64,000 nucleotides of DNA from Treponema vincentii (lineage in GTDB: Bacteria > Spirochaetota > Spirochaetia > Treponematales > Treponemataceae): the NCBI RefSeq assembly GCF_018336815.1, contig NZ_CP050497.1, forward strand, positions 806,001-870,000, written 5' to 3'. The notes under the pieces are model-generated. The model saw only the letters and a list, made by a program, of their open reading frames with translations. It searched no databases and was not told the DNA's origin. The translations under genes were made by a program, and so were the position numbers. Of this stretch, positions 1 to 64,000 are shown piece by piece (position 1 is the stretch's first letter; each line of letters starts with the position of its first letter).

Positions 1-1076
1 CGCAGGGAATCGATGACGGCAAAGAGGCTATCCCGCTGGTGTTCCTTTGCCGCTATGTCGGTTTCTCGCTCCTGCAAAGCGTTCATGCGGGCGGTCAGTT
101 CTTCCATGCGTTCCCGTTTTTCCCGTATCTGCCGCTCGTCCGCCGCACATGCTGCTTCCAACTCAAGGAGCTGATTTACGTGGACTGCGAGCGGAGCCGC
201 CCGCTGCGCTTTTTCGATTTTCGCTTTTAAATTGCGGATATCCTCTTCACGGATGCGGCATGCTTCCAGTTCTTCGATAACTCGCTCCAGCTCTTTTCGC
301 TTCTCTGCAAGTATTTTTTCCTGCTCAAGCTCGGTATTCTTTGTCTGTAGGGCGGTCAGGACACCACCGTGTTCATCCCTGATACGGTCAATTTCGTTGA
401 GCAGCTCCGCGCGGTCGCTTTCGTAACGGTGGTAGACAAAGCGGGTATGCAGGGTTTCAAGGTTTGCTTCTATTGTATGAGCTTCCTGCTGCAGCATATC
501 TGCGCGGAGCTTCGCTTCCTGCATCAAATCCGAGTACCGTTTGATAGGAAACAAGTGCATCAGCGTCTCTTTTTTATCGCTCGACTGCGCCCGCAAAAAC
601 TGCGCAAATTCTCCCTGCGGCAAAAGGACGATGCGGCTGAACTCTTTGTCGGAAAGTTTAATCAGATTTTGGATTGAAGCATCGGTTTCCCGCTTGTTCG
701 TCGATGAGCGGTTTTCCCAGCTGCCGTTTTCGTAGCATTCGAGGGAGACTTCTTCCGGTGTTTCCAGTTTTCGGCCTTCTTTGGTATACGGCAGCTGCCG
801 TTTTATTCGGTACAGCTGCGGACCGATAAAAAAGGTGAGTATGACATCGGATACTGCATAGTCGTCTGCAAAATGGCTCCGCAAATTCCGCATAACGCCC
901 GATCTTCCGCCGAGCGGTTTTCCGTAAAAGGCGTAAGAAATGGCGTCAAAGAGCGTGGTCTTTCCGGCGCCGGTTTGTCCGTAAATTAAAAAGAGGGAGC
1001 CGAGGCTGTCAAAATTGACGGTATGCTCGCCGGTAAAAGGGCCGATGTTGTGCAGTATCAGTTCTTTAGGTCTCAT
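1..1076 (-). CDS. sbcC: SbcC-type DNA repair exonuclease ATPase subunit (N-terminal part; gene runs off the left edge)
   Basis: SbcC is the SMC/Rad50-like ATPase that pairs with the SbcD nuclease to process DNA hairpins and blocked ends in the cytoplasm. The visible 358 residues begin MRPKELILHNIGPFTGEH. They have a Walker A GQTGAGKTT at about residues 33-41 and a Q-loop-like LPQGEFAQFLRA near residue 150, and then pass into a charged Glu/Arg/Lys-rich coiled coil that is still running at base 1. The coiled-coil hinge and C-terminal Walker B lobe lie outside the window. The ATG at 1076 overlaps the last 11 bases of sbcD, so the two are translationally coupled in the order sbcD-sbcC. Family assignment is firm; only the C-terminus is missing. 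Confidence 0.93.
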   Translation of the reverse strand, partial: MRPKELILHNIGPFTGEHTVNFDSLGSLFLIYGQTGAGKTTLFDAISYAFYGKPLGGRSGVMRNLRSHFADDYAVSDVILTFFIGPQLYRIKRQLPYTKEGRKLETPEEVSLECYENGSWENRSSTNKRETDASIQNLIKLSDKEFSRIVLLPQGEFAQFLRAQSSDKKETLMHLFPIKRYSDLMQEAKLRADMLQQEAHTIEANLETLHTRFVYHRYESDRAELLNEIDRIRDEHGGVLTALQTKNTELEQEKILAEKRKELERVIEELEACRIREEDIRNLKAKIEKAQRAAPLAVHVNQLLELEAACAADERQIREKRERMEELTARMNALQERETDIAAKEHQRDSLFAVIDSL

Positions 1077-2399
1077 CAATAGCCTCTTTGCAGAGCTGTT
1101 CAAAAAGCTCCTGCTTCATTTGGTTCGGCTCGCCGTTAATAACGATTTCAAACCGGCTAAAATTTTCGGCTAACGTGAGCGGGTCTTCAGCCGTCCGTTC
1201 GCGGAGTGTCAACTGTTCTTCCCCATCCTGCTGTTCCCGATTCATAAAACTCTTTTGCCGGATACTCAGCAAAAACGGAAATTTCTGCCGCAGCAGCTGC
1301 ATCGGGTGCGCAATGACTTCGGCATCGTTCAGTGTGATTTCCAGATAGCAACCGCTCCATTCGTCGTAGCGATTTCCGGTAAAGAACTCTTCAAAACTGC
1401 CTTCCAGTCGTTTAAGCGGACGTTCGGAAATAATGGGTATCCGTTCAATGTTGAGCGGAGCCTTTGCACTGTTCATATCGGACTGCTGATTTGCCGCATC
1501 AAACAGTTCTGTGCGGGAGTTCGTTATTTCCGCATCGAAAAGCTCCGCATGAGCTTTAGTTGTTTCACTATCGAAGAGTTCCGCACTAACTTTCGCTTTG
1601 TTTTTCTTTTCGGCAGCGTTTTGTTTCGGCGTGCAGTCGATATCTATCGAAAGAACACACTTGGAATCCTCCGATTCATCAAAGGAGTAGGGGAGAGGAG
1701 ATCCCGAATAATACATTCTGTCGGTTATCCGTTGGCAGCGGTGCAGGTGTCCGAGCGCAACATAATCGAAAAAAGAAAAAAGGTCGGGATTGACATATTC
1801 GGCGGTACCGATAAAGGTGCGCTCGCTGGAGGAACTCTGCCCGCCAACGGTAAAAAGGTGCGCCGCTAACAGCGCGGGTATGCCCGGCGGCACCGCTTGT
1901 TTCAGTATGTGCGACGCAACTGCCGCCATTTCCGCTTGTGAATCACCCGCGGCGCGGCATGCTTCTTTTTTTTCTTCCGAAAAGGTTCCGAAGTTTAAAA
2001 ACGGGAGCAGGTATACCGCAAGTTTTTCCGCGCCCTTGGTAAGAATCACCGGATCGGCAAGCCTGCTTGTATCCTGCGCAATATAGATGCGCTGATTTTG
2101 CAGTATTTCGCGGGCAAAGGCGAGCCGCTGCGCGGAGTCGTGATTGCCGGGAATGATAAACACCGCCGTATCGGGACAATCCTCCCGTATCCGTGCAAGG
2201 AACCGGCTGAAAAGCGAAACCGCCTCCGCCGAAGGAATGGCGCGGTCATACACATCGCCTGCGATAATCAGCGCTGCATAGTCGTCCCGTGTAAGGATAT
2301 CATGAATATCGTTCAACATTTTTTTTCCTGCAGGCCGAGCAACGGCGTTTCATGCAGCGTCTTTCCCAAATGCAGGTCGGCGGTATGGAGCAGTTTCAT
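1066..2399 (-). CDS. sbcD: SbcD nuclease subunit, reading frame interrupted near the N-terminus
   Basis: SbcD is the Mre11-like metallophosphoesterase partner of SbcC. The true start is the ATG at 2399: it gives MKLLHTADLHLGKTLHETP, which holds the first metal-binding motif (DLH). That frame hits TGA just after an A8 run (T8 on the plus strand, 2319-2326). The rest of the protein continues in another frame from an internal ATG at 2319, with AGDVYDR, PGNHDS and GHLHR motifs. One more A, or two fewer, would restore a 443-444-residue protein. The downstream reading frame is intact and has no decay, which argues for a sequencing error or a recent or reversible slip. From about residue 225 there is a variable acidic insert with repeated AELFDxE-type units. 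The end overlaps sbcC. Confidence 0.88.
2319..2326 (-). other. A8 homopolymer at the sbcD frame break
   Basis: There are eight consecutive T on the plus strand (A8 in the coding strand) exactly between the N-terminal DLH frame and the downstream nuclease frame of sbcD. A run of 9 or 6 would make the gene continuous. Comparison with the usual spacing between the HLGK motif and the next helix suggests 6, but this cannot be settled by eye. Confidence 0.8.
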
Positions 2400-2472
2400 C
2401 CTTGCTACTGTATGACTAATATCCGGTTCTGTAAAGAGGCGAAAAAATTCCTCAAGCATAAAAAATATGATA

Positions 2473-2574
2473 TATGGGAACCTCTAAAAACATCAAACCT
2501 ATCGGCTTGTTCTGTAAGGAAGTGATTTATCATATCCGCAAAAGCGGATTGCGAATCCGTTTTTAAAGGGTTTC
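2473..2574. repeat. Dispersed 100-bp hairpin repeat, family B copy 1
   Basis: The ends GGGAACCTCTAAAAAC and GTTTTTAAAGGGTTTC are imperfect inverted repeats. The interior contains a small hairpin (TCCGCAAAAGCGGA). About 80 interior bases are nearly identical to those at 21891-21994. It contains no open frame and lies between the divergent sbcD and znuA-like genes. It resembles a non-autonomous MITE/REP-like element. Confidence 0.8.
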
Positions 2575-2603
2575 TTTAGATTTAATTAGTTTTTATGCTT
2601 ATT

Positions 2604-2659
2604 TGCTACTTGCAAACTTTTTGCATTTGTGTATACTTGCAACCGATTTGCAAGTAGCA
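2604..2659. promoter_or_regulatory. Palindromic operator candidate upstream of the metal-binding protein gene
   Basis: A perfect 21-bp palindrome, ACTTGCAA-N5-TTGCAAGT, lies at 2635-2655. An additional ACTTGCAA half-site lies at 2608-2615, and the arms TGCTACTTGCAA (2604-2615) and TTGCAAGTAGCA (2648-2659) are themselves exact inverted copies. The array sits directly upstream of a metal-uptake gene, so a metalloregulator (Zur/TroR/AdcR type) is the obvious suspect. The sequence does not match a consensus I can name with confidence. Confidence 0.6.
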
Positions 2660-2679
2660 TTGCAAGAGGAGTTTTTTTA

Positions 2680-3654
2680 ATGAAGAAATTGTTTTTTACA
2701 GCAGTTTGTATGATGTTTTTCGGCATCGCCGCGGTAAATCTGTTTGCCGGCGGAAAAACCGAGAAAAACATGGAAGGCAAAGTTGCCGTTGCAGCAACCT
2801 TTGATGCGATGAAGGAACTCACGGAAATCGTGGGTAAAGATAAGGTGTACGTCCATACGATTATTCCGCCGGGAGTTGAAGCACACGATTTTGAACCAAA
2901 GGCAGGGGATTTAAAGTTCTTAATGCAGGCAAAGGCTGTCGTTTACAACGGGTTCGGTATGGAACCATGGCTTATGGATGCTCTCCATGCGGTGAAGCAG
3001 GATACGATAAAGACTATCTGTGCAAGTAACGGTATTAAACCGATCGAACTCGCAGAAGGACACCATCATCATCACCACCACCACGAAGATGAGCACGATC
3101 ATGATCACGACGAGCATGACCATGATCATGATGACGACCACGAAGCGGTTGATCCTCATGCGTGGTTGAGCCTTGAATCCGCTAAAGTGATGGTTAAGAA
3201 CATCGCCGACGGTTTAAGTGAGGTAGATCCTGCAAATGCCGCTTTCTATAAGGCGAATGCCGCAACTTTTATTGCGAATGCTGATGCGCTTTTAGCAAAA
3301 TATCGCAGTAATTTTGCGAAGGTAAGTCATCGCCGTTTTGTCGTCGGACATGCAGCGTTCGGATATCTCTGCAGAGATTTCAACCTCGAACAGAACAGCG
3401 TCGAAGATGTATTCTCCGCAGGCGAGCCGAGTGCACAACAATTAGCAAAATTAGCAGATTATTGTAACCAATATGGAATTAAAGTTGTTTTCTCCGAAAA
3501 TACGGCAAGTCCGCAAGTTTCGGCTACCTTAGCAAAAGAAGTCGGAGCTTCGGTGCAAACAATCTATACGATTGAGTCGGCTGAGGATGGTTTATCCTAT
3601 ACGGAACGGATGACCTCTAATATAGAAAAAATTTACAAAAGCCTTGCAGAGTAA
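2680..3654 (+). CDS. znuA: Zinc/manganese ABC transporter substrate-binding protein (ZnuA/TroA family)
   Basis: This is a periplasmic metal-capture protein of cluster A-I, 324 residues. The ATG at 2680 follows AAGAGGAG with 7-base spacing; the in-frame codons upstream lie in the operator and are excluded. An N-terminal signal peptide (MKKLFFTAVCMMFFG...NLFA) is followed by the mature domain. Metal ligands are recognisable as His in EAHDFEP (about residue 69), DPHAW (about 160) and GHAAFGY. A very His/Asp-rich loop at about residues 128-154 (eight consecutive His, then HD repeats) is typical of ZnuA and points to zinc. No permease or ATPase gene follows; a terminator hairpin ends the transcript, so it would have to work with a transporter encoded elsewhere or act as a zinc scavenger. 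Regulation by the upstream palindrome is inferred. Confidence 0.9.
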   Translation: MKKLFFTAVCMMFFGIAAVNLFAGGKTEKNMEGKVAVAATFDAMKELTEIVGKDKVYVHTIIPPGVEAHDFEPKAGDLKFLMQAKAVVYNGFGMEPWLMDALHAVKQDTIKTICASNGIKPIELAEGHHHHHHHHEDEHDHDHDEHDHDHDDDHEAVDPHAWLSLESAKVMVKNIADGLSEVDPANAAFYKANAATFIANADALLAKYRSNFAKVSHRRFVVGHAAFGYLCRDFNLEQNSVEDVFSAGEPSAQQLAKLADYCNQYGIKVVFSENTASPQVSATLAKEVGASVQTIYTIESAEDGLSYTERMTSNIEKIYKSLAE

Positions 3655-3699
3655 GCTCAAACCTTACGTGCGGGCTTAATACAAACAACAGTTAATCCC

Positions 3700-3765
3700 G
3701 GTGATAGTCATTGTACGGCCTTTACATCTCTCCTTTAGCCGTACCGTGATTATCACCTTTTTTTT
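3700..3765 (+). terminator. Rho-independent terminator after znuA
   Basis: A long, slightly imperfect stem pairs GGTGATA...GTACGGC with GCCGTAC...TATCACC and is followed directly by a run of eight T. It makes znuA monocistronic. Confidence 0.8.
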
Positions 3766-3803
3766 GCCCTGAAGCGATTGCCCTGCAAGCTCATATTTAC
3801 TTA

Positions 3804-3831
3804 TTGACAGGCGCGTGTCTCTGCATAATAA
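3804..3831 (+). promoter_or_regulatory. Sigma-70-type promoter of the NhaC-like gene
   Basis: TTGACA at 3804-3809 and TAATAA at 3826-3831 are separated by 16 bases. The predicted transcription start lies near 3838, which rules out a start codon at 3815 and supports the ATG at 3857. Confidence 0.65.
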
Positions 3832-3856
3832 TAACGGAAAGGAACGTAGAAGACTT

Positions 3857-5221
3857 ATGCTTGAATTATGTATTCTATTGCTGTTTTCCGTCAGTTTAAT
3901 TATCTGCGTTATTCTTCACTATTCAATTTTATACGCGCTGATATTCGGCTATGCGCTCTTCTTTGTATTCGGCCTTATCAAAGGCAAAACGTGGAAGGAG
4001 ATGCTCCGCTATTCCTTTCGCGGTATTCTAACCGTAAAAAATATTCTGATGATTTTTGTGTTGATAGGCTGTATTACTGCAATATGGCGTGCATGCGGCA
4101 CCATCGCCTTTATCGTGTACTATGCCTCTCTGGTTGCGGTGCCGCAGGCTATGGTGTTGCTCTGCTTTTTACTATGCTGCTTTGTATCGTTTTTGATGGG
4201 TACCGCCTTCGGAAGCGCCGCCACCATCGGTGTTATTTGTATGACATTAGCAAATAGTATGAATATTCCCGTTATATACTCTGGAGGGGCTGTTATTTCG
4301 GGGATATTTTTCGGAGACCGCTGCTCGCCGATGTCGTCGGGAGCGCATCTCATCAGCGGATTAACGCATACTGATGTCTTCAATAATATCAAAATGATGG
4401 TGAAAACCGCACTTATCCCCTTTATCGTAACAGCTGTTCTGTATGGCATCATCGGGATTATCATCAATCCCAGTGCGGGAAATAGTATTATTGAGACTAT
4501 CATTAATTCCGGCAGAGAAAGCAATATGACTTTCCGTATCTTCACCGATTATTACAACCTTTCGCTTTTTACGACTATCCCTGCCGTTATCATCATCCTT
4601 TTTTCGTTACTTAAAATCGATGTAAAAATAACGATGGCGATAAGCTGCCTTGCAGGGTTGTTCTGCGCCGGATTTTTGCAGCATATACAGGTGGCAGAGC
4701 TGATAAAAATAGTCTTTTTCGGTTTTCATCCTCAAGATACGGAACTGGCAAAACTTATGGCCGGCGGAGGGATTGTTTCGATGATACGGGTATTTGCAAT
4801 TATCTGCATTTCGTCTTGTTATTCGGGAATGTTTAAGGGAACTCATTTTTTCGATGGAATGCAGCGAATTATGCGGTGGCTCAGCAGCCGTATTACCGTA
4901 TTCGGCAGTGTTCTTACCGCCTCCGTATTTGCTTCGGCGATTGCCTGCAATCAAACATTAGCCATTATGCTGACTCATCAAGTTTGTGATGATTTTATAG
5001 AAGATAAAAACATCCTTGCATCTTACTTGGAGAATACCGCCGTTGTCGTAGCGCCGCTGATGCCGTGGTCGATAGCGGTAAGCGTTCCGTTGACTTCAAT
5101 CGGCGCACCTGCAACAGTGCTTTTAGCAGCCTTTTTTCTTTATTTAATCCCGCTGTGGAATCTTTTTCTTGAAATTCGACAATCGAAAATATTATCAAAT
5201 CTTGAAGAGTGCAGAAGTTAA
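3857..5221 (+). CDS. NhaC-type Na+/H+ antiporter family membrane protein
   Basis: A polytopic inner-membrane protein of 454 residues from ATG 3857, with about ten or more hydrophobic segments. The conserved stretch FGDRCSPMSSGAHL and the helical pattern around it fit the Na+/H+ antiporter NhaC family (Pfam Na_H_antiporter), whose members exchange Na+ for H+ or couple amino/organic acid exchange. A GGAAAGGAA element 14-20 bases upstream may serve as ribosome site. The gene has its own promoter and stands between a terminator and the next promoter, so it is monocistronic. The actual ion or metabolite substrate cannot be read from sequence; the family is fairly secure. Confidence 0.85.
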   Translation: MLELCILLLFSVSLIICVILHYSILYALIFGYALFFVFGLIKGKTWKEMLRYSFRGILTVKNILMIFVLIGCITAIWRACGTIAFIVYYASLVAVPQAMVLLCFLLCCFVSFLMGTAFGSAATIGVICMTLANSMNIPVIYSGGAVISGIFFGDRCSPMSSGAHLISGLTHTDVFNNIKMMVKTALIPFIVTAVLYGIIGIIINPSAGNSIIETIINSGRESNMTFRIFTDYYNLSLFTTIPAVIIILFSLLKIDVKITMAISCLAGLFCAGFLQHIQVAELIKIVFFGFHPQDTELAKLMAGGGIVSMIRVFAIICISSCYSGMFKGTHFFDGMQRIMRWLSSRITVFGSVLTASVFASAIACNQTLAIMLTHQVCDDFIEDKNILASYLENTAVVVAPLMPWSIAVSVPLTSIGAPATVLLAAFFLYLIPLWNLFLEIRQSKILSNLEECRS

Positions 5222-5286
5222 ATTCTGGTGAATATCGTACGACACCGCACACGTAAATAAGCAATATTTCAGAAACTGAGCTTGTC

Positions 5287-5315
5287 TTGACAGTTATCCA
5301 AATAGATAAGATAAT
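5287..5315 (+). promoter_or_regulatory. Sigma-70 promoter placed for a leaderless TPR-gene mRNA
   Basis: TTGACA (5287-5292), 17-base spacer, GATAAT (5310-5315). The expected transcription start is about 5322, three bases before the ATG at 5325, and no Shine-Dalgarno is present. Confidence 0.75.
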
Positions 5316-5324
5316 ACAAACAGT

Positions 5325-6659
5325 ATGTCTGTTGTAATTATCTCTCTTTTCATCATTATCGCAGTTGTTGCGGTCGTAACGGTTGTTATGACGGGGTTCA
5401 AAGGCCGCGGAACGTTATCGATCGGCAAAAAAAACAAGGCTGCAGTGATACGCGAGGCAACGAAACGGCTTGCGCAAAATCCGAATGACAGCGCCGCACT
5501 TTTAATGGTCGGAGATATATACTTTCAGGATCAAGACTGGGAAAAAGCCTATGCTTCTTATGCGCCGCTGTTGGATCAGATGGGCGGGCGTGTTCCATCG
5601 GAGCAATTTGAAATCAGCTTACGGTACGGTATCAGCGCACTGAAAACAGACCGGTTTGTAGAGGCGAAGAAAGGGCTTTTACTGGCAAAAAATATCAATC
5701 CCAACCATTTCGAGATAAACTATAATCTCGGATATATTTACTATATTCAAAAAGAATATGAAAAAGCGGTTCCGTTTTTGCGGAAAGCGCTACTCACTCA
5801 GCCCGATAACGTGATGGCGTTAAAGTATCTTGGTTATACACTCCAAAGTTTACGCAAATATCAAGAGGCGCTCCCCAGCTTAAAAAAAGTATTGGATGTT
5901 CAGCCTGATAATAAAGATGCGCTTTTTGCGATGGGGGAGTGTTTTTATGAAGTCGGCTCAAATGATCAGGCGTTAAAGATATTCACTCATTTGCGGGTAT
6001 CCCCCGAAGTGGGGCCGCGTGCTGCGCTCTATGCGGGTTTAATACGGATGCGTGCAGGTCAATTAGAGAAGGCAATTGAAGATTTTGAAATCGGCCTAAA
6101 GCATGACGGCATCCCGTTGGATATTATGAATGAGCTGCGCTATAATTTAGCCGCTGCGCGGATTAAAACGCAGGATTTACAAAAAGCGCTGATTCAATTA
6201 AAAGAAATTCAGACCGTCAGTCCGGGGTATAAAGATGTCGCTTCTCTTATCATGCGGTATCAGGAATTAAATCAGAATAAAAACCTTCATACCTATTTAA
6301 TGTCGGGGCAAAGTGAATTTGTCGGATTATGCCGCAGAATCGTTTCACGATTTTTTCCGAATGCTAAGGTCAAAATACTTGATATTAGTGTTCTTGCAAC
6401 CTATACCGATATCGTTGCTGAAATTGATACGCCTAAATGGGCGGATCTTGTAATATTCCGATTTTTCCGTTCCCAAGGTTCGGTCGGTGAACTGGTACTG
6501 CGCGACTTCCACGGGAGAATTAAGGAGATGAAGGCGGGGAAGGGAATCTGTATGACTGCCGGTACCTTTACGGAAGAAGCCCGCCGCTTTACCGAAGGCC
6601 GCCCGCTGGATCTCTTTGATAAGAACCGCTTGAACAAAGTCTTAAACGCAATCGGGTAG
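5325..6659 (+). CDS. Membrane-anchored TPR protein
   Basis: 444 residues. An N-terminal transmembrane anchor (residues about 2-23) is followed by a short basic segment and then a tetratricopeptide array from about 35 to 310, with the characteristic A/Y/L/P spacing (for example NYNLGYIYYIQKEYEKAVPF and ALFAMGECFYEVGSNDQALK). A non-TPR C-terminal domain of about 130 residues ends near NRLNKVLNAIG. A scaffold role in the cell envelope is likely but not demonstrable; I do not recognise a specific family. The start is fixed by the promoter only a few bases upstream. A small hairpin (GTGCGC/GCGCAC, 6690-6706) lies after the stop. Confidence 0.85.
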   Translation: MSVVIISLFIIIAVVAVVTVVMTGFKGRGTLSIGKKNKAAVIREATKRLAQNPNDSAALLMVGDIYFQDQDWEKAYASYAPLLDQMGGRVPSEQFEISLRYGISALKTDRFVEAKKGLLLAKNINPNHFEINYNLGYIYYIQKEYEKAVPFLRKALLTQPDNVMALKYLGYTLQSLRKYQEALPSLKKVLDVQPDNKDALFAMGECFYEVGSNDQALKIFTHLRVSPEVGPRAALYAGLIRMRAGQLEKAIEDFEIGLKHDGIPLDIMNELRYNLAAARIKTQDLQKALIQLKEIQTVSPGYKDVASLIMRYQELNQNKNLHTYLMSGQSEFVGLCRRIVSRFFPNAKVKILDISVLATYTDIVAEIDTPKWADLVIFRFFRSQGSVGELVLRDFHGRIKEMKAGKGICMTAGTFTEEARRFTEGRPLDLFDKNRLNKVLNAIG

Positions 6660-6790
6660 TTTTCAAGACAAAAAACTGTCGCTTGATGTGTGCGCTTTTC
6701 GCGCACGAATGCAACAGTTTCAAAAATTCATATTTTGTTCAACAGTTGCATTTTACGGAAACAAAACTTCGCACATTTTTTCTAACAGGT

Positions 6791-7146
6791 GCTAAACGCA
6801 TTAGACAGATTAGATAAAAATCGCAGAAAAATTGAGGCTGATGGTTAAAAATAATTTTTGCGTTAGCCTTTTGAAAAGAGGTGAGGCAGATACGAGGCAT
6901 GAACAAAAATTACCCACAGGCGTGCTTTTTGCACGTCGAGGACTAATTTTTGTGAAATAACGAAGTAGATACCCGCATATTTTCAAAAGGAAAGGTTGAG
7001 CAGCCACAATCATTCTGCGGGGAACACGAACATTGTACTTCCTTGTACAATGTTCGTGTCAAGTTTTTCTAGCAAAAAACTTGCTGCTGATTAGTATCAC
7101 CGCCATCCGTGGCGGATATGAAAAAATAAGGCCTAATGCGTTTACC
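6791..7146. repeat. Large palindromic intergenic element, family A copy 1 (with nested modules)
   Basis: The outer ends GCTAAACGCATTAG (6791-6804) and CTAATGCGTTTACC (7133-7146) are inverted repeats shared with four other loci in the window. Inside are TCGCAGAAAAAT and ATTCTGCGGGG arms, a TTGAGCAGCC motif, a nested inverted pair CCTTTTGAAAA/TTTTCAAAAGG (about 6869-6991) and a second palindrome ACACGAACATTGTAC/TTGTACAATGTTCGTGT (about 7023-7059). It has no credible coding frame. Together with 6660-6790 (hairpin and an imperfect GTGCGAA-type module) it fills the 480-base gap. The right end supplies the stop codon of murJ. Confidence 0.75.
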
Positions 7147-8728
7147 GCCGCCGTATTTTTTGTACGGCAGTCTTTAACAAAGAATCTCCCGTTATGATGA
7201 GCAGTGTTAAAATGATCAGTGCAAAAAGCGCGGCGCTGATAAAGAGCGGAAGTCCCTGTGCGATAATGCGGGGGTATGCCGCTAACGGATCGTAGAGCCA
7301 TTCGCCGAAAAAATACAGCGGGGCGGCGGCAATCAGCGAAAAAAGCAGCATCTTAACGGTAAAACCGGTTGCCGATACAAGCAATGTACGCACATCGATT
7401 GAATCGCTTTTGGTAAGAAAATACAGCAGAAGACCGGTATTAACGGCGCTCGCAACGGTCAGTGCCAACGCAATACCGCCGCCTTGCATAAAACCTGCCA
7501 GAGCCGCCGCAAGCACAATATTGATTCCGAAACACGCAATACCTGCAATCGTGGGACGTTTGGTATCGCTTTGTGCATAAAAAGCCGAGGTTAAAATCCT
7601 GTTTAATGCGATAAAGAACAACCCTGCGATATGCCACTGAAAGGCTTGCAAGGTGAGCCGGACAGACTCCTCGGTAAAGCGTCGGCTCTTATACACCAAA
7701 ATGATGATATGTTCGCCCGAACAGAGCAGGAAAATCGTTGCAGGGACGGTTACGAGCGCAATAATCTTTGCGGCATTCAACAGCAGTTTTTGAAAGACTT
7801 CCCATTGCTTATTAACCGCATGGGCTGAAAGGTCGGGCAGAATAACCGTGCCGACGGAAACGGCGAAGATGCCGAGAATCAGCTCTTGTAAACGGATTGA
7901 ATACTGCAAACTTGCCGCAACCCCGACTCCGGAGTATGTCGCGAGCGCTGTAGAAACGAGGTCGTTAATCTGATACACCGCCGTTCCGATAAGCGTTGGC
8001 ACAATCAGCCGTAGTATTTTCCGCGCTCCGGCATTATGTACACAGCGCCGGAACGGTATCAGCCTAAACGAAAAGCCTGCGCGCAGTACAAAGGGGAGCT
8101 GAAATAGCATTTGGCAGGAGCCGCCGATTACCACGCCGATCGCCATTGCAAGAGCCGGATTGCCGCAGGGCTTTGCGAGTACAAAGGTACAGCCGATAAC
8201 GGACAGGTTAAACAAAATCGGCGTAATTCCCGTCGGTAAGAAGCTGCGGACGCCGTTCAATATCCCCTGAAAGAATGCCGCAATGGAGATGAGCAGTAGG
8301 TACGGAAACATGATGCGCGTTAAGAGTACCGTTGCGGAAAAATCGGCGATTTTCGGAAAAAACACCGCAATAATCAGACCGCTGCACAAAATCCCGATGA
8401 TGACGGTACCCGTTACGGCAAAAGACAGCATGGTGAACGTTGCGGAAAGGAACTCCTTCATCGCCGCCTTTGCATCCGGCACATTGCGCTTCTCATCCTC
8501 CAGATAGGTTTGGAAAGTAGGAATAAACGCAACGGTCATGCTGTTTTCGGCAAAGATGCGCCTAAGTAGATTGGGAATCATAAAGGCAACGGTAAAGGCG
8601 TCCGCGAGGGGGCCGGTGCCGAGGAAGGCTGATTTGGTCATTTCCCGTATCAGCCCTAACACCCGCGACATGAGGGTGAGTACGGACAGGCTAATACCGC
8701 TTTTCAGTAAAGATGATGTTCGTTTCAT
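7142..8728 (-). CDS. murJ: Lipid II flippase MurJ (MviN)
   Basis: MurJ moves lipid-linked peptidoglycan precursor across the inner membrane. The 528-residue protein has about 14 hydrophobic helices. N-terminal SLLKSGISLSVLTLMSRVLG and LGTGPLADAFTVAFMIPNLLRRIFAEN are close to the MviN/MurJ signature, and several conserved Arg/Lys in TM helices line the presumed central cavity. The ATG at 8728 has no clear Shine-Dalgarno; a CATATA box lies 6 bases before it, but a good -35 is absent. Its last codons and stop lie within the end of a palindromic repeat. It follows pheS on the same strand with a 120-base gap containing imperfect direct repeats of GTATCAGGG. Confidence 0.95.
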   Translation of the reverse strand: MKRTSSLLKSGISLSVLTLMSRVLGLIREMTKSAFLGTGPLADAFTVAFMIPNLLRRIFAENSMTVAFIPTFQTYLEDEKRNVPDAKAAMKEFLSATFTMLSFAVTGTVIIGILCSGLIIAVFFPKIADFSATVLLTRIMFPYLLLISIAAFFQGILNGVRSFLPTGITPILFNLSVIGCTFVLAKPCGNPALAMAIGVVIGGSCQMLFQLPFVLRAGFSFRLIPFRRCVHNAGARKILRLIVPTLIGTAVYQINDLVSTALATYSGVGVAASLQYSIRLQELILGIFAVSVGTVILPDLSAHAVNKQWEVFQKLLLNAAKIIALVTVPATIFLLCSGEHIIILVYKSRRFTEESVRLTLQAFQWHIAGLFFIALNRILTSAFYAQSDTKRPTIAGIACFGINIVLAAALAGFMQGGGIALALTVASAVNTGLLLYFLTKSDSIDVRTLLVSATGFTVKMLLFSLIAAAPLYFFGEWLYDPLAAYPRIIAQGLPLFISAALFALIILTLLIITGDSLLKTAVQKIRRR

Positions 8729-8848
8729 ATATGCTATATGCGATCGGTAGGGGGCGCCTGTGTATCAGGGGACTTGAGCATCCGAGTATCAGGGTACCTG
8801 AATGCCTGTGCCCTTGAGTATCCAGCAGTTGCTTACTGATACAGCAGT

Positions 8849-10396
8849 CTATCTGCGGAGCCGGACGCCTTCGATATCGGTGCTGAACAACTCGCGTAAA
8901 TCGTTGAGCCCCAATGCCATCAGCGCCATACGGTCAATGCCGATACCCCATGCCAGAACAGGAACGTCGATCCCCATTGCCTTGGTAACTTCGGGGCGGA
9001 AGATGCCGGAACCGCCCAGTTCAAACCAGCCGAGTATCGGATGTTTGATATGTACTTCTATAGAAGGTTCCGTAAAGGGAAAGTACCCGCCGACATACTT
9101 CACTTCGGTGGCGCCGGCAATTTCGACGGCAAACATTTTAAGGATACCGAGCAGCGTTCGCAGGTTGACCTGTTCGCCGAGGACGATACCTTCTGTTTGG
9201 TAAAAGTCGGAAAGGTGCGTTGCGTCTACCTTATCGTAGCGGAAGCAGCGCGCAATACCGAAGTATTTGCCCGGGATTTTTGCCTTTGCCAGCTGATGAG
9301 CGGACAATACCGTGCCTTGACTGCGGAGTAACAGCTGTCGGGTAAAATCGCGGTCAAAGTGATAGTTCCAGCCGCGGCTGCCGCTGTCCCCGCCCGTTTC
9401 GTGAATTTCCGCAACACGGGAAAGGAAGGGTTCCTCGATAGCTTTGGCGTGCGTGGGATTTTTTAGGTAATACACATCGTGAATGTCGCGGGCGGCGTGG
9501 AACTGCGGCATAAAGAGCGCATCGGAGTTCCAGAAATCCGTTTCGACGAGTGGCCCGTCAAATTCCTCGAAGCCGAGGGAGGTGAGCTTATCTTTGACAC
9601 TCTCCAAAAAATCAACGTAGGGGTTTGTCCTGCCGGGGATAACGCGGGCGGGAGGCAGCTGGATATTGTAGCTACGGAAGGTTTGCGTTTTCCATGCGCC
9701 GGTCTTGAGACTTTCAGACGTCAGCTGTCCCGTTTCGTCGCCGGTAATACCTGCCGCATTCAATGCCTTCTGCACTGCGGCAACCATATCCGTAAAGGCG
9801 TAGACAATCTCGTCCCGTTCAATAATCTTGAATGCGGCATCCGCAGCGCCGCGTTTTTTCGCTATATCGGCAATGCAGTTTTTTTCGTCCTCCGTTAAAG
9901 AGTCCTCAGGCAGACGGCAGTCGGCAGCCTCTGCTGCACGTTTCAGCAGCGCTTTTTTCAATAGAAAGTTTTTATCGTCAGGTTCTTTTATATATACCGC
10001 TTTTTTTTCATCATTCATCGCGGCACAGCCCGTTTTAGAAAGCTCCCCGAAGGAAGAGCCGACATCCTTATTCTGTAAACCGAGCTTCTGCGCAATTTCA
10101 GGCAGCTTGAGTGGTCCTGCTTCCTTCAACAACAAGATAATCCGCTCGGCAGGCAATCCGTTTTGTGCATAGTCTTTGCCCAGCTCCGTCAATTCGTAGA
10201 CAACGGTTGTCTTTCTCGTTTTTTCTTTTACCAATTCCTTGAGCTTGAGCCACGAAAATGCCTGATTTGCATGACCTTCTTTATACTGCAAAACCTCTTG
10301 CAGTTTTTTCGCATATAATCCTTCGCCTATCTTAAAGTTCTTTAATACCTTGATTTCAAGCGGGTGCAGATTTTTTAATACCGATTGAATATCCAT
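8849..10396 (-). CDS. pheS: Phenylalanyl-tRNA synthetase alpha subunit, archaeal/eukaryal type
   Basis: It charges tRNA-Phe together with a beta subunit. At 515 residues it is much longer than the usual bacterial PheS (about 330-350). It has an N-terminal winged-helix/DNA-binding-like extension (residues 1-about 170, several helix-turn-helix units) before the class II core. Motif 2 (FGIARCFRYDKVDATH) and motif 3 (GIGIDRMALM) are visible. This architecture is that of the archaeal/eukaryal PheRS alpha chain, which is known to occur in spirochaetes through ancient transfer. No pheT is adjacent on either side. The ATG at 10396 has an AAGGGGGAAG site 5 bases upstream. Confidence 0.93.
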   Translation of the reverse strand: MDIQSVLKNLHPLEIKVLKNFKIGEGLYAKKLQEVLQYKEGHANQAFSWLKLKELVKEKTRKTTVVYELTELGKDYAQNGLPAERIILLLKEAGPLKLPEIAQKLGLQNKDVGSSFGELSKTGCAAMNDEKKAVYIKEPDDKNFLLKKALLKRAAEAADCRLPEDSLTEDEKNCIADIAKKRGAADAAFKIIERDEIVYAFTDMVAAVQKALNAAGITGDETGQLTSESLKTGAWKTQTFRSYNIQLPPARVIPGRTNPYVDFLESVKDKLTSLGFEEFDGPLVETDFWNSDALFMPQFHAARDIHDVYYLKNPTHAKAIEEPFLSRVAEIHETGGDSGSRGWNYHFDRDFTRQLLLRSQGTVLSAHQLAKAKIPGKYFGIARCFRYDKVDATHLSDFYQTEGIVLGEQVNLRTLLGILKMFAVEIAGATEVKYVGGYFPFTEPSIEVHIKHPILGWFELGGSGIFRPEVTKAMGIDVPVLAWGIGIDRMALMALGLNDLRELFSTDIEGVRLRR

Positions 10397-10607
10397 AACG
10401 GCTTCCCCCTTTTTTTCATAAAACGGCTAAAATGATACCTCATTTAACGATTTTAGTGAATAGGACGAGTGAGGTTTGCAAAGCAGATGGAGAAACGCTT
10501 AGATAATTTTTAATTGTGGATTTATGATGTGAATTATCGAAATCATACGTTGAGCATTTTCAGAATCGAAAATCGGCTTTTGTACCGCGCAGTCCTGTGG
10601 TCAAAAG

Positions 10608-10636
10608 TTGCATTTATTTATAAAAAAGGGTATTAT
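10608..10636 (+). promoter_or_regulatory. Sigma-70 promoter giving a leaderless tyrS mRNA
   Basis: TTGCAT (10608-10613), exactly 17 bases, TATTAT (10631-10636), then CCGGTT and the ATG at 10643. The predicted +1 is at or within a base or two of the start codon. Confidence 0.75.
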
Positions 10637-10642
10637 CCGGTT

Positions 10643-11872
10643 ATGAATAGAGCTTTACAGACGTTAATAGACCGTGGATTTTTTCAGCAATGCACTGATG
10701 TGGAAGCGCTATCCGCGTTAATGGATAAAGGACCGGTTACGTTTTACACCGGTACCGACCCAACCGGCGGCAGTTTGCATATCGGGCACCTCGTACCTCA
10801 ATTTGCAGTTCGGCATTTACGTGATGCGGGGCATATCGGTATTGCGCTGCTCGGCGGCGGTACGGGACGCATCGGCGACCCTTCGGGGAAGACTGAGATG
10901 CGCAAAATGCTGGATTATCAGCAGCTTGATGAAAATGTTGAAAAGATAAAAGCACAGCTCGACCGCTTTATCGGTTTTGACGGGAAAACCGCCTTTCCCG
11001 AAAATAATAAAAACTGGCTGGCTGATTTAAACTATATCGATTTTCTGAGAGACATCGGTTCCTGTTTTTCGGTCAACAAGATGCTTTCGTTTGAGGCATA
11101 TAAAATACGGATGGAAACGGGTTTGTCTTTCCTCGAATTTAACTATCAGCTGTTACAAAGTTACGACTTTTTAATGCTGCATCAAAAACATCACTGCTGT
11201 CTGCAAATAGGGGGAGACGATCAGTGGGGCAATATCGTTGCAGGGGTCGATTTAGTTCGCCGCAAGACCGGTGATGAGGTGTTCGGGCTGACTTTCCCCC
11301 TCATTACCCGCAGCGACGGTAAAAAAATGGGAAAGAGCGAAAAAGGCGCACTCTTCCTAAACAAAGAGATGACCCCCGTGTTCGACTTTTTCCAGTATTG
11401 GCGAAATGTTGACGACGCCGACGTGCGCCGTTTTATGCTGCTGTTTACCTTTTTGCCGATTGAAGAGATTGACCGTATCTGCGCCGGCAATATCAATGAG
11501 GCGAAAGAGCGGCTTGCATGGGAAGTTACCAAAGAGATACACGGGAAAGATGAAGCAGATATGGCGCTTGCCGGTGCTAAAGCTGCATTCGGCGGCGGCG
11601 GCGATAAAAGCGCAATGCCGACCGTAGAAATGAACCGTACCGTTTTTGAGCAGGGGATTTCGATTGTCGATTTATATGTGCAAAGCGGTTTATGCGCCAC
11701 CAAGAGCGATGCCCGCCGTTTAATAGAGCAGGGCGGGGCGCTTGTTGCAGGTGAATCGGTTACTGACTTTAAGGCGGTCATTACCGCCACCGCCTTGGAT
11801 GAAACAGGAGAACTCATTCTCCGTGCCGGAAAGAAGCGGTTTAGCCGTATCGTTACCCGCTCAGTTTGTTAA
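10643..11872 (+). CDS. tyrS: Tyrosyl-tRNA synthetase
   Basis: Class I synthetase charging tRNA-Tyr, 409 residues. The catalytic domain carries HIGH as LHIGHL (about residue 45) and the KMSKS loop as KKMGKSEKG. The tyrosine-binding loop region FNYQLLQSYDF and IGGDDQWGNI match bacterial TyrS. The C-terminal S4-like RNA-binding domain is seen as LCATKSDARRLIEQGGALV. An upstream in-frame extension is open to 10514, but the promoter -10 at 10631 places the start at 10643, which also matches the family N-terminus. A terminator follows. Confidence 0.96.
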   Translation: MNRALQTLIDRGFFQQCTDVEALSALMDKGPVTFYTGTDPTGGSLHIGHLVPQFAVRHLRDAGHIGIALLGGGTGRIGDPSGKTEMRKMLDYQQLDENVEKIKAQLDRFIGFDGKTAFPENNKNWLADLNYIDFLRDIGSCFSVNKMLSFEAYKIRMETGLSFLEFNYQLLQSYDFLMLHQKHHCCLQIGGDDQWGNIVAGVDLVRRKTGDEVFGLTFPLITRSDGKKMGKSEKGALFLNKEMTPVFDFFQYWRNVDDADVRRFMLLFTFLPIEEIDRICAGNINEAKERLAWEVTKEIHGKDEADMALAGAKAAFGGGGDKSAMPTVEMNRTVFEQGISIVDLYVQSGLCATKSDARRLIEQGGALVAGESVTDFKAVITATALDETGELILRAGKKRFSRIVTRSVC

Positions 11873-11880
11873 TATGCGAA

Positions 11881-11922
11881 AGGCTGTCCTAAAAGTGAGC
11901 AGCTTTTAAGACAGCCTTTTTC
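11881..11922. terminator. Bidirectional terminator between tyrS and the hemerythrin gene
   Basis: The stem AGGCTGTCcTAAAAG / CTTTTAaGACAGCCT (11881-11895 and 11903-11917) with loop TGAGCAG is followed by TTTTTCTG on the plus strand. It lies between two convergent genes. Confidence 0.85.
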
Positions 11923-11926
11923 TGTT

Positions 11927-12340
11927 TTATTTTTTAAGTGAGAAGTAATAGCGTGCCCATGCTTTATCATCGATTAAGATATGATTAAACAGCCAGTCGC
12001 GTAAAAAGCGGACAAATGAGTTGGGCACGAGTTGTTTACCGTTTGTATAGGCGTTAACTGATTTTAAAATTTCTTTAACGAATAACTCATGTTTTTGTTT
12101 GTGTTCTTTTAACCCCGGATAATTGATTCCTTCCATTATTGCTTCTTCATCTTTAAAATGAATCATTACATAGTCTACCAATTCTTTCATTACATCTCTA
12201 AATGTCTCTTCAAGTTCTGCTTTTTCTCCAAGGCAGGCATTATATAAGCTATTGATTAAATCTACTAAGTGGCGGTGCTGTTTATCGACGCTCGGAACTC
12301 CCACATCATAACTGACATCCCACGAAACAAATTTTTCCAT
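11927..12340 (-). CDS. Bacteriohemerythrin
   Basis: A 137-residue di-iron oxygen-binding protein. The expected ligands are all visible: His in DKQHRHLVD (the family H...HxxxE start), HFKDEE, KEHKQKHELF and HILIDD. It begins MEKFVSWDVSYDVGVPSVD, the usual hemerythrin opening. The ATG at 12340 follows GAGGAG with good spacing, so longer in-frame upstream codons are rejected. In anaerobic or microaerophilic bacteria such proteins bind O2 or signal its presence; which of these applies cannot be told here. It shares the terminator with tyrS and overlaps nothing. Confidence 0.93.
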   Translation of the reverse strand: MEKFVSWDVSYDVGVPSVDKQHRHLVDLINSLYNACLGEKAELEETFRDVMKELVDYVMIHFKDEEAIMEGINYPGLKEHKQKHELFVKEILKSVNAYTNGKQLVPNSFVRFLRDWLFNHILIDDKAWARYYFSLKK

Positions 12341-12449
12341 TAGAGACTCCTCGTATCCGCAACTATTACACATTTTACCGGCGATGTAAAGACCGTCTGA
12401 CATAGTGTCCTGACAGAGCAATCGCATCAGACTGATACAGTTTTTTTGC

Positions 12450-15206
12450 CTATATTAGTTTTGCAATTTTGCTGTAGAGACTATTAACCGCGGCTGTTTG
12501 CGCTTCATCCAATCCTGCACCGGCGCTGTCGATGAGCTGCTGCAGGGAAGCAAGGTTTTCGTGCAATGCAGTGTGAAAGCCGCGTGAAGTTTTCAGCCAG
12601 AAAGTACCGTTGCCGTCGTTGAACAGGGTGATAAAGCCGAGCTGCTTGCTCTTCTGCTTTGCCGCTACCGTGCGGAAGATAAGCGGCAGCTGCTCCAACA
12701 GGGCTGTGGTGTCATCCGGCAGCGTAAAGTTCTTGGTGCGTGGAAAAGGCGTTTCCGAATCAAGAGGTTGCAGCGGAAAGGCTTTGGCAATGCTTAATAC
12801 CAAGCCGAACTTTTCTCCGGCGAGTAGCTCATAGCTGCCGAAGGTGATTTTTGCTCGCAGGTTTTTGAGTTGTTCCAGCCGACCGTCATATATAATGCTG
12901 CCAGAGACTTCCATCGAAGCATCGCCTTGCATATTCCAATCGGTATTCGGCTTGCCGGATCCTTGCAGCTGCCGCTCCACCCGCAGCTGCTCCACCGTAT
13001 GCCTGAACTGCTCCCACGGCAGTAAAAGCTGCTTTTTCCCTTTCATCTTTTGTACGATATACGGGGTGCCACAGATGGATACTGTTTGCAGCTGTTTTTC
13101 AGCTGCGGTACCGACACTGCCGGTTCCTTTTCTGCCTGCGCTTTCCGATGCTGCTGCGGAGTCGTGTGGCACACCTCTTCCTGCACTGCCGGAGAGCTTT
13201 CCGACCGCACCGGCTCCCAGTGCGTTTTTACTGCCGCCTTTGCCGCTGCCTTTTCCAGTTCCGCTTGCGGCTCTATCAGTCTTACCGCTACCGGCTTTTG
13301 CCCGCGTTTGCTGTGCTGCTTTTTTGTCGAGGAGCGCAGGGGCAACAAGAGCTACAATGTCTTTGGAAAGGGGTGAAACCGACATAGCATACATCCGTGA
13401 CGTACGCACAATCTCCCCCGCAACGATAAAGGGCTGATGCTCCTTATACATACAGGAACCCGGATGGATGGAAATCTTTTCGGTGGTAAGGCTGCGATAT
13501 ACGTCCCGCCCCTGTGCAGCGCACACAAATTGAATCATACCGCGGGCAACCGCCGTCAGATAATCCGCCGGTTTTCCGCCGGAGAGAATCGGCACGCCCA
13601 TATCGGAGACAATCAGCTCCAACTGCTCCTTGATATTGGCAATTTCCGCCATAATCCGCTCGTCGAGGTAAAAGCGTTCACAAAAGCGCTTTTGGTTTTC
13701 CGCTTGCATGTACTGCCGATAGACCTTGAGGAAGGACACAAAGTCTCCAAGCGGATCGCGGAATGCTGCATGGGCTTTTCTCGCTTCAAGCTCATGCCCG
13801 TCGGGGAAGAGGAAGGGACTGCGTGCCGATAAAAAGCCCGCGGCAATCAATACATCCTCAATCGATTCGGGATAATAGAGTACCGCCTCTACAATCATAC
13901 GGGATTGACGCGGGCTGAGCGGGAAGAGGCACATCATCTGCCCGATTTTACTCAGGCTGTTATCAGGTTCCAACGCGCCAAGCATATTGAGCGTATCTAC
14001 CGCACCGATAATGCCCTTCTTGCCGGGAGGGGAAATAAAATCGAAGTTCGCAAAGTCGTAGATCCCCAGCTCCGCCATCCGCATCACCACCTCCGAAAGA
14101 TCAGTGCGGTAGATTTCCTCCGTGGTGTACATAACGCGGGTTTCAAAATCCTTGCGGGTGTAGAGGCGGTAACATACCCCCTCCTGCGTCCGTCCCGCGC
14201 GTCCCCGCCGCTGATTACACGATGCCTTCGACACCGGCGCTTCGTCCAAGCTCGACGTGTAGGTAAAGGGATTATAAAAATTGAGCTTCGATAAGCCTGA
14301 GTCGATAACGGCGGCAATATCGTTGATGGTGATAGAGGTTTCGGCAATGTTCGTTGCGATAACAATCTTCTTTTTCCCGAACGGCGGGGACTTGAACACC
14401 CGTTCCTGCTCTTCCTTGCTCAAGCGCCCGTACAGCGGCAGCGGGTAGAGCTTGCGGAACCATGACTCATGCGAGAGCCGCTCGATGCAGTCTTTAATCG
14501 CCCGCTCGCCGGGAAGAAACACGAGGATGGCTCCGGGGCGCCCCTCGCTTAAAATCCGCCCGACAATCACCGCAATTTTATCGAGTAATGCTGTTTCCGC
14601 AGCGAGCGTCTCTGTGGAGGCGGTGATGGCAGGCGGGTCAAAGATGAGGGTAACCGGATAGGTCATCGCATCGATTTTAATCACCGGACATTCGTTAAAA
14701 TACATCGAAAACATATCGGTATTGATAGTCGCCGATGAGATAATCACCTTAAAATCCTGCCGCTCCTGTAAAATCCGCTTGAGCAGCCCGAGTATAAAAT
14801 CGATATTCAAACTGCGCTCGTGCGCTTCATCTACCATAATAACGGAATACTTGCTGAGCCATGGGTCAAGTTTAAGCTCCTGCAAGAGTATACCGTCAGT
14901 CATTATCTTTATCTTTGTGTTCGGCGAGGTATGGTCTTCGAACCGCATCTTGTAGCCCACTGCATCGCCGAGCGGAACCTTCAGTTGATGTGCAATAAAT
15001 TCGCTTACCGAAAGCGCTGCAATCCGCCGCGGCTGGGTAACCCCGATCATGCCGGTTTGCGTATAGCCCGCCTCATGTAAAATAACCGGCAACTGGGTAG
15101 TCTTACCCGATCCGGTAGGGCTTTCAACGACAATAACCTGATGCCGATCCAAACTCTCTAAAATCCGTGCCTTTTGTTCATAAACAGGCAGCTGTGTATA
15201 TTTCAT
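12450..15206 (-). CDS. hrpA: HrpA-like DEAH-box ATP-dependent helicase
   Basis: 918 residues from the ATG at 15206. It carries Walker A ESPTGSGKTT, the DEAH box in VDEAHERSLNID, SATIN, IATNIAETS and QRRGRAGR, followed by HA2-type winged and ratchet domains and a C-terminal OB-like region. The N-terminal 26-residue start MKYTQLPVYEQKARIL is typical of the family. Unusually, a Gly/Ser/Ala/Lys-rich low-complexity stretch (about residues 630-695) splits the C-terminal part. It probably acts as an RNA helicase in RNA processing or ribosome biology. Its promoter lies 10 bases upstream with no ribosome site, so the mRNA should have almost no leader. Confidence 0.9.
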   Translation of the reverse strand: MKYTQLPVYEQKARILESLDRHQVIVVESPTGSGKTTQLPVILHEAGYTQTGMIGVTQPRRIAALSVSEFIAHQLKVPLGDAVGYKMRFEDHTSPNTKIKIMTDGILLQELKLDPWLSKYSVIMVDEAHERSLNIDFILGLLKRILQERQDFKVIISSATINTDMFSMYFNECPVIKIDAMTYPVTLIFDPPAITASTETLAAETALLDKIAVIVGRILSEGRPGAILVFLPGERAIKDCIERLSHESWFRKLYPLPLYGRLSKEEQERVFKSPPFGKKKIVIATNIAETSITINDIAAVIDSGLSKLNFYNPFTYTSSLDEAPVSKASCNQRRGRAGRTQEGVCYRLYTRKDFETRVMYTTEEIYRTDLSEVVMRMAELGIYDFANFDFISPPGKKGIIGAVDTLNMLGALEPDNSLSKIGQMMCLFPLSPRQSRMIVEAVLYYPESIEDVLIAAGFLSARSPFLFPDGHELEARKAHAAFRDPLGDFVSFLKVYRQYMQAENQKRFCERFYLDERIMAEIANIKEQLELIVSDMGVPILSGGKPADYLTAVARGMIQFVCAAQGRDVYRSLTTEKISIHPGSCMYKEHQPFIVAGEIVRTSRMYAMSVSPLSKDIVALVAPALLDKKAAQQTRAKAGSGKTDRAASGTGKGSGKGGSKNALGAGAVGKLSGSAGRGVPHDSAAASESAGRKGTGSVGTAAEKQLQTVSICGTPYIVQKMKGKKQLLLPWEQFRHTVEQLRVERQLQGSGKPNTDWNMQGDASMEVSGSIIYDGRLEQLKNLRAKITFGSYELLAGEKFGLVLSIAKAFPLQPLDSETPFPRTKNFTLPDDTTALLEQLPLIFRTVAAKQKSKQLGFITLFNDGNGTFWLKTSRGFHTALHENLASLQQLIDSAGAGLDEAQTAAVNSLYSKIAKLI

Positions 15207-15216
15207 AATCGGGAAA

Positions 15217-15245
15217 AGTATAGCGCAGTTGTTATTTGTGTGCAA
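15217..15245 (-). promoter_or_regulatory. Sigma-70 promoter of the helicase gene (near-leaderless)
   Basis: On the minus strand: TTGCAC (15240-15245), 17 bases, TATACT (15217-15222), then 10 bases to the ATG at 15206. It overlaps the end of murA by about two bases. Confidence 0.7.
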
Positions 15246-15247
15246 TG

Positions 15248-16535
15248 TTATACGCAGATAGGCTTGCGTTCGATCTGTACGCCGAGCGCTTTAAACCGGT
15301 CGACGAGGTGTTCGTAGCCGCGCTCGATTTGGTACACATTGCGGATAAGGCTTTCACCGCGGGCGCAGCAAGCGGCAATGACAAGCGCCATTCCCGCGCG
15401 TACATCGGGAGAGACCAGTTCAGAACCGTGCAGGGTACTGGGACCGGTAACGACGGCGCGGTGCGGGTCGCAAAGCGTAATACGTGCACCCATACCAATC
15501 AGTTTATCGACAAAGAACATTCGTGATTCAAACATTTTTTCGTGGATAAGCACCGTGCCTTCCACCTGTGTGGCAATAACCGCCATAATGCTGGTAAGAT
15601 CGGCGGGGAATCCCGGCCACGGCGCGTCATCGATTTTCGGAATCATACCGCCGAGGTCGCAGTTTACCTTTAAACTCTGCTGTGCGGAAACAATAAGGCT
15701 TGTGCCGTCGATTTCCCAACGGATGCCCAGCTTGTTAAACGCAAGCTTTATCGGCCGCATATCGGGCGGATTGATATCGGTAATGGTAAGCGAGCCGTGT
15801 GTTACCGCGGCAAGCCCGATAAACGATCCGACTTCCATATAATCCGCACCGATGCGATATTCTGCGCCGTGCAGTTGCTGCACTCCTTGAATACTAAGAA
15901 TATTAGACCCGATACCGCTTATCTTTGCTCCCATTGCGTTCAACAGTTTGCAGAGGTCTTGAATGTGCGGCTCGCTTGCCGCATTGGTGATAACGGTTTC
16001 ACCCTCGGCGGTTACCGCAGCCATCACTGCATTCTCGGTAGCGGTTACGGAAGCCTCATCCAAAAAAATATCCTGCCCGATGAGCTTATTTGCCGTAAAT
16101 AAAAAATGCCCGTTTATCTTTACCTGCGCACCGAGTTCTGTTAGCGCCAAAAAGTGCGTATCCAACCGACGTCGCCCGATAACGTCGCCGCCGGGCGGTG
16201 TCATCATAACTTTTCCATAACGCGCGAGCAGCGGCCCCGCAAACAAAATAGAAGCCCGAATCTTTTGTGCCAGCGGCGCCGGTACTTCATAGCCGGTTAC
16301 GGTTTTTTAATTGCAAGGTATATTCGTTTTGAGCAAGTTTAGAGATTGTTCCCCCAAACGATTTGAATATCTCAAACATTACAAAGACGTCTTCAATTTC
16401 AGGGAGATTTTTTATGGTAACAGGCTGATCGGTAAGGACGGCGGCGGCAATACAAGGCAACGCAGCATTTTTATTCCCGCTTGCCTTAACGGTACCCTTT
16501 ACGGGGAAACCGCCTTCAATGTGATATTCATACAT
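15248..16535 (-). CDS. murA: UDP-GlcNAc 1-carboxyvinyltransferase MurA, reading frame interrupted
   Basis: MurA performs the first committed step of peptidoglycan synthesis (enolpyruvyl transfer to UDP-GlcNAc). The start ATG at 16535 follows GGAG with 6-base spacing and gives MYEYHIEGGFPVKGTVKASG. The frame ends at TGA near 16288, while the remainder (KTVTGYEVPAPLAQKI...GPLLARYGK onward) continues in the next frame to 15248. One A too many in the A6 run (T6 at 16303-16308 on the plus strand) explains it; with A5 the protein would be 428 residues, the family length. The active-site loop reads PPGGDVIGRRRLD: Asp stands where the fosfomycin-reactive Cys of E. coli MurA lies. Loss of an essential enzyme is unlikely, so a base-call error or slippage is favoured. 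Confidence 0.9.
16303..16308 (-). other. A6 homopolymer at the murA frame break
   Basis: Six T on the plus strand sit between the two MurA frames. Five would make the coding sequence continuous (QLKTVTGYEVPAP). Confidence 0.8.
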
Positions 16536-16592
16536 GAGCTGCTCCAAACATAATATTCTACCCTGAAATCGCCCCACTCGAGGCTTCTTTTC

Positions 16593-16856
16593 CTAAAGCG
16601 GCAGAGCGGAGGAAGTAATTAAATGCTGTATTTTTTCTTTTAATGCAAGACGAATCGGTAATATAGGGTAGTCCGGTTTATCGATAAGCTGTACGAAGAG
16701 TTGTTGCTGGCCGATAGGATTGACTTCGATTAAAAAGCTTATTTTTCCTTTTTGCTCTCTTTCTAAAATATTATAAACGGCGGTAGCCTCAAACTCCTCC
16801 CGATAATAAATAAGAGAATTCTTTTTTTCAATATCGATAATATCCTCTACAAGCAC
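16593..16856 (-). CDS. Small hypothetical protein in the flagellar operon
   Basis: 87 residues with a GTG start at 16856, preceded by a GGAG/GGAAG purine tract and lying 15 bases after the stop of the preceding gene. It is acidic in the first half and hydrophobic/basic near the end (LPIRLALKEKIQHLI). I see no signal peptide, membrane segment or recognised motif. It is the last gene of the fliD group; conservation of this position in other treponemes would support a flagellar or motility role, but none can be assigned from sequence alone. Confidence 0.6.
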   Translation of the reverse strand: MLVEDIIDIEKKNSLIYYREEFEATAVYNILEREQKGKISFLIEVNPIGQQQLFVQLIDKPDYPILPIRLALKEKIQHLITSSALPL

Positions 16857-16871
16857 TGCTTCCGTCTCCGT

Positions 16872-17465
16872 CTAATTTAGGATTGATGATACCCCATTTA
16901 TCAAAGTTTTGACAAGGGGAGCTAATTCATATTCGGCTAAATCGCCGACTTGAATAATATCTTTTTCTTCTATACTTGATACGATATCATGCAATAGCGC
17001 TGTTATTTCTTTCTGATACTCATGAACCGATTTTTCTTCAATTTGTATATCGATGGGGAGTTCCGTTACATCGGATAAGAGTAATGATCGATACAATTCC
17101 TTGAGTTTCTCCGAAAAAGTTCCAAGCAAATTTAAAACCTGCATATCTTTTCCGGTCTGCATATACACCGGAATCTGCTCAAACTCTTCCGCATAGCCGG
17201 ACAGTTCTTGTGTCAAACTCTTCATGTAATTACGAATTTCCGTTCCGGAAAATGTTGAAAGCTCGATCGTAATATCGCTATCAGCCGGCTGTTTAAAAAG
17301 CAGATCAAGCTCTTGCGAAGTCAATTCTTTTCCATCGACTGCAACTTGTACGATTGTTTCATGTTCACGGCAACACGCTTCTTCAATGCTGCCTAACACT
17401 TCGCCAACGGTCTTTTCATTTTCAAGTGTATACGAGAGTTTTTCGCCGTTAATTTTTATTACCAT
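16872..17465 (-). CDS. Hypothetical protein downstream of fliD
   Basis: 197 residues, ATG at 17465 with GAGGAG about 11 bases upstream, 57 bases after fliD. The N-terminal 75 residues (MVIKINGEKLSYTLENEKTV...) alternate short strands and one helix, reminiscent of a small beta-grasp fold. The rest is predominantly helical and acidic with many Leu/Glu, suggesting a coiled or bundle region. It has no signal peptide. It is not a recognised FliS or FlgN by motif, although a chaperone for the cap or filament protein would fit the position. The function is unassigned. Confidence 0.65.
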   Translation of the reverse strand: MVIKINGEKLSYTLENEKTVGEVLGSIEEACCREHETIVQVAVDGKELTSQELDLLFKQPADSDITIELSTFSGTEIRNYMKSLTQELSGYAEEFEQIPVYMQTGKDMQVLNLLGTFSEKLKELYRSLLLSDVTELPIDIQIEEKSVHEYQKEITALLHDIVSSIEEKDIIQVGDLAEYELAPLVKTLINGVSSILN

Positions 17466-17522
17466 TTATCGTCATACTCCTCACGTGATTATCGTTTCGG
17501 CAATGTCGCGGATTATTCAGCG

Positions 17523-19511
17523 CTAGTTGTCAGAACCGCCTTTATTTTGTCGGCTGAAATTATTGATCATATCCGACTGCTTTTGCAAATTTCGCAAAGT
17601 TCCGTCCATATTCCCATACTTTTGCCGCAGCTCCAGCTCCTTTTTTTCAAGAGCCTTATCGTACCGCGCGATTTTATCCTTGCTCGTCTTAATTTGAGCT
17701 GCCAATCCGTTTGTTCGCGTAGAAAAAATTCCGCCCCGCTGCACATATGGATCTATCTGTTTAAATACCTGAAACGCGACGCCGTCATCGACAAGCACAT
17801 CATTATCGGTATCATATCCGAAAAGGTAACGGACATCTTCCATCGAATTTTGTAAAGCCTCATCAAGTTTTTTTTCATCGATTTCCAAATATCCGCGGAG
17901 CCGCGCTTCATTAAGGCCTGAGCTTGTATCCGATTTTGTCGATATGCCGATTTGCGATAACGTCCGTATTGGGGTGTCTGCATTTTTACGGTATACATTT
18001 GCAACGATTTGGCGCAGATTATTTTTTAAAGCGGACAGCGTCGTATCCCCGAAAAGAGCGCCGAGATTTTCTTCCGCCGTTTTACGCTCATCGTCGGTAA
18101 AATATTCGATTTCATCGATAACCGCTTGCTGGTTGCTCGTTACAATATTGATTTCCGCCAAAAGCCGGTTGTATTTTGCGACAAATTCGATAATTGCATC
18201 CTTTGCCGGTTGAGGATCCGGTTTAATACTGATACTTTCCGGTTTATCGGTCTTATCCTCCAGTTGGAGCGTTACTCCCGGAATAAGATCATCGATTTTA
18301 TTTGTGCTTCGCTTTACAGGGATGCCTTCAAAGGTAAGAGCTGCCTCCTGTGCCTGCGAGACGGGATTAACCGGTATGTATTCGCCTGTCGCTTTAGGAT
18401 CGTATACTTTGATCTGCGTTATTGATACGCTTTTATCTGTGTTATTATTATGTACGGTGAGTCCGGTAATATCACCATATTCGCTCAAGGGGATACTGAA
18501 GGTCTGCGTTTCTGCCGTATCGGCTAGTGCAGGCAACGGGATAAGCGTTCCACGCGGAGAAACTAATGATAGTACATTATAATCTTCCACAGGGGCAGCG
18601 GTTTGTTGATTTAACCCAAGAGTTTCAGGCAGGATACTTGAATCGCTCGGCGCATTGGTTACGGTTACGCCTTTATACGATGCGGAACCGACTTGTTCAT
18701 AAATCGATTCTCCGCTGGGGGCGGATACTTCTCCTTGCGCGGAAGGCGAAGCATCTGCATCGGTATTGTTTTGCAAGGATACGGTATATTCCAATACATA
18801 CTGCTGTGAGCCGCGCACCGGTTTGGAAAACATAATGCGTTCTGTTGTCTGTGCAGGAATTGCAGCCTCTGTTTTTTCGGCATCCACTGCAGGACGGTCG
18901 TTCTTTTTTATCAGACCGTTTTCGAGCGCAAAGGATAAGGCATCATCGGAAAACTCCAGCTTATTGGCTTCCCCCGTTAGCTGGGATTCAAAAAGCAACG
19001 AAACGGCACTGGGCGAAGTCTTTATTTCCGAAATTCTGAGAATATCTTTTCCTTTTTTATTAACGGCATCGATAAAACTTCGGTATTTTCCGCCTTGCCA
19101 ATTCACCGAAAATTTTTTTTCGCCGACAGTAAAGGTGTAGAGCCCTTTCGGAACTTGAAAGTCTTTTGATACTTCTTGTGATAAAAAAGAATCCGCTTGG
19201 GCAATTTGATTGATGGAGATTTTAAAAGTCTGTTCGCGGGCATCCCGTGAAGCGGTTGCCGTTACCGCTCGTTCATTGGAAGAGGTAACGGTTTTTTCTA
19301 CAAAGGGATTGTTAAATGAATAGAGTTCCCGTGTCTTTTCGCGGATTTCGGTAGAGAACTGGTTTATTTTTCGCCAAATAGTATTTTGCCGTTCATATTT
19401 TTTTAAATCTTCAGCAGCTGAATCGCGCGGGGCACGCTCTTTTTTCATCAGCGTTTCAATGAGATTATCATATTTACCGGCTCCTATGCCGGGAATATTC
19501 ATATCGGACAC
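17523..19511 (-). CDS. fliD: Flagellar filament cap protein FliD (hook-associated protein 2)
   Basis: FliD caps the growing filament and directs flagellin folding; in spirochaetes this occurs in the periplasm. The protein has 662 residues. The N-terminal MSDMNIPGIGAGKYDNLIETLMKKER and the C-terminal heptad-rich end (SKDKIARYDKALEKKELELRQKYGNMDGTL) match FliD_N and FliD_C. The large variable middle domain is spirochaete-sized. The start is GTG at 19511 with AAAGGGG 5-6 bases upstream; an ATG three codons later has worse spacing. A sigma-28-like promoter precedes it. It follows the flagellin genes and precedes two small unknown genes on the same strand. Confidence 0.92.
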   Translation of the reverse strand: MSDMNIPGIGAGKYDNLIETLMKKERAPRDSAAEDLKKYERQNTIWRKINQFSTEIREKTRELYSFNNPFVEKTVTSSNERAVTATASRDAREQTFKISINQIAQADSFLSQEVSKDFQVPKGLYTFTVGEKKFSVNWQGGKYRSFIDAVNKKGKDILRISEIKTSPSAVSLLFESQLTGEANKLEFSDDALSFALENGLIKKNDRPAVDAEKTEAAIPAQTTERIMFSKPVRGSQQYVLEYTVSLQNNTDADASPSAQGEVSAPSGESIYEQVGSASYKGVTVTNAPSDSSILPETLGLNQQTAAPVEDYNVLSLVSPRGTLIPLPALADTAETQTFSIPLSEYGDITGLTVHNNNTDKSVSITQIKVYDPKATGEYIPVNPVSQAQEAALTFEGIPVKRSTNKIDDLIPGVTLQLEDKTDKPESISIKPDPQPAKDAIIEFVAKYNRLLAEINIVTSNQQAVIDEIEYFTDDERKTAEENLGALFGDTTLSALKNNLRQIVANVYRKNADTPIRTLSQIGISTKSDTSSGLNEARLRGYLEIDEKKLDEALQNSMEDVRYLFGYDTDNDVLVDDGVAFQVFKQIDPYVQRGGIFSTRTNGLAAQIKTSKDKIARYDKALEKKELELRQKYGNMDGTLRNLQKQSDMINNFSRQNKGGSDN

Positions 19512-19556
19512 TCTAACCCCTTTACCGTTAAGCCGGATAAAACTTATCTACTATCA

Positions 19557-19584
19557 TTGTCGGCTGTAATACCAATAATCTTTA
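19557..19584 (-). promoter_or_regulatory. Sigma-28-like promoter of fliD
   Basis: Minus strand: TAAA (19581-19584), exactly 16 bases, GCCGACAA (19557-19564); compare the flagellar consensus ending GCCGATAA. The same 16-base spacing occurs upstream of the first flagellin gene. Confidence 0.65.
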
Positions 19585-19626
19585 TGGAATCAAATGAGTT
19601 ACGTGATTTACATATTTTTAGATAAA

Positions 19627-19663
19627 AAAAGGAAGAAGAAGGGCGCGGCTTCTTCTTCCTTTT
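19627..19663. terminator. Terminator between flaB3-like gene and fliD
   Basis: The perfect stem AAAAGGAAGAAGAAG / CTTCTTCTTCCTTTT has a GC-rich loop, with A/T tracts on both sides that allow function in either direction. It separates the flagellin transcript from fliD. Confidence 0.8.
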
Positions 19664-19759
19664 AAGTCGTGGAAAAAGAGATAACATCCAGAAACCTCTT
19701 TTAGTCAAACCCTCACTGTTGATTTAGGTTTGCGTTATTTCCCCGATTTTTTTTGAGCG

Positions 19760-20617
19760 CTATTGAAGGAGGCGGATAACCGACTGGGGTTGTGTGTTCG
19801 CCTGTGCAAGCATTGCGGTACCTGACTGCATCAAGATTTGATTCTTGGTGTACTCAACGATCTGTTTTGCCATATCAGCATCGCGGATGCGTGATTCAGC
19901 AGCCTGCAGGTTTTCAGCAGCAATTGCAACGCCATTGTATGCAAGTTCGAAACGGTTCTGGTATGCACCGAGGTCTGCTCTCTGCTTGTTGATCTGCTTC
20001 AATGCATTGTCGATAGTACCGATGGCCATATTAGCACCTTCTACAGAAGAGATGGTGATCATATCGCCTTCACCACCCTGCATACCACCGATAAGACCGA
20101 GAGCGGTAGCAGTCATTGTGCCGACGAAGAGCTTTTCAGACTGATCCATGTTCGCACCGACATGCAACTGCAATTGATTGTCAGCTGCATCTCTTGCAAA
20201 GCGTCCGGTAAGCAAGTTCATACCGTTGAATTGGGCATGGCTTGCAATGCGGTCTACTTCATCCACAAGTTGAGAAACTTCAACCTGAATTTGCATACGA
20301 TCTTCTGCAGAGTAAATACCGTTAGCGGCCTGAACTGCCAACTCGCGTAAGCGCTGCATGATATCGGTGGTTTCAGCTAAATATCCTTCTGTTGCTTGGA
20401 TAAAGGAAACACCGTTCTGTATGTTCTGACCTGCTTGATTTAAACCGCGGATCTGGCTTCTCATTTTTTCGGAAACTGCAAGTCCGGAAGCATCATCGCC
20501 TGCGCGGTTAATGCGCATACCGCTGGAAAGCTTTTCTATGTCTTTTACGATGCTGGTCTCGACGATACCTGTGTTGCGCTGTGAATACATAGCGCTCATG
20601 TTGTGGTTAATAATCAT
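19760..20617 (-). CDS. flaB3: Periplasmic core flagellin FlaB (FlaB3-like)
   Basis: 285 residues. It starts [17 protein letters not shown] at ATG 20617 with AAGGAGGG 5-6 bases upstream. The conserved flagellin N-terminal D0/D1 helices ([21 protein letters not shown]) and the C-terminal helices ([10 protein letters not shown]...[13 protein letters not shown]) flank a very short central region, as expected for spirochaete core flagellins that stay in the periplasm. The middle [18 protein letters not shown] and the Gly-rich insert differ from the upstream paralogue and resemble the FlaB3 type of Treponema; the numeric name is by resemblance and gene order only. It has no obvious sigma-28 promoter of its own. 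Confidence 0.9.
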
Positions 20618-20717
20618 ATAACCCTCCTTGAAGTCTGCTCCCGGCATCCATGCCGGAAATGGTCACTGTATAAAAACATTACGGAAATTGGTTGCGCCTT
20701 TCCTTTCTGTTTTTTAC

Positions 20718-20765
20718 ACAGTATTATTGGCTTTCGATGTACTAACCGAAGACCAATAATACTGT
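20718..20765 (-). other. Long hairpin between the two flagellin genes
   Basis: A perfect 13-bp stem (ACAGTATTATTGG, 20718-20730, with CCAATAATACTGT, 20753-20765) encloses a smaller inner stem. It lies in the spacer of the two co-directional flagellin genes. It is not followed by T in the transcript direction, so an RNA-processing or stability element is more likely than a terminator. Confidence 0.5.
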
Positions 20766-20898
20766 TATACAGGGCTTCTTAAGGGTATTTTTCAAAGATC
20801 ATGTTAACGGGATACCGGAGACATCCCGCCGGTTCTCGTTATTACAGTGGTAAGTATACCCTCTTGCCGAAAAAAAGACAAGAGAGTTACGCAAGAAA

Positions 20899-21759
20899 TT
20901 ACCGTAATAATGAGAGTACAAGCTGGGTATTTGAATTCGCCTGCGCCAACATTGCCGTGCCGGACTGTGTGAGTATCTGATTTCTCGTATACTCAACCAT
21001 CTGCTTGGCCATATCGGCATCACGGATACGTGATTCGGATGCCTGTAGGTTTTCTGCGGCAATATCGATTCCAACAACAGTCATTTCCAGTCTGTTCTGG
21101 TATGCGCCGAGGTCTGCCCGCTGCTTGTTGATTTTCTTCAATGCCTCATCGATTGTACCGATGCTGTGATTGGCTTCTTCTGCGGTTTCGATCGTCATCG
21201 TGCGGTTATCGCTCAGATCACGCACGCCGAGGGCATGAGCCGTCATAGTACCGATGTACACGCGGATGCGCTGATCCATGTTGGCGCCAATGTGGAACCA
21301 CATTGATGCTGTTACAGCGTTTTCGCCGCCTTCCCGTGCGAAGCGTCCGGTCAGCATATTCATACCGTTAAATTGAGCGGAACTTGCAATGCGGTCAACT
21401 TCGGCAACAAGCTGGGAAACTTCGACCTGAATTTGCATCCGGTCTTCCGCGCTGTAAATGCCGTTTGATGCCTGCACCGCCAGCTCGCGGATACGCTGCA
21501 TAATGTCAGTCGTCTCCTGCAAATACGCTTCGGCAACTTGAATAAAGCTGATTCCGTTCGATGCGTTTGTCGAAGCTTGATTTAAGCCGCGGATTTGAGC
21601 GCGCATTTTTTCGGAAACTGCGAGACCGGAAGCATCATCACCTGCGCGATTGATGCGCATACCGCTGGACAATTTTTCGATGTCCTTACCGATACGTACA
21701 CCGGTAACGCCCAATGTACGCTGTGCAAACATTGCACTCATGTTGTGGTTGATAACCAT
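20899..21759 (-). CDS. flaB1: Periplasmic core flagellin FlaB (FlaB1-like)
   Basis: 286 residues from ATG 21759 with GGAGG 7 bases upstream. The N-terminus [20 protein letters not shown] and C-terminus [17 protein letters not shown] are typical. The central [22 protein letters not shown] is the form seen in FlaB1/FlaB2-class treponemal flagellins. It forms part of the periplasmic filament core under the FlaA sheath. It is first in a flaB-flaB-fliD cluster and is driven by a sigma-28-like promoter. Paralogue number is inferred from gene order known for other treponemes. Confidence 0.9.
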
Positions 21760-21832
21760 AGCATTTCCTCCATGAAATGTGGTACTGAAAAGCATCCGTG
21801 CTTTTCAGGAAAATAGAATATCTCCATTTCTT

Positions 21833-21860
21833 TTATCGGTGGTATAAGCTGAAAACTTTA
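21833..21860 (-). promoter_or_regulatory. Sigma-28-like promoter of the first flagellin gene
   Basis: Minus strand: TAAA (21857-21860) extended as TAAAGTTT, 16 bases from TAAA, then ACCGATAA (21833-21840), one mismatch from GCCGATAA. Confidence 0.75.
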
Positions 21861-21890
21861 GCCTTTTTGCAAAATTTTTTTAACATTTTA

Positions 21891-21994
21891 TATGGGAATC
21901 TCTAAAAACCTCAAACCTATCGGCTTGTTCTGTAAGGAAGTGATTTATCATATCCGCAAAAGCGGATTGCGAATCAGTTTTTTAGAGGTTCCCG
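21891..21994. repeat. Dispersed 100-bp hairpin repeat, family B copy 2
   Basis: Nearly identical over about 80 interior bases to the copy at 2473-2574; ends GGGAATCTCTAAAAAC and GTTTTTTAGAGGTTCCC pair. It lies between the divergent flagellin promoter and the phosphatase-like lipoprotein gene. Confidence 0.8.
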
Positions 21995-22064
21995 TGTGTT
22001 TTTCAGTAAAAGAGCAGGCAGCTTAGATGGGGAGATTACATTCGCTAGAACGAAGACTATATCT

Positions 22065-22108
22065 TTTGAAAAAAGGCGGTGCAGAGGCGTCGGTTATTTT
22101 CAAAAGTC
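22065..22108. repeat. Small inverted-repeat module shared with the element at 6.9 kb
   Basis: CTTTTGAAAA and TTTTCAAAAG flank a segment similar to that nested in the palindromic element at about 6869-6991 (GAAAA-AGG-GG-GCAGA-CG pattern). No gene is seen in 21995-22203 apart from this module and the promoter. Confidence 0.45.
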
Positions 22109-22137
22109 TTGTTTATCGCCCCATTAGCATATATACT
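22109..22137 (+). promoter_or_regulatory. Sigma-70 promoter of the phosphatase-like lipoprotein gene
   Basis: TTGTTT (22109-22114), 17 bases, TATACT (22132-22137). It leaves a leader of about 60 bases with GGAGG before ATG 22204, in contrast to the leaderless genes. Confidence 0.6.
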
Positions 22138-22203
22138 TATAGTATATTATTAAGAAAGAAGTTTGCACTTTTTCTGCGTGAGGCTTCAATTTTTGGAGGT
22201 TTT

Positions 22204-23310
22204 ATGATTCACAAACGTTTTATGCGTCTATCGATTGCATTATTGTTCAGCCTTTCCGTGCTGATGTCATGCGCTACTACGGACAGCGCACGTATGCAGG
22301 AGCCGGTATATGAGCCGCTGCAGGGAACCGTTTCATCGGTTGACAAGTACGGTAACCTTACAACGGACATTACCGAAGCGGCTTTAAAAGAAAAAGGGTA
22401 TGAACTCGGCGATGTGTTGCTCGCAAAGCTGGGAGACAAAACCGTAACAGCTCCCTTTGTTGCAACCTATAGCGACGTTAATAGAGGGGATTATCTGATT
22501 AGAATGTCACACGGATTTACCGCTATCGCGATGAGCTATGATAACTGTAGCGGCAAAACCGGTGCAGTCGAGGGAACTCCGGTAACACTGTCTCTTTCCA
22601 AGAAAGGCGCCTATTTACAGGAATATGAAATGCGCCACTTGGTTAAATCGGAAAAACGTGAGGATTATGCTTCCGATGCAATATTCGCAAACTTCCGCGC
22701 CGTTCAAGCGGGTTCTATTGCGTCCAATCGGCTGTACAGAGGATGCAATCCGGTACTCGGCGATGCCCGCGCCCCGTATGCGGCAAAGCTCGTTGAAGAA
22801 GCAAAAATTATAACCGTTATCAATCTTGCAGACAGCGCCGAAAGCATGGAACCGCACCTTGCTGCAGCGCCTTACTATCAGCAGCTGGTAAAAGACGGAC
22901 AGGTTATCACCCTTAATATGGGAATTGATTTTAACGATCCTGCATTTATCGCGAAACTGAAAGACGGGTTGATCTTTATGGGACAGCACGAGGGACCGTT
23001 CTATGTTCATTGCAACGAAGGAAAAGACCGCGCGGGTATGGTTGCCGCCGTACTAGAGGCATTGATGGGCGCCACCGTGCAGCAGGTTGCTGACGACTAT
23101 ATGCTCTCATACATGAATTACTTTAACGTCAAGAAAACCGATGCGCGATATCCGGTAATTGCGAAGATTATCACCGATATGTTCGTAAAGATGAACGGCG
23201 GCAAGGCTATTACCGATGCCAACTTAAAATCCGTTACGGAAAACTACCTGACCAAAACGGTTGGTCTAACCGCGCAGCAAGTAAACGCGCTCAAACAAAA
23301 ACTACAGTAA
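22204..23310 (+). CDS. Lipoprotein with SAM-hydroxide adenosyltransferase-like barrel and tyrosine-phosphatase-like domain
   Basis: 368 residues, ATG 22204 after GGAGG. A lipoprotein signal (lipobox LMSC, Cys about residue 21) places it at the membrane surface. Residues about 36-135 (LQGTVSSVDKYGNLTTDI...) resemble the C-terminal beta-barrel of the DUF62/SAM hydroxide adenosyltransferase family, without its catalytic N-terminal half. Residues about 160-365 are a phosphatase domain with the P-loop HCNEGKDRAG, the Cx5R signature with the GKDR form of the Y_phosphatase3 / dual-specificity type. The combination is unusual and the substrate is unknown; it could be a peptide, lipid or inositol phosphate. 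It has its own promoter. Confidence 0.8.
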   Translation: MIHKRFMRLSIALLFSLSVLMSCATTDSARMQEPVYEPLQGTVSSVDKYGNLTTDITEAALKEKGYELGDVLLAKLGDKTVTAPFVATYSDVNRGDYLIRMSHGFTAIAMSYDNCSGKTGAVEGTPVTLSLSKKGAYLQEYEMRHLVKSEKREDYASDAIFANFRAVQAGSIASNRLYRGCNPVLGDARAPYAAKLVEEAKIITVINLADSAESMEPHLAAAPYYQQLVKDGQVITLNMGIDFNDPAFIAKLKDGLIFMGQHEGPFYVHCNEGKDRAGMVAAVLEALMGATVQQVADDYMLSYMNYFNVKKTDARYPVIAKIITDMFVKMNGGKAITDANLKSVTENYLTKTVGLTAQQVNALKQKLQ

Positions 23311-23364
23311 CGAAGCGATCTGAGCAACCGCATCGGAAATATTTAAAGCAGTTGCCTTCCTTTT

Positions 23365-23395
23365 GTGCGAAATTTTGACAAAATTTCGCACTCTT
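23365..23395. repeat. GTGCGAAATTTT hairpin module
   Basis: TGTGCGAAATTTT and AAAATTTCGCAC form a near-perfect hairpin. Related modules lie beside the other family A elements at 35954-35982 and, degenerately, near 6763 and 41193. Confidence 0.6.
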
Positions 23396-23408
23396 TATCC
23401 GAGAATAA

Positions 23409-23553
23409 GGGTAAATGCATTAGGCAAATGAATCAAACTCCGCAGAATATAGGGAGCGGAGCAACCATTTGAGACGCAACGCGGCGAAACTCTGGTTGTG
23501 CAGCCCCCTATATTCTGCGGGCGTGTCTTACAAAGAACCTAAGGCGTTTACCC
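23409..23553. repeat. Palindromic intergenic element, family A copy 2
   Basis: The ends GGTAAATGCATTAG and CCTAAGGCGTTTACC pair. The inner arms CTCCGCAGAATATAGGG and CCCTATATTCTGCGGG form a second strong stem, and the centre holds CAACCATTTGAGAC and GGTTGTGCAGCC. It ends 18 bases before the start of the following gene. Confidence 0.8.
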
Positions 23554-23571
23554 TGCAATTAAGGAATACCT

Positions 23572-26487
23572 ATGGATACCGACGATTTAAATACCAACGA
23601 ACACATTCACTCAGCAGAAGGGCACGATATGCCACCCGCTTCGAACCTCGATACGGAGATACGCCCGGGTACCACGGCAAGCGGTACCGCCGAAATGCTG
23701 CCTAATATGCAGCCTATTGAAAACGAAAACGCTGACACGGCAGGCAGTCATCCGGCAGAGCGGCAGACGGTAGCGCAGAACGCCGATACGGTACAAGCCC
23801 CTCCGTCTCCGCCCACGAAAAAAAAGCGGAAAAAGAGCGGATTTTTCAAAAAAGTCGGTATCTTTCTCCTCGTCCTTATTTTGATTATCCTGATTCCGCT
23901 TGTCGGGTTAATCGGATATTCATTGATAAACCGGACGAATCCTGCGCGGCATATTGCGGATGGATACTATGCAGCGGTTACCATTCGCTCTGCAAGTGAT
24001 ACGCTGCAAAAAGGACTGTACCTTAGCGCTGTCGATTCGCTCCTTTCCTCGCCCGAAACGGCAGCTTTACAGGGCAATCTCCGTGCGCTGCGATCGAATA
24101 CAACGCTCCAATCGAGTTGGTTTAAGCGGCTGCTGAACGTCCCCGTGAACATTGCTGTTTATGAAGGCAGTAATGCCGCGATTGTTGCGAATATCGGTAT
24201 CCGCTCTGCTGCCGTTCAGCTGCTTCCCCTTATTAGTGCCGTTAAGCCGGAACTGTTTGATTCGGTGCCGAACCTTTCGCAAACCGAATTTGACATCAAC
24301 GGCAGCGCAAAAAAAGGCTTTCTCTTTGAACTGACTCAAGATCAGCGGCTCTACATCTGTTTTTATAAAAATCTCATGGTTGCCACAACCTCGGAAGATT
24401 TGCTGTATTCCTGTTTGGCCGAAAACTCAGAAGCGAGCGGTAAACGGCTGACTGCGCTGCTGCGGGATTCAAATCGCGGAGCTATCAGTGTCTACGCGGA
24501 ACCGTCGTATTTTATTTCCGGTATGGCAGCAAAACGAGACATCGTCGGCAACATGATACGGGAACTCGCCTTCCCCGATCCGGCAGCGCTCAACGTCAAT
24601 TTTGACGAAACAACCGTCTCTCTTCACAGCATTATCAATTGGATCTCGGAACGAAACGAGGTAAATGCCATCCTACAGCGGCGCTCAACCCTGCCGGCTA
24701 TTTTATCTCGTCTGCCGGAAGGCGCCGTCTATGTGACGCTACTCAACCTTGGCGATCCCCAATTTCTCTACGAAAACACCAAAGCTTTTTTCCCTCCGGA
24801 ACTAACGAAGAACTTCAATTCGGCGGATAAAAATAGTAAATTCTTTTTTAACAAAGATTTGAATCAACTTATTTTTGACTGGATGGGCAGTGAAATCGGC
24901 GTATTCGGGCATCGGGATTCTCAAACGCCTGTTTTCTTCATTTCGTTAAAGGATGAGGCAAAATGCCGCTATCTGTTGGAAGATTTGTTTAGCACGATAT
25001 TCATCGATCGCAGCACTGCTGCGGTAGTCGACGATAACCGTATCCCGCGGATTATCTTCCCCTCGTGGTTGTCAAGACTGCTACGAGCCTTTCAAATCGA
25101 TCTGCCGGAACCATTCTATATGATACAGGACAGCTATTTGTATCTTTCCAATAGTGCTGAAGCGCTCGGAATGTGCAAAAAGGAAACCGATGCTGGTAAG
25201 CTCTTGGTAAAAACCGATGAATGGAAGAAAATTGCAAAATCCGTTTCCGCCGAAACGTCTTTCTTGGTGTACTATTCGCTGGATCGAAGTATTCCGTTTT
25301 TCTTGGAACAAAATGCACTGCTAAAAACCGCTTTTAAGAATTACGGTAAAGGCGTATTATCATTGCGTTTTGCAGCTGATCGCAAAGTTCATTTGGATTT
25401 CTATACGCAGAAAACCGATGCGCGCAAATTGGAAGAAATCCCCTCATTTCCGCGGTCTCTTTCTCAGCGGCCCGAAACCGATATTATCTGCACAAAGTCC
25501 GCGGACAATATTCCCTATATTTTTTGGACGAACGGTTCGAATGTGCATGGCATGAATCTTTTAACCGGAAATGAGTCAACGCTTTCGCTCGACGGAAAAG
25601 CGGGGATTGCCGCCGAAATAAAACACTCAAAGCTGCAAGCGTTGTGGGCTGTTTCCGCCCGCGGTTCCATCTATCGGGTAAATGAAAACTTGGAACCCTT
25701 TGCAGGTTATCCCATACTGACGGCGGAAAAACTCCTCCCCAAACCGGCTACTTTTAACGGCGGCATCGTGGCTCCGCTTTCTTCCGATTCGACGCTCCTC
25801 TTTGCCGACGCAACGGATAATTGGTTTATTTCTGAGCCGATGAACGCGAAATTGCGAACTGCCCCTATTATATGGAAGGCTGGGGTCGCGGCGCTTCCTC
25901 GTTCTTTTGAAAGCAATCTGTACTTGTTTAATAACGAGGGGAAAACCGTTGAAGGGTATCCCATTGAACTTGAGGGCATCTTTGCCGCAGCGCCGGTATT
26001 CTTTGAAGAAACAAAGGGAAACTACGCTGTCGCTTTTGTAAGCGAAGACGGTAGATTTTCTATCCGCAGCTTATCGCAGGATTATGCGGAGACCGCCTCG
26101 TGTGATCTTAACACCGTATGTAAAGCGGATTTGGCGTATTCGGCATCGTTGCGGGCGTTTTTTGTGGTTTCTCAAGACGGCCACCTGTTCAAATTCAACA
26201 CCGCCGGTGCGATAATAGACTCATTACCGTTAAAAACAGGCGCTGCGGATGATTACCGCATCACCTTGCTCGATGTAACCGGCGACGGTAAAGATGAAAT
26301 CTTTGTTTCGGGAGGCGGCAATGCACTTTACGGCTTCACCTCCGGCTTTGCTCCGCTGGACGGTTTTCCCCTTGCCGGTACGGGAACGCCGTACTTACTC
26401 GATATCGACGGAGACTCGTTCCCCGAACTGATCACACACGGTATCGACTCAAAAGTTCACGCATATCGGGGAGCGGTACTGAGGTGA
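23572..26487 (+). CDS. Large membrane-anchored envelope protein with FG-GAP-like C-terminal repeats
   Basis: 971 residues; ATG 23572 has AAGGA 6 bases upstream. An N-terminal cytoplasmic stretch of about 95 residues (acidic, then Pro and a KKKRKKSG basic patch) precedes one transmembrane helix (about 103-124). A long extracytoplasmic region follows. The last 250 residues contain repeated beta-propeller-like units, and two Ca-binding-type loops occur near the end: DVTGDGKDE and DIDGDSFPE. I do not recognise the large central domain; it might be related to DUF3352-type envelope proteins. It is a single-gene unit following a palindromic element. Confidence 0.75.
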   Translation: MDTDDLNTNEHIHSAEGHDMPPASNLDTEIRPGTTASGTAEMLPNMQPIENENADTAGSHPAERQTVAQNADTVQAPPSPPTKKKRKKSGFFKKVGIFLLVLILIILIPLVGLIGYSLINRTNPARHIADGYYAAVTIRSASDTLQKGLYLSAVDSLLSSPETAALQGNLRALRSNTTLQSSWFKRLLNVPVNIAVYEGSNAAIVANIGIRSAAVQLLPLISAVKPELFDSVPNLSQTEFDINGSAKKGFLFELTQDQRLYICFYKNLMVATTSEDLLYSCLAENSEASGKRLTALLRDSNRGAISVYAEPSYFISGMAAKRDIVGNMIRELAFPDPAALNVNFDETTVSLHSIINWISERNEVNAILQRRSTLPAILSRLPEGAVYVTLLNLGDPQFLYENTKAFFPPELTKNFNSADKNSKFFFNKDLNQLIFDWMGSEIGVFGHRDSQTPVFFISLKDEAKCRYLLEDLFSTIFIDRSTAAVVDDNRIPRIIFPSWLSRLLRAFQIDLPEPFYMIQDSYLYLSNSAEALGMCKKETDAGKLLVKTDEWKKIAKSVSAETSFLVYYSLDRSIPFFLEQNALLKTAFKNYGKGVLSLRFAADRKVHLDFYTQKTDARKLEEIPSFPRSLSQRPETDIICTKSADNIPYIFWTNGSNVHGMNLLTGNESTLSLDGKAGIAAEIKHSKLQALWAVSARGSIYRVNENLEPFAGYPILTAEKLLPKPATFNGGIVAPLSSDSTLLFADATDNWFISEPMNAKLRTAPIIWKAGVAALPRSFESNLYLFNNEGKTVEGYPIELEGIFAAAPVFFEETKGNYAVAFVSEDGRFSIRSLSQDYAETASCDLNTVCKADLAYSASLRAFFVVSQDGHLFKFNTAGAIIDSLPLKTGAADDYRITLLDVTGDGKDEIFVSGGGNALYGFTSGFAPLDGFPLAGTGTPYLLDIDGDSFPELITHGIDSKVHAYRGAVLR

Positions 26488-26512
26488 AGCCGATCTGCGT
26501 CTGACAAGGTGT

Positions 26513-26565
26513 TCCTAAAATTCAGCAGGCAGCTCTAAAAACTCGGTTTGATTTTTAGGAACATC
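26513..26565. repeat. Degenerate family B repeat
   Basis: GTTCCTAAAA at the left and TTTTTAGGAAC at the right pair, with an internal GCTCTAAAAACTCGG copy of the family end. It has a short stem and lies between a stop codon and the groEL leader. Confidence 0.55.
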
Positions 26566-26704
26566 CGTCGATTTTATAACTGGTTTCTTGAATCACTTGC
26601 CGGTTTACCTTTTTTTTTGTATTTTACTATCATATCGTTTTGAATGTTTACGAGGCTTTTGCAGACTGGTAAATGTTCTATATGTTAAAAACTACAGTAC
26701 GTAG

Positions 26705-28375
<1,671 letters not shown>

Positions 28376-28394
28376 TCGATATTCCCAACAAGCG

Positions 28395-28619
28395 GGTAAA
28401 CGCATCAGGTAGAGTAGACCGGAATCGCAGAATAAAGAGGTTATGAGACCATTTGAACCATCTTCAACTGTTGTACGTCCGTGTACAACAGTTGAAGGCG
28501 AGTTTTGTGTGTGCACAAAACATCGCTGCTGTATGGAATCACTGCCATCCTTGGCAGTTCTGGTTGAGCAGCCCTAATTATTCTGCGGGGATGTTAAAAA
28601 ACGGACTGATGCGTTTGCC
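28395..28619. repeat. Palindromic intergenic element, family A copy 3 (with nested palindrome)
   Basis: The ends GGTAAACGCATCAG (28395-28408) and CTGATGCGTTTGCC (28606-28619) are inverted. Inner arms are ATCGCAGAATAA and TTATTCTGCGGGG, with ACCATTTGAACC and GGTTGAGCAGCCC. A nested hairpin TTCAACTGTTGTAC/GTGTACAACAGTTGAA (about 28462-28495) is followed by a segment (GCTGCTG...CGCCATCC-like, TGGCAG) that also follows the nested palindrome in copy 1. The rest of the 420-base gap (28620-28798) shows no gene. Confidence 0.75.
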
Positions 28620-28798
28620 TGCGTATCGGTCGGTTGACCGTTTATCGTAACTATGTTACAGTAGCTTATCTACGTGATCGTTGTTTCCATTAATGATAGA
28701 GCCGAAAGTTCAGCTTACATAATCAAATAAAGGTCTCATAGAAATTGTTTCCGTATGGATTCATTATTTAGCACCGCAAAAGGTAAAAGGATTTGAGT

Positions 28799-29065
28799 AT
28801 GGCTCAGAAAATCTATGTAGGGAATTTAAACTACGCAACCACGGAAGAAGGTTTGTCAACCTTGTTTGGAACTTACGGCGAAGTCGTTTCGGCAGTTGTC
28901 ATTAAAGACAAGTTCAGCAACCGTTCAAAGGGATTCGGATTTGTTGAAATGGCTGATGAGGGCGCTGCGCAAAATGCTATTGCAGAATTAAACGAAAAAG
29001 AATTCGAAGGACGCCGTCTCCGCGTTAATGTCGCACAGGAAAAACCCCGCCGCACCTATCCCTAA
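28799..29065 (+). CDS. Small RRM-type RNA-binding protein
   Basis: 88 residues forming a single RNA recognition motif: RNP2 KIYVGNLNYA at residues 4-13 and RNP1 SKGFGFVEM at about 42-50, in the order beta-alpha-beta-beta-alpha-beta, with a short Pro/Arg tail (KPRRTYP). Proteins of this type in bacteria bind RNA in the cytoplasm and are often cold-responsive. The start at ATG 28799 has AAAAGG 8 bases upstream; an upstream TTG at 28793 is disregarded. It is a single-gene unit; the leader between 28620 and 28798 is long and might hold a regulatory RNA, but no fold is evident to me. Confidence 0.92.
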   Translation: MAQKIYVGNLNYATTEEGLSTLFGTYGEVVSAVVIKDKFSNRSKGFGFVEMADEGAAQNAIAELNEKEFEGRRLRVNVAQEKPRRTYP

Positions 29066-29188
29066 TCAATTTATACAAAGGATCGGGAAACTCTAAAAAC
29101 TGAAAAAAATTTCTTTCCTCTATAAGATAGAAGCCAATAAAAAGTTGCGGTAAAGTTTGCTATTATCTATATGGAGAGGAGCCAAGCT

Positions 29189-30328
29189 ATGATTAACCAT
29201 AACGCTCAATTTTTTTGGTGCCTGATTGTTAAGCATACTGCTATAACAAAGCCTCGGATATGCTTGGCGCCGATTATGGCTGCGATGATCCTTTTCTGCG
29301 CTTTATGCAGCACCTCATGTGCTTCGGTACAAACGGATATCCGCTATTCGGGCGGCGTGGGATCTGCTCGTGAAAAAACACTTGCAATGCTTGAATCGGC
29401 TATCGTCTCGCAACGGATACAATATAGCTCCGAACAAGTTAAGCGGATACAGACAGACATCGAAGCCTTGTTGCGGGAACCTTCCACCGATTCTTCATAT
29501 TTGGCACGGCTATATGCTCTTTCTGCAGACGTATACCTATTACAACGCCAACCGAACGAAGCACGGAAGCGATTAGCTGAGGCAAAACAGCAAAACGAAT
29601 ATGATGAATACGTCCAATTAGTTTCGGCACGGATCATTTCCGATCAGGAAAAGCGGAGAGCATATTTGGAAGAGCGGCTTATACAAAATCCGACGTATTA
29701 CCGGCTGAAAGCAGAACTCGGAGGGCTTTATTTCGCGGTAAAAGACTATCGGAATGCCCTCGCAGCCTTTGACGCTTCGCTTTTATTTTTACCTGAAGAA
29801 TATCAGCGGCTCTACAGTAAACAGCGCGAGCAGAGTTTACAGCTTTATACGATAGACGGGGCATCCATTCGGAAATCTTCTGAAAAGATATTGCAAGCGC
29901 CTCAACTTTCATTAATAGAAATGGCAACCCTTACGCAAGATTCTACGAACGCACTGGATTTTATAACCGGTACCGCAGAATGGAAACCGCCGCTCCTTGC
30001 CGAATATCTGCAAAAAGATGGATGGTACAATCCGGAATGTGATGTTCTCAAAGATTTTGCGTCGAAAAAAGATGCCGCACTGTTTTTATGGCATTTAATT
30101 GTAGGCAATGATGAACTTCGCTTAAAGAAATATACACGCTATTACACCAGCAGACGACGGCTGCCTATTCCCGATGTTTTGATGGACGGTGTTTATTTTG
30201 ATGCTATCATCGGTACGGTAGAAGAAGATGTTGTACCGCTCGTAGACGGTAAAAACTTTGAACCCGACAAACCCGTCAGCGGCATGGAGTTTTATCGCTG
30301 GTTGTTAAAAGCTGATGCCCTTCGGTGA
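29189..30328 (+). CDS. TPR-containing lipoprotein
   Basis: 379 residues from ATG 29189 (GGAGAGGAG 7 bases upstream; an earlier ATG at 29171 lies on that ribosome site and is rejected). The signal peptide is long and ends in the lipobox LCSTSC (Cys about residue 41). The next 150 residues are helical with TPR-like repeats (LARLYALSADVYLLQRQPNEA, LKAELGGLYFAVKDYRNALA). The C-terminal half is not repetitive and ends with a conserved-looking MEFYRWLLKADALR. It probably acts as an envelope scaffold or assembly factor. I do not recognise the exact family. Confidence 0.8.
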   Translation: MINHNAQFFWCLIVKHTAITKPRICLAPIMAAMILFCALCSTSCASVQTDIRYSGGVGSAREKTLAMLESAIVSQRIQYSSEQVKRIQTDIEALLREPSTDSSYLARLYALSADVYLLQRQPNEARKRLAEAKQQNEYDEYVQLVSARIISDQEKRRAYLEERLIQNPTYYRLKAELGGLYFAVKDYRNALAAFDASLLFLPEEYQRLYSKQREQSLQLYTIDGASIRKSSEKILQAPQLSLIEMATLTQDSTNALDFITGTAEWKPPLLAEYLQKDGWYNPECDVLKDFASKKDAALFLWHLIVGNDELRLKKYTRYYTSRRRLPIPDVLMDGVYFDAIIGTVEEDVVPLVDGKNFEPDKPVSGMEFYRWLLKADALR

Positions 30329-30491
30329 ATATCAGGGCGACTGAATCGGACGCACTTTTATATTTCTCCGCGTTAAACAACTGTCCTTTAGGGAGATTAT
30401 AGTATGGTTATCCGTCTTTCTTAAAAAGCATAAAATTTAAAAAAATTGTGCGCAAAAAGAAGATAGGCTGGTCTTTTCTTGCTCTTTCGGT

Positions 30492-30497
30492 TATACT
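30492..30497 (+). promoter_or_regulatory. -10 box TATACT placed 6 bases before a start codon
   Basis: TATACT then AAATAC then ATG at 30504, with no Shine-Dalgarno. The -35 position (30469-30474, TGGTCT) is poor, so this is a weaker member of the leaderless set. Confidence 0.5.
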
Positions 30498-30503
30498 AAA
30501 TAC

Positions 30504-31028
30504 ATGGAAGCCATAGATATTTTAAAGCCGCTTTTGGAAAAAGGACTGTTAAAGGAAAGCCTTACTTTGGCAGAAAGCGAAGGTAAGGAACTAAGCAAAA
30601 TCAGCCATGATGGGCTTAATTTTGTAACAGCTTCTATATTAGCTGATGTACCCTCTGTTGAAAAAACCGAATTGATTAGAAAAACCGGAGCTTTCTTCTC
30701 TGCCGAGGATTATTGTAATCTATTAAATGAAAAGGTGTTTACTATTCACCCCGTAACCCGCGATCGGTTAAAAGATCAGGGGGCGTTGTTAACCGATGAA
30801 AATGTGAAGCAATACTATGCATGGTATAATATTTTTGATATTGCCTTCCCGTGGCTTCCATTATCGGTATTTGAAGATTTGGTAGTTTATCTACGGGATG
30901 AAAAGAGGTTGGTTTTAGATAAGGAAACACGAGAACTGGTAAAAGAAAATTTTTTAAATTCCAAACGATATTCCGAACGGGAGTTAAACACTCTATTCGA
31001 ATCACCTATTTTTGATAACGAATTTTAA
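30504..31028 (+). CDS. Hypothetical protein, 174 residues
   Basis: A soluble, largely helical protein starting MEAIDILKPLLEKGLLKESL. It has no signal peptide, membrane helix or recognised motif. A repeated pattern of L-x2-L and acidic residues and the segment YYAWYNIFDIAFPWLPL are notable. The predicted mRNA begins at or near the ATG. It is followed by a short GC-rich hairpin and is convergent with pta. I make no functional assignment. Confidence 0.7.
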   Translation: MEAIDILKPLLEKGLLKESLTLAESEGKELSKISHDGLNFVTASILADVPSVEKTELIRKTGAFFSAEDYCNLLNEKVFTIHPVTRDRLKDQGALLTDENVKQYYAWYNIFDIAFPWLPLSVFEDLVVYLRDEKRLVLDKETRELVKENFLNSKRYSERELNTLFESPIFDNEF

Positions 31029-31083
31029 TTGCGATATTGATGGAGCTGTCTGATATGGGGGCATTCTCTTAAAATGAAACATA

Positions 31084-31104
31084 CCCCGACGCAGAGTGTC
31101 GGGG
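31084..31104. terminator. GC-rich hairpin between convergent genes
   Basis: CCCCGAC-GCAGAGT-GTCGGGG is a perfect 7-bp stem lying between the unknown gene and pta. The T-tract is weak on the plus strand, so it is terminator-like but not certain. Confidence 0.5.
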
Positions 31105-31144
31105 TGGTAAACGCTCCGTATAAATGAACGGGAACAACGCAGTT

Positions 31145-32152
31145 TTATTTTTTACCGGCCTGTACGAGTGTTACAACTGCCGTTACGACAATATCTTCGG
31201 TTGAACAGCCTCGAGACAAATCCGATAACGGTTTTGCAAACCCCTGCATAAAAGGTCCGTAAGCATCGGCTTTTGCGAAGCGCTGTACTAACTTATACCC
31301 GATATTTCCCGAATTAAGCTCGGGGAATATCAACGTATTTACCTTATCGCGGATAGGGCTTCCTGGCGCTTTTCTATCGGTTACTTCCGGTATGAGCGCG
31401 GCATCAAGCTGGAGTTCACCGTCATAACAGAAATTCACTTTTCGTTCATCCAGCAATTTAACGGCTTCGCGTACTTTGATAAGGCTCTCATCTTTATCCC
31501 CGCCGGATCCTTTTGTCGAATACGAAAGGAGTGCAACGACAGGTTCATGCCCGACAAAAGCACGATAACTTTCGGCTGCCGCAGTTGCAATATCCGCTAA
31601 CTGTTCGGCAGTAGGATTGGGAATAACCGCAGAATCCGAGAAAATCAATACACCGTTCGTCCCCCATTCGGTACTTTTGGTATCTACAATAAAGCAGGAA
31701 GAAGCGGTTCTAACGCCTTTCTTTACACCGACGATAGTAAGCCCCGCGCGCAATACGTTTGCTGTTGTGTTTTCCGCACCGGCAACCATCGCATCAGCTT
31801 TATCTTGTGCCAGCATCATCGCGGCAAACCGTAAAGGCTCGTGCATCTCTTTTTTTGCTTCCTCCGGTGTCATTCCTTTAGCTTTCCGTTTTTCGTATAA
31901 CGCTACGGCAAAATCTTCCGTCCATTCGGAATGCTCCGGATCGACAATAGTAAACCCATCGGTCAATACGCCTAACTTTTTGCAGGCTTCTTTAATCTCT
32001 GATGTTTTTCCGATTAAAAACAACTCGGCTGGAATTTGTTGATCGACAAGTATACGAGCTGCACGTAAAGTACGCTCTTCCGTCGCCTCAGGCAAAACCA
32101 AGCGATTGTGATATTCTTTCGCTTTGTCTTTCATTATTTGAACAAACCGCAT
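31145..32152 (-). CDS. pta: Phosphate acetyltransferase
   Basis: It interconverts acetyl-CoA and acetyl phosphate, 335 residues. Family hallmarks are visible: LPEATEERTLRAA, KKEMHEPLRFAAMM, MVAGAENTTANVLRA, MLSYSTKGSG-like ALLSYSTKGSGG and LIFPELNSGNIGYKLVQR. The ATG at 32152 has GGAGG 8 bases upstream. No acetate kinase is adjacent. In this organism acetyl phosphate is also a product of glycine reductase, whose component C genes lie 12 kb away, so Pta links that route to acetyl-CoA. A convergent hairpin separates it from the preceding gene. Confidence 0.95.
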   Translation of the reverse strand: MRFVQIMKDKAKEYHNRLVLPEATEERTLRAARILVDQQIPAELFLIGKTSEIKEACKKLGVLTDGFTIVDPEHSEWTEDFAVALYEKRKAKGMTPEEAKKEMHEPLRFAAMMLAQDKADAMVAGAENTTANVLRAGLTIVGVKKGVRTASSCFIVDTKSTEWGTNGVLIFSDSAVIPNPTAEQLADIATAAAESYRAFVGHEPVVALLSYSTKGSGGDKDESLIKVREAVKLLDERKVNFCYDGELQLDAALIPEVTDRKAPGSPIRDKVNTLIFPELNSGNIGYKLVQRFAKADAYGPFMQGFAKPLSDLSRGCSTEDIVVTAVVTLVQAGKK

Positions 32153-32263
32153 AATAAAACCTCCGAATCACAGATGTAGGCACGAGTGTACTATTTTACC
32201 GCTTTTTCTGCAAGATTGCGCATTGTCTTTCGTACGAAATTTTGGTTGCCATGCCCCCTTCAA

Positions 32264-32292
32264 TTGACCAAGGAGAGCTTTTTTCGTACATT
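32264..32292 (+). promoter_or_regulatory. Promoter of trxB (predicted leaderless)
   Basis: TTGACC (32264-32269), 17 bases, TACATT (32287-32292). The ATG at 32299 is 6 bases beyond the -10; an in-frame ATG at 32293 abuts the -10 and would not be transcribed. An AGGAG at 32271 sits in the promoter spacer and cannot act as ribosome site for this transcript. Confidence 0.65.
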
Positions 32293-32298
32293 ATGATA

Positions 32299-33225
32299 AT
32301 GAATACAAATTATGATATTATCGTTATCGGCGCAGGCGCGGCGGGTATGGCTGCGGCGCAATATGCGTGCCGAGCAAACTTAAAAGTATTGGTACTGGAA
32401 GAAAAAGCGCCGGGCGGACAGGTTGTTTTAATCGATTCGCTTGAAAATTATCCCGGATATGCCGAACCGATAAACGGCTTTGAATTTGCTGAAAATATGC
32501 GTAAACAGGCGGCAGGCTTCGGCGCCGAATTTGCTTCCGATAAGGTAGAAGCTGTTACAAAAAACGGAGATAAAACCTTTACCGTACAAACCACGGATAA
32601 AACCTACACGACGCTTGCAGTTATTCTTGCGACGGGAGCAGAGCACCGCAGCCTTGGCGTAAAGGGCGAAAAAGAGCTGCAAGGTAAAGGCGTTTCGTAC
32701 TGCGCTACCTGCGACGGTCCCTTCTTTAGAAATAAGCATATCGTTGTGGTCGGTGGAGGGGATGCCGCTTGTGATGAAGCGCTCTTTCTTGCCAATTTGA
32801 CTGATACAGTTACGATGGTACACCGCCGCGATACCTTCCGCGCGCAAAAGGCGCTCGTTACCCGAACATTGAACAATCCTCATATAACGGCGGTATTCGA
32901 TACGACCGTTACGGAAATAAAGGGAACCGATAAGGTAACCGCCGTTGTACTGCGGAACGTAAAAACGCAGGAAGAGCGGGAACTTGTCTGTGATGCAGTT
33001 TTCTTTTTTGTCGGTATGAATCCTAAAACGGAGCTATTTCCCGACGCAACGAAAGATGCAACGGGCTATATCGTTACCGATGAGGATATGCGTACTTCTA
33101 TCGAAGGACTCTACGCGGCGGGCGATGTGCGCGCGAAGTCTTTCCGGCAGGTGGTTACCGCAGTTTCCGACGGCGCTATTGCCGCCCATACCGCTGCAGC
33201 CTATATCGAAAATCTCCATAGTTAA
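32299..33225 (+). CDS. trxB: Thioredoxin reductase
   Basis: The FAD/NADPH enzyme that reduces thioredoxin, 308 residues from ATG 32299. It has FAD-binding GAGAAGMAAAQYA, the redox-active CATC (in YCATCDGPFF), NADPH-binding GGGDAACDEALFLA and the C-terminal FAD motif GLYAAGDVRAK. The start choice rests on the promoter position. The next gene begins 6 bases after the stop with a TTG codon, so the two are probably co-transcribed. It is important for oxidative and nucleotide metabolism in an organism without glutathione, but that role is inference. Confidence 0.95.
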   Translation: MNTNYDIIVIGAGAAGMAAAQYACRANLKVLVLEEKAPGGQVVLIDSLENYPGYAEPINGFEFAENMRKQAAGFGAEFASDKVEAVTKNGDKTFTVQTTDKTYTTLAVILATGAEHRSLGVKGEKELQGKGVSYCATCDGPFFRNKHIVVVGGGDAACDEALFLANLTDTVTMVHRRDTFRAQKALVTRTLNNPHITAVFDTTVTEIKGTDKVTAVVLRNVKTQEERELVCDAVFFFVGMNPKTELFPDATKDATGYIVTDEDMRTSIEGLYAAGDVRAKSFRQVVTAVSDGAIAAHTAAAYIENLHS

Positions 33226-33230
33226 CCGCT

Positions 33231-34919
33231 TTGCGTCGTAAATATTTTTTTGCCGCCGTCTTATTCGGCGTCGCACTGCTGATCTTACCGCAGCTCAAGA
33301 CACAACTGAATGCTCAAGCTCAAACTGCTGCACTTAAAACCCTGCCCGATTTTTATGATGCCGTACCTGCCGCGGAGCTTGCCGGCCGGATTACGGAGGC
33401 AATGACCGACGAAGAGCTATTATCCCAAACATTCATGTTCGGATGGGCGGGGCAGGCGCCGACCGACCTTTTAATGAGCTGGATTACCGAGCGGAGCCTC
33501 GGCAGCATCAAGATATTCGGCTGGAATACCGAGGACAGTATTGAACTGGCAAAAGCGGTTAGCCTTTTACAAAAAAAAGCCAACAGCACCCGCTTCCGTA
33601 TCCCGCTCTTTGTTGCAACCGATCAGGAAGGGGGCTGGATACGGCATGTTAAGGGACGCACATCGGAAACACCCGGCAACCTCGCTATCGGCGCCTCCGG
33701 CTATCCGATAGATGCTTACTACGAGGGCTTTTATATAGCCCGTGAGCTTTCGGCGCTTGGGATCAATCTCAATTTTGCGCCGACGGTAGACCTCTATACC
33801 AACCATGAATCTTCCATTATAGGGCCGCGTTCCTTCGGGCAATCGCCGGAGGCTGCGGGGATTTTAGCCCGTGCCTTTATGCAGGGGAGTAAAAAAGCAG
33901 GCGTACTGACCACTGCTAAGCATTTCCCCGGACACGGGGACACGGCGCTTGACAGCCACGGAAAGCTGCCGAGCATCGCCATTTCCAAAGAGACCTTCTA
34001 TAACCGCGAGTTGGTGCCGTTTCAATATCTCATCGAAGCGGATGTACCGGCGATTATGACCGGACACTTACACTTTCCCGCCGTATCCGAACACGGAGAG
34101 CCCGCTTCGTTCTCTCAGTATTTACTGCAAACCGTACTGCGCGGGCAGCTCGGATTTAAAGGTTTGGTTATCACCGATGATATGATGATGCACGGCGCAA
34201 TCCGCTATGCCGGTACGGTTGCCAAGGCGGTTCAGCTCGCGCTTGAGGCGGGAAACGATATCATCGAATCGTCTACTACGCCTCGCCTTTATGATGCATT
34301 TTGGACGGAAAATTTACAGCGGATGCAAACCAATGAAGCATTCAGGTTGCGGGTTAAGGATGCGGCGCGTAGGATAATCGAAACAAAACTTCGGTATTTT
34401 AAAAGCGGCAATGCAGTACCGCTGTATCCCGACATATATGCTATTCCCGAAAAGCTGCCCGATGCCGAAGGACAGGCATTTTTTCTTTCACTTGCAGCAC
34501 GGGCAGTTACCGTTGTCCGCGGTAAATACATTCCGTATACAATAAAACCGGGAGAAAAGATATTGCTTGCCGGTTCATATTCCGCTTTTTTACAGGCCGG
34601 TTTAAAACGATTCCCTGCTGCCCGAACCAGCAATCTGGCGGACAACATTTTTTCAAAAACCGCCGCAAGCGATACCGTCATTTTCTGTCTTGCAAACGAT
34701 TCATCACTCCAAGTCTTGCAGCGGCTCTATAAGACCTATCCTAACAAACGGTATATCATTTTTTCCTGCCTCTCGCCGGTATTCTTGTCGGGTATTCCGG
34801 AAATTCCAACCGCGCTTGCTCTTTACAGCTATGCGCCGGTTTCGTTTACCGCAGGCTTCGGAGCATTGCTCGGCGATTTTAAACCGCAGGGACACTTGCC
34901 GCTTGATGGGATCAATTAA
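33231..34919 (+). CDS. nagZ: Glycoside hydrolase family 3 beta-N-acetylhexosaminidase (NagZ-like), exported
   Basis: It probably releases GlcNAc from peptidoglycan fragments. 562 residues: an N-terminal signal or anchor segment (RRKYFFAAVLFGVALLILP) is followed by the GH3 TIM barrel with KHFPGHGDTALDSHG and the nucleophile region ITDDMMMHGAI. About 170 extra C-terminal residues form a second GH3-type domain. The only suitable start is TTG at 33231, five bases after the trxB stop, without a ribosome site, so translation is likely coupled. An exported enzyme contrasts with the cytoplasmic NagZ of E. coli. The 32 bases to thyX hold no terminator. Confidence 0.9.
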   Translation: MRRKYFFAAVLFGVALLILPQLKTQLNAQAQTAALKTLPDFYDAVPAAELAGRITEAMTDEELLSQTFMFGWAGQAPTDLLMSWITERSLGSIKIFGWNTEDSIELAKAVSLLQKKANSTRFRIPLFVATDQEGGWIRHVKGRTSETPGNLAIGASGYPIDAYYEGFYIARELSALGINLNFAPTVDLYTNHESSIIGPRSFGQSPEAAGILARAFMQGSKKAGVLTTAKHFPGHGDTALDSHGKLPSIAISKETFYNRELVPFQYLIEADVPAIMTGHLHFPAVSEHGEPASFSQYLLQTVLRGQLGFKGLVITDDMMMHGAIRYAGTVAKAVQLALEAGNDIIESSTTPRLYDAFWTENLQRMQTNEAFRLRVKDAARRIIETKLRYFKSGNAVPLYPDIYAIPEKLPDAEGQAFFLSLAARAVTVVRGKYIPYTIKPGEKILLAGSYSAFLQAGLKRFPAARTSNLADNIFSKTAASDTVIFCLANDSSLQVLQRLYKTYPNKRYIIFSCLSPVFLSGIPEIPTALALYSYAPVSFTAGFGALLGDFKPQGHLPLDGIN

Positions 34920-34951
34920 CTATGCAACGGAAAAGTACCGATACATAGACT

Positions 34952-35788
34952 ATGGCTCATTGTATTGTTCCCACGGCGGAAGAAATTCTTGATAAAGAAT
35001 ATAAGGTGTTGGACAAAGGCTTTGTCCGCTTGGTTGATTATCTCGGAGGAGACGCGCGCATCGTACAGGCCGCGCGGGTGTCGTATGGAGAGGGCACAAA
35101 AAGCGTTCGCGAAGATGCGGGGCTGATCGATTACCTACTACGGCATCAGCATACGTCCCCGTTTGAACAGGTCGTGCTGACCTTCCATATAAAGATGCCG
35201 ATTTTTGTCGCGCGGCAATGGGTGCGGCACCGGACGGCGCGTCTTAACGAAATTTCAGGGCGGTATTCGATTATGCGGGACGAATGCTATTTACCCGCAT
35301 CCGAGGATATCGCATTCCAAAGTACGGATAACCGGCAGGGACGTATGAGCGAACCGGCGCCGCTTGAGATACGGACGCAGATACGGGACACTCTGCACAC
35401 GCAGCAAGAGAGCGCCTACCGTGAATACCGTGCACTCATTGATACAAAACTGGCGCGGGAACTTGCTCGCATCAATTTGCCCCTATCTGCCTATACGGAA
35501 ATGTATTGGCAAATCGATTTACACAATCTCTTTCACTTCTTAAAACTCCGTTGCGACAGCCATGCTCAAAAGGAAATCCGCGATTACGCCTTTGTACTGC
35601 TGGAGATTTGCCGGAACGTGGCGCCGCTTGCAACAAGATCGTTCGAAAAGCATAGCTTAACCGGTGTGCATCTTTCCGGCGCCGAACTGGAAGCCGTGCG
35701 CAATCTGCTGCAAGGCGAAGAAAGCGGACTCAAAGGCAAAGAGCTGGAACGCTTTGAAGAAAAAATCCGCTCCGGTGAACAACTATAG
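34952..35788 (+). CDS. thyX: Flavin-dependent thymidylate synthase ThyX
   Basis: It makes dTMP from dUMP using FAD and methylene-tetrahydrofolate. 278 residues. The ThyX signature is present as RHRTARLNEISGRYS at about residue 88 (a typical motif has Ser where this has Arg in the sixth position), and the C-terminal KLRCDSHAQKEIRDYA helix matches. Expected active-site Ser/Arg residues are recognisable. The ATG at 34952 lies 32 bases after nagZ with only a weak purine site. A palindromic element begins 8 bases after the stop. Confidence 0.93.
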   Translation: MAHCIVPTAEEILDKEYKVLDKGFVRLVDYLGGDARIVQAARVSYGEGTKSVREDAGLIDYLLRHQHTSPFEQVVLTFHIKMPIFVARQWVRHRTARLNEISGRYSIMRDECYLPASEDIAFQSTDNRQGRMSEPAPLEIRTQIRDTLHTQQESAYREYRALIDTKLARELARINLPLSAYTEMYWQIDLHNLFHFLKLRCDSHAQKEIRDYAFVLLEICRNVAPLATRSFEKHSLTGVHLSGAELEAVRNLLQGEESGLKGKELERFEEKIRSGEQL

Positions 35789-35796
35789 CAAAACTG

Positions 35797-35937
35797 GGTA
35801 AACGCATCAGAGATTTTTTTAGAAACCCCGCGGAAAAATTAAGACTATTCGACCAGAGTTGAATCTCTTCGCGATTCAAATGGTCTCACAGTCTTAGTTT
35901 TTCCACGATTTGTATCTATTCTGCCTGATGCGTTTAC
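35797..35937. repeat. Palindromic intergenic element, family A copy 4
   Basis: The ends GGTAAACGCATCAG (35797-35810) and CTGATGCGTTTAC (35925-35937) pair. Inner arms CCGCGGAAAAATTAAGACT and AGTCTTAGTTTTTCCACG form a second stem with AGTTGAATCTCTTCGCGATTC at the tip, and the ATTCAAATGGTCTC motif recurs. It has no coding frame. Confidence 0.85.
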
Positions 35938-35952
35938 TCGTTTGCCGGAAAA

Positions 35953-36003
35953 ATGTGCGAAATTTAAAAAAAACTTCGCACAAAAGGAAGGTAAACGCAT
36001 CAG
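35953..36003. repeat. GTGCGAA hairpin plus solitary family A end
   Basis: TGTGCGAAATTT/AACTTCGCACA is a hairpin, followed by AAGGAAGGTAAACGCATCAG. This ends in a complete left terminus of the family A element (35990-36003), but no matching right end occurs before cstA. The remainder, 36004-36150, shows no gene. Confidence 0.65.
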
Positions 36004-36167
36004 AGTATTTTTTTTGATATTCTTAGCATCATACTTTTGGTAGAGATATAAAATTCTATTTTTTATTTACAAACGTAAAAAACGGATTTATACTTTATGT
36101 GTAATGATTCAATAGTAATGCAAGCTAAGGGGTCATTCATAAATCCAATTCACAGGAGGTACTTTTT

Positions 36168-37676
36168 ATGGTAACGTTTTTGCTGTGTGTCGCAGCGCTC
36201 ATTGTCGGTTACTTGGTGTACGGTACGTTTGTAGAAAAAGTTTTTGCTCCGAATGAAGCAAATCGGACGCCTGCTATGGCTAATCCTGACGGAATAGACT
36301 ATGTTCCGATCTCAAAGCCGAAAGCTTTTTTAATCCAGCTTTTGAATATCGCCGGTTTAGGGCCGATCTTCGGTGCAATTTCCGGCGCTTTATGGGGGCC
36401 AAGTGTCTATCTCTGGATTGTCGGCGGAACGCTGCTTGCCGGAGGTGTCCACGATTATCTTGCCGGTATGTTGTCGGTGCGGAATGACGGCGCCAGTATT
36501 ACCGAAATTACCGGTAAATACTTAGGTCATACGATGCAGAATATTATGCGCGTATTCGGTTTAGTGTTGCTTGTTATGGTCGGTGTCGTATTTATGGTAG
36601 GTCCGGCAGGTCTGCTTGCGCTGCTGACGCCCGAATGGCTCAATGTAAAAGTATGGACAATTATCATTCTTGTATACTATTTCCTTGCGACTCTCCTGCC
36701 GGTTGATAAGGTTATTGCGCGGTTCTATCCGATTTTCGGTATTTTCCTTATTTTAATGGCTGTCGGTGTTTCGGTTGCGACAATACTGAACAGCGGAACT
36801 CGTCCAATGATGGAATTGACGCTCGAAAACTTGTATCCGAGCGCACATCAGCGTCCTATTTGGCCGTTAATGTTTATCACGGTAGCATGCGGCGCCATCT
36901 CCGGTTTCCACGCAACGCAGTCTCCGATTGTTTCGCGTACGTTAAAAAATGAAAAAGAAGGCCGTTGGGTTTTCTACGGTGCAATGGTTGCCGAAGGTAT
37001 TATCGCAATGGTATGGGCATCGGCGGCAATCGCTTTCTTTTGGAATAAAGACGGCTCAGGTACCGGTCTTAAAGCGCTCCTCGATATCGGCGGCGGAAAT
37101 TCAAAATCGGTTTACGCCATTTGTACCGGCTTACTTGGAACGGTCGGCGGCGCTATCGCAATGATCGGTGTTATCGCATGTCCCATTACTTCGGGTGATA
37201 CCGCGTTCCGCAGCGCTCGTATGATTGTCTTTGACTGGTTTAAACTTGATGAAAAGAATCTAAAGACTCGACTTTCTGTTGCCGTACCGTTACTGCTGGT
37301 TGGGTACTGTATTTCGCTTATCAATTACAGTGTTGTATGGCGCTATTTCTCGTGGTCAAATCAAACGCTTGCGATGATTGTCTTATGGACAGGCGGCGCT
37401 TATCTTGCAACAAACTATTCCAATCGGAACCGCTGCTGGATTGCGGTTATCCCCGCAACTTTTATGTCGGCTGTTTCCGTTACCTACCTGATGTATGCAC
37501 CGGAGTGTTTCAATCTGGTTCGGCTCGGTATGCAGGGAATTACGATTTCGTATGCGGTCGGAATTGTTGTTGCGGCAGTGTTCTTTGTCATCTTTATGAC
37601 AAGAATTTACCTGCGGCCTCAACAGAGTCTCGAAAGTCAACAAAAGATCATTATCGGACGTGCTCATAGCAAATAG
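36168..37676 (+). CDS. cstA: Carbon starvation protein A family transporter
   Basis: A polytopic inner-membrane protein of 502 residues with about 13-15 helices. CstA/CstA-like proteins import peptides or pyruvate. Recognisable stretches include IAGLGPIFGAISGALWGPSVYLWIVGG-type sequence (about residues 63-90), VHDYLAGMLSVRNDGAS, and FHATQSPIVSRTLKNE. The ATG at 36168 follows AGGAGGT with ideal spacing. The gene has a strong downstream hairpin as terminator and a long upstream intergenic region of repeats. The exact substrate is not set by sequence. Confidence 0.93.
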   Translation: MVTFLLCVAALIVGYLVYGTFVEKVFAPNEANRTPAMANPDGIDYVPISKPKAFLIQLLNIAGLGPIFGAISGALWGPSVYLWIVGGTLLAGGVHDYLAGMLSVRNDGASITEITGKYLGHTMQNIMRVFGLVLLVMVGVVFMVGPAGLLALLTPEWLNVKVWTIIILVYYFLATLLPVDKVIARFYPIFGIFLILMAVGVSVATILNSGTRPMMELTLENLYPSAHQRPIWPLMFITVACGAISGFHATQSPIVSRTLKNEKEGRWVFYGAMVAEGIIAMVWASAAIAFFWNKDGSGTGLKALLDIGGGNSKSVYAICTGLLGTVGGAIAMIGVIACPITSGDTAFRSARMIVFDWFKLDEKNLKTRLSVAVPLLLVGYCISLINYSVVWRYFSWSNQTLAMIVLWTGGAYLATNYSNRNRCWIAVIPATFMSAVSVTYLMYAPECFNLVRLGMQGITISYAVGIVVAAVFFVIFMTRIYLRPQQSLESQQKIIIGRAHSK

Positions 37677-37691
37677 GCAATTAAAGACAAG

Positions 37692-37737
37692 GGGAAGTGC
37701 TGATTAAATGCGCTTCTCGCTTTAATCAGCACTTCCC
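37692..37737 (+). terminator. Long perfect hairpin after cstA
   Basis: A 17-bp perfect stem, GGGAAGTGCTGATTAAA with TTTAATCAGCACTTCCC, has a 12-base loop and is followed by TAAGTTTTTAGAGATGTCC, a family B repeat end. It acts as the cstA terminator, between convergent cstA and ddl. Confidence 0.75.
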
Positions 37738-37849
37738 TAAGTTTTTAGAGATGTCCGGCAATTTTACTAAAGAGAAGCCGTCGGCTGTTTTACGCGGCTT
37801 CTCTATCGCGGTTTATTATATGCCTTTTGAAACGTGGATACGTTCGCGA

Positions 37850-38954
37850 TTACTTCCAATCCGTCCTAATTTGTCGCGAAGAAGTAAATCGTTCAATGGC
37901 AAGATCAAATAAATGCATGATGAGTTCCCGATATGGCATGCCTGATGCTTCACACATCTTGGGGAACATCGAAATGGCGGTAAAGCCCGGGATGGTGTTT
38001 ACCTCGTTCAAATAAATTTTCTTTGTTTTTTTGTCGATAAAAAAATCGACCCGCGCTAAGCCGCTTAAATCAAGCGCTCGGTAGGCTTTGCCTGCAATAC
38101 TGCGGATTTCACGGCGCTGTTCGTCGTCGATGTCGGCAGGAATTTTCAGCTGCGCTCCGTTGGGATCAATATACTTTGCATCATAATCGTAAAATTCGTG
38201 GGAAGGAATAATTTCTCCCGGCGTATAGACTACGCATTCATCATTGCCGGTTACGGAACATTCGATTTCGCGCGCGGCAATACACGCTTCGATCAGCACC
38301 TTGCTGTCCCAGAGAAAGGCTTCCTGCATTTTTTTGCAGCAGCTCGGTACGGTTGGCTGCTTTACCGGCGCCGACGGAACTGCCTACCCTGCACGGTTTT
38401 ACAAACAGCGGGTATTCCAATTCTTTTTCTGCCTGAGTGATAATGCTTTCGCGTTCTTTCGGGTTATCCCATTGGAATTTTCTTACACATAAAAACGGCA
38501 CGATCGGCAACTGCTCATGCTGCCAGATTATCTTTGTCTTTTCTTTGTCCATCGCAGCGCTGCTTGCAAGCACGCCGCCGCCGATATATGGAAGGTCAGC
38601 CATTTCAAATAAACCTTGAATGGTGCCGTCCTCTCCAAAACTGCCGTGTAATACCGGAAAAACAACATCCGTAGCAATCGGTTTGCCGTTTACTGATAAG
38701 CCGGATGTAGTGCCTCCGCCCGGGATAACGGCAACACGTGCTGCCTTATTGCGCTCTATCGTTAAGACTGCGGACGTATCCTTACGAATACGTTCTAAAA
38801 GTGAGTCAGGCTGCAAATACCATTCACCGTTTTTGGTAATACCGATTAAATGTACGGTATGTTCGTTGTCGATAGCACGAACAACAAAAGAAGCGGAAAC
38901 AAGCGACACCTCATGCTCACCCGATCTTCCGCCATAAATAATAGCTATATTCAT
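37850..38954 (-). CDS. ddl: D-alanine--D-alanine ligase, reading frame interrupted
   Basis: Ddl makes D-Ala-D-Ala for peptidoglycan. From ATG 38954 (CGGAG site 6 bases upstream) the frame runs MNIAIIYGGRSGEHEVSLVS, then VLHGSFGEDGTIQGLFE and VKPCRVGSSVGAGKA. It then leaves the family after ELLQK. The correct continuation QEAFLWDSKVLIEACIAARE, with LNEVNTIPGFT near the end, is in a second frame to 37850. The break is at an A7 run (T7 at 38329-38335); A6 would give a 367-residue protein, as expected for the family. The ATP-grasp residues are all intact. As with murA, an essential gene broken at a homopolymer suggests base-call error or slippage. Confidence 0.9.
38329..38335 (-). other. A7 homopolymer at the ddl frame break
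   Basis: There are seven T on the plus strand; six would join the two ddl frames (ELLQK-MQEAF). Confidence 0.8.
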
Positions 38955-38976
38955 AGTATACTCCGTATTGTATCCT

Positions 38977-40119
38977 TTATGTATTTTCCAATTTTTTTAA
39001 GATTTCAACGGCGAGCGTATCTTCGGGATAAATATCAAGAACCGTTCTAAAAAATGCTTTTGCTTCTTCAGTCCTTCCTTCTTTTAACGAAATAGTTCCT
39101 AAATTTGAAATAATCTTGATATTCTCCGGCTCTTGCTCAAGTGCGCTCATCAGCCAACGGCGGCTTTCGTCAAATTGATCAAGCTCCATTAAACAGATGG
39201 CAAGCTCATTGCAAATATCGCAATAGGCAACTGCCAATTCCTTTGGAGTCTTTTTCCCAAGCTCCAGACAATGAAGGAATGCTTCCGAAGCGTCCTTCCA
39301 TCGCTCTTGACGGCGCAGCGCCCAGCCGAGCAAAAACCACGCATTCCATACCTTAGGGTGATGCTCTAAAAACTCCCGTATTTTTTCCAGCGCCTTTTCT
39401 TCTTCTCCCATCTGTATAAAATCAAAAGCTCCCTTAAAAAGCTCATCGTCAAGCGCTTGTGTTTCTATCCATTCAATGAGTTCGGAAGCCTTTTTTTTGC
39501 GATGTGCCGTTAATTCATCCTGCGCCGTTTCAATATGCAGGTACGTTTCCAATACGCTTTTTGCCTTGGGAAAGTTTTTCTGACGGATAAAGAAAAAGCC
39601 TGCATTAAAAAAGGCGTCAGGTAACGGCGGTTCGGCAGCCAACACTTCTTTATATGCTTGAAAAGCCTTATCGGTATAGTATTCGGCATAATCCTCTGCA
39701 CCCGCTTGTTCGTAGAAACGGGAGCGTTCATCCATCAGTAGGGCAACGTTCAATTTTGTCTGCATGTGTTCGGGGAATAGACCTTCAAGTGCAAACAACA
39801 GCTGTTCAGCTAAGTCAAAATCGGCATTTTTTATCTTTAGAATTGCAGCATTGGTCATTTCTTCGAGGATATTCGGACGTAATTCCTTAAAAATATCCCG
39901 ATAGTATGCAATGTGCTGATTATCCCTTTCGTATGCAAATACATTCAGCATACCGGCTAAAATCATCTCTTCGGAAATACTTCCCGCCGTAAACTTTTCC
40001 TCTTCATCCGTTAGAAGGAGCGGAAGCGGTATCGATGAATCAAAGCCGGGAATTTTTGCCGCTAAAGCATATTCATCAGGCACTTTGATATAAATGAGTT
40101 GCTTATCGGAGTTTTCCAT
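38977..40119 (-). CDS. TPR repeat protein
   Basis: 380 residues, ATG 40119 with AGGA about 9 bases upstream. No signal peptide or membrane helix, so cytoplasmic. The N-terminal 90 residues are unrecognised (DEEEKFTAGSISEEMILAGM). From about 90 to the end there are some six or seven tetratricopeptide repeats, for example AWFLLGWALRRQERWKDASE and IISNLGTISLKEGRTEEAKA. It begins 22 bases after... (on the same strand upstream of ddl), with a 22-base gap to the ddl start, so the two are probably co-transcribed. Likely a protein-interaction scaffold; partner unknown. Confidence 0.85.
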   Translation of the reverse strand: MENSDKQLIYIKVPDEYALAAKIPGFDSSIPLPLLLTDEEEKFTAGSISEEMILAGMLNVFAYERDNQHIAYYRDIFKELRPNILEEMTNAAILKIKNADFDLAEQLLFALEGLFPEHMQTKLNVALLMDERSRFYEQAGAEDYAEYYTDKAFQAYKEVLAAEPPLPDAFFNAGFFFIRQKNFPKAKSVLETYLHIETAQDELTAHRKKKASELIEWIETQALDDELFKGAFDFIQMGEEEKALEKIREFLEHHPKVWNAWFLLGWALRRQERWKDASEAFLHCLELGKKTPKELAVAYCDICNELAICLMELDQFDESRRWLMSALEQEPENIKIISNLGTISLKEGRTEEAKAFFRTVLDIYPEDTLAVEILKKLENT

Positions 40120-40170
40120 TTGTATTGATCCTATTGGGTTACGACGGTTTGTTTGTACTGATAAACCTCA

Positions 40171-40989
40171 TTAGAGATAGGTTTTACGTTGTTGGTTAAA
40201 GTATTGAGTTAATCGTATTTTATAAGCAAGCGGCACCGTCGAGGGAGTATACGTCATCGCAACTGCAATCAGGTCTTTCCGTTTTTCTACCAACTCTGCT
40301 CTGATAATTTTACCGCGCAATCCGACAATGACGGTAGGATCATCAAAGTCGAACTTCAGCACACAGTCTTTATTGAGCAGAAACGGAGCAATCCCTGCCA
40401 TAATAAACTTTGCGCCGGAAAACGAAATATCTCGCACGATGCAACGCCTAGGAATGTTTTCGATGTAAACAATTGTTTCTTTTTTTGTCAGCGACAGTTT
40501 CCGCATCGCCTCCGCGTTTAACTCGATACGTTCATCTCCGCGCTTAGTTGTATTTGCTTTTGCATCGACAAGGAGCCCCAGCTTTTCAATTAAGTCGTCG
40601 GGAGCGCGTTGTGTATATTCGATATTAAGCAGGAGTAAATCGGGGGTTACCGTATATGGTGTGCAGCTTACCACTTTCCCTGAAACAAAGAACGAAAGAT
40701 CACTTTTCCCATTTGTTTGAGAAAAGGAAAACCACAGAGAAACCGCCGTAGAACCTTCGCATATTTTTTCATATATTCCGCAATGCTGCGGTACGATTAC
40801 CTTTGCTCCTATCATCGAAGAAGAGTTGATGACGCACGGCCACGGTCCTCCTTCGGCGCCAACACAGCGTATTGATGATTGCTGCGCATTAAGATTCATT
40901 GCTTGAATAACTTCTTTTGTAAAAGTTATTTCCGCTTTTTGGAAAAAATCGTAATACCTATTAACCTGTTGACTCGTCAGGAAACCCAT
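40171..40989 (-). CDS. PilZ-domain protein, probable cyclic-di-GMP receptor
   Basis: 272 residues. The C-terminal PilZ domain (about residues 150-265) carries the R/K-rich start TTKRGDERIEL and the (D/N)xSxxG element DISFSGAKF that bind cyclic-di-GMP in the family. The N-terminal 140 residues form a second, YcgR_2/PilZN-like beta domain (SSSMIGAKVIVPQHCG). Such two-domain proteins regulate motility or attachment. The ATG at 40989 lies 7 bases after a TATTAT -10 box with TTGACC at -35, so the mRNA is predicted leaderless. It stands alone before the TPR gene with a 51-base gap. Confidence 0.85.
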   Translation of the reverse strand: MGFLTSQQVNRYYDFFQKAEITFTKEVIQAMNLNAQQSSIRCVGAEGGPWPCVINSSSMIGAKVIVPQHCGIYEKICEGSTAVSLWFSFSQTNGKSDLSFFVSGKVVSCTPYTVTPDLLLLNIEYTQRAPDDLIEKLGLLVDAKANTTKRGDERIELNAEAMRKLSLTKKETIVYIENIPRRCIVRDISFSGAKFIMAGIAPFLLNKDCVLKFDFDDPTVIVGLRGKIIRAELVEKRKDLIAVAMTYTPSTVPLAYKIRLTQYFNQQRKTYL

Positions 40990-40996
40990 AGCAGTA

Positions 40997-41025
40997 ATAA
41001 TAAGTTTATTTTATTAAAAGGTCAA
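40997..41025 (-). promoter_or_regulatory. Sigma-70 promoter giving a leaderless PilZ-gene mRNA
   Basis: Minus strand: TTGACC (41020-41025), 17 bases, TATTAT (40997-41002), 7 bases to ATG at 40989. Confidence 0.75.
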
Positions 41026-41039
41026 GCGAGCTTCAACAG

Positions 41040-41178
41040 GGTAAACGCATCAGACAGTTTGGTGTATTACCCCGCAAAATAAGCGGCTGTATCAGCAGAA
41101 TTTCACCGCTGTGCGGTTCAAATGCTGCTCCAGCCGCTTATTTTGCGATATGTTTTTAGCTGTCTGATGCGTTTATCC
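41040..41178. repeat. Palindromic intergenic element, family A copy 5
   Basis: The ends GGTAAACGCATCAGACAG and CTGTCTGATGCGTTTATCC pair over about 18 bases. The inner arms CCGCAAAATAAGCGGCTG and CAGCCGCTTATTTTGCG form a second long stem. The tip has TTTCACCGCTGTGCGGTTCAAAT. It starts right behind the PilZ-gene promoter. 41179-41390 contains a degenerate GCAC hairpin module and otherwise no gene that I can see. Confidence 0.85.
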
Positions 41179-41408
41179 TGTTTCTGAAAAAATTTTGCAC
41201 AGAAGGAAGATAACCGCTACCGTCAAAAGCGAGTAAAGTGAACCTATATCGTAGGAATGAGGCACAACGGCTGAGCTGCGTTGCTTACCGAATTAGCCTG
41301 TGATTATAGGATCAGGGTGAAATGAGTAGGCGTACTTTTTTGGGTATGTCAATAGTTTACATTTATTAAAAAACGATTTATATTTGCTATTAGAGGTGAA
41401 TATTGAAT

Positions 41409-42455
41409 ATGAAGTTTACTAAAGAGATAGAAAAAGCTATACAAACTTTTATAATAGAGCAACTACCTTCTCATAAAAACGATATTGTTACTTTTACTAT
41501 GAATCATTTCGGTATATCAAAACCGACGGTAGCAAAGTTTTTAAATCAGCTTATTTTAGAAAATATTATTGAAATGAACAGAAAAGGCCGATACCCTGAT
41601 TATTCTTTGGTTACAAAGAAATATTCTTTTACATATAAACTTAAAGATAAGCTCGAAGAAGATATAATTTTACGAAAGGATATTTTGCCTCTTTTATCTG
41701 ATGTACAAGAAAATGTTCAACGAATTGTTCAATATTGCTTTACCGAAATGGTGAATAATGTTATTGATCACTCAAACGCAGATATAATGAATGTGGAAGT
41801 AGACTTAAACGCTTTAAATATTGCAATCTTGATTCGTGATAACGGAGTCGGTATCTTTAATAAAATTCAAAAAGCCCTCGGTCTTGAAGATCCGAAATAT
41901 GCTATTTTGGAACTTGCAAAGGGAAAATTTACATCGGATCCTGAAAGACACAGCGGTGAAGGTATTTTTTTTAGTTCCCGTCTATGTGATAAGTTTATGA
42001 TCTTATCCGGCGGATTATTTTTTAGTGGTCATCATGAAAATGACTGGCTGCTTGAAAATCCTGATTCCGTATCAGGTACTGCGGTTTCGATGGTAATAGC
42101 AAAAAACTCACATTTAAATATTTCGGATGTTTTTAATGAGTATGCAGACCCGGATAAACAGCCCGGTTTTTATAAAACCCGTATACCGGTAAAACTTATG
42201 GAATATGAAGGCGAACTACTACTATCCCGTTCACAAGCAAAAAGACTTATTACAAGATTTGATAAATTTTTAGAAGTTGTTTTGGATTTTCAAGGGGTAA
42301 CTGAAATAGGTCAAGCATTCGCCGATGAAGTTTTTAGAGTGTTTAGAAACATGCATCCCAATGTTCATTTACAACCGATAAATTGTTCTCCCACCGTACA
42401 GCGTATGATTGCATATATATCAGCCGATTATTTTCAAAATATATACAATAGCTAA
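41409..42455 (+). CDS. HTH-HATPase-STAS-like fusion protein (DUF4325 type switch protein)
   Basis: 348 residues. A winged-helix N-terminus (about 1-65; GISKPTVAKFLNQL) is followed by a GHKL ATPase domain with N-box CFTEMVNNVIDHSNA, G1 DNGVGI and G2 HSGEGIF (about 105-240), as in anti-sigma/histidine-kinase ATPases. A C-terminal STAS-like DUF4325 domain (LLSRSQAKRLITRFDKFLE, LDFQGVTEIGQAFADEVFRV) ends the chain. It resembles a one-chain SpoIIAB/SpoIIAA-type partner switch. The ATG at 41409 follows GAGGTG. Codon use is markedly AT-richer than the neighbours, suggesting horizontal acquisition. It ends 3 bases from the end of the convergent exporter gene. Confidence 0.82.
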   Translation: MKFTKEIEKAIQTFIIEQLPSHKNDIVTFTMNHFGISKPTVAKFLNQLILENIIEMNRKGRYPDYSLVTKKYSFTYKLKDKLEEDIILRKDILPLLSDVQENVQRIVQYCFTEMVNNVIDHSNADIMNVEVDLNALNIAILIRDNGVGIFNKIQKALGLEDPKYAILELAKGKFTSDPERHSGEGIFFSSRLCDKFMILSGGLFFSGHHENDWLLENPDSVSGTAVSMVIAKNSHLNISDVFNEYADPDKQPGFYKTRIPVKLMEYEGELLLSRSQAKRLITRFDKFLEVVLDFQGVTEIGQAFADEVFRVFRNMHPNVHLQPINCSPTVQRMIAYISADYFQNIYNS

Positions 42456-42458
42456 TCC

Positions 42459-43052
42459 TTACCGAAATATATCGAACACCATGGCTGCGGCACAATATAA
42501 TAAGCCGAGCACCATAACGGCGTTGACTACGATGCCGTACTTACCCAAAAGTTTGTCGAATGATGTACCTACTATCACCCAACAGAACGCGCATATTGGA
42601 CCGAAGCATGATAGAAAGATATACCATCCGATAAGCGCACTCAATGTGTTATAATGCGGTAAAATAAAGGTAGTCCATACAGTGATAGCATAGATAATAA
42701 CTTTAATATTGATAAACTGCTGCAATGCCCCATGTAATACGATATGCGTACTCTTCATCGGCGTTTTTCCGCTATGCGGTTTATTTCTCCATACAATCCA
42801 TGCAAGATAAATCATATACAGCGCTCCCACCGTTAAGAAGAAGGGTTTAATTGCAGGAATTGTTTCATAGAGAATAGAAGAAAAAACAGCGCAACACAAC
42901 ATAAGGCACAGAAAGCCGATCAAACAGCCGAAAACAAAGAGAACTCCTTTACGAAATCCGTATTTACTCGAATACATCATTGCTGAAATATTATTCGGCC
43001 CCGGAGTAATCGATGTAAAAAATACAAAACTGAAAAACGCAATGTAGTTCAT
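42459..43052 (-). CDS. LysE/RhtB-family amino-acid exporter
   Basis: 197 residues with six hydrophobic segments. The N-terminal MNYIAFFSFVFFTSITPGPN contains the LysE family element TPGPN. The ATG at 43052 is preceded by CAGGAG with about 7 bases between; an ATG at 43058 overlaps this ribosome site and is rejected. Family members export lysine, threonine, homoserine or similar molecules; the substrate cannot be set here. Convergent with the switch-protein gene, 3 bases apart, so terminators must be shared or absent. Confidence 0.88.
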   Translation of the reverse strand: MNYIAFFSFVFFTSITPGPNNISAMMYSSKYGFRKGVLFVFGCLIGFLCLMLCCAVFSSILYETIPAIKPFFLTVGALYMIYLAWIVWRNKPHSGKTPMKSTHIVLHGALQQFINIKVIIYAITVWTTFILPHYNTLSALIGWYIFLSCFGPICAFCWVIVGTSFDKLLGKYGIVVNAVMVLGLLYCAAAMVFDIFR

Positions 43053-43187
43053 GGGCATCTCCTGTCGTATGCAGTGTTATGTCGTCCGTTTATAAAGTAT
43101 TTTTGTGCGCTGTACGTTAAAACTGTTCATTCTACGAAGCATATCAGATAGCTTCTCTTTATAATAATATAGATGTTTAAGGAAGAC

Positions 43188-43277
43188 CTCTAAAAACTTG
43201 CTTTGCAGGCCGCAGCAGACAAGGAAATGAATTTCCTTATAAAACAAGCCGCGGCACTTGCAGTTTTTAGAGGTCTC
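43188..43277. repeat. Dispersed hairpin repeat, family B (variant interior)
   Basis: The ends GACCTCTAAAAACTTGC and GCAGTTTTTAGAGGTC are near-perfect inverted repeats. Further pairing occurs inside (GGAAATGAATTTCC). The interior differs from copies 1 and 2, but the ends are the same. It lies 15 bases beyond the end of grdD. Confidence 0.75.
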
Positions 43278-43292
43278 CTACAGTAATTCTTT

Positions 43293-44441
43293 TTAGATAT
43301 AGTTCGCTGCGGTTAAAATCTTACGGGCTTGTTCGGCGTCTTCGCCGGCGAGCAGGATGACGGGGCCGGTACAGCCCATACCCGCTTCCGCATAGATGTT
43401 CTCTTTCCAGAGCGTCTTGCAGGCATTTTCTATATCGATAACGTCGATGCCGTGGATTTCTTCCGTAACAGCTTTTTTAGGCGGCGCCGCGACTGTCTCC
43501 GCGCTTGCTTCTTTTACGGCGCCGAACGAGTCGAGTATGGCTTGCAGCCCCGCTTTTTCGGCGGCTTGTATCTCGGCACGGCACAGCGCTTGTAGGTTTG
43601 CCTGCGCGCTGCGCGCAGAATACGCCAAGGCTGCGGCGATAACCGGAGCGCCCGATGCGCGGGAAACAATCGCGACAACATCGGTCATATCTTTACCGGC
43701 GCAGGGGCCGTAACCGGAACCGGAGGCTTCGTAGCTCCCCCCCGTTAAGAAAGAGCTGAACAGCTTCATCAACACATTGCCGGTTAAGGTATCGCAGACC
43801 ATCACATCGGGCGTGCCTTGCAGCAAATCGTTTCCACGCATGCGTACCCCGCCGTCGGCGCGGTGCGATTCGGTGAAGCGTATCGGATAGCCCGCTTTTT
43901 GCAGTTTTAGCAATGCTTTTTCAATTGTCGCAACGCCGTCGATGTTTAAAAGCCCGACCGTCGGATTTTCAACGCCGTTTGCCTTTGCAACGGCAATCCC
44001 TGCAAAGGTGTTTAACAGCATTGCCTTATACCGGTCGGCATCGGAAGCGCCGGTAGTGGACGCAATAAACATCTCTTTGCCGAAGCCGGGCGTTACTACC
44101 TTTCCGATTGTCGTAACGCCGAGTGGGAAAGTGTAGTGCATCGTCACCGCGGCTTTTATTTCGCCCGTTTTAAACAATTCTTCCATTTTATGATGCGCGT
44201 CTTCCAGCGTCGGCGCTTCATACCAGCGGAACCCCTCGGTTTTCGGGCCGCCGATCAGCACAATATCCAATCCGGGATTGGCATGGGCTGCCAGCTTTGC
44301 CGCGCGGATAAGCTCCGCTTCTCCGTGCTCGCTGCCGGGGACGGTTAAGCCGACCGGAAAGGCTTCCGCAAAGGCGCCGGTTTCCAGTCCCTTCGCCATC
44401 AGGCTGAAGGCATCGGCCAGTTGTTGTTTTGTACTGCTCAT
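43293..44441 (-). CDS. grdD: Glycine/sarcosine/betaine reductase component C, alpha subunit
   Basis: GrdD with GrdC forms the thioester-forming, acetyl-phosphate-generating component C of the selenoprotein glycine reductase, a route for energy from amino acids. 382 residues with a PlsX/Pta-like fold; a candidate active Cys is in AGMGCTGPVIL at about residue 357, corresponding to the essential C-terminal Cys known in clostridial GrdD. The ATG at 44441 overlaps the grdC stop (ATGA-type). The other grd genes (A, B, E, X) are not in the window. Confidence 0.92.
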   Translation of the reverse strand: MSSTKQQLADAFSLMAKGLETGAFAEAFPVGLTVPGSEHGEAELIRAAKLAAHANPGLDIVLIGGPKTEGFRWYEAPTLEDAHHKMEELFKTGEIKAAVTMHYTFPLGVTTIGKVVTPGFGKEMFIASTTGASDADRYKAMLLNTFAGIAVAKANGVENPTVGLLNIDGVATIEKALLKLQKAGYPIRFTESHRADGGVRMRGNDLLQGTPDVMVCDTLTGNVLMKLFSSFLTGGSYEASGSGYGPCAGKDMTDVVAIVSRASGAPVIAAALAYSARSAQANLQALCRAEIQAAEKAGLQAILDSFGAVKEASAETVAAPPKKAVTEEIHGIDVIDIENACKTLWKENIYAEAGMGCTGPVILLAGEDAEQARKILTAANYI

Positions 44442-45988
44442 TTTGCTCCGTCCTCCGCTAAAATACGGGCAGCGACATCGCGCATAGCATCGGCTACAAT
44501 CTTTTTAATTTCCGCTTCACCGGCGCCGCCCGCAGCACCGGAACTTTCCTTGCCGTTGTTCGCCTCGATTAAAAGGCTTAAACCGTCAAAAAGGTTTGTC
44601 AAACGGCCGAGGAACAAGCTGCCCTTTCCGATAATCATCGCACGGTGCAGACTGCCTGCGAGCATATCTCGCCGTGCATGGCCGATAAAGGGAACACCGG
44701 AGGGAATGTGTCCCTGTGTAGGTGCGAATCCTTCCACGCCGTATTGCTTTACAAATTCTGCAATTTTTGCGCGTTCGAGCTGTCCTTTCATAACCGCAAG
44801 CGCCGCGATCATCTTTGTGTTTGCTTCCGGCACATTTCCGGCGCCCGCAGGGGCGGTGATCTCGTGGTTCTGCAACTCCGCAGCGAACTTTTCGACATCG
44901 GTAATCTTCATCCCAGCTGCGTTGAGCGGATCATAGATGAGCGCTGTCATAACCGCCTGCGGAGAAGAACCGGAAGAAATCGTATGTTTACCGATCACAT
45001 CGGTATTGATAATGGGGTTTACGCCGTCGTCTTCCGTAATTAAAACGGCGAAACCGCCCACCATATCTTCAAGGAGCGGCATCTCTTTTTTAACGTGATC
45101 CTTACCGTTCATACCGAGCTTGGGCACGGAACCTCCGGCGACAACCATAACGGTTTTAAAGATACCCGACCGCACGAGCGCAGCGGCATTCACCAATGCG
45201 TGTACCGGCGCTGCGCAGAACCCGCGGATATCGCAGCCGGTTGCATGAACGCATCCCGCTTTTTCGCCGACGGACTTTGCGATGTTGCCGCCTCCGCGCT
45301 GGTTTACATCGCCCGCAGCTTCCTCGGAACACTCGATAATATAATCGATGTCCGCTGCATTGATACCTTCAAGTTCTGCGAGGTGCCACGCGGTTAAAAT
45401 ACCGCTTCCCTTGGTAACAAGGTTTTCGAGCATCGTATGGGCGCTCAAGTTCGGGTCGGTGTCGTGCGCTTGCTTGACACAGCCGACCAGCACGTCATTG
45501 TCGTACAAGCCTTCCGCCGTATGCGATTGCACCAATTTTTCGATATCGGCCTTGGAATGGGCTTCTCCCAACGCAATCGCCTTATCCTTCATGAGCGGAT
45601 GATTTTGAATAATCGTTGCCGCTTCGGCAGTAAATTCTTCGGTTAAGTATACCAGTTCAAAGACATCGGCATACTTCATCAAGATGTAAAGTTCTTTTTG
45701 CGTTGCAATTTCGCCGAACGGCCCAAAGCGGTCGGCTTTCTCGGTGCACTTAAACCACGGCTCGGGGATGCCGGGCAAATCTTCAGGCTTTTTATTTCCG
45801 ATATACACCTGATTGGGCGGATATTGCACAGCCTGCTCAAAGGTTCTTAAATGAGACGGAATTGCGGCAATATAGGGATCGGCAGGATCTTTTGCAATCG
45901 CTGCGGTCTGAGTTGAACCGTTCCGTTTTAACAGATCGGGGCTGTGCGCTAACGTATAGCTCGCCCCTTTAATCACTGCGTTTTTCAT
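44438..45988 (-). CDS. grdC: Glycine/sarcosine/betaine reductase component C, beta subunit
   Basis: 516 residues with a ketoacyl-synthase-like (FabH/thiolase) fold. The catalytic Cys-region reads VGEKAGCVHATGCDIRGFCAAPVH (quoted in part: GCDIRGFCAAPVH), near residue 255. Together with GrdD it converts the carboxymethyl-seleno intermediate into acetyl phosphate. The ATG at 45988 follows AAGGA with 8-base spacing. It has a TTGACA promoter and an approximately 100-base leader containing a stem-loop. Its order grdC-grdD matches the known clostridial arrangement; the acetyl phosphate it makes can be used by pta. Confidence 0.92.
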   Translation of the reverse strand: MKNAVIKGASYTLAHSPDLLKRNGSTQTAAIAKDPADPYIAAIPSHLRTFEQAVQYPPNQVYIGNKKPEDLPGIPEPWFKCTEKADRFGPFGEIATQKELYILMKYADVFELVYLTEEFTAEAATIIQNHPLMKDKAIALGEAHSKADIEKLVQSHTAEGLYDNDVLVGCVKQAHDTDPNLSAHTMLENLVTKGSGILTAWHLAELEGINAADIDYIIECSEEAAGDVNQRGGGNIAKSVGEKAGCVHATGCDIRGFCAAPVHALVNAAALVRSGIFKTVMVVAGGSVPKLGMNGKDHVKKEMPLLEDMVGGFAVLITEDDGVNPIINTDVIGKHTISSGSSPQAVMTALIYDPLNAAGMKITDVEKFAAELQNHEITAPAGAGNVPEANTKMIAALAVMKGQLERAKIAEFVKQYGVEGFAPTQGHIPSGVPFIGHARRDMLAGSLHRAMIIGKGSLFLGRLTNLFDGLSLLIEANNGKESSGAAGGAGEAEIKKIVADAMRDVAARILAEDGAK

Positions 45989-46018
45989 AATGCATCCTTA
46001 TTGATAAAATTTTGAGGG

Positions 46019-46054
46019 AAGCTCCGTCGTGTATCGATAAACGGTATCTTCCTT
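46019..46054 (-). promoter_or_regulatory. Hairpin in the grdC leader
   Basis: In the minus-strand transcript, GGAAG-ATA-CCGT and ACGG-AG-CTTCC pair to form a two-part stem-loop about 35 bases before the ribosome site. It does not fit the glycine riboswitch core as I know it. Function is open. Confidence 0.4.
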
Positions 46055-46082
46055 TAGAATAGTAACACCAACTTTGTTTTAT

Positions 46083-46111
46083 AGCCTACACGTTGAAAAT
46101 GCTCTTGTCAA
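46083..46111 (-). promoter_or_regulatory. Promoter of the grdC-grdD operon
   Basis: Minus strand: TTGACA (46106-46111), 17 bases, TAGGCT (46083-46088). The -35 is ideal; the -10 is weak. It is divergent from the murC promoter. Confidence 0.55.
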
Positions 46112-46169
46112 GCATTTAAGAAAACTGTTACACGGCGCTTTTGGTCAATACCTCTTGCAATTTATATTC

Positions 46170-46198
46170 TTGTTTAAAATGCAATTTTGATTTACTAT
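46170..46198 (+). promoter_or_regulatory. Sigma-70 promoter giving a leaderless murC mRNA
   Basis: TTGTTT (46170-46175), exactly 17 bases, TACTAT (46193-46198), 7 bases to ATG at 46206. No Shine-Dalgarno is present. Confidence 0.7.
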
Positions 46199-46205
46199 AG
46201 CGCCT

Positions 46206-47657
46206 ATGATTACAACCCGTTTGCCGGAAAATCTCTCCGGTTATCATATACACATGATCGGTATTAAAGGAACCGGCATGGCGGCCTTAGCGGAGCTGCT
46301 TGTTTCGCGGGGCGCGATTCTGAGCGGCAGTGATGTCAGCGATGAATTTTATACCGATGCGTTGCTGCGTAAGCTGAACATACCGGTCAGCACTCCTTTT
46401 GCGCCTTCAAACATTCCCGCTTCCACCAAGCTTATCATATATTCAACGGCGTACGCGCCTGACAAAAACCCTGAGCTATATGCCGCTGTGGAAAAAAATA
46501 TCCCGCGTATGAGCTATCCCGAAGCGTTGGGCGCTTTTTCTCAACACAGTTATTCGGCAGGTATCGCAGGCGTGCACGGCAAAACGACAACTACCGGTAT
46601 TGCAGGAACGTTGTTAAAGGATTTAAACTTGAGCGCCTCAGTATTGGCGGGGAGCGCCGTGTCCAACTTCGGCGGCGGATGCACGGTTATCAACGGTTCA
46701 AAGTATTTTGTCGCCGAAACCTGCGAATATAAACGCAACTTTTTGTTTTTTCATCCTCAAAAAATCGTACTTACCAGCATCGAAAGCGATCATCAAGATT
46801 ACTATCCTCAATACGAAGACATATTGACTGCCTTCTTACAGTACATCGACCGCCTGCCTCAGTTCAACGAATTGATTTATTGCTCAGACGATGCAGGAGC
46901 GCGGGAGGCAGCAAAGCTCACGTTTTCTTCCCGTCCCGATCTTGTCTTAACCCCTTACGGCAAAACAGCGCACGGCGACTACGGGATTAAAACTCTCGGT
47001 ATCAAAAACGGGCAGTCGGTCTTTTCTCTGCGCGGCTTCGGCGGAGAATTCCGCATCGGTATTCCGGGAGAGCACAGCGTCCTCAATGCAACTGCCGCAA
47101 TCGCGCTGGTAATCGGGCTTATCAAACAGGAGCGAAATGAGGTTACCGCCGCCGATCTCACCGCAATCAGAAACAGTCTTGCTTCATTTAAGGGGGCAAA
47201 ACGGCGCAGCGAAATTTTAGGCGAAGTAAACGGCATCCTGTTTATGGACGATTACGGACACCACCCCACCGCAATTTATAAAACGCTCAAGGGCATCCAC
47301 GAGTTTTATCCCAAACGGCGCATCATCGCGGACTTTATGTCGCATACCTATTCGCGCACCGCAGCGCTGCTTCCGGAATTTGCAAATGCTTTTTCCTACG
47401 CCGATACGGTTATCCTGCATAAGATATACGCTTCCGCACGGGAAAAATACAACGGTTCGACAAACGGCAGGACTTTGTACGAACAAATGAAAAAGCGGCA
47501 TAAACGAATTCATTATTTTGAAGAGATTATGGATGCAAAGGATTTTGTAGAACACGAGCTGCGCCCGAACGATTTGTTCATCACCGTTGGGGCAGGCGAC
47601 AATTGGAAGCTCGGCCGCGCCGTTTATAACGACTTACTCGCAAAGGCACACGTATGA
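46206..47657 (+). CDS. murC: UDP-N-acetylmuramate--L-alanine ligase MurC
   Basis: It adds L-Ala to UDP-MurNAc. 483 residues: N-terminal Rossmann GIKGTGMAALAELL, ATP-binding GVHGKTTTTG (about residue 120), central MDDYGHHPTAI and DFMSHTYSRTAAL. These Mur ligase motifs and the DDYGHHP sequence fit MurC better than MurD-F; the related Mpl recycling ligase is a less likely alternative. It heads a tight operon murC-yicC-cmk-like-mutY-like with 4-base overlap to yicC. Its promoter lies immediately upstream, so the start codon is close to the 5' end. Confidence 0.88.
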   Translation: MITTRLPENLSGYHIHMIGIKGTGMAALAELLVSRGAILSGSDVSDEFYTDALLRKLNIPVSTPFAPSNIPASTKLIIYSTAYAPDKNPELYAAVEKNIPRMSYPEALGAFSQHSYSAGIAGVHGKTTTTGIAGTLLKDLNLSASVLAGSAVSNFGGGCTVINGSKYFVAETCEYKRNFLFFHPQKIVLTSIESDHQDYYPQYEDILTAFLQYIDRLPQFNELIYCSDDAGAREAAKLTFSSRPDLVLTPYGKTAHGDYGIKTLGIKNGQSVFSLRGFGGEFRIGIPGEHSVLNATAAIALVIGLIKQERNEVTAADLTAIRNSLASFKGAKRRSEILGEVNGILFMDDYGHHPTAIYKTLKGIHEFYPKRRIIADFMSHTYSRTAALLPEFANAFSYADTVILHKIYASAREKYNGSTNGRTLYEQMKKRHKRIHYFEEIMDAKDFVEHELRPNDLFITVGAGDNWKLGRAVYNDLLAKAHV

Positions 47658-48520
47658 AAAGCATGACGAGTTATGCCTATCTTGACGGCGTTGTGAACGG
47701 TACCGATATTTCCTGCGAACTGAAAAGTTATAACTCCCGATTTTTGGATCTCAACATCAATGTTCCCTCTACAATGGCTCGGCTTGAACCGTTTTTACGC
47801 ACATATTTTTCCAAGCGGATTATACGGGGCAAGGTCGATTTTTATCTGCGCTTAAAGAAAGTACACAACGAGCAGCCTATTCTGCCCAATATACCGCTTG
47901 CACAGACTTACTATAAATCCATCGCCGATATTGCCCATGCGCTTGGAATGGAAAATCAAATCACACTTGAGCTGATTTTACGGCAAGAGGGCGTGCTGCA
48001 GATTGATAAAAGTTTTGATGAGGGGCTTTGGCAAAAAGCCCTTATCCCCCTCCTCGATGAGTTGATTGAAAAGTTCAATACGTGCAGGGTTGAAGAAGGT
48101 AAGGCGTTATCCGCCGATATACGGAAAATGCTTGCCGTACTTTCCGGCTCGGTTGCGGAGATTGAACGGCACGCCGCTAAAATGGAAGAGCTTTTTTCTG
48201 CAATGCTGAAAAAGAAATTTTCCGACCTTATGGAGCGTGAACCGGATCAACAGCGCGTTATGCAGGAAGTCGCGGCGCTGCTCGTTAAGTATACAATCAA
48301 CGAAGAAATCATACGGGCAAAAGCGCATATCGCGGCTTTAGAAAAAGAAATTGCAGAAAACGAAACTCCCGGACGGAGAATTGATTTCCTGTGTCAGGAA
48401 ATCAATCGGGAGATCAACACCATCGGCTCCAAAAATCAGCTGACGGAAATCGGACAGGCGGTAATCTCCGCTAAGGATGCTCTGGAAAATATCCGTGAGC
48501 AGGCTCACAATATCGAATAA
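47654..48520 (+). CDS. yicC: YicC-family endoribonuclease-like protein
   Basis: 288 residues matching the YicC/DUF1732 family: MKSMTSYAYLD at the N-terminus, ELKSYNSRFLDLNINVPS, and a C-terminal GRRIDFLCQEINREINTIGSKN. The C-terminal signature motif FLxQExxREiNTxxSK is complete. Family members have been linked to RNA cleavage and to stationary-phase growth. The ATG at 47654 overlaps the murC stop (ATGA), indicating translational coupling. No membrane or signal segments. Confidence 0.93.
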   Translation: MKSMTSYAYLDGVVNGTDISCELKSYNSRFLDLNINVPSTMARLEPFLRTYFSKRIIRGKVDFYLRLKKVHNEQPILPNIPLAQTYYKSIADIAHALGMENQITLELILRQEGVLQIDKSFDEGLWQKALIPLLDELIEKFNTCRVEEGKALSADIRKMLAVLSGSVAEIERHAAKMEELFSAMLKKKFSDLMEREPDQQRVMQEVAALLVKYTINEEIIRAKAHIAALEKEIAENETPGRRIDFLCQEINREINTIGSKNQLTEIGQAVISAKDALENIREQAHNIE

Positions 48521-48544
48521 GGGATACTAAGAGAGAGACTATTG

Positions 48545-49120
48545 ATGAAAAACAACTACGCCATTCCTGCAAAAAAAGAGCTGCGCATTGCAATTTCAGG
48601 TGCTTCCGGCTGCGGCAACACAACGGTCTCTACTTTGTTGGCCGACACGTTGGGTATTCCATGCATCAATTATACCTTTAGGAATCTCGCAAAAGAATTG
48701 GGTATGCCGTTAAAAAAAGTCATTGAGCAAGCGAAAACGGATTTCAGCTTTGACCGTATTGTCGATAGCCGCCAAGTTGAGCAGGCGTTGAAATCATCGT
48801 GCGTATTGGGTTCCCGCCTTGCGATTTGGATGCTGAAAGAGGCGGATTTAAAAGTGTATCTTTATGCCTCCGAAGAAGTACGCGCGGGACGCATTTTTCA
48901 ACGGGAGGGTGGAAGCCTTGAGCATATCAAAGAGTTTACCGCGATGCGGGACAGCGACGACACCCGCCGATACAAAGAATTGTACAATATCGACAATACC
49001 GATTATGCCTTTGCCGATATGCTGATCGATACGGAGCATTATACGCCGGATGTCATTGTAGGGCTTATCATAGACGAGCTTTTACGGCGTTCGCTCATTG
49101 TTCGGAAAGCAGACAGATGA
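48545..49120 (+). CDS. Cytidylate-kinase-like protein with altered Walker A
   Basis: 191 residues, start ATG 48545 (a TTG one codon earlier is less likely). It is of the small, archaeal-type CMP-kinase/AAA family: P-loop region ISGASGCGNTTVSTLL, then INYTFRNLAKELG and a C-terminal VIVGLIIDELL. The P-loop normally reads GxxGxGK(S/T), but here the Lys is Asn (GCGNTT). I believe this substitution also occurs in other spirochaete members, so it would be a lineage feature and not decay. Whether it still phosphorylates CMP is open. Between yicC (24-base gap) and mutY-like (4-base overlap). Confidence 0.75.
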   Translation: MKNNYAIPAKKELRIAISGASGCGNTTVSTLLADTLGIPCINYTFRNLAKELGMPLKKVIEQAKTDFSFDRIVDSRQVEQALKSSCVLGSRLAIWMLKEADLKVYLYASEEVRAGRIFQREGGSLEHIKEFTAMRDSDDTRRYKELYNIDNTDYAFADMLIDTEHYTPDVIVGLIIDELLRRSLIVRKADR

Positions 49121-49950
49121 GTATTCTTGAAGCACCACCTCATCCCGATTACACCGATTTTCAAAAAGCGATTTTAGATTACTATGCTGCACACGGCAGG
49201 TCTTTTCCGTGGCGCACGACAAACGATCCGTATTCCATCCTTGTGTCCGAATTTATGCTGCAGCAAACGCAGACCGAACGGGTGGTGGAAAAATATAACC
49301 GCTGGTTGGAAGTGTTCCCCACGGTGCAAGACCTTGCGGCCGCCTCCCTCGTGCAGGTGCTTGAGCAATGGGTAGGTCTTGGGTACAACCGCCGTGCGCG
49401 TTTTTTACACCAGTGCGCCCAAACCATTGCAAGCGAATACGGCGGAGTTGTTCCCGACACTTCTAAAACGCTTCAAACGCTTTCGGGTATCGGTCCCTAC
49501 ACAGCTGCCGCGATTTCGACATTTGCCTACAATAAACCTAACGCATTTATCGAAACAAATATCCGCGCGGTGTTTATCTTTTTCTTTTTTAAGGATAGGG
49601 CAGATATCAGCGATAAAGAAATATTCCCGCATATCGAAGCGTCGCTGTATACAGAAAATCCGCGGCTTTGGTACTACGCGCTGATGGACTACGGCGTGGA
49701 ATTAAAAAAGAAAACCGTCAATCCGAACAGAAAAAGCAGGCATTATACCAAACAGTCCAAATTTGAAGGGTCGGTACGGCAAGCGCGCGGCGCAGTAATC
49801 AGAACTCTTACGGCGCACAATAACCAAGGATATGCAGAGCTGTACGGCAATACTCAGACGGAAAAACTCCTCTTCGATAAAGCGCTTGAAGGACTCATCC
49901 GCGAAGGTTTTGTGGCAGAAGAAGGCGGCTGTTATTCCATTAAGCAGTAA
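49117..49950 (+). CDS. mutY: MutY-family DNA glycosylase lacking the iron-sulfur cluster
   Basis: 277 residues with the HhH-GPD fold: FPWRTTNDPYSILVSEFMLQQTQTERV (quoted in part: SEFMLQQTQTERV) includes the Glu that is catalytic in MutY, and HhH is LSGIGPYTAAAI. The position of the MutY Asp (usually LDGNVKRV) reads IETNIRAVF, i.e. Glu at the Asp. The four Cys of the C-terminal 4Fe-4S cluster are absent and the NUDIX-like C-terminal domain is missing. It probably removes A mispaired with oxidised G, or has a shifted specificity. The start overlaps the kinase-like gene by 4 bases. Confidence 0.8.
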   Translation: MSILEAPPHPDYTDFQKAILDYYAAHGRSFPWRTTNDPYSILVSEFMLQQTQTERVVEKYNRWLEVFPTVQDLAAASLVQVLEQWVGLGYNRRARFLHQCAQTIASEYGGVVPDTSKTLQTLSGIGPYTAAAISTFAYNKPNAFIETNIRAVFIFFFFKDRADISDKEIFPHIEASLYTENPRLWYYALMDYGVELKKKTVNPNRKSRHYTKQSKFEGSVRQARGAVIRTLTAHNNQGYAELYGNTQTEKLLFDKALEGLIREGFVAEEGGCYSIKQ

Positions 49951-50088
49951 GGGGCAGTCTGCTTTCTGTAACCAACGGCAAGTACGGTTTTCGGTGTTGC
50001 TTGGTAATACCTCATACGAGTAATGCTATCATTATCCATCTTGTCGCTCAATCCTCGTTTTTACAAACCGGTTGGTACAACATATTGT

Positions 50089-52182
50089 CTAGTTGACTTT
50101 AAATTTTCCTACTTCCTCTGCCAAGCTTTCAATACTCCGTTTATTTTTCTGCGTAATCTCATTGACTTCTTGTATCGCATTGTTAATTTGCACTGCACCG
50201 GAGGCCATTTCGTTCATACTGTCGGTGATAATGCGGCTAAGATTGTCTAATTTGCACATTTCTTGTGCAACGCTCTCGCCACCTTTCAGCATCTCTTCCG
50301 AACCGCTTTGAACCTCCACCGTTACCATGTTGATATTTTTGATAGCTGTTAATACTTCTTTACTGCCGTTTTCTTGTTCTTTCATCGATTTAGTTAGTAA
50401 GGCGCTCATCTCCTTAACCTGTTCGGCAAGGGTGAAAATTGCATTGAACTTTTCTTCTACCGTTTTTGAAGATGCAGAAAGCGTTTCAATTTCACCGGAT
50501 AATGTTTTCAGCGTTGCGGTGATGGTTTTTCCTTGCATTGCAGAATCTTCGGCAAGTTTGCGGATTTCATCCGCAACGACGGCAAAGCCCTTGCCTGCCT
50601 CACCGGCGTGAGCCGCTTCAATCGCAGCATTCATCGCGAGTAAGTTTGTCTGCGACGCAATATGTTGAATAACGCTGCTTGCTTCCATCAGCGAGCCTGA
50701 CTCTTCTGCAATCTTCTGTGTGACGGTGTTGGATGTTACCAGCGTCGCTTTGCCGTCTCCGGTTGCGCTTGTCAAGTTTTTAATTACGTCATCGGTCTTG
50801 CCGAGTGTCTGTCCGATAGAGGCGATATTCGCTACCATTTCTTCTACGGAAGAAGAAGATTGTGCAACACTTGTCGCTTGTGTTTCGATACTGTTATTCA
50901 ACTGCTTTATCGTGCGGACAATCTCTTCGATAGTAGCCGCCGTTTCGGTAACACTTGTTGCTTGGGTCATCGTCTGCTGCTTAACCCCGTCGATGTTAGC
51001 GCTGATTTCATTTACTGCGCTGGCTGTTTCCGTCATATTGGAAGCAAGCTCTGCGCCGATTTCTTCCATTTCGTTACTATTTGTTTCAACCGCTTGTATT
51101 GAAGCGCCGATTTTAGCAATTGTTTCGTTAAAATATTCGGATAGATCAGTTACCTCATCATTACCGATTACAGGCAACCGTACCGTTAAATCTCCTTCCC
51201 CCTGTGCAATATTTTTTAAGGCATTAACAGCAGTCTGTACCGGCTTTACCATTGCGCGAGCGATAATATATACAATAACAATTGCCGCCAGTAAAATGAT
51301 AAGCCCTATAATGAGCATAGTACCGCGCAATGTATTGACATCCCCCATAAATTCTTCTGCAGGTGCATTGACAATCACTGTCCATCCGGTCGTTTTCATT
51401 ATAGCGTGCGCTGCTATTTTGTGTACATTTTTGTATTCATAGTATCCGATTGCAGAATCTTTTGCTTCAAGCGCTGTTTGCAAAAATGCTGCAAGAGAAG
51501 TAAAGACCGGATTTTTTGTAGCTTCTTCTATTGGATTAAACTGATTTGCAATCAATTCCGTATCTTGATCAGCGATGATTATTCCCGTATCCCCTATCAT
51601 AGTACAATTACCGGTTTGTCCGATAACGATATCTTTTATGGCATCATACATCGCAAATCCGTCGATTGTTGCTGCGAGTATATTGCGTGCTTGATTATTA
51701 TCATCATAAATCGGAACAGCAATAATGATAACTATTTTACCGTTGATAAGAGATACAAAAGGTTCGCACATTAAAGGTTTCCCACGATAGGCTTTAAACC
51801 AAGCCGTTGAAGAAATATCGCTTGTTCGCCCGTTAGCTAAATAACCGATTCCGTTTTGAGTGACAATATTAAGTATCTGAAAAGCGGCATCTTTATCGGC
51901 GAGGTCTTTTAACAATACTGCTTTTTCAAAATATGATACTTCATCACTTTGCAATGTCGGCATCTGGGCAATACCTTCAAGCAATTGAAACCACTGCTCA
52001 ACCTTACCGTCCAGTATTTCAGCCGTATCATGCACCTTATCCAGCAGATGTGCTTCAATTTTTTCTATTACAGCTTTTCGTGCTGTATGAACGGCAAGTA
52101 CGCTTTCTATCGTTAAAGCTGCCACAATAAGAAAACCGAAAATGATGATGAGTTTGTAGCGAATCGAAAAACGCTTTTTCAT
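50089..52182 (-). CDS. Methyl-accepting chemotaxis protein
   Basis: 697 residues. TM1 is near residues 9-30, followed by a periplasmic double-Cache-like sensor domain (about 35-280), TM2 (about 285-307), a HAMP segment (about 310-365) and the long cytoplasmic signalling coiled coil with the conserved tip [38 protein letters not shown] (in part: [16 protein letters not shown]). It has no C-terminal CheR-docking pentapeptide (ends GKFKVN). A ligand such as an amino acid is typical for Cache sensors, but not determinable. ATG 52182 is divergent from and very close to ctpA, and its ribosome site is weak. Confidence 0.92.
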
Positions 52183-52258
52183 TGTATGTACCGTATCGTA
52201 TGCGCCGTCCGTCTTTGCGCAATCTCAGCAAGAGCAGGGGCAAAGTACGATACCGTAT

Positions 52259-53626
52259 ATGCAATACCTGCAATACTTAAATGAGGCGCTCCAGCGTTAT
52301 TATGTTGATGAGGTAAAACCTGAGGTGCTCTTTCAGGGCGCAGCGGAAGGAATGCTCAATGCGCTCAAGGATCCGTATACCATGTATATCGACAACGGCA
52401 GTTTAACCGGTGTCGGGCTGCAGGATACGACAACCGGCTACTTCGGCGGCATAGGCATCACTTTTACCAAGCCGGCCGTTTCAACATCCGAACGTCCAGC
52501 CTATATTGAAGTTGCTTCCGCCCTCGAAGGAACCCCTGCGTGGAAAGCCGGTATTCAGGCGGAAGACCTCATCACCGAAATCGAAGGCGAATCCGTTATC
52601 GAGATGACGACGGCGGATGTTGTTGCAAAGCTCCGCGGAAAAATCGGCTCATCCGTTACGGTAACCGTCCGGCGGGGAAAGAATATGGAATTTCCGGCTA
52701 AGCTGGTGCGGGCACGGATTGAAGTGCCGACCATTAAATACATGAAACTTGATAAGGATATCGGCTATATCCGCCTGATAGAGTTTAATCCCAACAGCAG
52801 CCGCCGTATACGGGAAGCAATGGAAAGTCTGCAAGCGGAAGGGGTAACCAAGTTAGTGCTCGATCTGCGGAATAATCCGGGTGGGCTTATCACCGCAGCA
52901 GTCGATACGGCAAGTTTGTTTATCAAAGAAGGCTTGATCGTTTCGACAAAGTCGCGTATTCCGCAGCAAAATCTTGAGTTTAACACCAACGCTGCGATAG
53001 ATGCGGTGTTTGCAAATGTGCCGCTTGTCGTGCTCATCAATAAAGGTTCGGCAAGCGCTTCAGAAATATTGGCAGGCGCCTTAAAGGATTATAAGCGCGC
53101 GTACCTCGTCGGAGAAACCAGTTATGGAAAGGGTTCCGTGCAGCAAATCTTCGATTTAACGCAAAAAGATTCCTTTAAAATGACCATTTCGCGTTATTAT
53201 ACGCCGAGCGATGCCAATATCGACAAAACCGGTATTAAACCGGACAAAGAAGCGGTGTTGTTCCCGCCGTTATCGGCAGATGATGAAAAGAACCTTGAAA
53301 AGCTCTTCAAAGATGAAAAAATTTCAAACTATGTAAAGAAAAACAAGGATTTAACCGCTACGCAGATTACCCGATATGCGGAATCGCTCGCAAAAGAATA
53401 TTCCTTAAACAAAGAATTGCTCCGTATCTTGATTCGGCAGGAATACAATAGAACGCATACCGCGCCGGCAGCTGATATTGAATATGATGCGCCGCTGCAA
53501 GAGGCTGTCAAAATTCTTAAAAGCGGAACTTTGCCGCAGCTGCTCAAAAACAGTAAAACCGTACGTCAAATGCAGGAAGAAGCGGCGCAAGAAAAGGCTA
53601 TTGCCGAGTTGAAGAAGGCTTCATAA
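52259..53626 (+). CDS. ctpA: C-terminal processing protease (S41 family), N-terminus uncertain
   Basis: A periplasmic serine protease. A PDZ domain (about 90-175) is followed by the S41 catalytic domain: KLVLDLRNNPGGLITAAVD, catalytic Ser in NKGSASASEILAGAL and Lys in GETSYGKGSVQQ. The first usable ATG at 52259 gives 455 residues without a signal peptide. The same frame stays open upstream to 52160 and encodes a signal-peptide-like [19 protein letters not shown] with an AxA-like cleavage site, but no normal start codon is present, and this stretch overlaps the divergent chemoreceptor start. A frame error or rare start (ATT at 52181) is possible. Confidence 0.88.
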   Translation: MQYLQYLNEALQRYYVDEVKPEVLFQGAAEGMLNALKDPYTMYIDNGSLTGVGLQDTTTGYFGGIGITFTKPAVSTSERPAYIEVASALEGTPAWKAGIQAEDLITEIEGESVIEMTTADVVAKLRGKIGSSVTVTVRRGKNMEFPAKLVRARIEVPTIKYMKLDKDIGYIRLIEFNPNSSRRIREAMESLQAEGVTKLVLDLRNNPGGLITAAVDTASLFIKEGLIVSTKSRIPQQNLEFNTNAAIDAVFANVPLVVLINKGSASASEILAGALKDYKRAYLVGETSYGKGSVQQIFDLTQKDSFKMTISRYYTPSDANIDKTGIKPDKEAVLFPPLSADDEKNLEKLFKDEKISNYVKKNKDLTATQITRYAESLAKEYSLNKELLRILIRQEYNRTHTAPAADIEYDAPLQEAVKILKSGTLPQLLKNSKTVRQMQEEAAQEKAIAELKKAS

Positions 53627-53643
53627 ATCGGTATTACGAAGCG

Positions 53644-54453
53644 ATGAAGCAATTTATTATCGAGCAAGAGCCGGACAGTAACGGTATACTCACGTTGAGC
53701 GGCAAGGCTTTTGCCTATTTGGTAAAAGTACGGCGTATGCGGGAAGGCGATATCCTACCGGCGCTGCTACCCCAAAGCGGCGCTGCCGATATGGTAATCG
53801 ATTCGATAAATACCGCAAAGAAAACGCTGCGGTTAAAGCGGCAAACAGCGTCGTTCGGTACAGACAATCAACCGCCGAATCGATACATCATACCCGCTTC
53901 TCCTGCCGCGCCTGCTGCCGAGTTCATCTTGCTGCAATGGGTACTCAAAGGTTCCAAGACCGATGCGATTATCCGGCAGGCAACGGAAGCGGGCGTTCGT
54001 GCCGTTTTACCGGTGATTGGAGAATTTTCCGTTGCAAAAAAACAAAACCCTGCGCAGCTGGAACGGTTCAGGCGAATCATCAAAGAAGCGCGGCAGCAAT
54101 CCGGTTCTCCGGTCAATACCGTCGTTATGGAACCGGTTCCGCTTGCCCAAGCGCTCAATACCTTAAAAACGCTCGTTCCGGCTGCTCGTACCGTATTCGC
54201 TCAGTGCAGCGAAGCCGCAGGAGCGTCCGTCGGATTTCACCAACTGCTTGCAAAAAAACCTTCCCATATTGTGCTGGCTATCGGGGCGGAAGGAGGGATA
54301 AGCCCTGCGGAAGCGGCGGTGCTCCGTGAAGCGGCATTCCAAACCGTTCATTTTAAAACAAATGTATTACGTGCAGAAACCGCCGCACTGTATGCAATCG
54401 CAGCGGCACAAACTACTATAAACGAGGCTGACCAATGGCAATTACCCGTATAA
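53644..54453 (+). CDS. rsmE: 16S rRNA (uracil-1498-N3)-methyltransferase RsmE
   Basis: 269 residues of the SPOUT methyltransferase class. It has an N-terminal PUA-like domain (LVKVRRMREGDILPA) and a C-terminal knot with LAIGAEGGISPAEAAVL and LRAETAALYAIAA, the SAM site of RsmE. It methylates 16S rRNA in the decoding region. The start at 53644 is 17 bases after ctpA, same strand and probably co-transcribed; there is no strong ribosome site. Its 3' end overlaps the next gene by 19 bases. Confidence 0.93.
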   Translation: MKQFIIEQEPDSNGILTLSGKAFAYLVKVRRMREGDILPALLPQSGAADMVIDSINTAKKTLRLKRQTASFGTDNQPPNRYIIPASPAAPAAEFILLQWVLKGSKTDAIIRQATEAGVRAVLPVIGEFSVAKKQNPAQLERFRRIIKEARQQSGSPVNTVVMEPVPLAQALNTLKTLVPAARTVFAQCSEAAGASVGFHQLLAKKPSHIVLAIGAEGGISPAEAAVLREAAFQTVHFKTNVLRAETAALYAIAAAQTTINEADQWQLPV

Positions 54454-55172
54454 GACTCTTGACAATTCCCATCGATATTCTCCCTGACGAAGATATTGAA
54501 CAAACCATAATGGATATGGCGGGTAAAGGAGAACCTCAGCAGATTGTCTTCATTACGATCTGGGATTTGCTCAGGGCTCGGCGCGATGCGGAATTCCGCG
54601 CAATGCTTGAACAAGCGGCGCTCTGTCTTCCTCTTTCAAAAAGTTTATTAAAAGCGGCGCAGTTTCTCAAACTTCCCGTACCGATCAGGCGTGATTCCTT
54701 TGATATGATTATCAGAATCTTGAACATCATTGATTCTCACTATAAAACGCTCTACATCCTCGGCGGACGGGCGCAAAATTTGTTGGACGCCGAGCGCAAC
54801 GTGCACGTAACCTTTCCGGGTATCGGTATTGTCGGCCGCTTTAACGGTTTTTACCGCAAGAATATGGAGCCGGATATTATCCTGTCGATTGTCAAAGCCC
54901 ATCCTGCGCTATTGATTGCCGGAAACGGTGTTCCCGGCGGCGTTCGATGGATTTACCGGAATAAAGCCGAATTACCTGCAAGCATCTTTATCCACAATAA
55001 CGATATCATCGACATCTTTGCAAAACGTAAAAAACGCATTTCCGATGCTGCATTTCGGAAAGGGCATGAGTTTTGGCCGCAGCTGTTGCGCAATCCCTTT
55101 AAAGTATTTTACGTATTCCGCTATCTTCTCTTTTTGATGATCGTGCTGTTCTACCGGCTCTTTAGGACATAA
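54435..55172 (+). CDS. WecG/TagA/CpsF-family glycosyltransferase
   Basis: 245 residues. The conserved region KTLYILGGRAQNLLDAERNV, VGRFNGFYRKN, ALLIAGNGVPGGVRWIYRN and RNPFKVFYVFRYLLFL fit the WecG/TagA/CpsF family, whose members transfer ManNAc or related sugars to lipid-linked intermediates for surface polymers. The C-terminal 25 residues form a hydrophobic/basic tail that may associate with the membrane. The start overlaps rsmE by 19 bases. In treponemes the polymer it serves is not known; the assignment is by family only. Confidence 0.82.
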   Translation: MAITRIRLLTIPIDILPDEDIEQTIMDMAGKGEPQQIVFITIWDLLRARRDAEFRAMLEQAALCLPLSKSLLKAAQFLKLPVPIRRDSFDMIIRILNIIDSHYKTLYILGGRAQNLLDAERNVHVTFPGIGIVGRFNGFYRKNMEPDIILSIVKAHPALLIAGNGVPGGVRWIYRNKAELPASIFIHNNDIIDIFAKRKKRISDAAFRKGHEFWPQLLRNPFKVFYVFRYLLFLMIVLFYRLFRT

Positions 55173-55246
55173 GGCGGTTTAACTGCGGCTGCCGATACAA
55201 ATCATATTTTGTTCGATCGGTACATTTTAAGGACATACATACAACT

Positions 55247-56560
55247 ATGGCAGAACATTACTTACTTGATACGGAAACCGTAAAGACATACCTTGTTGAA
55301 AAACTCAAGCTATTTCCCGCCGATGAACCGCTCGATGCGGAAGAAATCGGAGACGGGAATATCAACTATGTATTCCGTGTGTGTTCCCGTACAAGCGGAA
55401 AAAGTATTATTGTAAAACAGGCAGACCGGCTGCTCCGCTCATCGGGGCGTCCGCTCGACATTACCCGCAGCAAAAGAGAGGCGGATGCGCTCCGTATTTA
55501 CGCCGACCTTACCCCGCAGTTTATTCCCCGTATTTACGCCTACGACGATACCATGAGCGCTATCTGCATGGAAGATATTTCCTATTGCGGTAATCTACGG
55601 AAGGAATTGATGGCGGGGCGTCCGCTTCCGGCGAACTTCGCAGAAAACGCAGCATCCTTTTTGGCCGATGCGGTTTTTGGGACAAGTGATCTATTTGTAT
55701 CTCCGGAGGAAAAGAAGGAGCGGGTAAAAGCGTTTATTAATCCCGAACTGTGCGCAATTTCCGAAACGCTGGTTTTTTCCGAGCCGTACTGCAACGGAAA
55801 AAACCGCAACCGTATTACGCCCGGGAACGAGGCCTTTATTCAAAAAACGCTGTACAATGACGAAGCGCTTAAAGCCGAGGCCGCTTCGCTGCGGGAAACA
55901 TTTATGAATAAGGCGGAGGCTCTTATCCACGGGGATTTACACACCGGCTCCATTTTTATCGGAAATAATACCGGCACTGCCATCGATAAGAATGGAACAA
56001 CCGAGCCGTGTATGAAAATTATCGATCCCGAATTCGCTTTTTACGGCCCAATCGGATACGACCTCGGTAATATTATCGCACACCTTTATTGTGCATGGAT
56101 GTATGTCGCTTTTACCCGTGGCGCCTGCTGCGACGAAAAATTCTATGCGCAGGGAGAGCTGCAATCACCCGTACCTCAGCCCCGTGCTGCCGATGATTTT
56201 ACCGAACGGATAGCCGCCGCAATCGAAACCCTGCCGCAGCTTTTTACCGCAAAAGCGCTGGAACGGTGTAAAACCGTCCCATTGAGCGACCCGCTCTACA
56301 ACGAACGGTATATCCGGCGGAGGCTTACTGAAATACGTGCCGATGCCTACGGCTTTGCCGGTACCGAAATAATCCGCCGCGCAGTCGGCGACACCAAAAT
56401 CGCCGAATTTGACGCAATGGGGTCTGATCCGCGGCGTATTACTATGGAACGCATCGTAATAAAGATAGCCTGTAGGTTAATTAAGCGGCGGCGGCAAGCA
56501 GGTGTCGGAGCAGGCACGGTTGCATACTTTAGAAAAACGCTGTTAAACAATGAAATATGA
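55247..56560 (+). CDS. mtnK: Methylthioribose kinase (MtnK)
   Basis: It phosphorylates 5-methylthioribose in methionine salvage. 437 residues with an APH/choline-kinase fold: GDGNINYVFRV at about residue 33, the catalytic loop IHGDLHTGSIF (about 230) and IDPEFAFYGPIGYDLGN. These match MtnK precisely. No other salvage gene (mtnA, mtnN) is adjacent. The ATG at 55247 has AAGGA 13 bases upstream, which is long; alternative starts are not better. The gene is alone, 75 bases after the glycosyltransferase. Confidence 0.9.
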   Translation: MAEHYLLDTETVKTYLVEKLKLFPADEPLDAEEIGDGNINYVFRVCSRTSGKSIIVKQADRLLRSSGRPLDITRSKREADALRIYADLTPQFIPRIYAYDDTMSAICMEDISYCGNLRKELMAGRPLPANFAENAASFLADAVFGTSDLFVSPEEKKERVKAFINPELCAISETLVFSEPYCNGKNRNRITPGNEAFIQKTLYNDEALKAEAASLRETFMNKAEALIHGDLHTGSIFIGNNTGTAIDKNGTTEPCMKIIDPEFAFYGPIGYDLGNIIAHLYCAWMYVAFTRGACCDEKFYAQGELQSPVPQPRAADDFTERIAAAIETLPQLFTAKALERCKTVPLSDPLYNERYIRRRLTEIRADAYGFAGTEIIRRAVGDTKIAEFDAMGSDPRRITMERIVIKIACRLIKRRRQAGVGAGTVAYFRKTLLNNEI

Positions 56561-56674
56561 TCCGTTTGCACAAGAATAAAAACTGAGACATTGCGGTTTG
56601 GTATACGGCTTGTATCCGGTACTACTATTTTCAAAACGCCATATTTTTATTTTAAACAAGAAGAAATTAAGGGC

Positions 56675-56703
56675 TTGACACCCGATACCGTCTTGTGTAC
56701 TAT
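56675..56703 (+). promoter_or_regulatory. tRNA-Arg promoter
   Basis: TTGACA (56675-56680), 17 bases, TACTAT (56698-56703), directly upstream of the tRNA gene. Confidence 0.8.
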
Positions 56704-56715
56704 AAAACAGCCTTT

Positions 56716-56789
56716 GGGACTATAGCTCAGCTGGATAGAGCGTCAGATTCCGGATCTGAAGGCCGGCGGTTCGAATCCGCCTAGTCTCA
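56716..56789 (+). tRNA. tRNA-Arg (anticodon CCG)
   Basis: 74 bases folding as a standard cloverleaf. The acceptor GGGACTA pairs with TAGTCTC (one G-U), the D-arm is GCTC...GAGC, and the anticodon arm TCAGA-TTCCGGA-TCTGA has CCG at loop positions 3-5. The T-arm is GGCGG-TTCGAAT-CCGCC. The discriminator base is A. CCA is not encoded, so it is added post-transcriptionally. It reads CGG codons. Confidence 0.96.
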
Positions 56790-56816
56790 TTCTTTTTATA
56801 ATATTTAACTTCTTGT

Positions 56817-56858
56817 TAGGAACCTCTAAAAACCTCAGTTTTTTAAAGATGCCCTGTT
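56817..56858. repeat. Partial family B repeat end
   Basis: TAGGAACCTCTAAAAACCTCAG, the typical left end, is followed by GTTTTTTAAAGATGCCC, a degenerate right end. The long interior of copies 1 and 2 is missing. It lies between the tRNA and the MATE exporter gene. Confidence 0.6.
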
Positions 56859-56937
56859 GTTTCCCGTATTTCATGCCAGCCTCGTTAGGTCTATTTTAAC
56901 CGGTCTGTTGACCATTATATTTTTTTAAGGAAATAAA

Positions 56938-58282
56938 ATGATAGTCGAACAAAGAAATAGTGATCTGACGGAAGGAATTATCTGGAAAACGCTGATTATA
57001 TTTACCGTACCGATTTTGGTGGGGAATTTTTTTTCAGCATTTATATACGACAGCTGATGCGGTGATTGTCGGGCGTTTTACCGGCAAAGAAGGCCTTGCC
57101 GCAATCGATTCTATTTTTAGCCTATTAAGATTACCCGTTAATTTGTTCAGCGGACTGTCGGCCGGTTCTTCAATTTTAATTCCACAGCTCTATGGAGCAA
57201 AAAAGTACAATGATCTGTCAAAGACAATGCATACGGCATTAGTACTCACGTTTATTGTCGGAACGGTTTTATCTACTATCGGTGTTTTATTGGCTCCTGC
57301 ATTATTGGTAATGATGGGCGTTCCTTCCGATATTTTTAATGCAACACTAATCTATGCCAGGATATACTTCGGCGGGATGTTAATCTCGCTCTTTTATAAT
57401 ATTGCTGCAGGAATTTTACGGGCAATGGGAAATGCGCAAACGCCGTTTTATGCATTGGTGATTTCAAGCGGAATAAATGTTATACTCGACATTGTATTTA
57501 TCGGTGTGTTCAAGTGGGGTATCGGCGGGGCAGCTTTCGCAACCGTGTTTGCACAATTATGCAGTGCATCAATTCTTTTTGTTACACTTTCAAAAAAAAG
57601 CAGCTTGTGTCCGTTATATATTTCAAAGTTTAAAGTATACGGTACTGTAGTTACAGCTATCACAAAACTGGGTATTCCGATAGGGTTGCAGTCAATACTT
57701 TTTCCAGTTGCAAATATGATCATTCAGGCGCGGGTAAATGCTACCGGTACGAAAAACATTGCGGCATGGGCGTTATGTGGTAAATTGGATTTTCTGATTT
57801 GGATTTCACTTGAAGCAATGGTAACCTCTGTTTCTACGTTTGTTGCACAAAACTATGGTGCGAAAAAATATGACAGGGTAAGTACGGGGGTTCGTACCGG
57901 TTTATTGATGAGTACTGCCATTATCGGAATATTGAGTGCGATCTTGTATTTATGGTGTGTGCCATTGGGAAAGCTCTTTATCAGCGCTGAAGATTATGGT
58001 ATTCTTACCATTGCTGAACGGTTAATGCATCTGATGGCTCCCTTTTATACGGTATTCGTATTTTCGGAGATTTTGTCTGCAGCAATGTACGGAATCGGCG
58101 AAACATTTAAACCGATGATTATTACCTTGCTTGGAATATGTGTGTTCCGTATTCTGTGGATATGGTGTGTCGTACCGCTGTATCCTTCGATTGAAGTAAT
58201 CGTGTGGGCGTTTCCTGTATCTTGGAGTTTAACTACCGTCGCATTTATTGTTGCATATCTGCGATTGCGGAGAAATATATGA
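56938..58282 (+). CDS. MATE-family multidrug/metabolite exporter, reading frame interrupted
   Basis: Start ATG 56938 with AAGGA 7 bases upstream. The first 30 residues (SDLTEGIIWKTLIIFTVPIL) are the usual MATE N-terminus. The frame then ends at a TGA, while the family continues (QHLYTTADAVIVGRFTG onward) in the next frame to 58282 with about 12 helices in all. The break is at a T8 run (57027-57034); T7 would give a 447-residue protein, the family length. MATE proteins export cationic drugs using H+ or Na+. As the rest is intact, a base-call error or slippage is favoured over decay. The stop overlaps the next gene (ATGA). Confidence 0.88.
57027..57034 (+). other. T8 homopolymer at the MATE-gene frame break
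   Basis: There are eight consecutive T; seven would restore the frame (GNFF-QHLYTTADA). Confidence 0.8.
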
Positions 58283-59862
58283 AAATTATTTTTATTACCG
58301 GTGTGTCCGGAACGATGGGATCCGAAGCATTAAAACAGATTGCTCAAACGGGAGCATTCCGGTGCCGTGTTCTATTACGACCTAAAAAGGCGAATATAAA
58401 GCTGGCAAAAAAGCTTCAAAAAAACGAAAACATTGAAGTGTTGTTCGGTGATATACAAAACTACGAAGACTGCCTTGCCGGCGTAAAAGATGCAGATTAT
58501 GTGCTTCACTGCGCAGCGATTATTCCTCCGGCAGCCGACCACAATCATGATGCTGCATTCCGTACGAATTGGCTGGGGACTCAAAATCTGCTTAATGCTG
58601 TGGTAGAAAACGGACAAATCGAAAAGACCAAATTCGTTTACATAGGCACCGTTGCGGAATACGGTAATAGAACATTCAAACACCCGTGGGGACGAGTCGG
58701 CGATCCGCTTCTGCCGAGTGCATTTGATATGTATGCGGCAAGCAAAGTAAAGGCTGAGCGTGCGGTTATTGAATCCCCTTTATGCTGGGTTTCGCTGCGG
58801 CAAAGCGGTATCTTATATGACGAAGTGCTTTTCAATAATATGAATGATGGGTTGATGTTTCATACGTGCTGGAATACGCCGATAGAATGGGCAACGGCGC
58901 GTACCTCCGGTCTGCTTCTGAAAAATCTCGTTGAAAAAGATACAAACGGAACGCTCAGGTCTGATTTTTGGAAAAAGGTATACAATATCGGAAACGGAAA
59001 GGATGCCCGTGTTACCGGCTTTGAAACACTTGACCGCGGTTTTAAAATGATGGGACGGAGCGCCGAGGAAATTTTCCGCCCCGAATGGAATGCAAGCCGC
59101 AATTTCCATTGTATGTGGTTTGCCGATTCTCATATATTAAACAGCTATCTGGATTTCCAGCATGAGGGGTTTGAAGCGTTTTTTTCAAAGCTTGAAAAAA
59201 AATTATGGTATTTTAAATTGGGAAAACCGTTCCCGCGCCTTGTTCAGCGTTTTTCCATTATGCCGCTACTGAACACAAATAATGCTCCGGTCTTCTGGGT
59301 TACGCACAACCTCAAAAAAAGAGTTGATGCCTTTTTCGGATCGCCGGAAGCGTATAACGCAATCCCGCGCAGCTGGAAAAAATTTCCGTTATTGTGCAAA
59401 AATCAAAACCCTGAAACCGGTGCTGAGTTAGATTACGCGGCATTAAAAGACGAAGCATTGCTTGCAGCAAACAATATGCTTTTAAATCACGGTTATGATG
59501 AAACAAAGAAGCCGGATGAACTTGATATTGAAGATATGCAGCAGGCAGCGGCTTTCCGGGGCGGCAAGTGCAATAGTACAACGATGACCCGCGGCGATAT
59601 GTACCGCCCGCTGCAATGGCAGTGCCATAATGGTCATCATTTTTCGGCGACGCCGTATTTGGTGCTTAAAACAGGGCATTGGTGTCCCGAATGCTGCAGC
59701 GTACCGCCGTGGAATTTCGGAGAGCTTGCAAAGCACATTCCGTTTTATGCGCAAGTATGGTACGACGACCACACGGCTGATGAAACGGAATCGTATTCAG
59801 CAGAGGATGCCCGCGATATATTCGCCTACGAAGCAGGTTCCTCTAATACACAAAGGGGATGA
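58279..59862 (+). CDS. NAD-dependent epimerase/dehydratase with C-terminal zinc-ribbon-like domain
   Basis: 527 residues. The Rossmann N-terminus (IIFITGVSGTMGSEALKQI) is an extended SDR, with LHCAAIIPP and the YxxxK-type site in DMYAASKVKAERAV, residues about 155-162. A long middle region (about 250-420) is unassigned. The last 110 residues have CHNGHHFSATPYLVL and HWCPECC, a CxxxH...CxxC zinc-ribbon-like arrangement as in DUF4379-type domains. This fusion is unusual; substrate unknown. The ATG at 58279 overlaps the MATE stop, so they form one operon. The end overlaps the convergent steroid-reductase-like gene by 20 bases. Confidence 0.75.
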   Translation: MKIIFITGVSGTMGSEALKQIAQTGAFRCRVLLRPKKANIKLAKKLQKNENIEVLFGDIQNYEDCLAGVKDADYVLHCAAIIPPAADHNHDAAFRTNWLGTQNLLNAVVENGQIEKTKFVYIGTVAEYGNRTFKHPWGRVGDPLLPSAFDMYAASKVKAERAVIESPLCWVSLRQSGILYDEVLFNNMNDGLMFHTCWNTPIEWATARTSGLLLKNLVEKDTNGTLRSDFWKKVYNIGNGKDARVTGFETLDRGFKMMGRSAEEIFRPEWNASRNFHCMWFADSHILNSYLDFQHEGFEAFFSKLEKKLWYFKLGKPFPRLVQRFSIMPLLNTNNAPVFWVTHNLKKRVDAFFGSPEAYNAIPRSWKKFPLLCKNQNPETGAELDYAALKDEALLAANNMLLNHGYDETKKPDELDIEDMQQAAAFRGGKCNSTTMTRGDMYRPLQWQCHNGHHFSATPYLVLKTGHWCPECCSVPPWNFGELAKHIPFYAQVWYDDHTADETESYSAEDARDIFAYEAGSSNTQRG

Positions 59863-60610
59863 TACGCTTCGGTTTATAGCGGGCAAATTCATCGGGGAAG
59901 TCTTGCGCATATTTTTTATACAAGGCATGAGAGCGCGGTACCAAGTTGCAAGCCGTCCAAAATAAAAACAGGAAACCGGCGGATGACCATGTTAAAACGG
60001 CGAAGCCGAGCCATTCCACCAATTCACCGAAGTAGTTTGCGCTGGTAACGTAGCGGTACATTCCCTTACACGGATAGTAGTGCTTGCTGTCTCCATTTGA
60101 TCTCAGCGAACGGATATAGGAATCGGATTGTATATTGATAAACATACCGGCACAAAATAAAATTGCGCCGAGGATAAAACGGGGATCGGCAAACCAGCGC
60201 ACGTTATACATCTCTGCAGGAGAAAAATAAAAAATCCATAAACCGATTAAAAACGCATTGATCGTATTAAAGAGCATCCCCATTGATACTATGCTGAGCG
60301 GCATTTTACTGTTTCCCTTGAGCAGCATCGGGAAAATCAGCGTGCGTTGAATATAGTGGGCAAGGAAGAAAGACACAAGCACTATCCGCACCGGTTTGTG
60401 TGCATAGTCGAGTACGGACAGTAAAGAAATCATAACGATAAGAGTTGGACACTCCATCAGCATCCATGCAGCTTTATTGTTAAAACTGAAGCCCCATTTT
60501 TTATCGATCAGCTTTCCGTACCCCGCAGGAATAAAATACAAGGCAAAAAAGCATATCAATCCCAAAACGAGCATGACAATTTCAACAGTACAATATACAG
60601 AATATAACAT
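59843..60610 (-). CDS. 3-oxo-5-alpha-steroid 4-dehydrogenase family membrane enzyme
   Basis: 255 residues from ATG 60610, with six to seven hydrophobic segments. The C-terminal half has the family pattern CKGMYRYVTSANYFGELVEWLGFA, TACNLVPRSHALYKKYAQDF and RYKPKRIIPFVY (in part). It matches SRD5A-type NADPH steroid 5-alpha-reductases; a homologue has been reported in the oral T. denticola. A longer in-frame start at a TTG (60646) would lie inside the promoter and is not used. The promoter gives a nearly leaderless mRNA. Convergent overlap with the epimerase gene. Confidence 0.85.
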   Translation of the reverse strand: MLYSVYCTVEIVMLVLGLICFFALYFIPAGYGKLIDKKWGFSFNNKAAWMLMECPTLIVMISLLSVLDYAHKPVRIVLVSFFLAHYIQRTLIFPMLLKGNSKMPLSIVSMGMLFNTINAFLIGLWIFYFSPAEMYNVRWFADPRFILGAILFCAGMFINIQSDSYIRSLRSNGDSKHYYPCKGMYRYVTSANYFGELVEWLGFAVLTWSSAGFLFLFWTACNLVPRSHALYKKYAQDFPDEFARYKPKRIIPFVY

Positions 60611-60617
60611 GCACAAC

Positions 60618-60646
60618 AGTATCACCGCTTTTCTTCTTTTAATCAA
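60618..60646 (-). promoter_or_regulatory. Sigma-70 promoter of the steroid-reductase-like gene (leaderless)
   Basis: Minus strand: TTGATT (60641-60646), exactly 17 bases, GATACT (60618-60623), 7 bases to ATG at 60610. Confidence 0.7.
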
Positions 60647-60764
60647 CTATCCCTCGACACAGCGGGTTGGAAAATGCTACTTTCCGCACGAATCAAGTAC
60701 CGGTATGAAGGGTTGACAGGCAGCATAAATACTCGTAGCTTACTTAAAAAGGCTAAATGAGAGT

Positions 60765-61418
60765 ATGGATCCTACGATACGATTGCTTCCCGCCGATGCA
60801 GTGTACACGGTGTATGAACGGCTGCGGCAGGAAAATCCCAACCCGCGGAGCGAGCTGCATTGGAAAAATGTCTATACATTGCTGGTTGCCGTGGTGCTTT
60901 CCGCGCAGGCAACCGATGTCGGGGTAAACAAGGCAACCGCACCTCTTTTTGAAAAGGTTGAAACACCGGAGCAAATGCTTGACCTCGGCGAAGAGGGACT
61001 GAAAAGCTATATCAATTCCATCAATTTATACCCGACAAAGGCGAAGCGGATTATCGCGCTCAGTAAGATTCTGATAGACCAATATCATTCGGAGGTGCCG
61101 CATGACCGTACTGCATTGGAAAGCCTTCCGGGGGTCGGGCGGAAAACAGCCAATGTTGTGCTGAATGTAGGATTCGGAGAACCTGCAATAGCGGTTGATA
61201 CACATATTCTGCGTACTGCCCCTCGTATCGGACTGTCGCAGGGGACAACCCCGCTTGAGGTTGAGCAGGATTTACTGCGCATAACACCCGAAGAATTTTT
61301 GCCGGACGCTCATCATTGGATATTATTGCACGGCAGATATGTCTGTAAAGCTCGAAATCCTGATTGTTCCGAATGTAAGCTCAATGATATATGCTTAAAA
61401 AACGGGGTAGGGGACTAG
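60765..61418 (+). CDS. nth: Endonuclease III
   Basis: A bifunctional DNA glycosylase/AP-lyase removing oxidised pyrimidines. 217 residues: HhH LPGVGRKTANVVL with the catalytic Lys in GRKTAN, the catalytic Asp in AVDTHILR, and the C-terminal 4Fe-4S cysteines spaced C-x6-C-x2-C-x5-C (CKARNPDCSECKLNDIC). It keeps its cluster, unlike the MutY-family protein upstream. The start at 60765 has AAAAAGG about 12 bases upstream, which is long but workable. A TTGACA lies at about 60714. Confidence 0.96.
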   Translation: MDPTIRLLPADAVYTVYERLRQENPNPRSELHWKNVYTLLVAVVLSAQATDVGVNKATAPLFEKVETPEQMLDLGEEGLKSYINSINLYPTKAKRIIALSKILIDQYHSEVPHDRTALESLPGVGRKTANVVLNVGFGEPAIAVDTHILRTAPRIGLSQGTTPLEVEQDLLRITPEEFLPDAHHWILLHGRYVCKARNPDCSECKLNDICLKNGVGD

Positions 61419-61469
61419 AATTATAAAAAAGGGGAAAGTTGGGTAGGCTGATTGGTTTTACGATCTCGT

Positions 61470-62240
61470 TTATAATAGAGCCGTTCCCAGCCGTTGTTTT
61501 ATTTTTTCATTGGTAGGGCGGACATCGTAATACGCTGCTTTGAAGGTAACCGTGCGGGCGGTGGTATCCCATAGCGCAAAATATGCAGGGAAATGCGTTT
61601 TATCGGCAAGCGATTTCGCCCTGTCCTCAGCTGCGCCTAATACGCGCGGAAAGCCTACGCTGCCCGGATTGACGATACAGCAATCTTTATCGAGTGTTAC
61701 CGTTTGCTCCGGTTCGGGGTATAATGCATTGTAGTATCCCCGATCGATGTAGAAAACGGCAGCTTGGTGCGTGTGTCCGCAAAAGCAGAGTTTAAAGCCT
61801 TCTGCACACAGGTACCGGAGCGATACCGCTGTTTCTTGTCCGCCGTGCAGATATTCGGTGACGGGTTCCAACGGCGACCCATGCACAAGCAGTGTCTTTT
61901 CGGATAAAAAATAGAGAGGACGTAATCGTGCTAAAAAGAATCGGCTTTTCCACGAGATAAGCGATGCAGTCTTTTTGAGCGAACGGCGGGCATTCTCGCT
62001 GAACCAGTCGGACGGAAGCCTTTTAAGCAATCCTTCTTCGTGATTACCTGTCAGAAGAATGCACGGCTGGATATGTTTTTTTAATCCTTTTACTTGCTGA
62101 ATGCATCCCTCGGGATCGGGACCGTAGCCGACCATATCGCCAAGCGAGATAAAGCCGTCGTACTGTCCCTTGACGGAATCCAGTACAGCGTTGAGTGCTT
62201 CCATGTTTGCATGGATATCTGCCGTTACCACTATTTTCAT
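61470..62240 (-). CDS. Calcineurin-like metallophosphoesterase
   Basis: 256 residues. The di-metal motifs are in order: TADIHANMEAL (D-x-H), SLGDMVGYGPDPE (GD), TGNHEEGLL (GNHE), HGSPLEP and CGHTHQ (GHxH). This fits the YfcE/MJ0936-like single-domain family, which hydrolyse phosphodiesters or nucleotides; the substrate is unknown. ATG 62240; the start is only 24 bases from the divergent gene at 62265. A -10-like TATGAT and a TTGTAA give a leader of only about 7 bases. It is not in an operon. Confidence 0.88.
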   Translation of the reverse strand: MKIVVTADIHANMEALNAVLDSVKGQYDGFISLGDMVGYGPDPEGCIQQVKGLKKHIQPCILLTGNHEEGLLKRLPSDWFSENARRSLKKTASLISWKSRFFLARLRPLYFLSEKTLLVHGSPLEPVTEYLHGGQETAVSLRYLCAEGFKLCFCGHTHQAAVFYIDRGYYNALYPEPEQTVTLDKDCCIVNPGSVGFPRVLGAAEDRAKSLADKTHFPAYFALWDTTARTVTFKAAYYDVRPTNEKIKQRLGTALL

Positions 62241-62264
62241 ATTGAGAGGAATATATCATACCGT

Positions 62265-62843
62265 ATGCCGGAAAAACTTACAACAAGACTTTTGAATAAC
62301 CTCCGGGATAGCTTTCAATCCGATTGGAAATTGCTTTCCGAAACGGAGCATTTTCTTGCGTCTACCCCTTTGCAGCAGAACTATGAGCAGCAATTTGCCG
62401 TATGGCGTAAACGGCTGCAAACAGGGAAAAATGATGCGGTACGCGCATCGGTACGGGAAGACCTTATCGCATTGAGGAAAGCGCTGCGTTTGGAAGGGTA
62501 TGATTTATCTCTCGGAGCAATTCAGCTTATTGTAAAAGATTTTGTGAACGATGATGCGGCGGCTCGCGGTTTCCGGCGGGTTGTGATTTGCTTTTGCGAT
62601 GCAGGATTGTTTTGGCTGTCGGGAGAAGCTAATCACCTTGAACTTGGCAGTGATCTACAGGCCGAGTTGGAACGTAAGCAACTGTATGTTCATCCCGAGA
62701 TGCATTATCTTTGGTTCCTGTGGGAGCGGAACGCCTTACTGTTAAGCGGTTCCGCAACCGAAACAAAAGAAGCTTTTGAGCGTCTGCAAAAACGTGCCTA
62801 CGCCAATCCTCAAAAAATATTGCGGTACCTGAAAGCGTTATAA
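62265..62843 (+). CDS. Hypothetical protein, 192 residues
   Basis: Starts MPEKLTTRLLNNLRDSFQSD. The N-terminal half is helical and basic, and the second half contains GAIQLIVKDFVNDDAAARGF and a Trp/Leu-rich LYVHPEMHYLWFLWERNALL. It has no signal peptide, transmembrane helix or recognised fold. A TATCAT at 62254-62259 ends 5 bases before the ATG, without a good -35, so it may also be leaderless. It is divergent from the phosphoesterase gene. I do not assign a function. Confidence 0.65.
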   Translation: MPEKLTTRLLNNLRDSFQSDWKLLSETEHFLASTPLQQNYEQQFAVWRKRLQTGKNDAVRASVREDLIALRKALRLEGYDLSLGAIQLIVKDFVNDDAAARGFRRVVICFCDAGLFWLSGEANHLELGSDLQAELERKQLYVHPEMHYLWFLWERNALLLSGSATETKEAFERLQKRAYANPQKILRYLKAL

Positions 62844-62940
62844 TATCAGGGTTGCTTATCGTAAGACTAAATCGCTACACATCCTGTGCAGTGCATAAAA
62901 ACCAGCCTCGAACGGCGGTTTGCTTTATCAAAAAACCTGC

Positions 62941-62946
62941 TATAAT
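62941..62946 (+). promoter_or_regulatory. Extended -10 (TGC-TATAAT) 6 bases before a start
   Basis: TATAAT at 62941-62946 is preceded by TGC (extended -10), then ACCGGT and ATG at 62953. Confidence 0.55.
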
Positions 62947-62952
62947 ACCGGT

Positions 62953-63396
62953 ATGAACATGACCTGCAAATTACCGATCGGTATACAGAGTTTTGAAAAG
63001 CTGCGGCAGGATGGTTACCTTTACATTGATAAAACACCGTTCATTTGGCATCTTATTCAATCATCCAGTCCTTTTTTCCTCAGCCGCCCGCGCCGGTTCG
63101 GTAAAAGCCTTTTTCTTTCAACTTTAGCGGCATACTTTTGCGGGCCAAAAGAGCTATTCAAGGGCTTGTACCTTGAAAAGGCGGAAGAAAAACAAGCTCT
63201 GCAAGAAGGTAGGAATGCATGGCAAGAATACCCCGTCCTCTATTTGGATTTTAATACAAAAAATTATATAGACCAGCAGGCTCTTGTAGATATTCTGAAT
63301 CAAAAGGGATACTCTTTATCCAAACCGCAATTTATGATACTATACCCGGATGGAGTACCAAGTAACTGCGACACGGCGCAGGCCTCAGCGATTTGA
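62953..63396 (+). pseudogene. Truncated AAA-ATPase-like/PD-(D/E)XK nuclease family remnant
   Basis: The first about 115 residues match the AAA-ATPase-like plus PDDEXK_9 family common in Treponema and Bacteroides: LPIGIQSFEKLRQDGYLYID, a P-loop-like RPRRFGKSLFLSTLAAYF, and YPVLYLDFN. The match stops after about QQALVDILNQ. The remaining tail is unrelated and overlaps the dnaX start. The normal family is over 500 residues. It looks like a remnant whose 3' part was lost, apparently cut at the dnaX promoter. Confidence 0.65.
63315..63343 (+). promoter_or_regulatory. Promoter of dnaX (predicted leaderless)
   Basis: TTTATC (63315-63320), 17 bases, TACTAT (63338-63343), 6 bases to ATG 63350. The -35 is weak. 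Confidence 0.55.
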
Positions 63397-64000
63397 AGAT
63401 TTATTAGGGCAGGATTTTGTTGCGGCGACGCTGCAAAAATCCATTGAAGCAGGGAAAATAGCCCATGCGTATCTTTTTTCGGGGCCGCGTGGATGCGGTA
63501 AAACCAGTTCGGCGCGTATTTTAGCCAAGGCGCTTAACTGTGAAACGGGAACAGTCGCTACTCCCTGCGGAGTTTGCACCTCGTGCCGCGAAATTACAGC
63601 GGGGTCAAGCATCGATGTTATCGAGATAGACGGCGCCTCGAATACGAGCGTCAATGATGTGCGGCAAATCAAGGACGAAATCCTCTTTCCGCCTAATACC
63701 AGCCGGTACAAGATCTACATTATCGACGAAGTGCACATGCTTTCTACGAGCGCTTTCAATGCGTTGCTGAAAACGATTGAAGAGCCTCCTCCGTATGTTA
63801 TCTTTATTTTTGCAACGACCGAACTGCACAAGGTTCCGGCGACCATCAAAAGCCGCTGTCAGCACTTCAATTTTAAATTAGTCGATGTTGAAGTGCTTAA
63901 ACAAGCTTTAGCGGAAGCGGCGGCGGAGCTGCATATCGAGGCTGACGACGAGGCGCTGTACTGGATTGCGCGTGAGGCTACCGGAAGCGTGCGCGATTGC
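63350..64000 (+). CDS. dnaX: DNA polymerase III subunit gamma/tau (N-terminal part)
   Basis: DnaX is the clamp-loader ATPase. The visible 217 residues start MEYQVTATRRRPQRFEDLLG and include Walker A FSGPRGCGKTSSARIL, the zinc module CGVCTSC, the DEVH box in YIIDEVHMLS and the SRC motif in KSRCQHF. It continues past the right edge. The ATG at 63350 is the only one that agrees with the family N-terminus. It overlaps the remnant upstream. The promoter leaves no room for a ribosome site. Confidence 0.95.
   Translation, partial: MEYQVTATRRRPQRFEDLLGQDFVAATLQKSIEAGKIAHAYLFSGPRGCGKTSSARILAKALNCETGTVATPCGVCTSCREITAGSSIDVIEIDGASNTSVNDVRQIKDEILFPPNTSRYKIYIIDEVHMLSTSAFNALLKTIEEPPPYVIFIFATTELHKVPATIKSRCQHFNFKLVDVEVLKQALAEAAAELHIEADDEALYWIAREATGSVRDC

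Follow-up and report, generated by a model that had tools for sequence, protein, structure and literature searches.

Promoter boxes close to start codons predict leaderless mRNAs in Treponema vincentii

Within a 64,000-nucleotide stretch of Treponema vincentii DNA, hereafter the window, the initial annotation described ten start codons lying so close behind a -10 box that their mRNAs would have little or no leader. Does this layout mark a second mode of translation initiation, and is the set unusually dense? Strand-wise re-reading and scoring located a -10-like box 6–10 bases 5′ of the ATG at all ten starts, as had been claimed (Table 1). The box fits TANNNT at eight sites, the exceptions being GATAAT at 5325 and GATACT at 60610. 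A -35-like hexamer at a best spacer of exactly 17 bases was found at each of the seven sites for which that spacing had been given (5325, 10643, 15206, 32299, 40989, 46206 and 60610), and the weaker -35 hexamers ascribed to 30504, 62953 and 63350 were also recovered; by a spacing test of the sigma-70 type, the best spacer was 17 at nine sites and 16 at one. Promoter scores, computed with a matrix of general consensus sequences unfitted to this genome, reached at least 7 at eight of the ten sites and were lower at 46206 (5.9) and 63350 (5.6). None of the ten starts has a Shine-Dalgarno (SD) motif (GGAG, GAGG, AGGA or AAGG, sought 5–16 bases upstream), in agreement with the annotation, an absence that is in part mechanical, since a box at 6–10 bases leaves scant room for one.

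Table 1 Start-proximal promoter-like elements in the window, written as -35 hexamer, spacer length and -10 hexamer.
Start (ATG)	Promoter-like element	Bases from box to ATG	Coordinates	Strand	Gene
5325	TTGACA-17-GATAAT	9	5287..5324	+	TPR + Mrr_cat domain protein, 5325-6659
10643	TTGCAT-17-TATTAT	6	10608..10642	+	tyrS, 10643-11872
15206	TTGCAC-17-TATACT	10	15207..15245	-	HrpA-like helicase, 12450-15206
30504	TGGTCT-17-TATACT (weak -35)	6	30469..30503	+	174 aa protein, 30504-31028
32299	TTGACC-17-TACATT	6	32264..32298	+	trxB, 32299-33225
40989	TTGACC-17-TATTAT	7	40990..41025	-	PilZN3/PilZ protein, plzA-like, 40171-40989
46206	TTGTTT-17-TACTAT	7	46170..46205	+	murC, 46206-47657; weak in own genome
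60610	TTGATT-17-GATACT	7	60611..60646	-	Steroid_dh family protein, 59843-60610
62953	TTTGCT-16-TATAAT (weak -35; TGC before -10)	6	62919..62952	+	AAA-ATPase_like ORF, 62953-63396
63350	TTTATC-17-TACTAT (weak -35)	6	63315..63349	+	dnaX start; gene exits window

We consider it very probable that these are ordinary sigma-70-like promoters giving leaderless or near-leaderless mRNAs, in a genome that also uses SD-led genes. In the leaderless mRNAs that have been studied, the 5′-terminal AUG is bound by a 70S ribosome carrying initiator tRNA. A housekeeping-type -10 box 6–10 bases from the ATG would lead RNA polymerase to begin on the A of the start codon or very few bases from it, the resulting mRNAs would be leaderless or nearly so and devoid of an SD, and, by analogy with the studied cases, the 70S ribosome and initiator tRNA would bind their 5′-terminal AUG directly. 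Where the -10 box lies 8–10 bases away, the first RNA base may fall 1–4 bases upstream of the ATG, leaving a tiny leader in some of the mRNAs. The actual RNA 5′ ends, and translation from a terminal AUG, are in this sense predictions from the DNA.

The PilZ-domain gene at 40989, whose product passes the Pfam cut-offs for PilZN3 and PilZ and matches PlzA below cut-off, was leaderless-type in 19 of 26 genomes (own genome included; 27 had been supplied and one without a start was dropped), among them all seven in the genus. Six order-level genomes that were scored 'none' have, by eye, TTGAC boxes with the -10 at 11–14 bases from the ATG. A protein-alignment scan covered the best 80 of 323 loci, all named spirochaete loci. 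Among these best 80, a proximal promoter with its -10 box 5–10 bases from the ATG and no SD was present in 73, the -10 box lay at 12 or 14 bases in two, and the remaining five had an SD and no nearby promoter. The 75 promoter-bearing loci from this set had a -35 beginning TTGAC (71) or TTGAT (four) and a spacer of 17 (64) or 18 bases (11), in a search that allowed 15–19 and favoured 17. The alternative that survives best is that a second, upstream promoter supplies a leadered mRNA at such genes, with the proximal promoter contributing little. When the profile was extended to 54 bases upstream of the same best 80 of 323 loci, however, only two sites beyond 14 bases scored at least 8. Moreover, since the SD is absent at the ten window starts and at the 73 PilZ loci, an mRNA with a longer leader would still be without the usual ribosome site. 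We therefore regard a dominant upstream promoter as improbable.

A further alternative to leaderless initiation is that AT-rich intergenic DNA yields TANNNT near ATGs by chance and that good examples were picked from it. The ten sites were indeed hand-picked, and among 519 in-frame ATGs in a 464-kb sample of the genome TANNNT with one more consensus match stood 6 bases away in 18 cases and 7 bases away in 22, while other distances gave counts of 4–18. TANNNT without the -35 was rejected as a criterion on this sample, as it separates too poorly. With the -35 scored, the scan covered the window and 40 stretches of 20 kb (864 kb of the 2.71-Mb single-contig genome), in which 694 genes were called by our own hexamer script, and 1005 in-frame ATGs were set against two controls, 752 out-of-frame ATGs of the same start zones and 3825 internal ATGs. 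At distances of 6, 7, 8 and 9 bases, sites scoring at least 7 numbered 20, 22, 8 and 9 before in-frame ATGs, against 1, 3, 1 and 2 before out-of-frame and 6, 9, 4 and 5 before internal ATGs. Across distances 6–10, such sites preceded 63/1005 in-frame versus 10/752 out-of-frame ATGs (p 8e-8), and at a score of at least 9 the figures were 34/1005 versus 1/752 (p 9e-8), although both classes of ATG come from the same regions; judged by the out-of-frame control, the layout is thus commoner than chance. At a control distance of 30–34 bases the same 1005 in-frame and 752 out-of-frame ATGs gave 22 versus 12 sites (score at least 7) and 11 versus 3 (at least 9), which may be promoters of leadered genes. 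After correction by the out-of-frame ATGs, the excess at 6–10 bases amounts to about 50 starts among 694 genes, or about 7% of genes. Leaderless initiation would accordingly be scaled to about 7% or more of the genes in this Treponema, and the share may exceed 7% because the scan misses weak promoters and starts deep inside a called ORF.

Further features bear on whether transcription begins at the ATG of the sampled starts. An SD motif precedes none of the 63 leaderless-type starts, where the box again leaves scant space for it. SD motifs precede 268/1005 in-frame versus 17/752 out-of-frame ATGs, and the two modes coexist, as the annotation stated. Searches for the anti-SD end of 16S rRNA gave no match in the genome with our own pattern and none in 397 loci with a shorter one; the SD excess before in-frame ATGs itself speaks for anti-SD use. 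The base preceding the ATG is a pyrimidine at 49/63 leaderless-type versus 169/268 SD starts (p 0.03), and at 321/752 out-of-frame ATGs. A same-strand upstream gene lies within 40 bases of 4/63 leaderless-type starts versus 69/268 SD starts. The first 40 coding bases of leaderless-type genes were no less folded than those of SD genes (p 0.32), which counts against the leaderless reading, and at a score of at least 7 no clear excess was seen in this genome before GTG (5/287 versus 5/332) or TTG starts (9/541 versus 13/1027).

The layout also extends to relatives. When 200 kb from each of four genomes were scanned, in-frame ATGs exceeded out-of-frame ATGs significantly in three: G028 (21/223 versus 2/180, p 0.0003), G010 (16/212 versus 2/134, p 0.01) and G005 (14/179 versus 2/123, p 0.02), the excess in G005 vanishing at a score of at least 9 (3 versus 2). 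In the fourth, G003 (GC 40%), no significant excess was found (7/198 versus 2/160, p 0.31). G005 also carries the layout before a GTG in its orthologues of 5325 and 40989.

For seven of the ten window genes, the sequence upstream of the start was set beside that of up to 30 relatives. The resulting tallies include the own genome, score each gene by the best among as many as three nearby starts, and cover genomes in which the N-terminus is complete, with some order-level loci omitted. Besides the PilZ gene, the TPR/Mrr gene at 5325 was leaderless-type in 18/21 genomes of the order (7/7 in the genus), and murC at 46206 had the strict layout in 22/25, the own genome being scored weak. The HrpA-like helicase gene was leaderless-type in 10/24 genomes. 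For tyrS the count was 11/27 (7/7 in the genus, 3/9 elsewhere in the family, 1/11 elsewhere in the order), with an SD in 12/27 genomes and in 12/20 outside the genus; for trxB it was 9/23 (7/7, 1/8 and 1/8), with an SD in 10/16 outside the genus. That tyrS and trxB are mostly SD-led outside the genus indicates that single genes switch initiation mode. The 174-aa gene at 30504 had the strict layout in 1/7 genomes (the own genome only) and a weak one in four more. The Steroid_dh gene at 60610 had the same box, 6 or 7 bases from the ATG, in 3/3 relatives found, and for dnaX the sequences compared included no relative with the gene start. A control gene at 26741-28375, presumably encoding GroEL from its length and N-terminus and sought in the same relatives, was SD-led in all 27 of 30 loci that had an N-terminus (25 scored, two judged by eye from a GGAG before the ATG) and leaderless-type in 0/25 scored loci.

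A less selected test used 46 leaderless-type starts (score at least 8) and 249 SD starts, with orthologues sought within the sampled stretches. The layout was kept in 13/14 close and 5/7 distant orthologues of leaderless-type genes, or in 10/10 and 5/6 once five rows from a false start at 46254 were removed, and it appeared in 1/32 close and 0/21 distant orthologues of SD genes. Retention by orthologues, together with the dependence on reading frame, makes chance very improbable as an account of the layout as a whole, although single weak sites such as 63350 and 30504 could have arisen in this way. Leaderless mRNAs, as the annotation predicted, are the best explanation of the in-frame spacing peak and of its conservation.

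A last possibility, that the promoters are real but translation begins at a downstream in-frame codon of an mRNA with a normal leader, is suggested by further in-frame starts near some genes and is most unlikely, given that the PilZ ATG stays 5–10 bases past the box in 73/80 loci (best 80 of 323) and that the tyrS, trxB and dnaX family models begin at or near the proposed Met. The products of tyrS, trxB, murC and dnaX reach NCBIfam family cut-offs (dnaX by TIGR02397), the models of tyrS, trxB and dnaX starting at that Met or no more than a few residues from it, and the helicase (12450-15206) matches HrpA below cut-off. The annotation had held that the layout corrects several start codons; for tyrS and trxB the proposed starts fit both family models and orthologues, and 'corrects' applies relative to the longest ORF only.

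The products are varied. The protein at 5325-6659 joins TPR repeats to a C-terminal Mrr_cat-like domain. The 174-aa protein (30504-31028) matched no Pfam or NCBIfam family and was present in 7/31 genomes searched, all of one genus. Beyond the window, 20 of the 31 strongest leaderless-type genes were compared with Pfam, and matches at 1e-12 were obtained for 13, including methionyl-tRNA synthetase, chorismate synthase, GGDEF, Fic, transporters and others; no single functional theme was seen in these. Of the sampled leaderless-type promoters other than those of the window, the one with the highest score lies 5′ of a gene for a GGDEF protein (diguanylate cyclase; L083:7162-8703); the gene resembling a PilZ c-di-GMP receptor is likewise leaderless-type. 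Copies of PF09820 (AAA-ATPase_like) in the genus (the window, L033, L046, L053 and L259) share TGCTATA(A/C/T)T, six bases and ATG. The pattern is present in four of five rows listed, with scores of 5.6–11.3, and missing from the remaining one, which comes from another spirochaete. These copies place an extended -10 and the leaderless layout on a multi-copy gene. The window copy (62953-63396) is short, with 147 aa covering positions 1-105 of the 201 in the profile, and its last 47 bases overlap the beginning of dnaX, which puts the dnaX promoter inside an apparently truncated gene.

The second part of the question, that of density, has a different answer. An automatic count found 7/49 window genes to be leaderless-type versus 56/645 elsewhere, the seven including a start at 46254 in murC. 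This start was rejected as an internal Met within a stretch that we take to be a conserved Mur motif. With it removed, the window was not unusual (6/49 versus 56/645, p 0.43), in a comparison for which false starts were weeded in the window only and left in among the 645 genes. The count missed 10643, whose called ORF begins 129 bases upstream, beyond the start zone, and 46206, which scores low; 62953 and 63350 were not called by the gene finder. The set of remarkable density described in the annotation hence matches its own genome.

Leptospira belongs to a different order from Treponema. The density had also been put forward as noteworthy for a spirochaete, a view that is not supported in the light of earlier reports of leaderless genes in this phylum (PMC3160421, PMC5243855, PMC10618245). 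In Leptospira interrogans, differential RNA-seq placed the starts of about 440 genes at most 10 bases from the ATG, about half of them less than 2 bases away, and the study describes no common promoter motif besides sigma-54 sites (PMC5243855); RNA ends were measured there, whereas those discussed here are predicted from DNA. Leaderless transcripts are called highly frequent in another spirochaete, Borrelia burgdorferi, in a remark within a paper on ribosome structure (PMC10618245). Zheng et al. 2011 recognised leaderless genes by a TANNNT box whose first T lies about 12 bp upstream of the start codon, and predicted them in 6/18 Spirochaetes genomes, at a mean of 3.9% (1.8–6.9), with Treponema absent from the main text (PMC3160421). 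The signal of their TA-led genes, as set out there, is the same as ours, which peaks at 6–7 bases from box to ATG; here a different method, which found a -35 spaced by 17 bases, gave about 7%, and the layout was followed through orthologues. Start sites have been predicted from the T. pallidum transcriptome in a paper whose main text lacks the word 'leader' (PMC12223175), and among the open-access matches listed no title concerned leaderless Treponema genes or a leaderless plzA. The initiation mode is thus already known, and the freshest part of these results is the order-wide, gene-by-gene conservation of a few genes, which did not appear among the matches listed.

Taken together, these analyses provide a clear DNA-level case of a Treponema in which leaderless initiation would serve a steady share of genes, and they fix start codons where longest-ORF calling goes too far upstream. 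More tentatively, and with less than even confidence on our part, selection might keep certain genes leaderless in Treponema and its relatives even as the sequences of promoter and spacing drift; PilZ (73/80, best of 323), murC (22/25) and TPR/Mrr (18/21) would then form an order-wide core, with tyrS, hrpA and trxB switching. If so, the output of the core genes could track the capacity of the ribosome for 70S initiation instead of the strength of an SD. The conserved examples are natural test genes for why leaderlessness persists.
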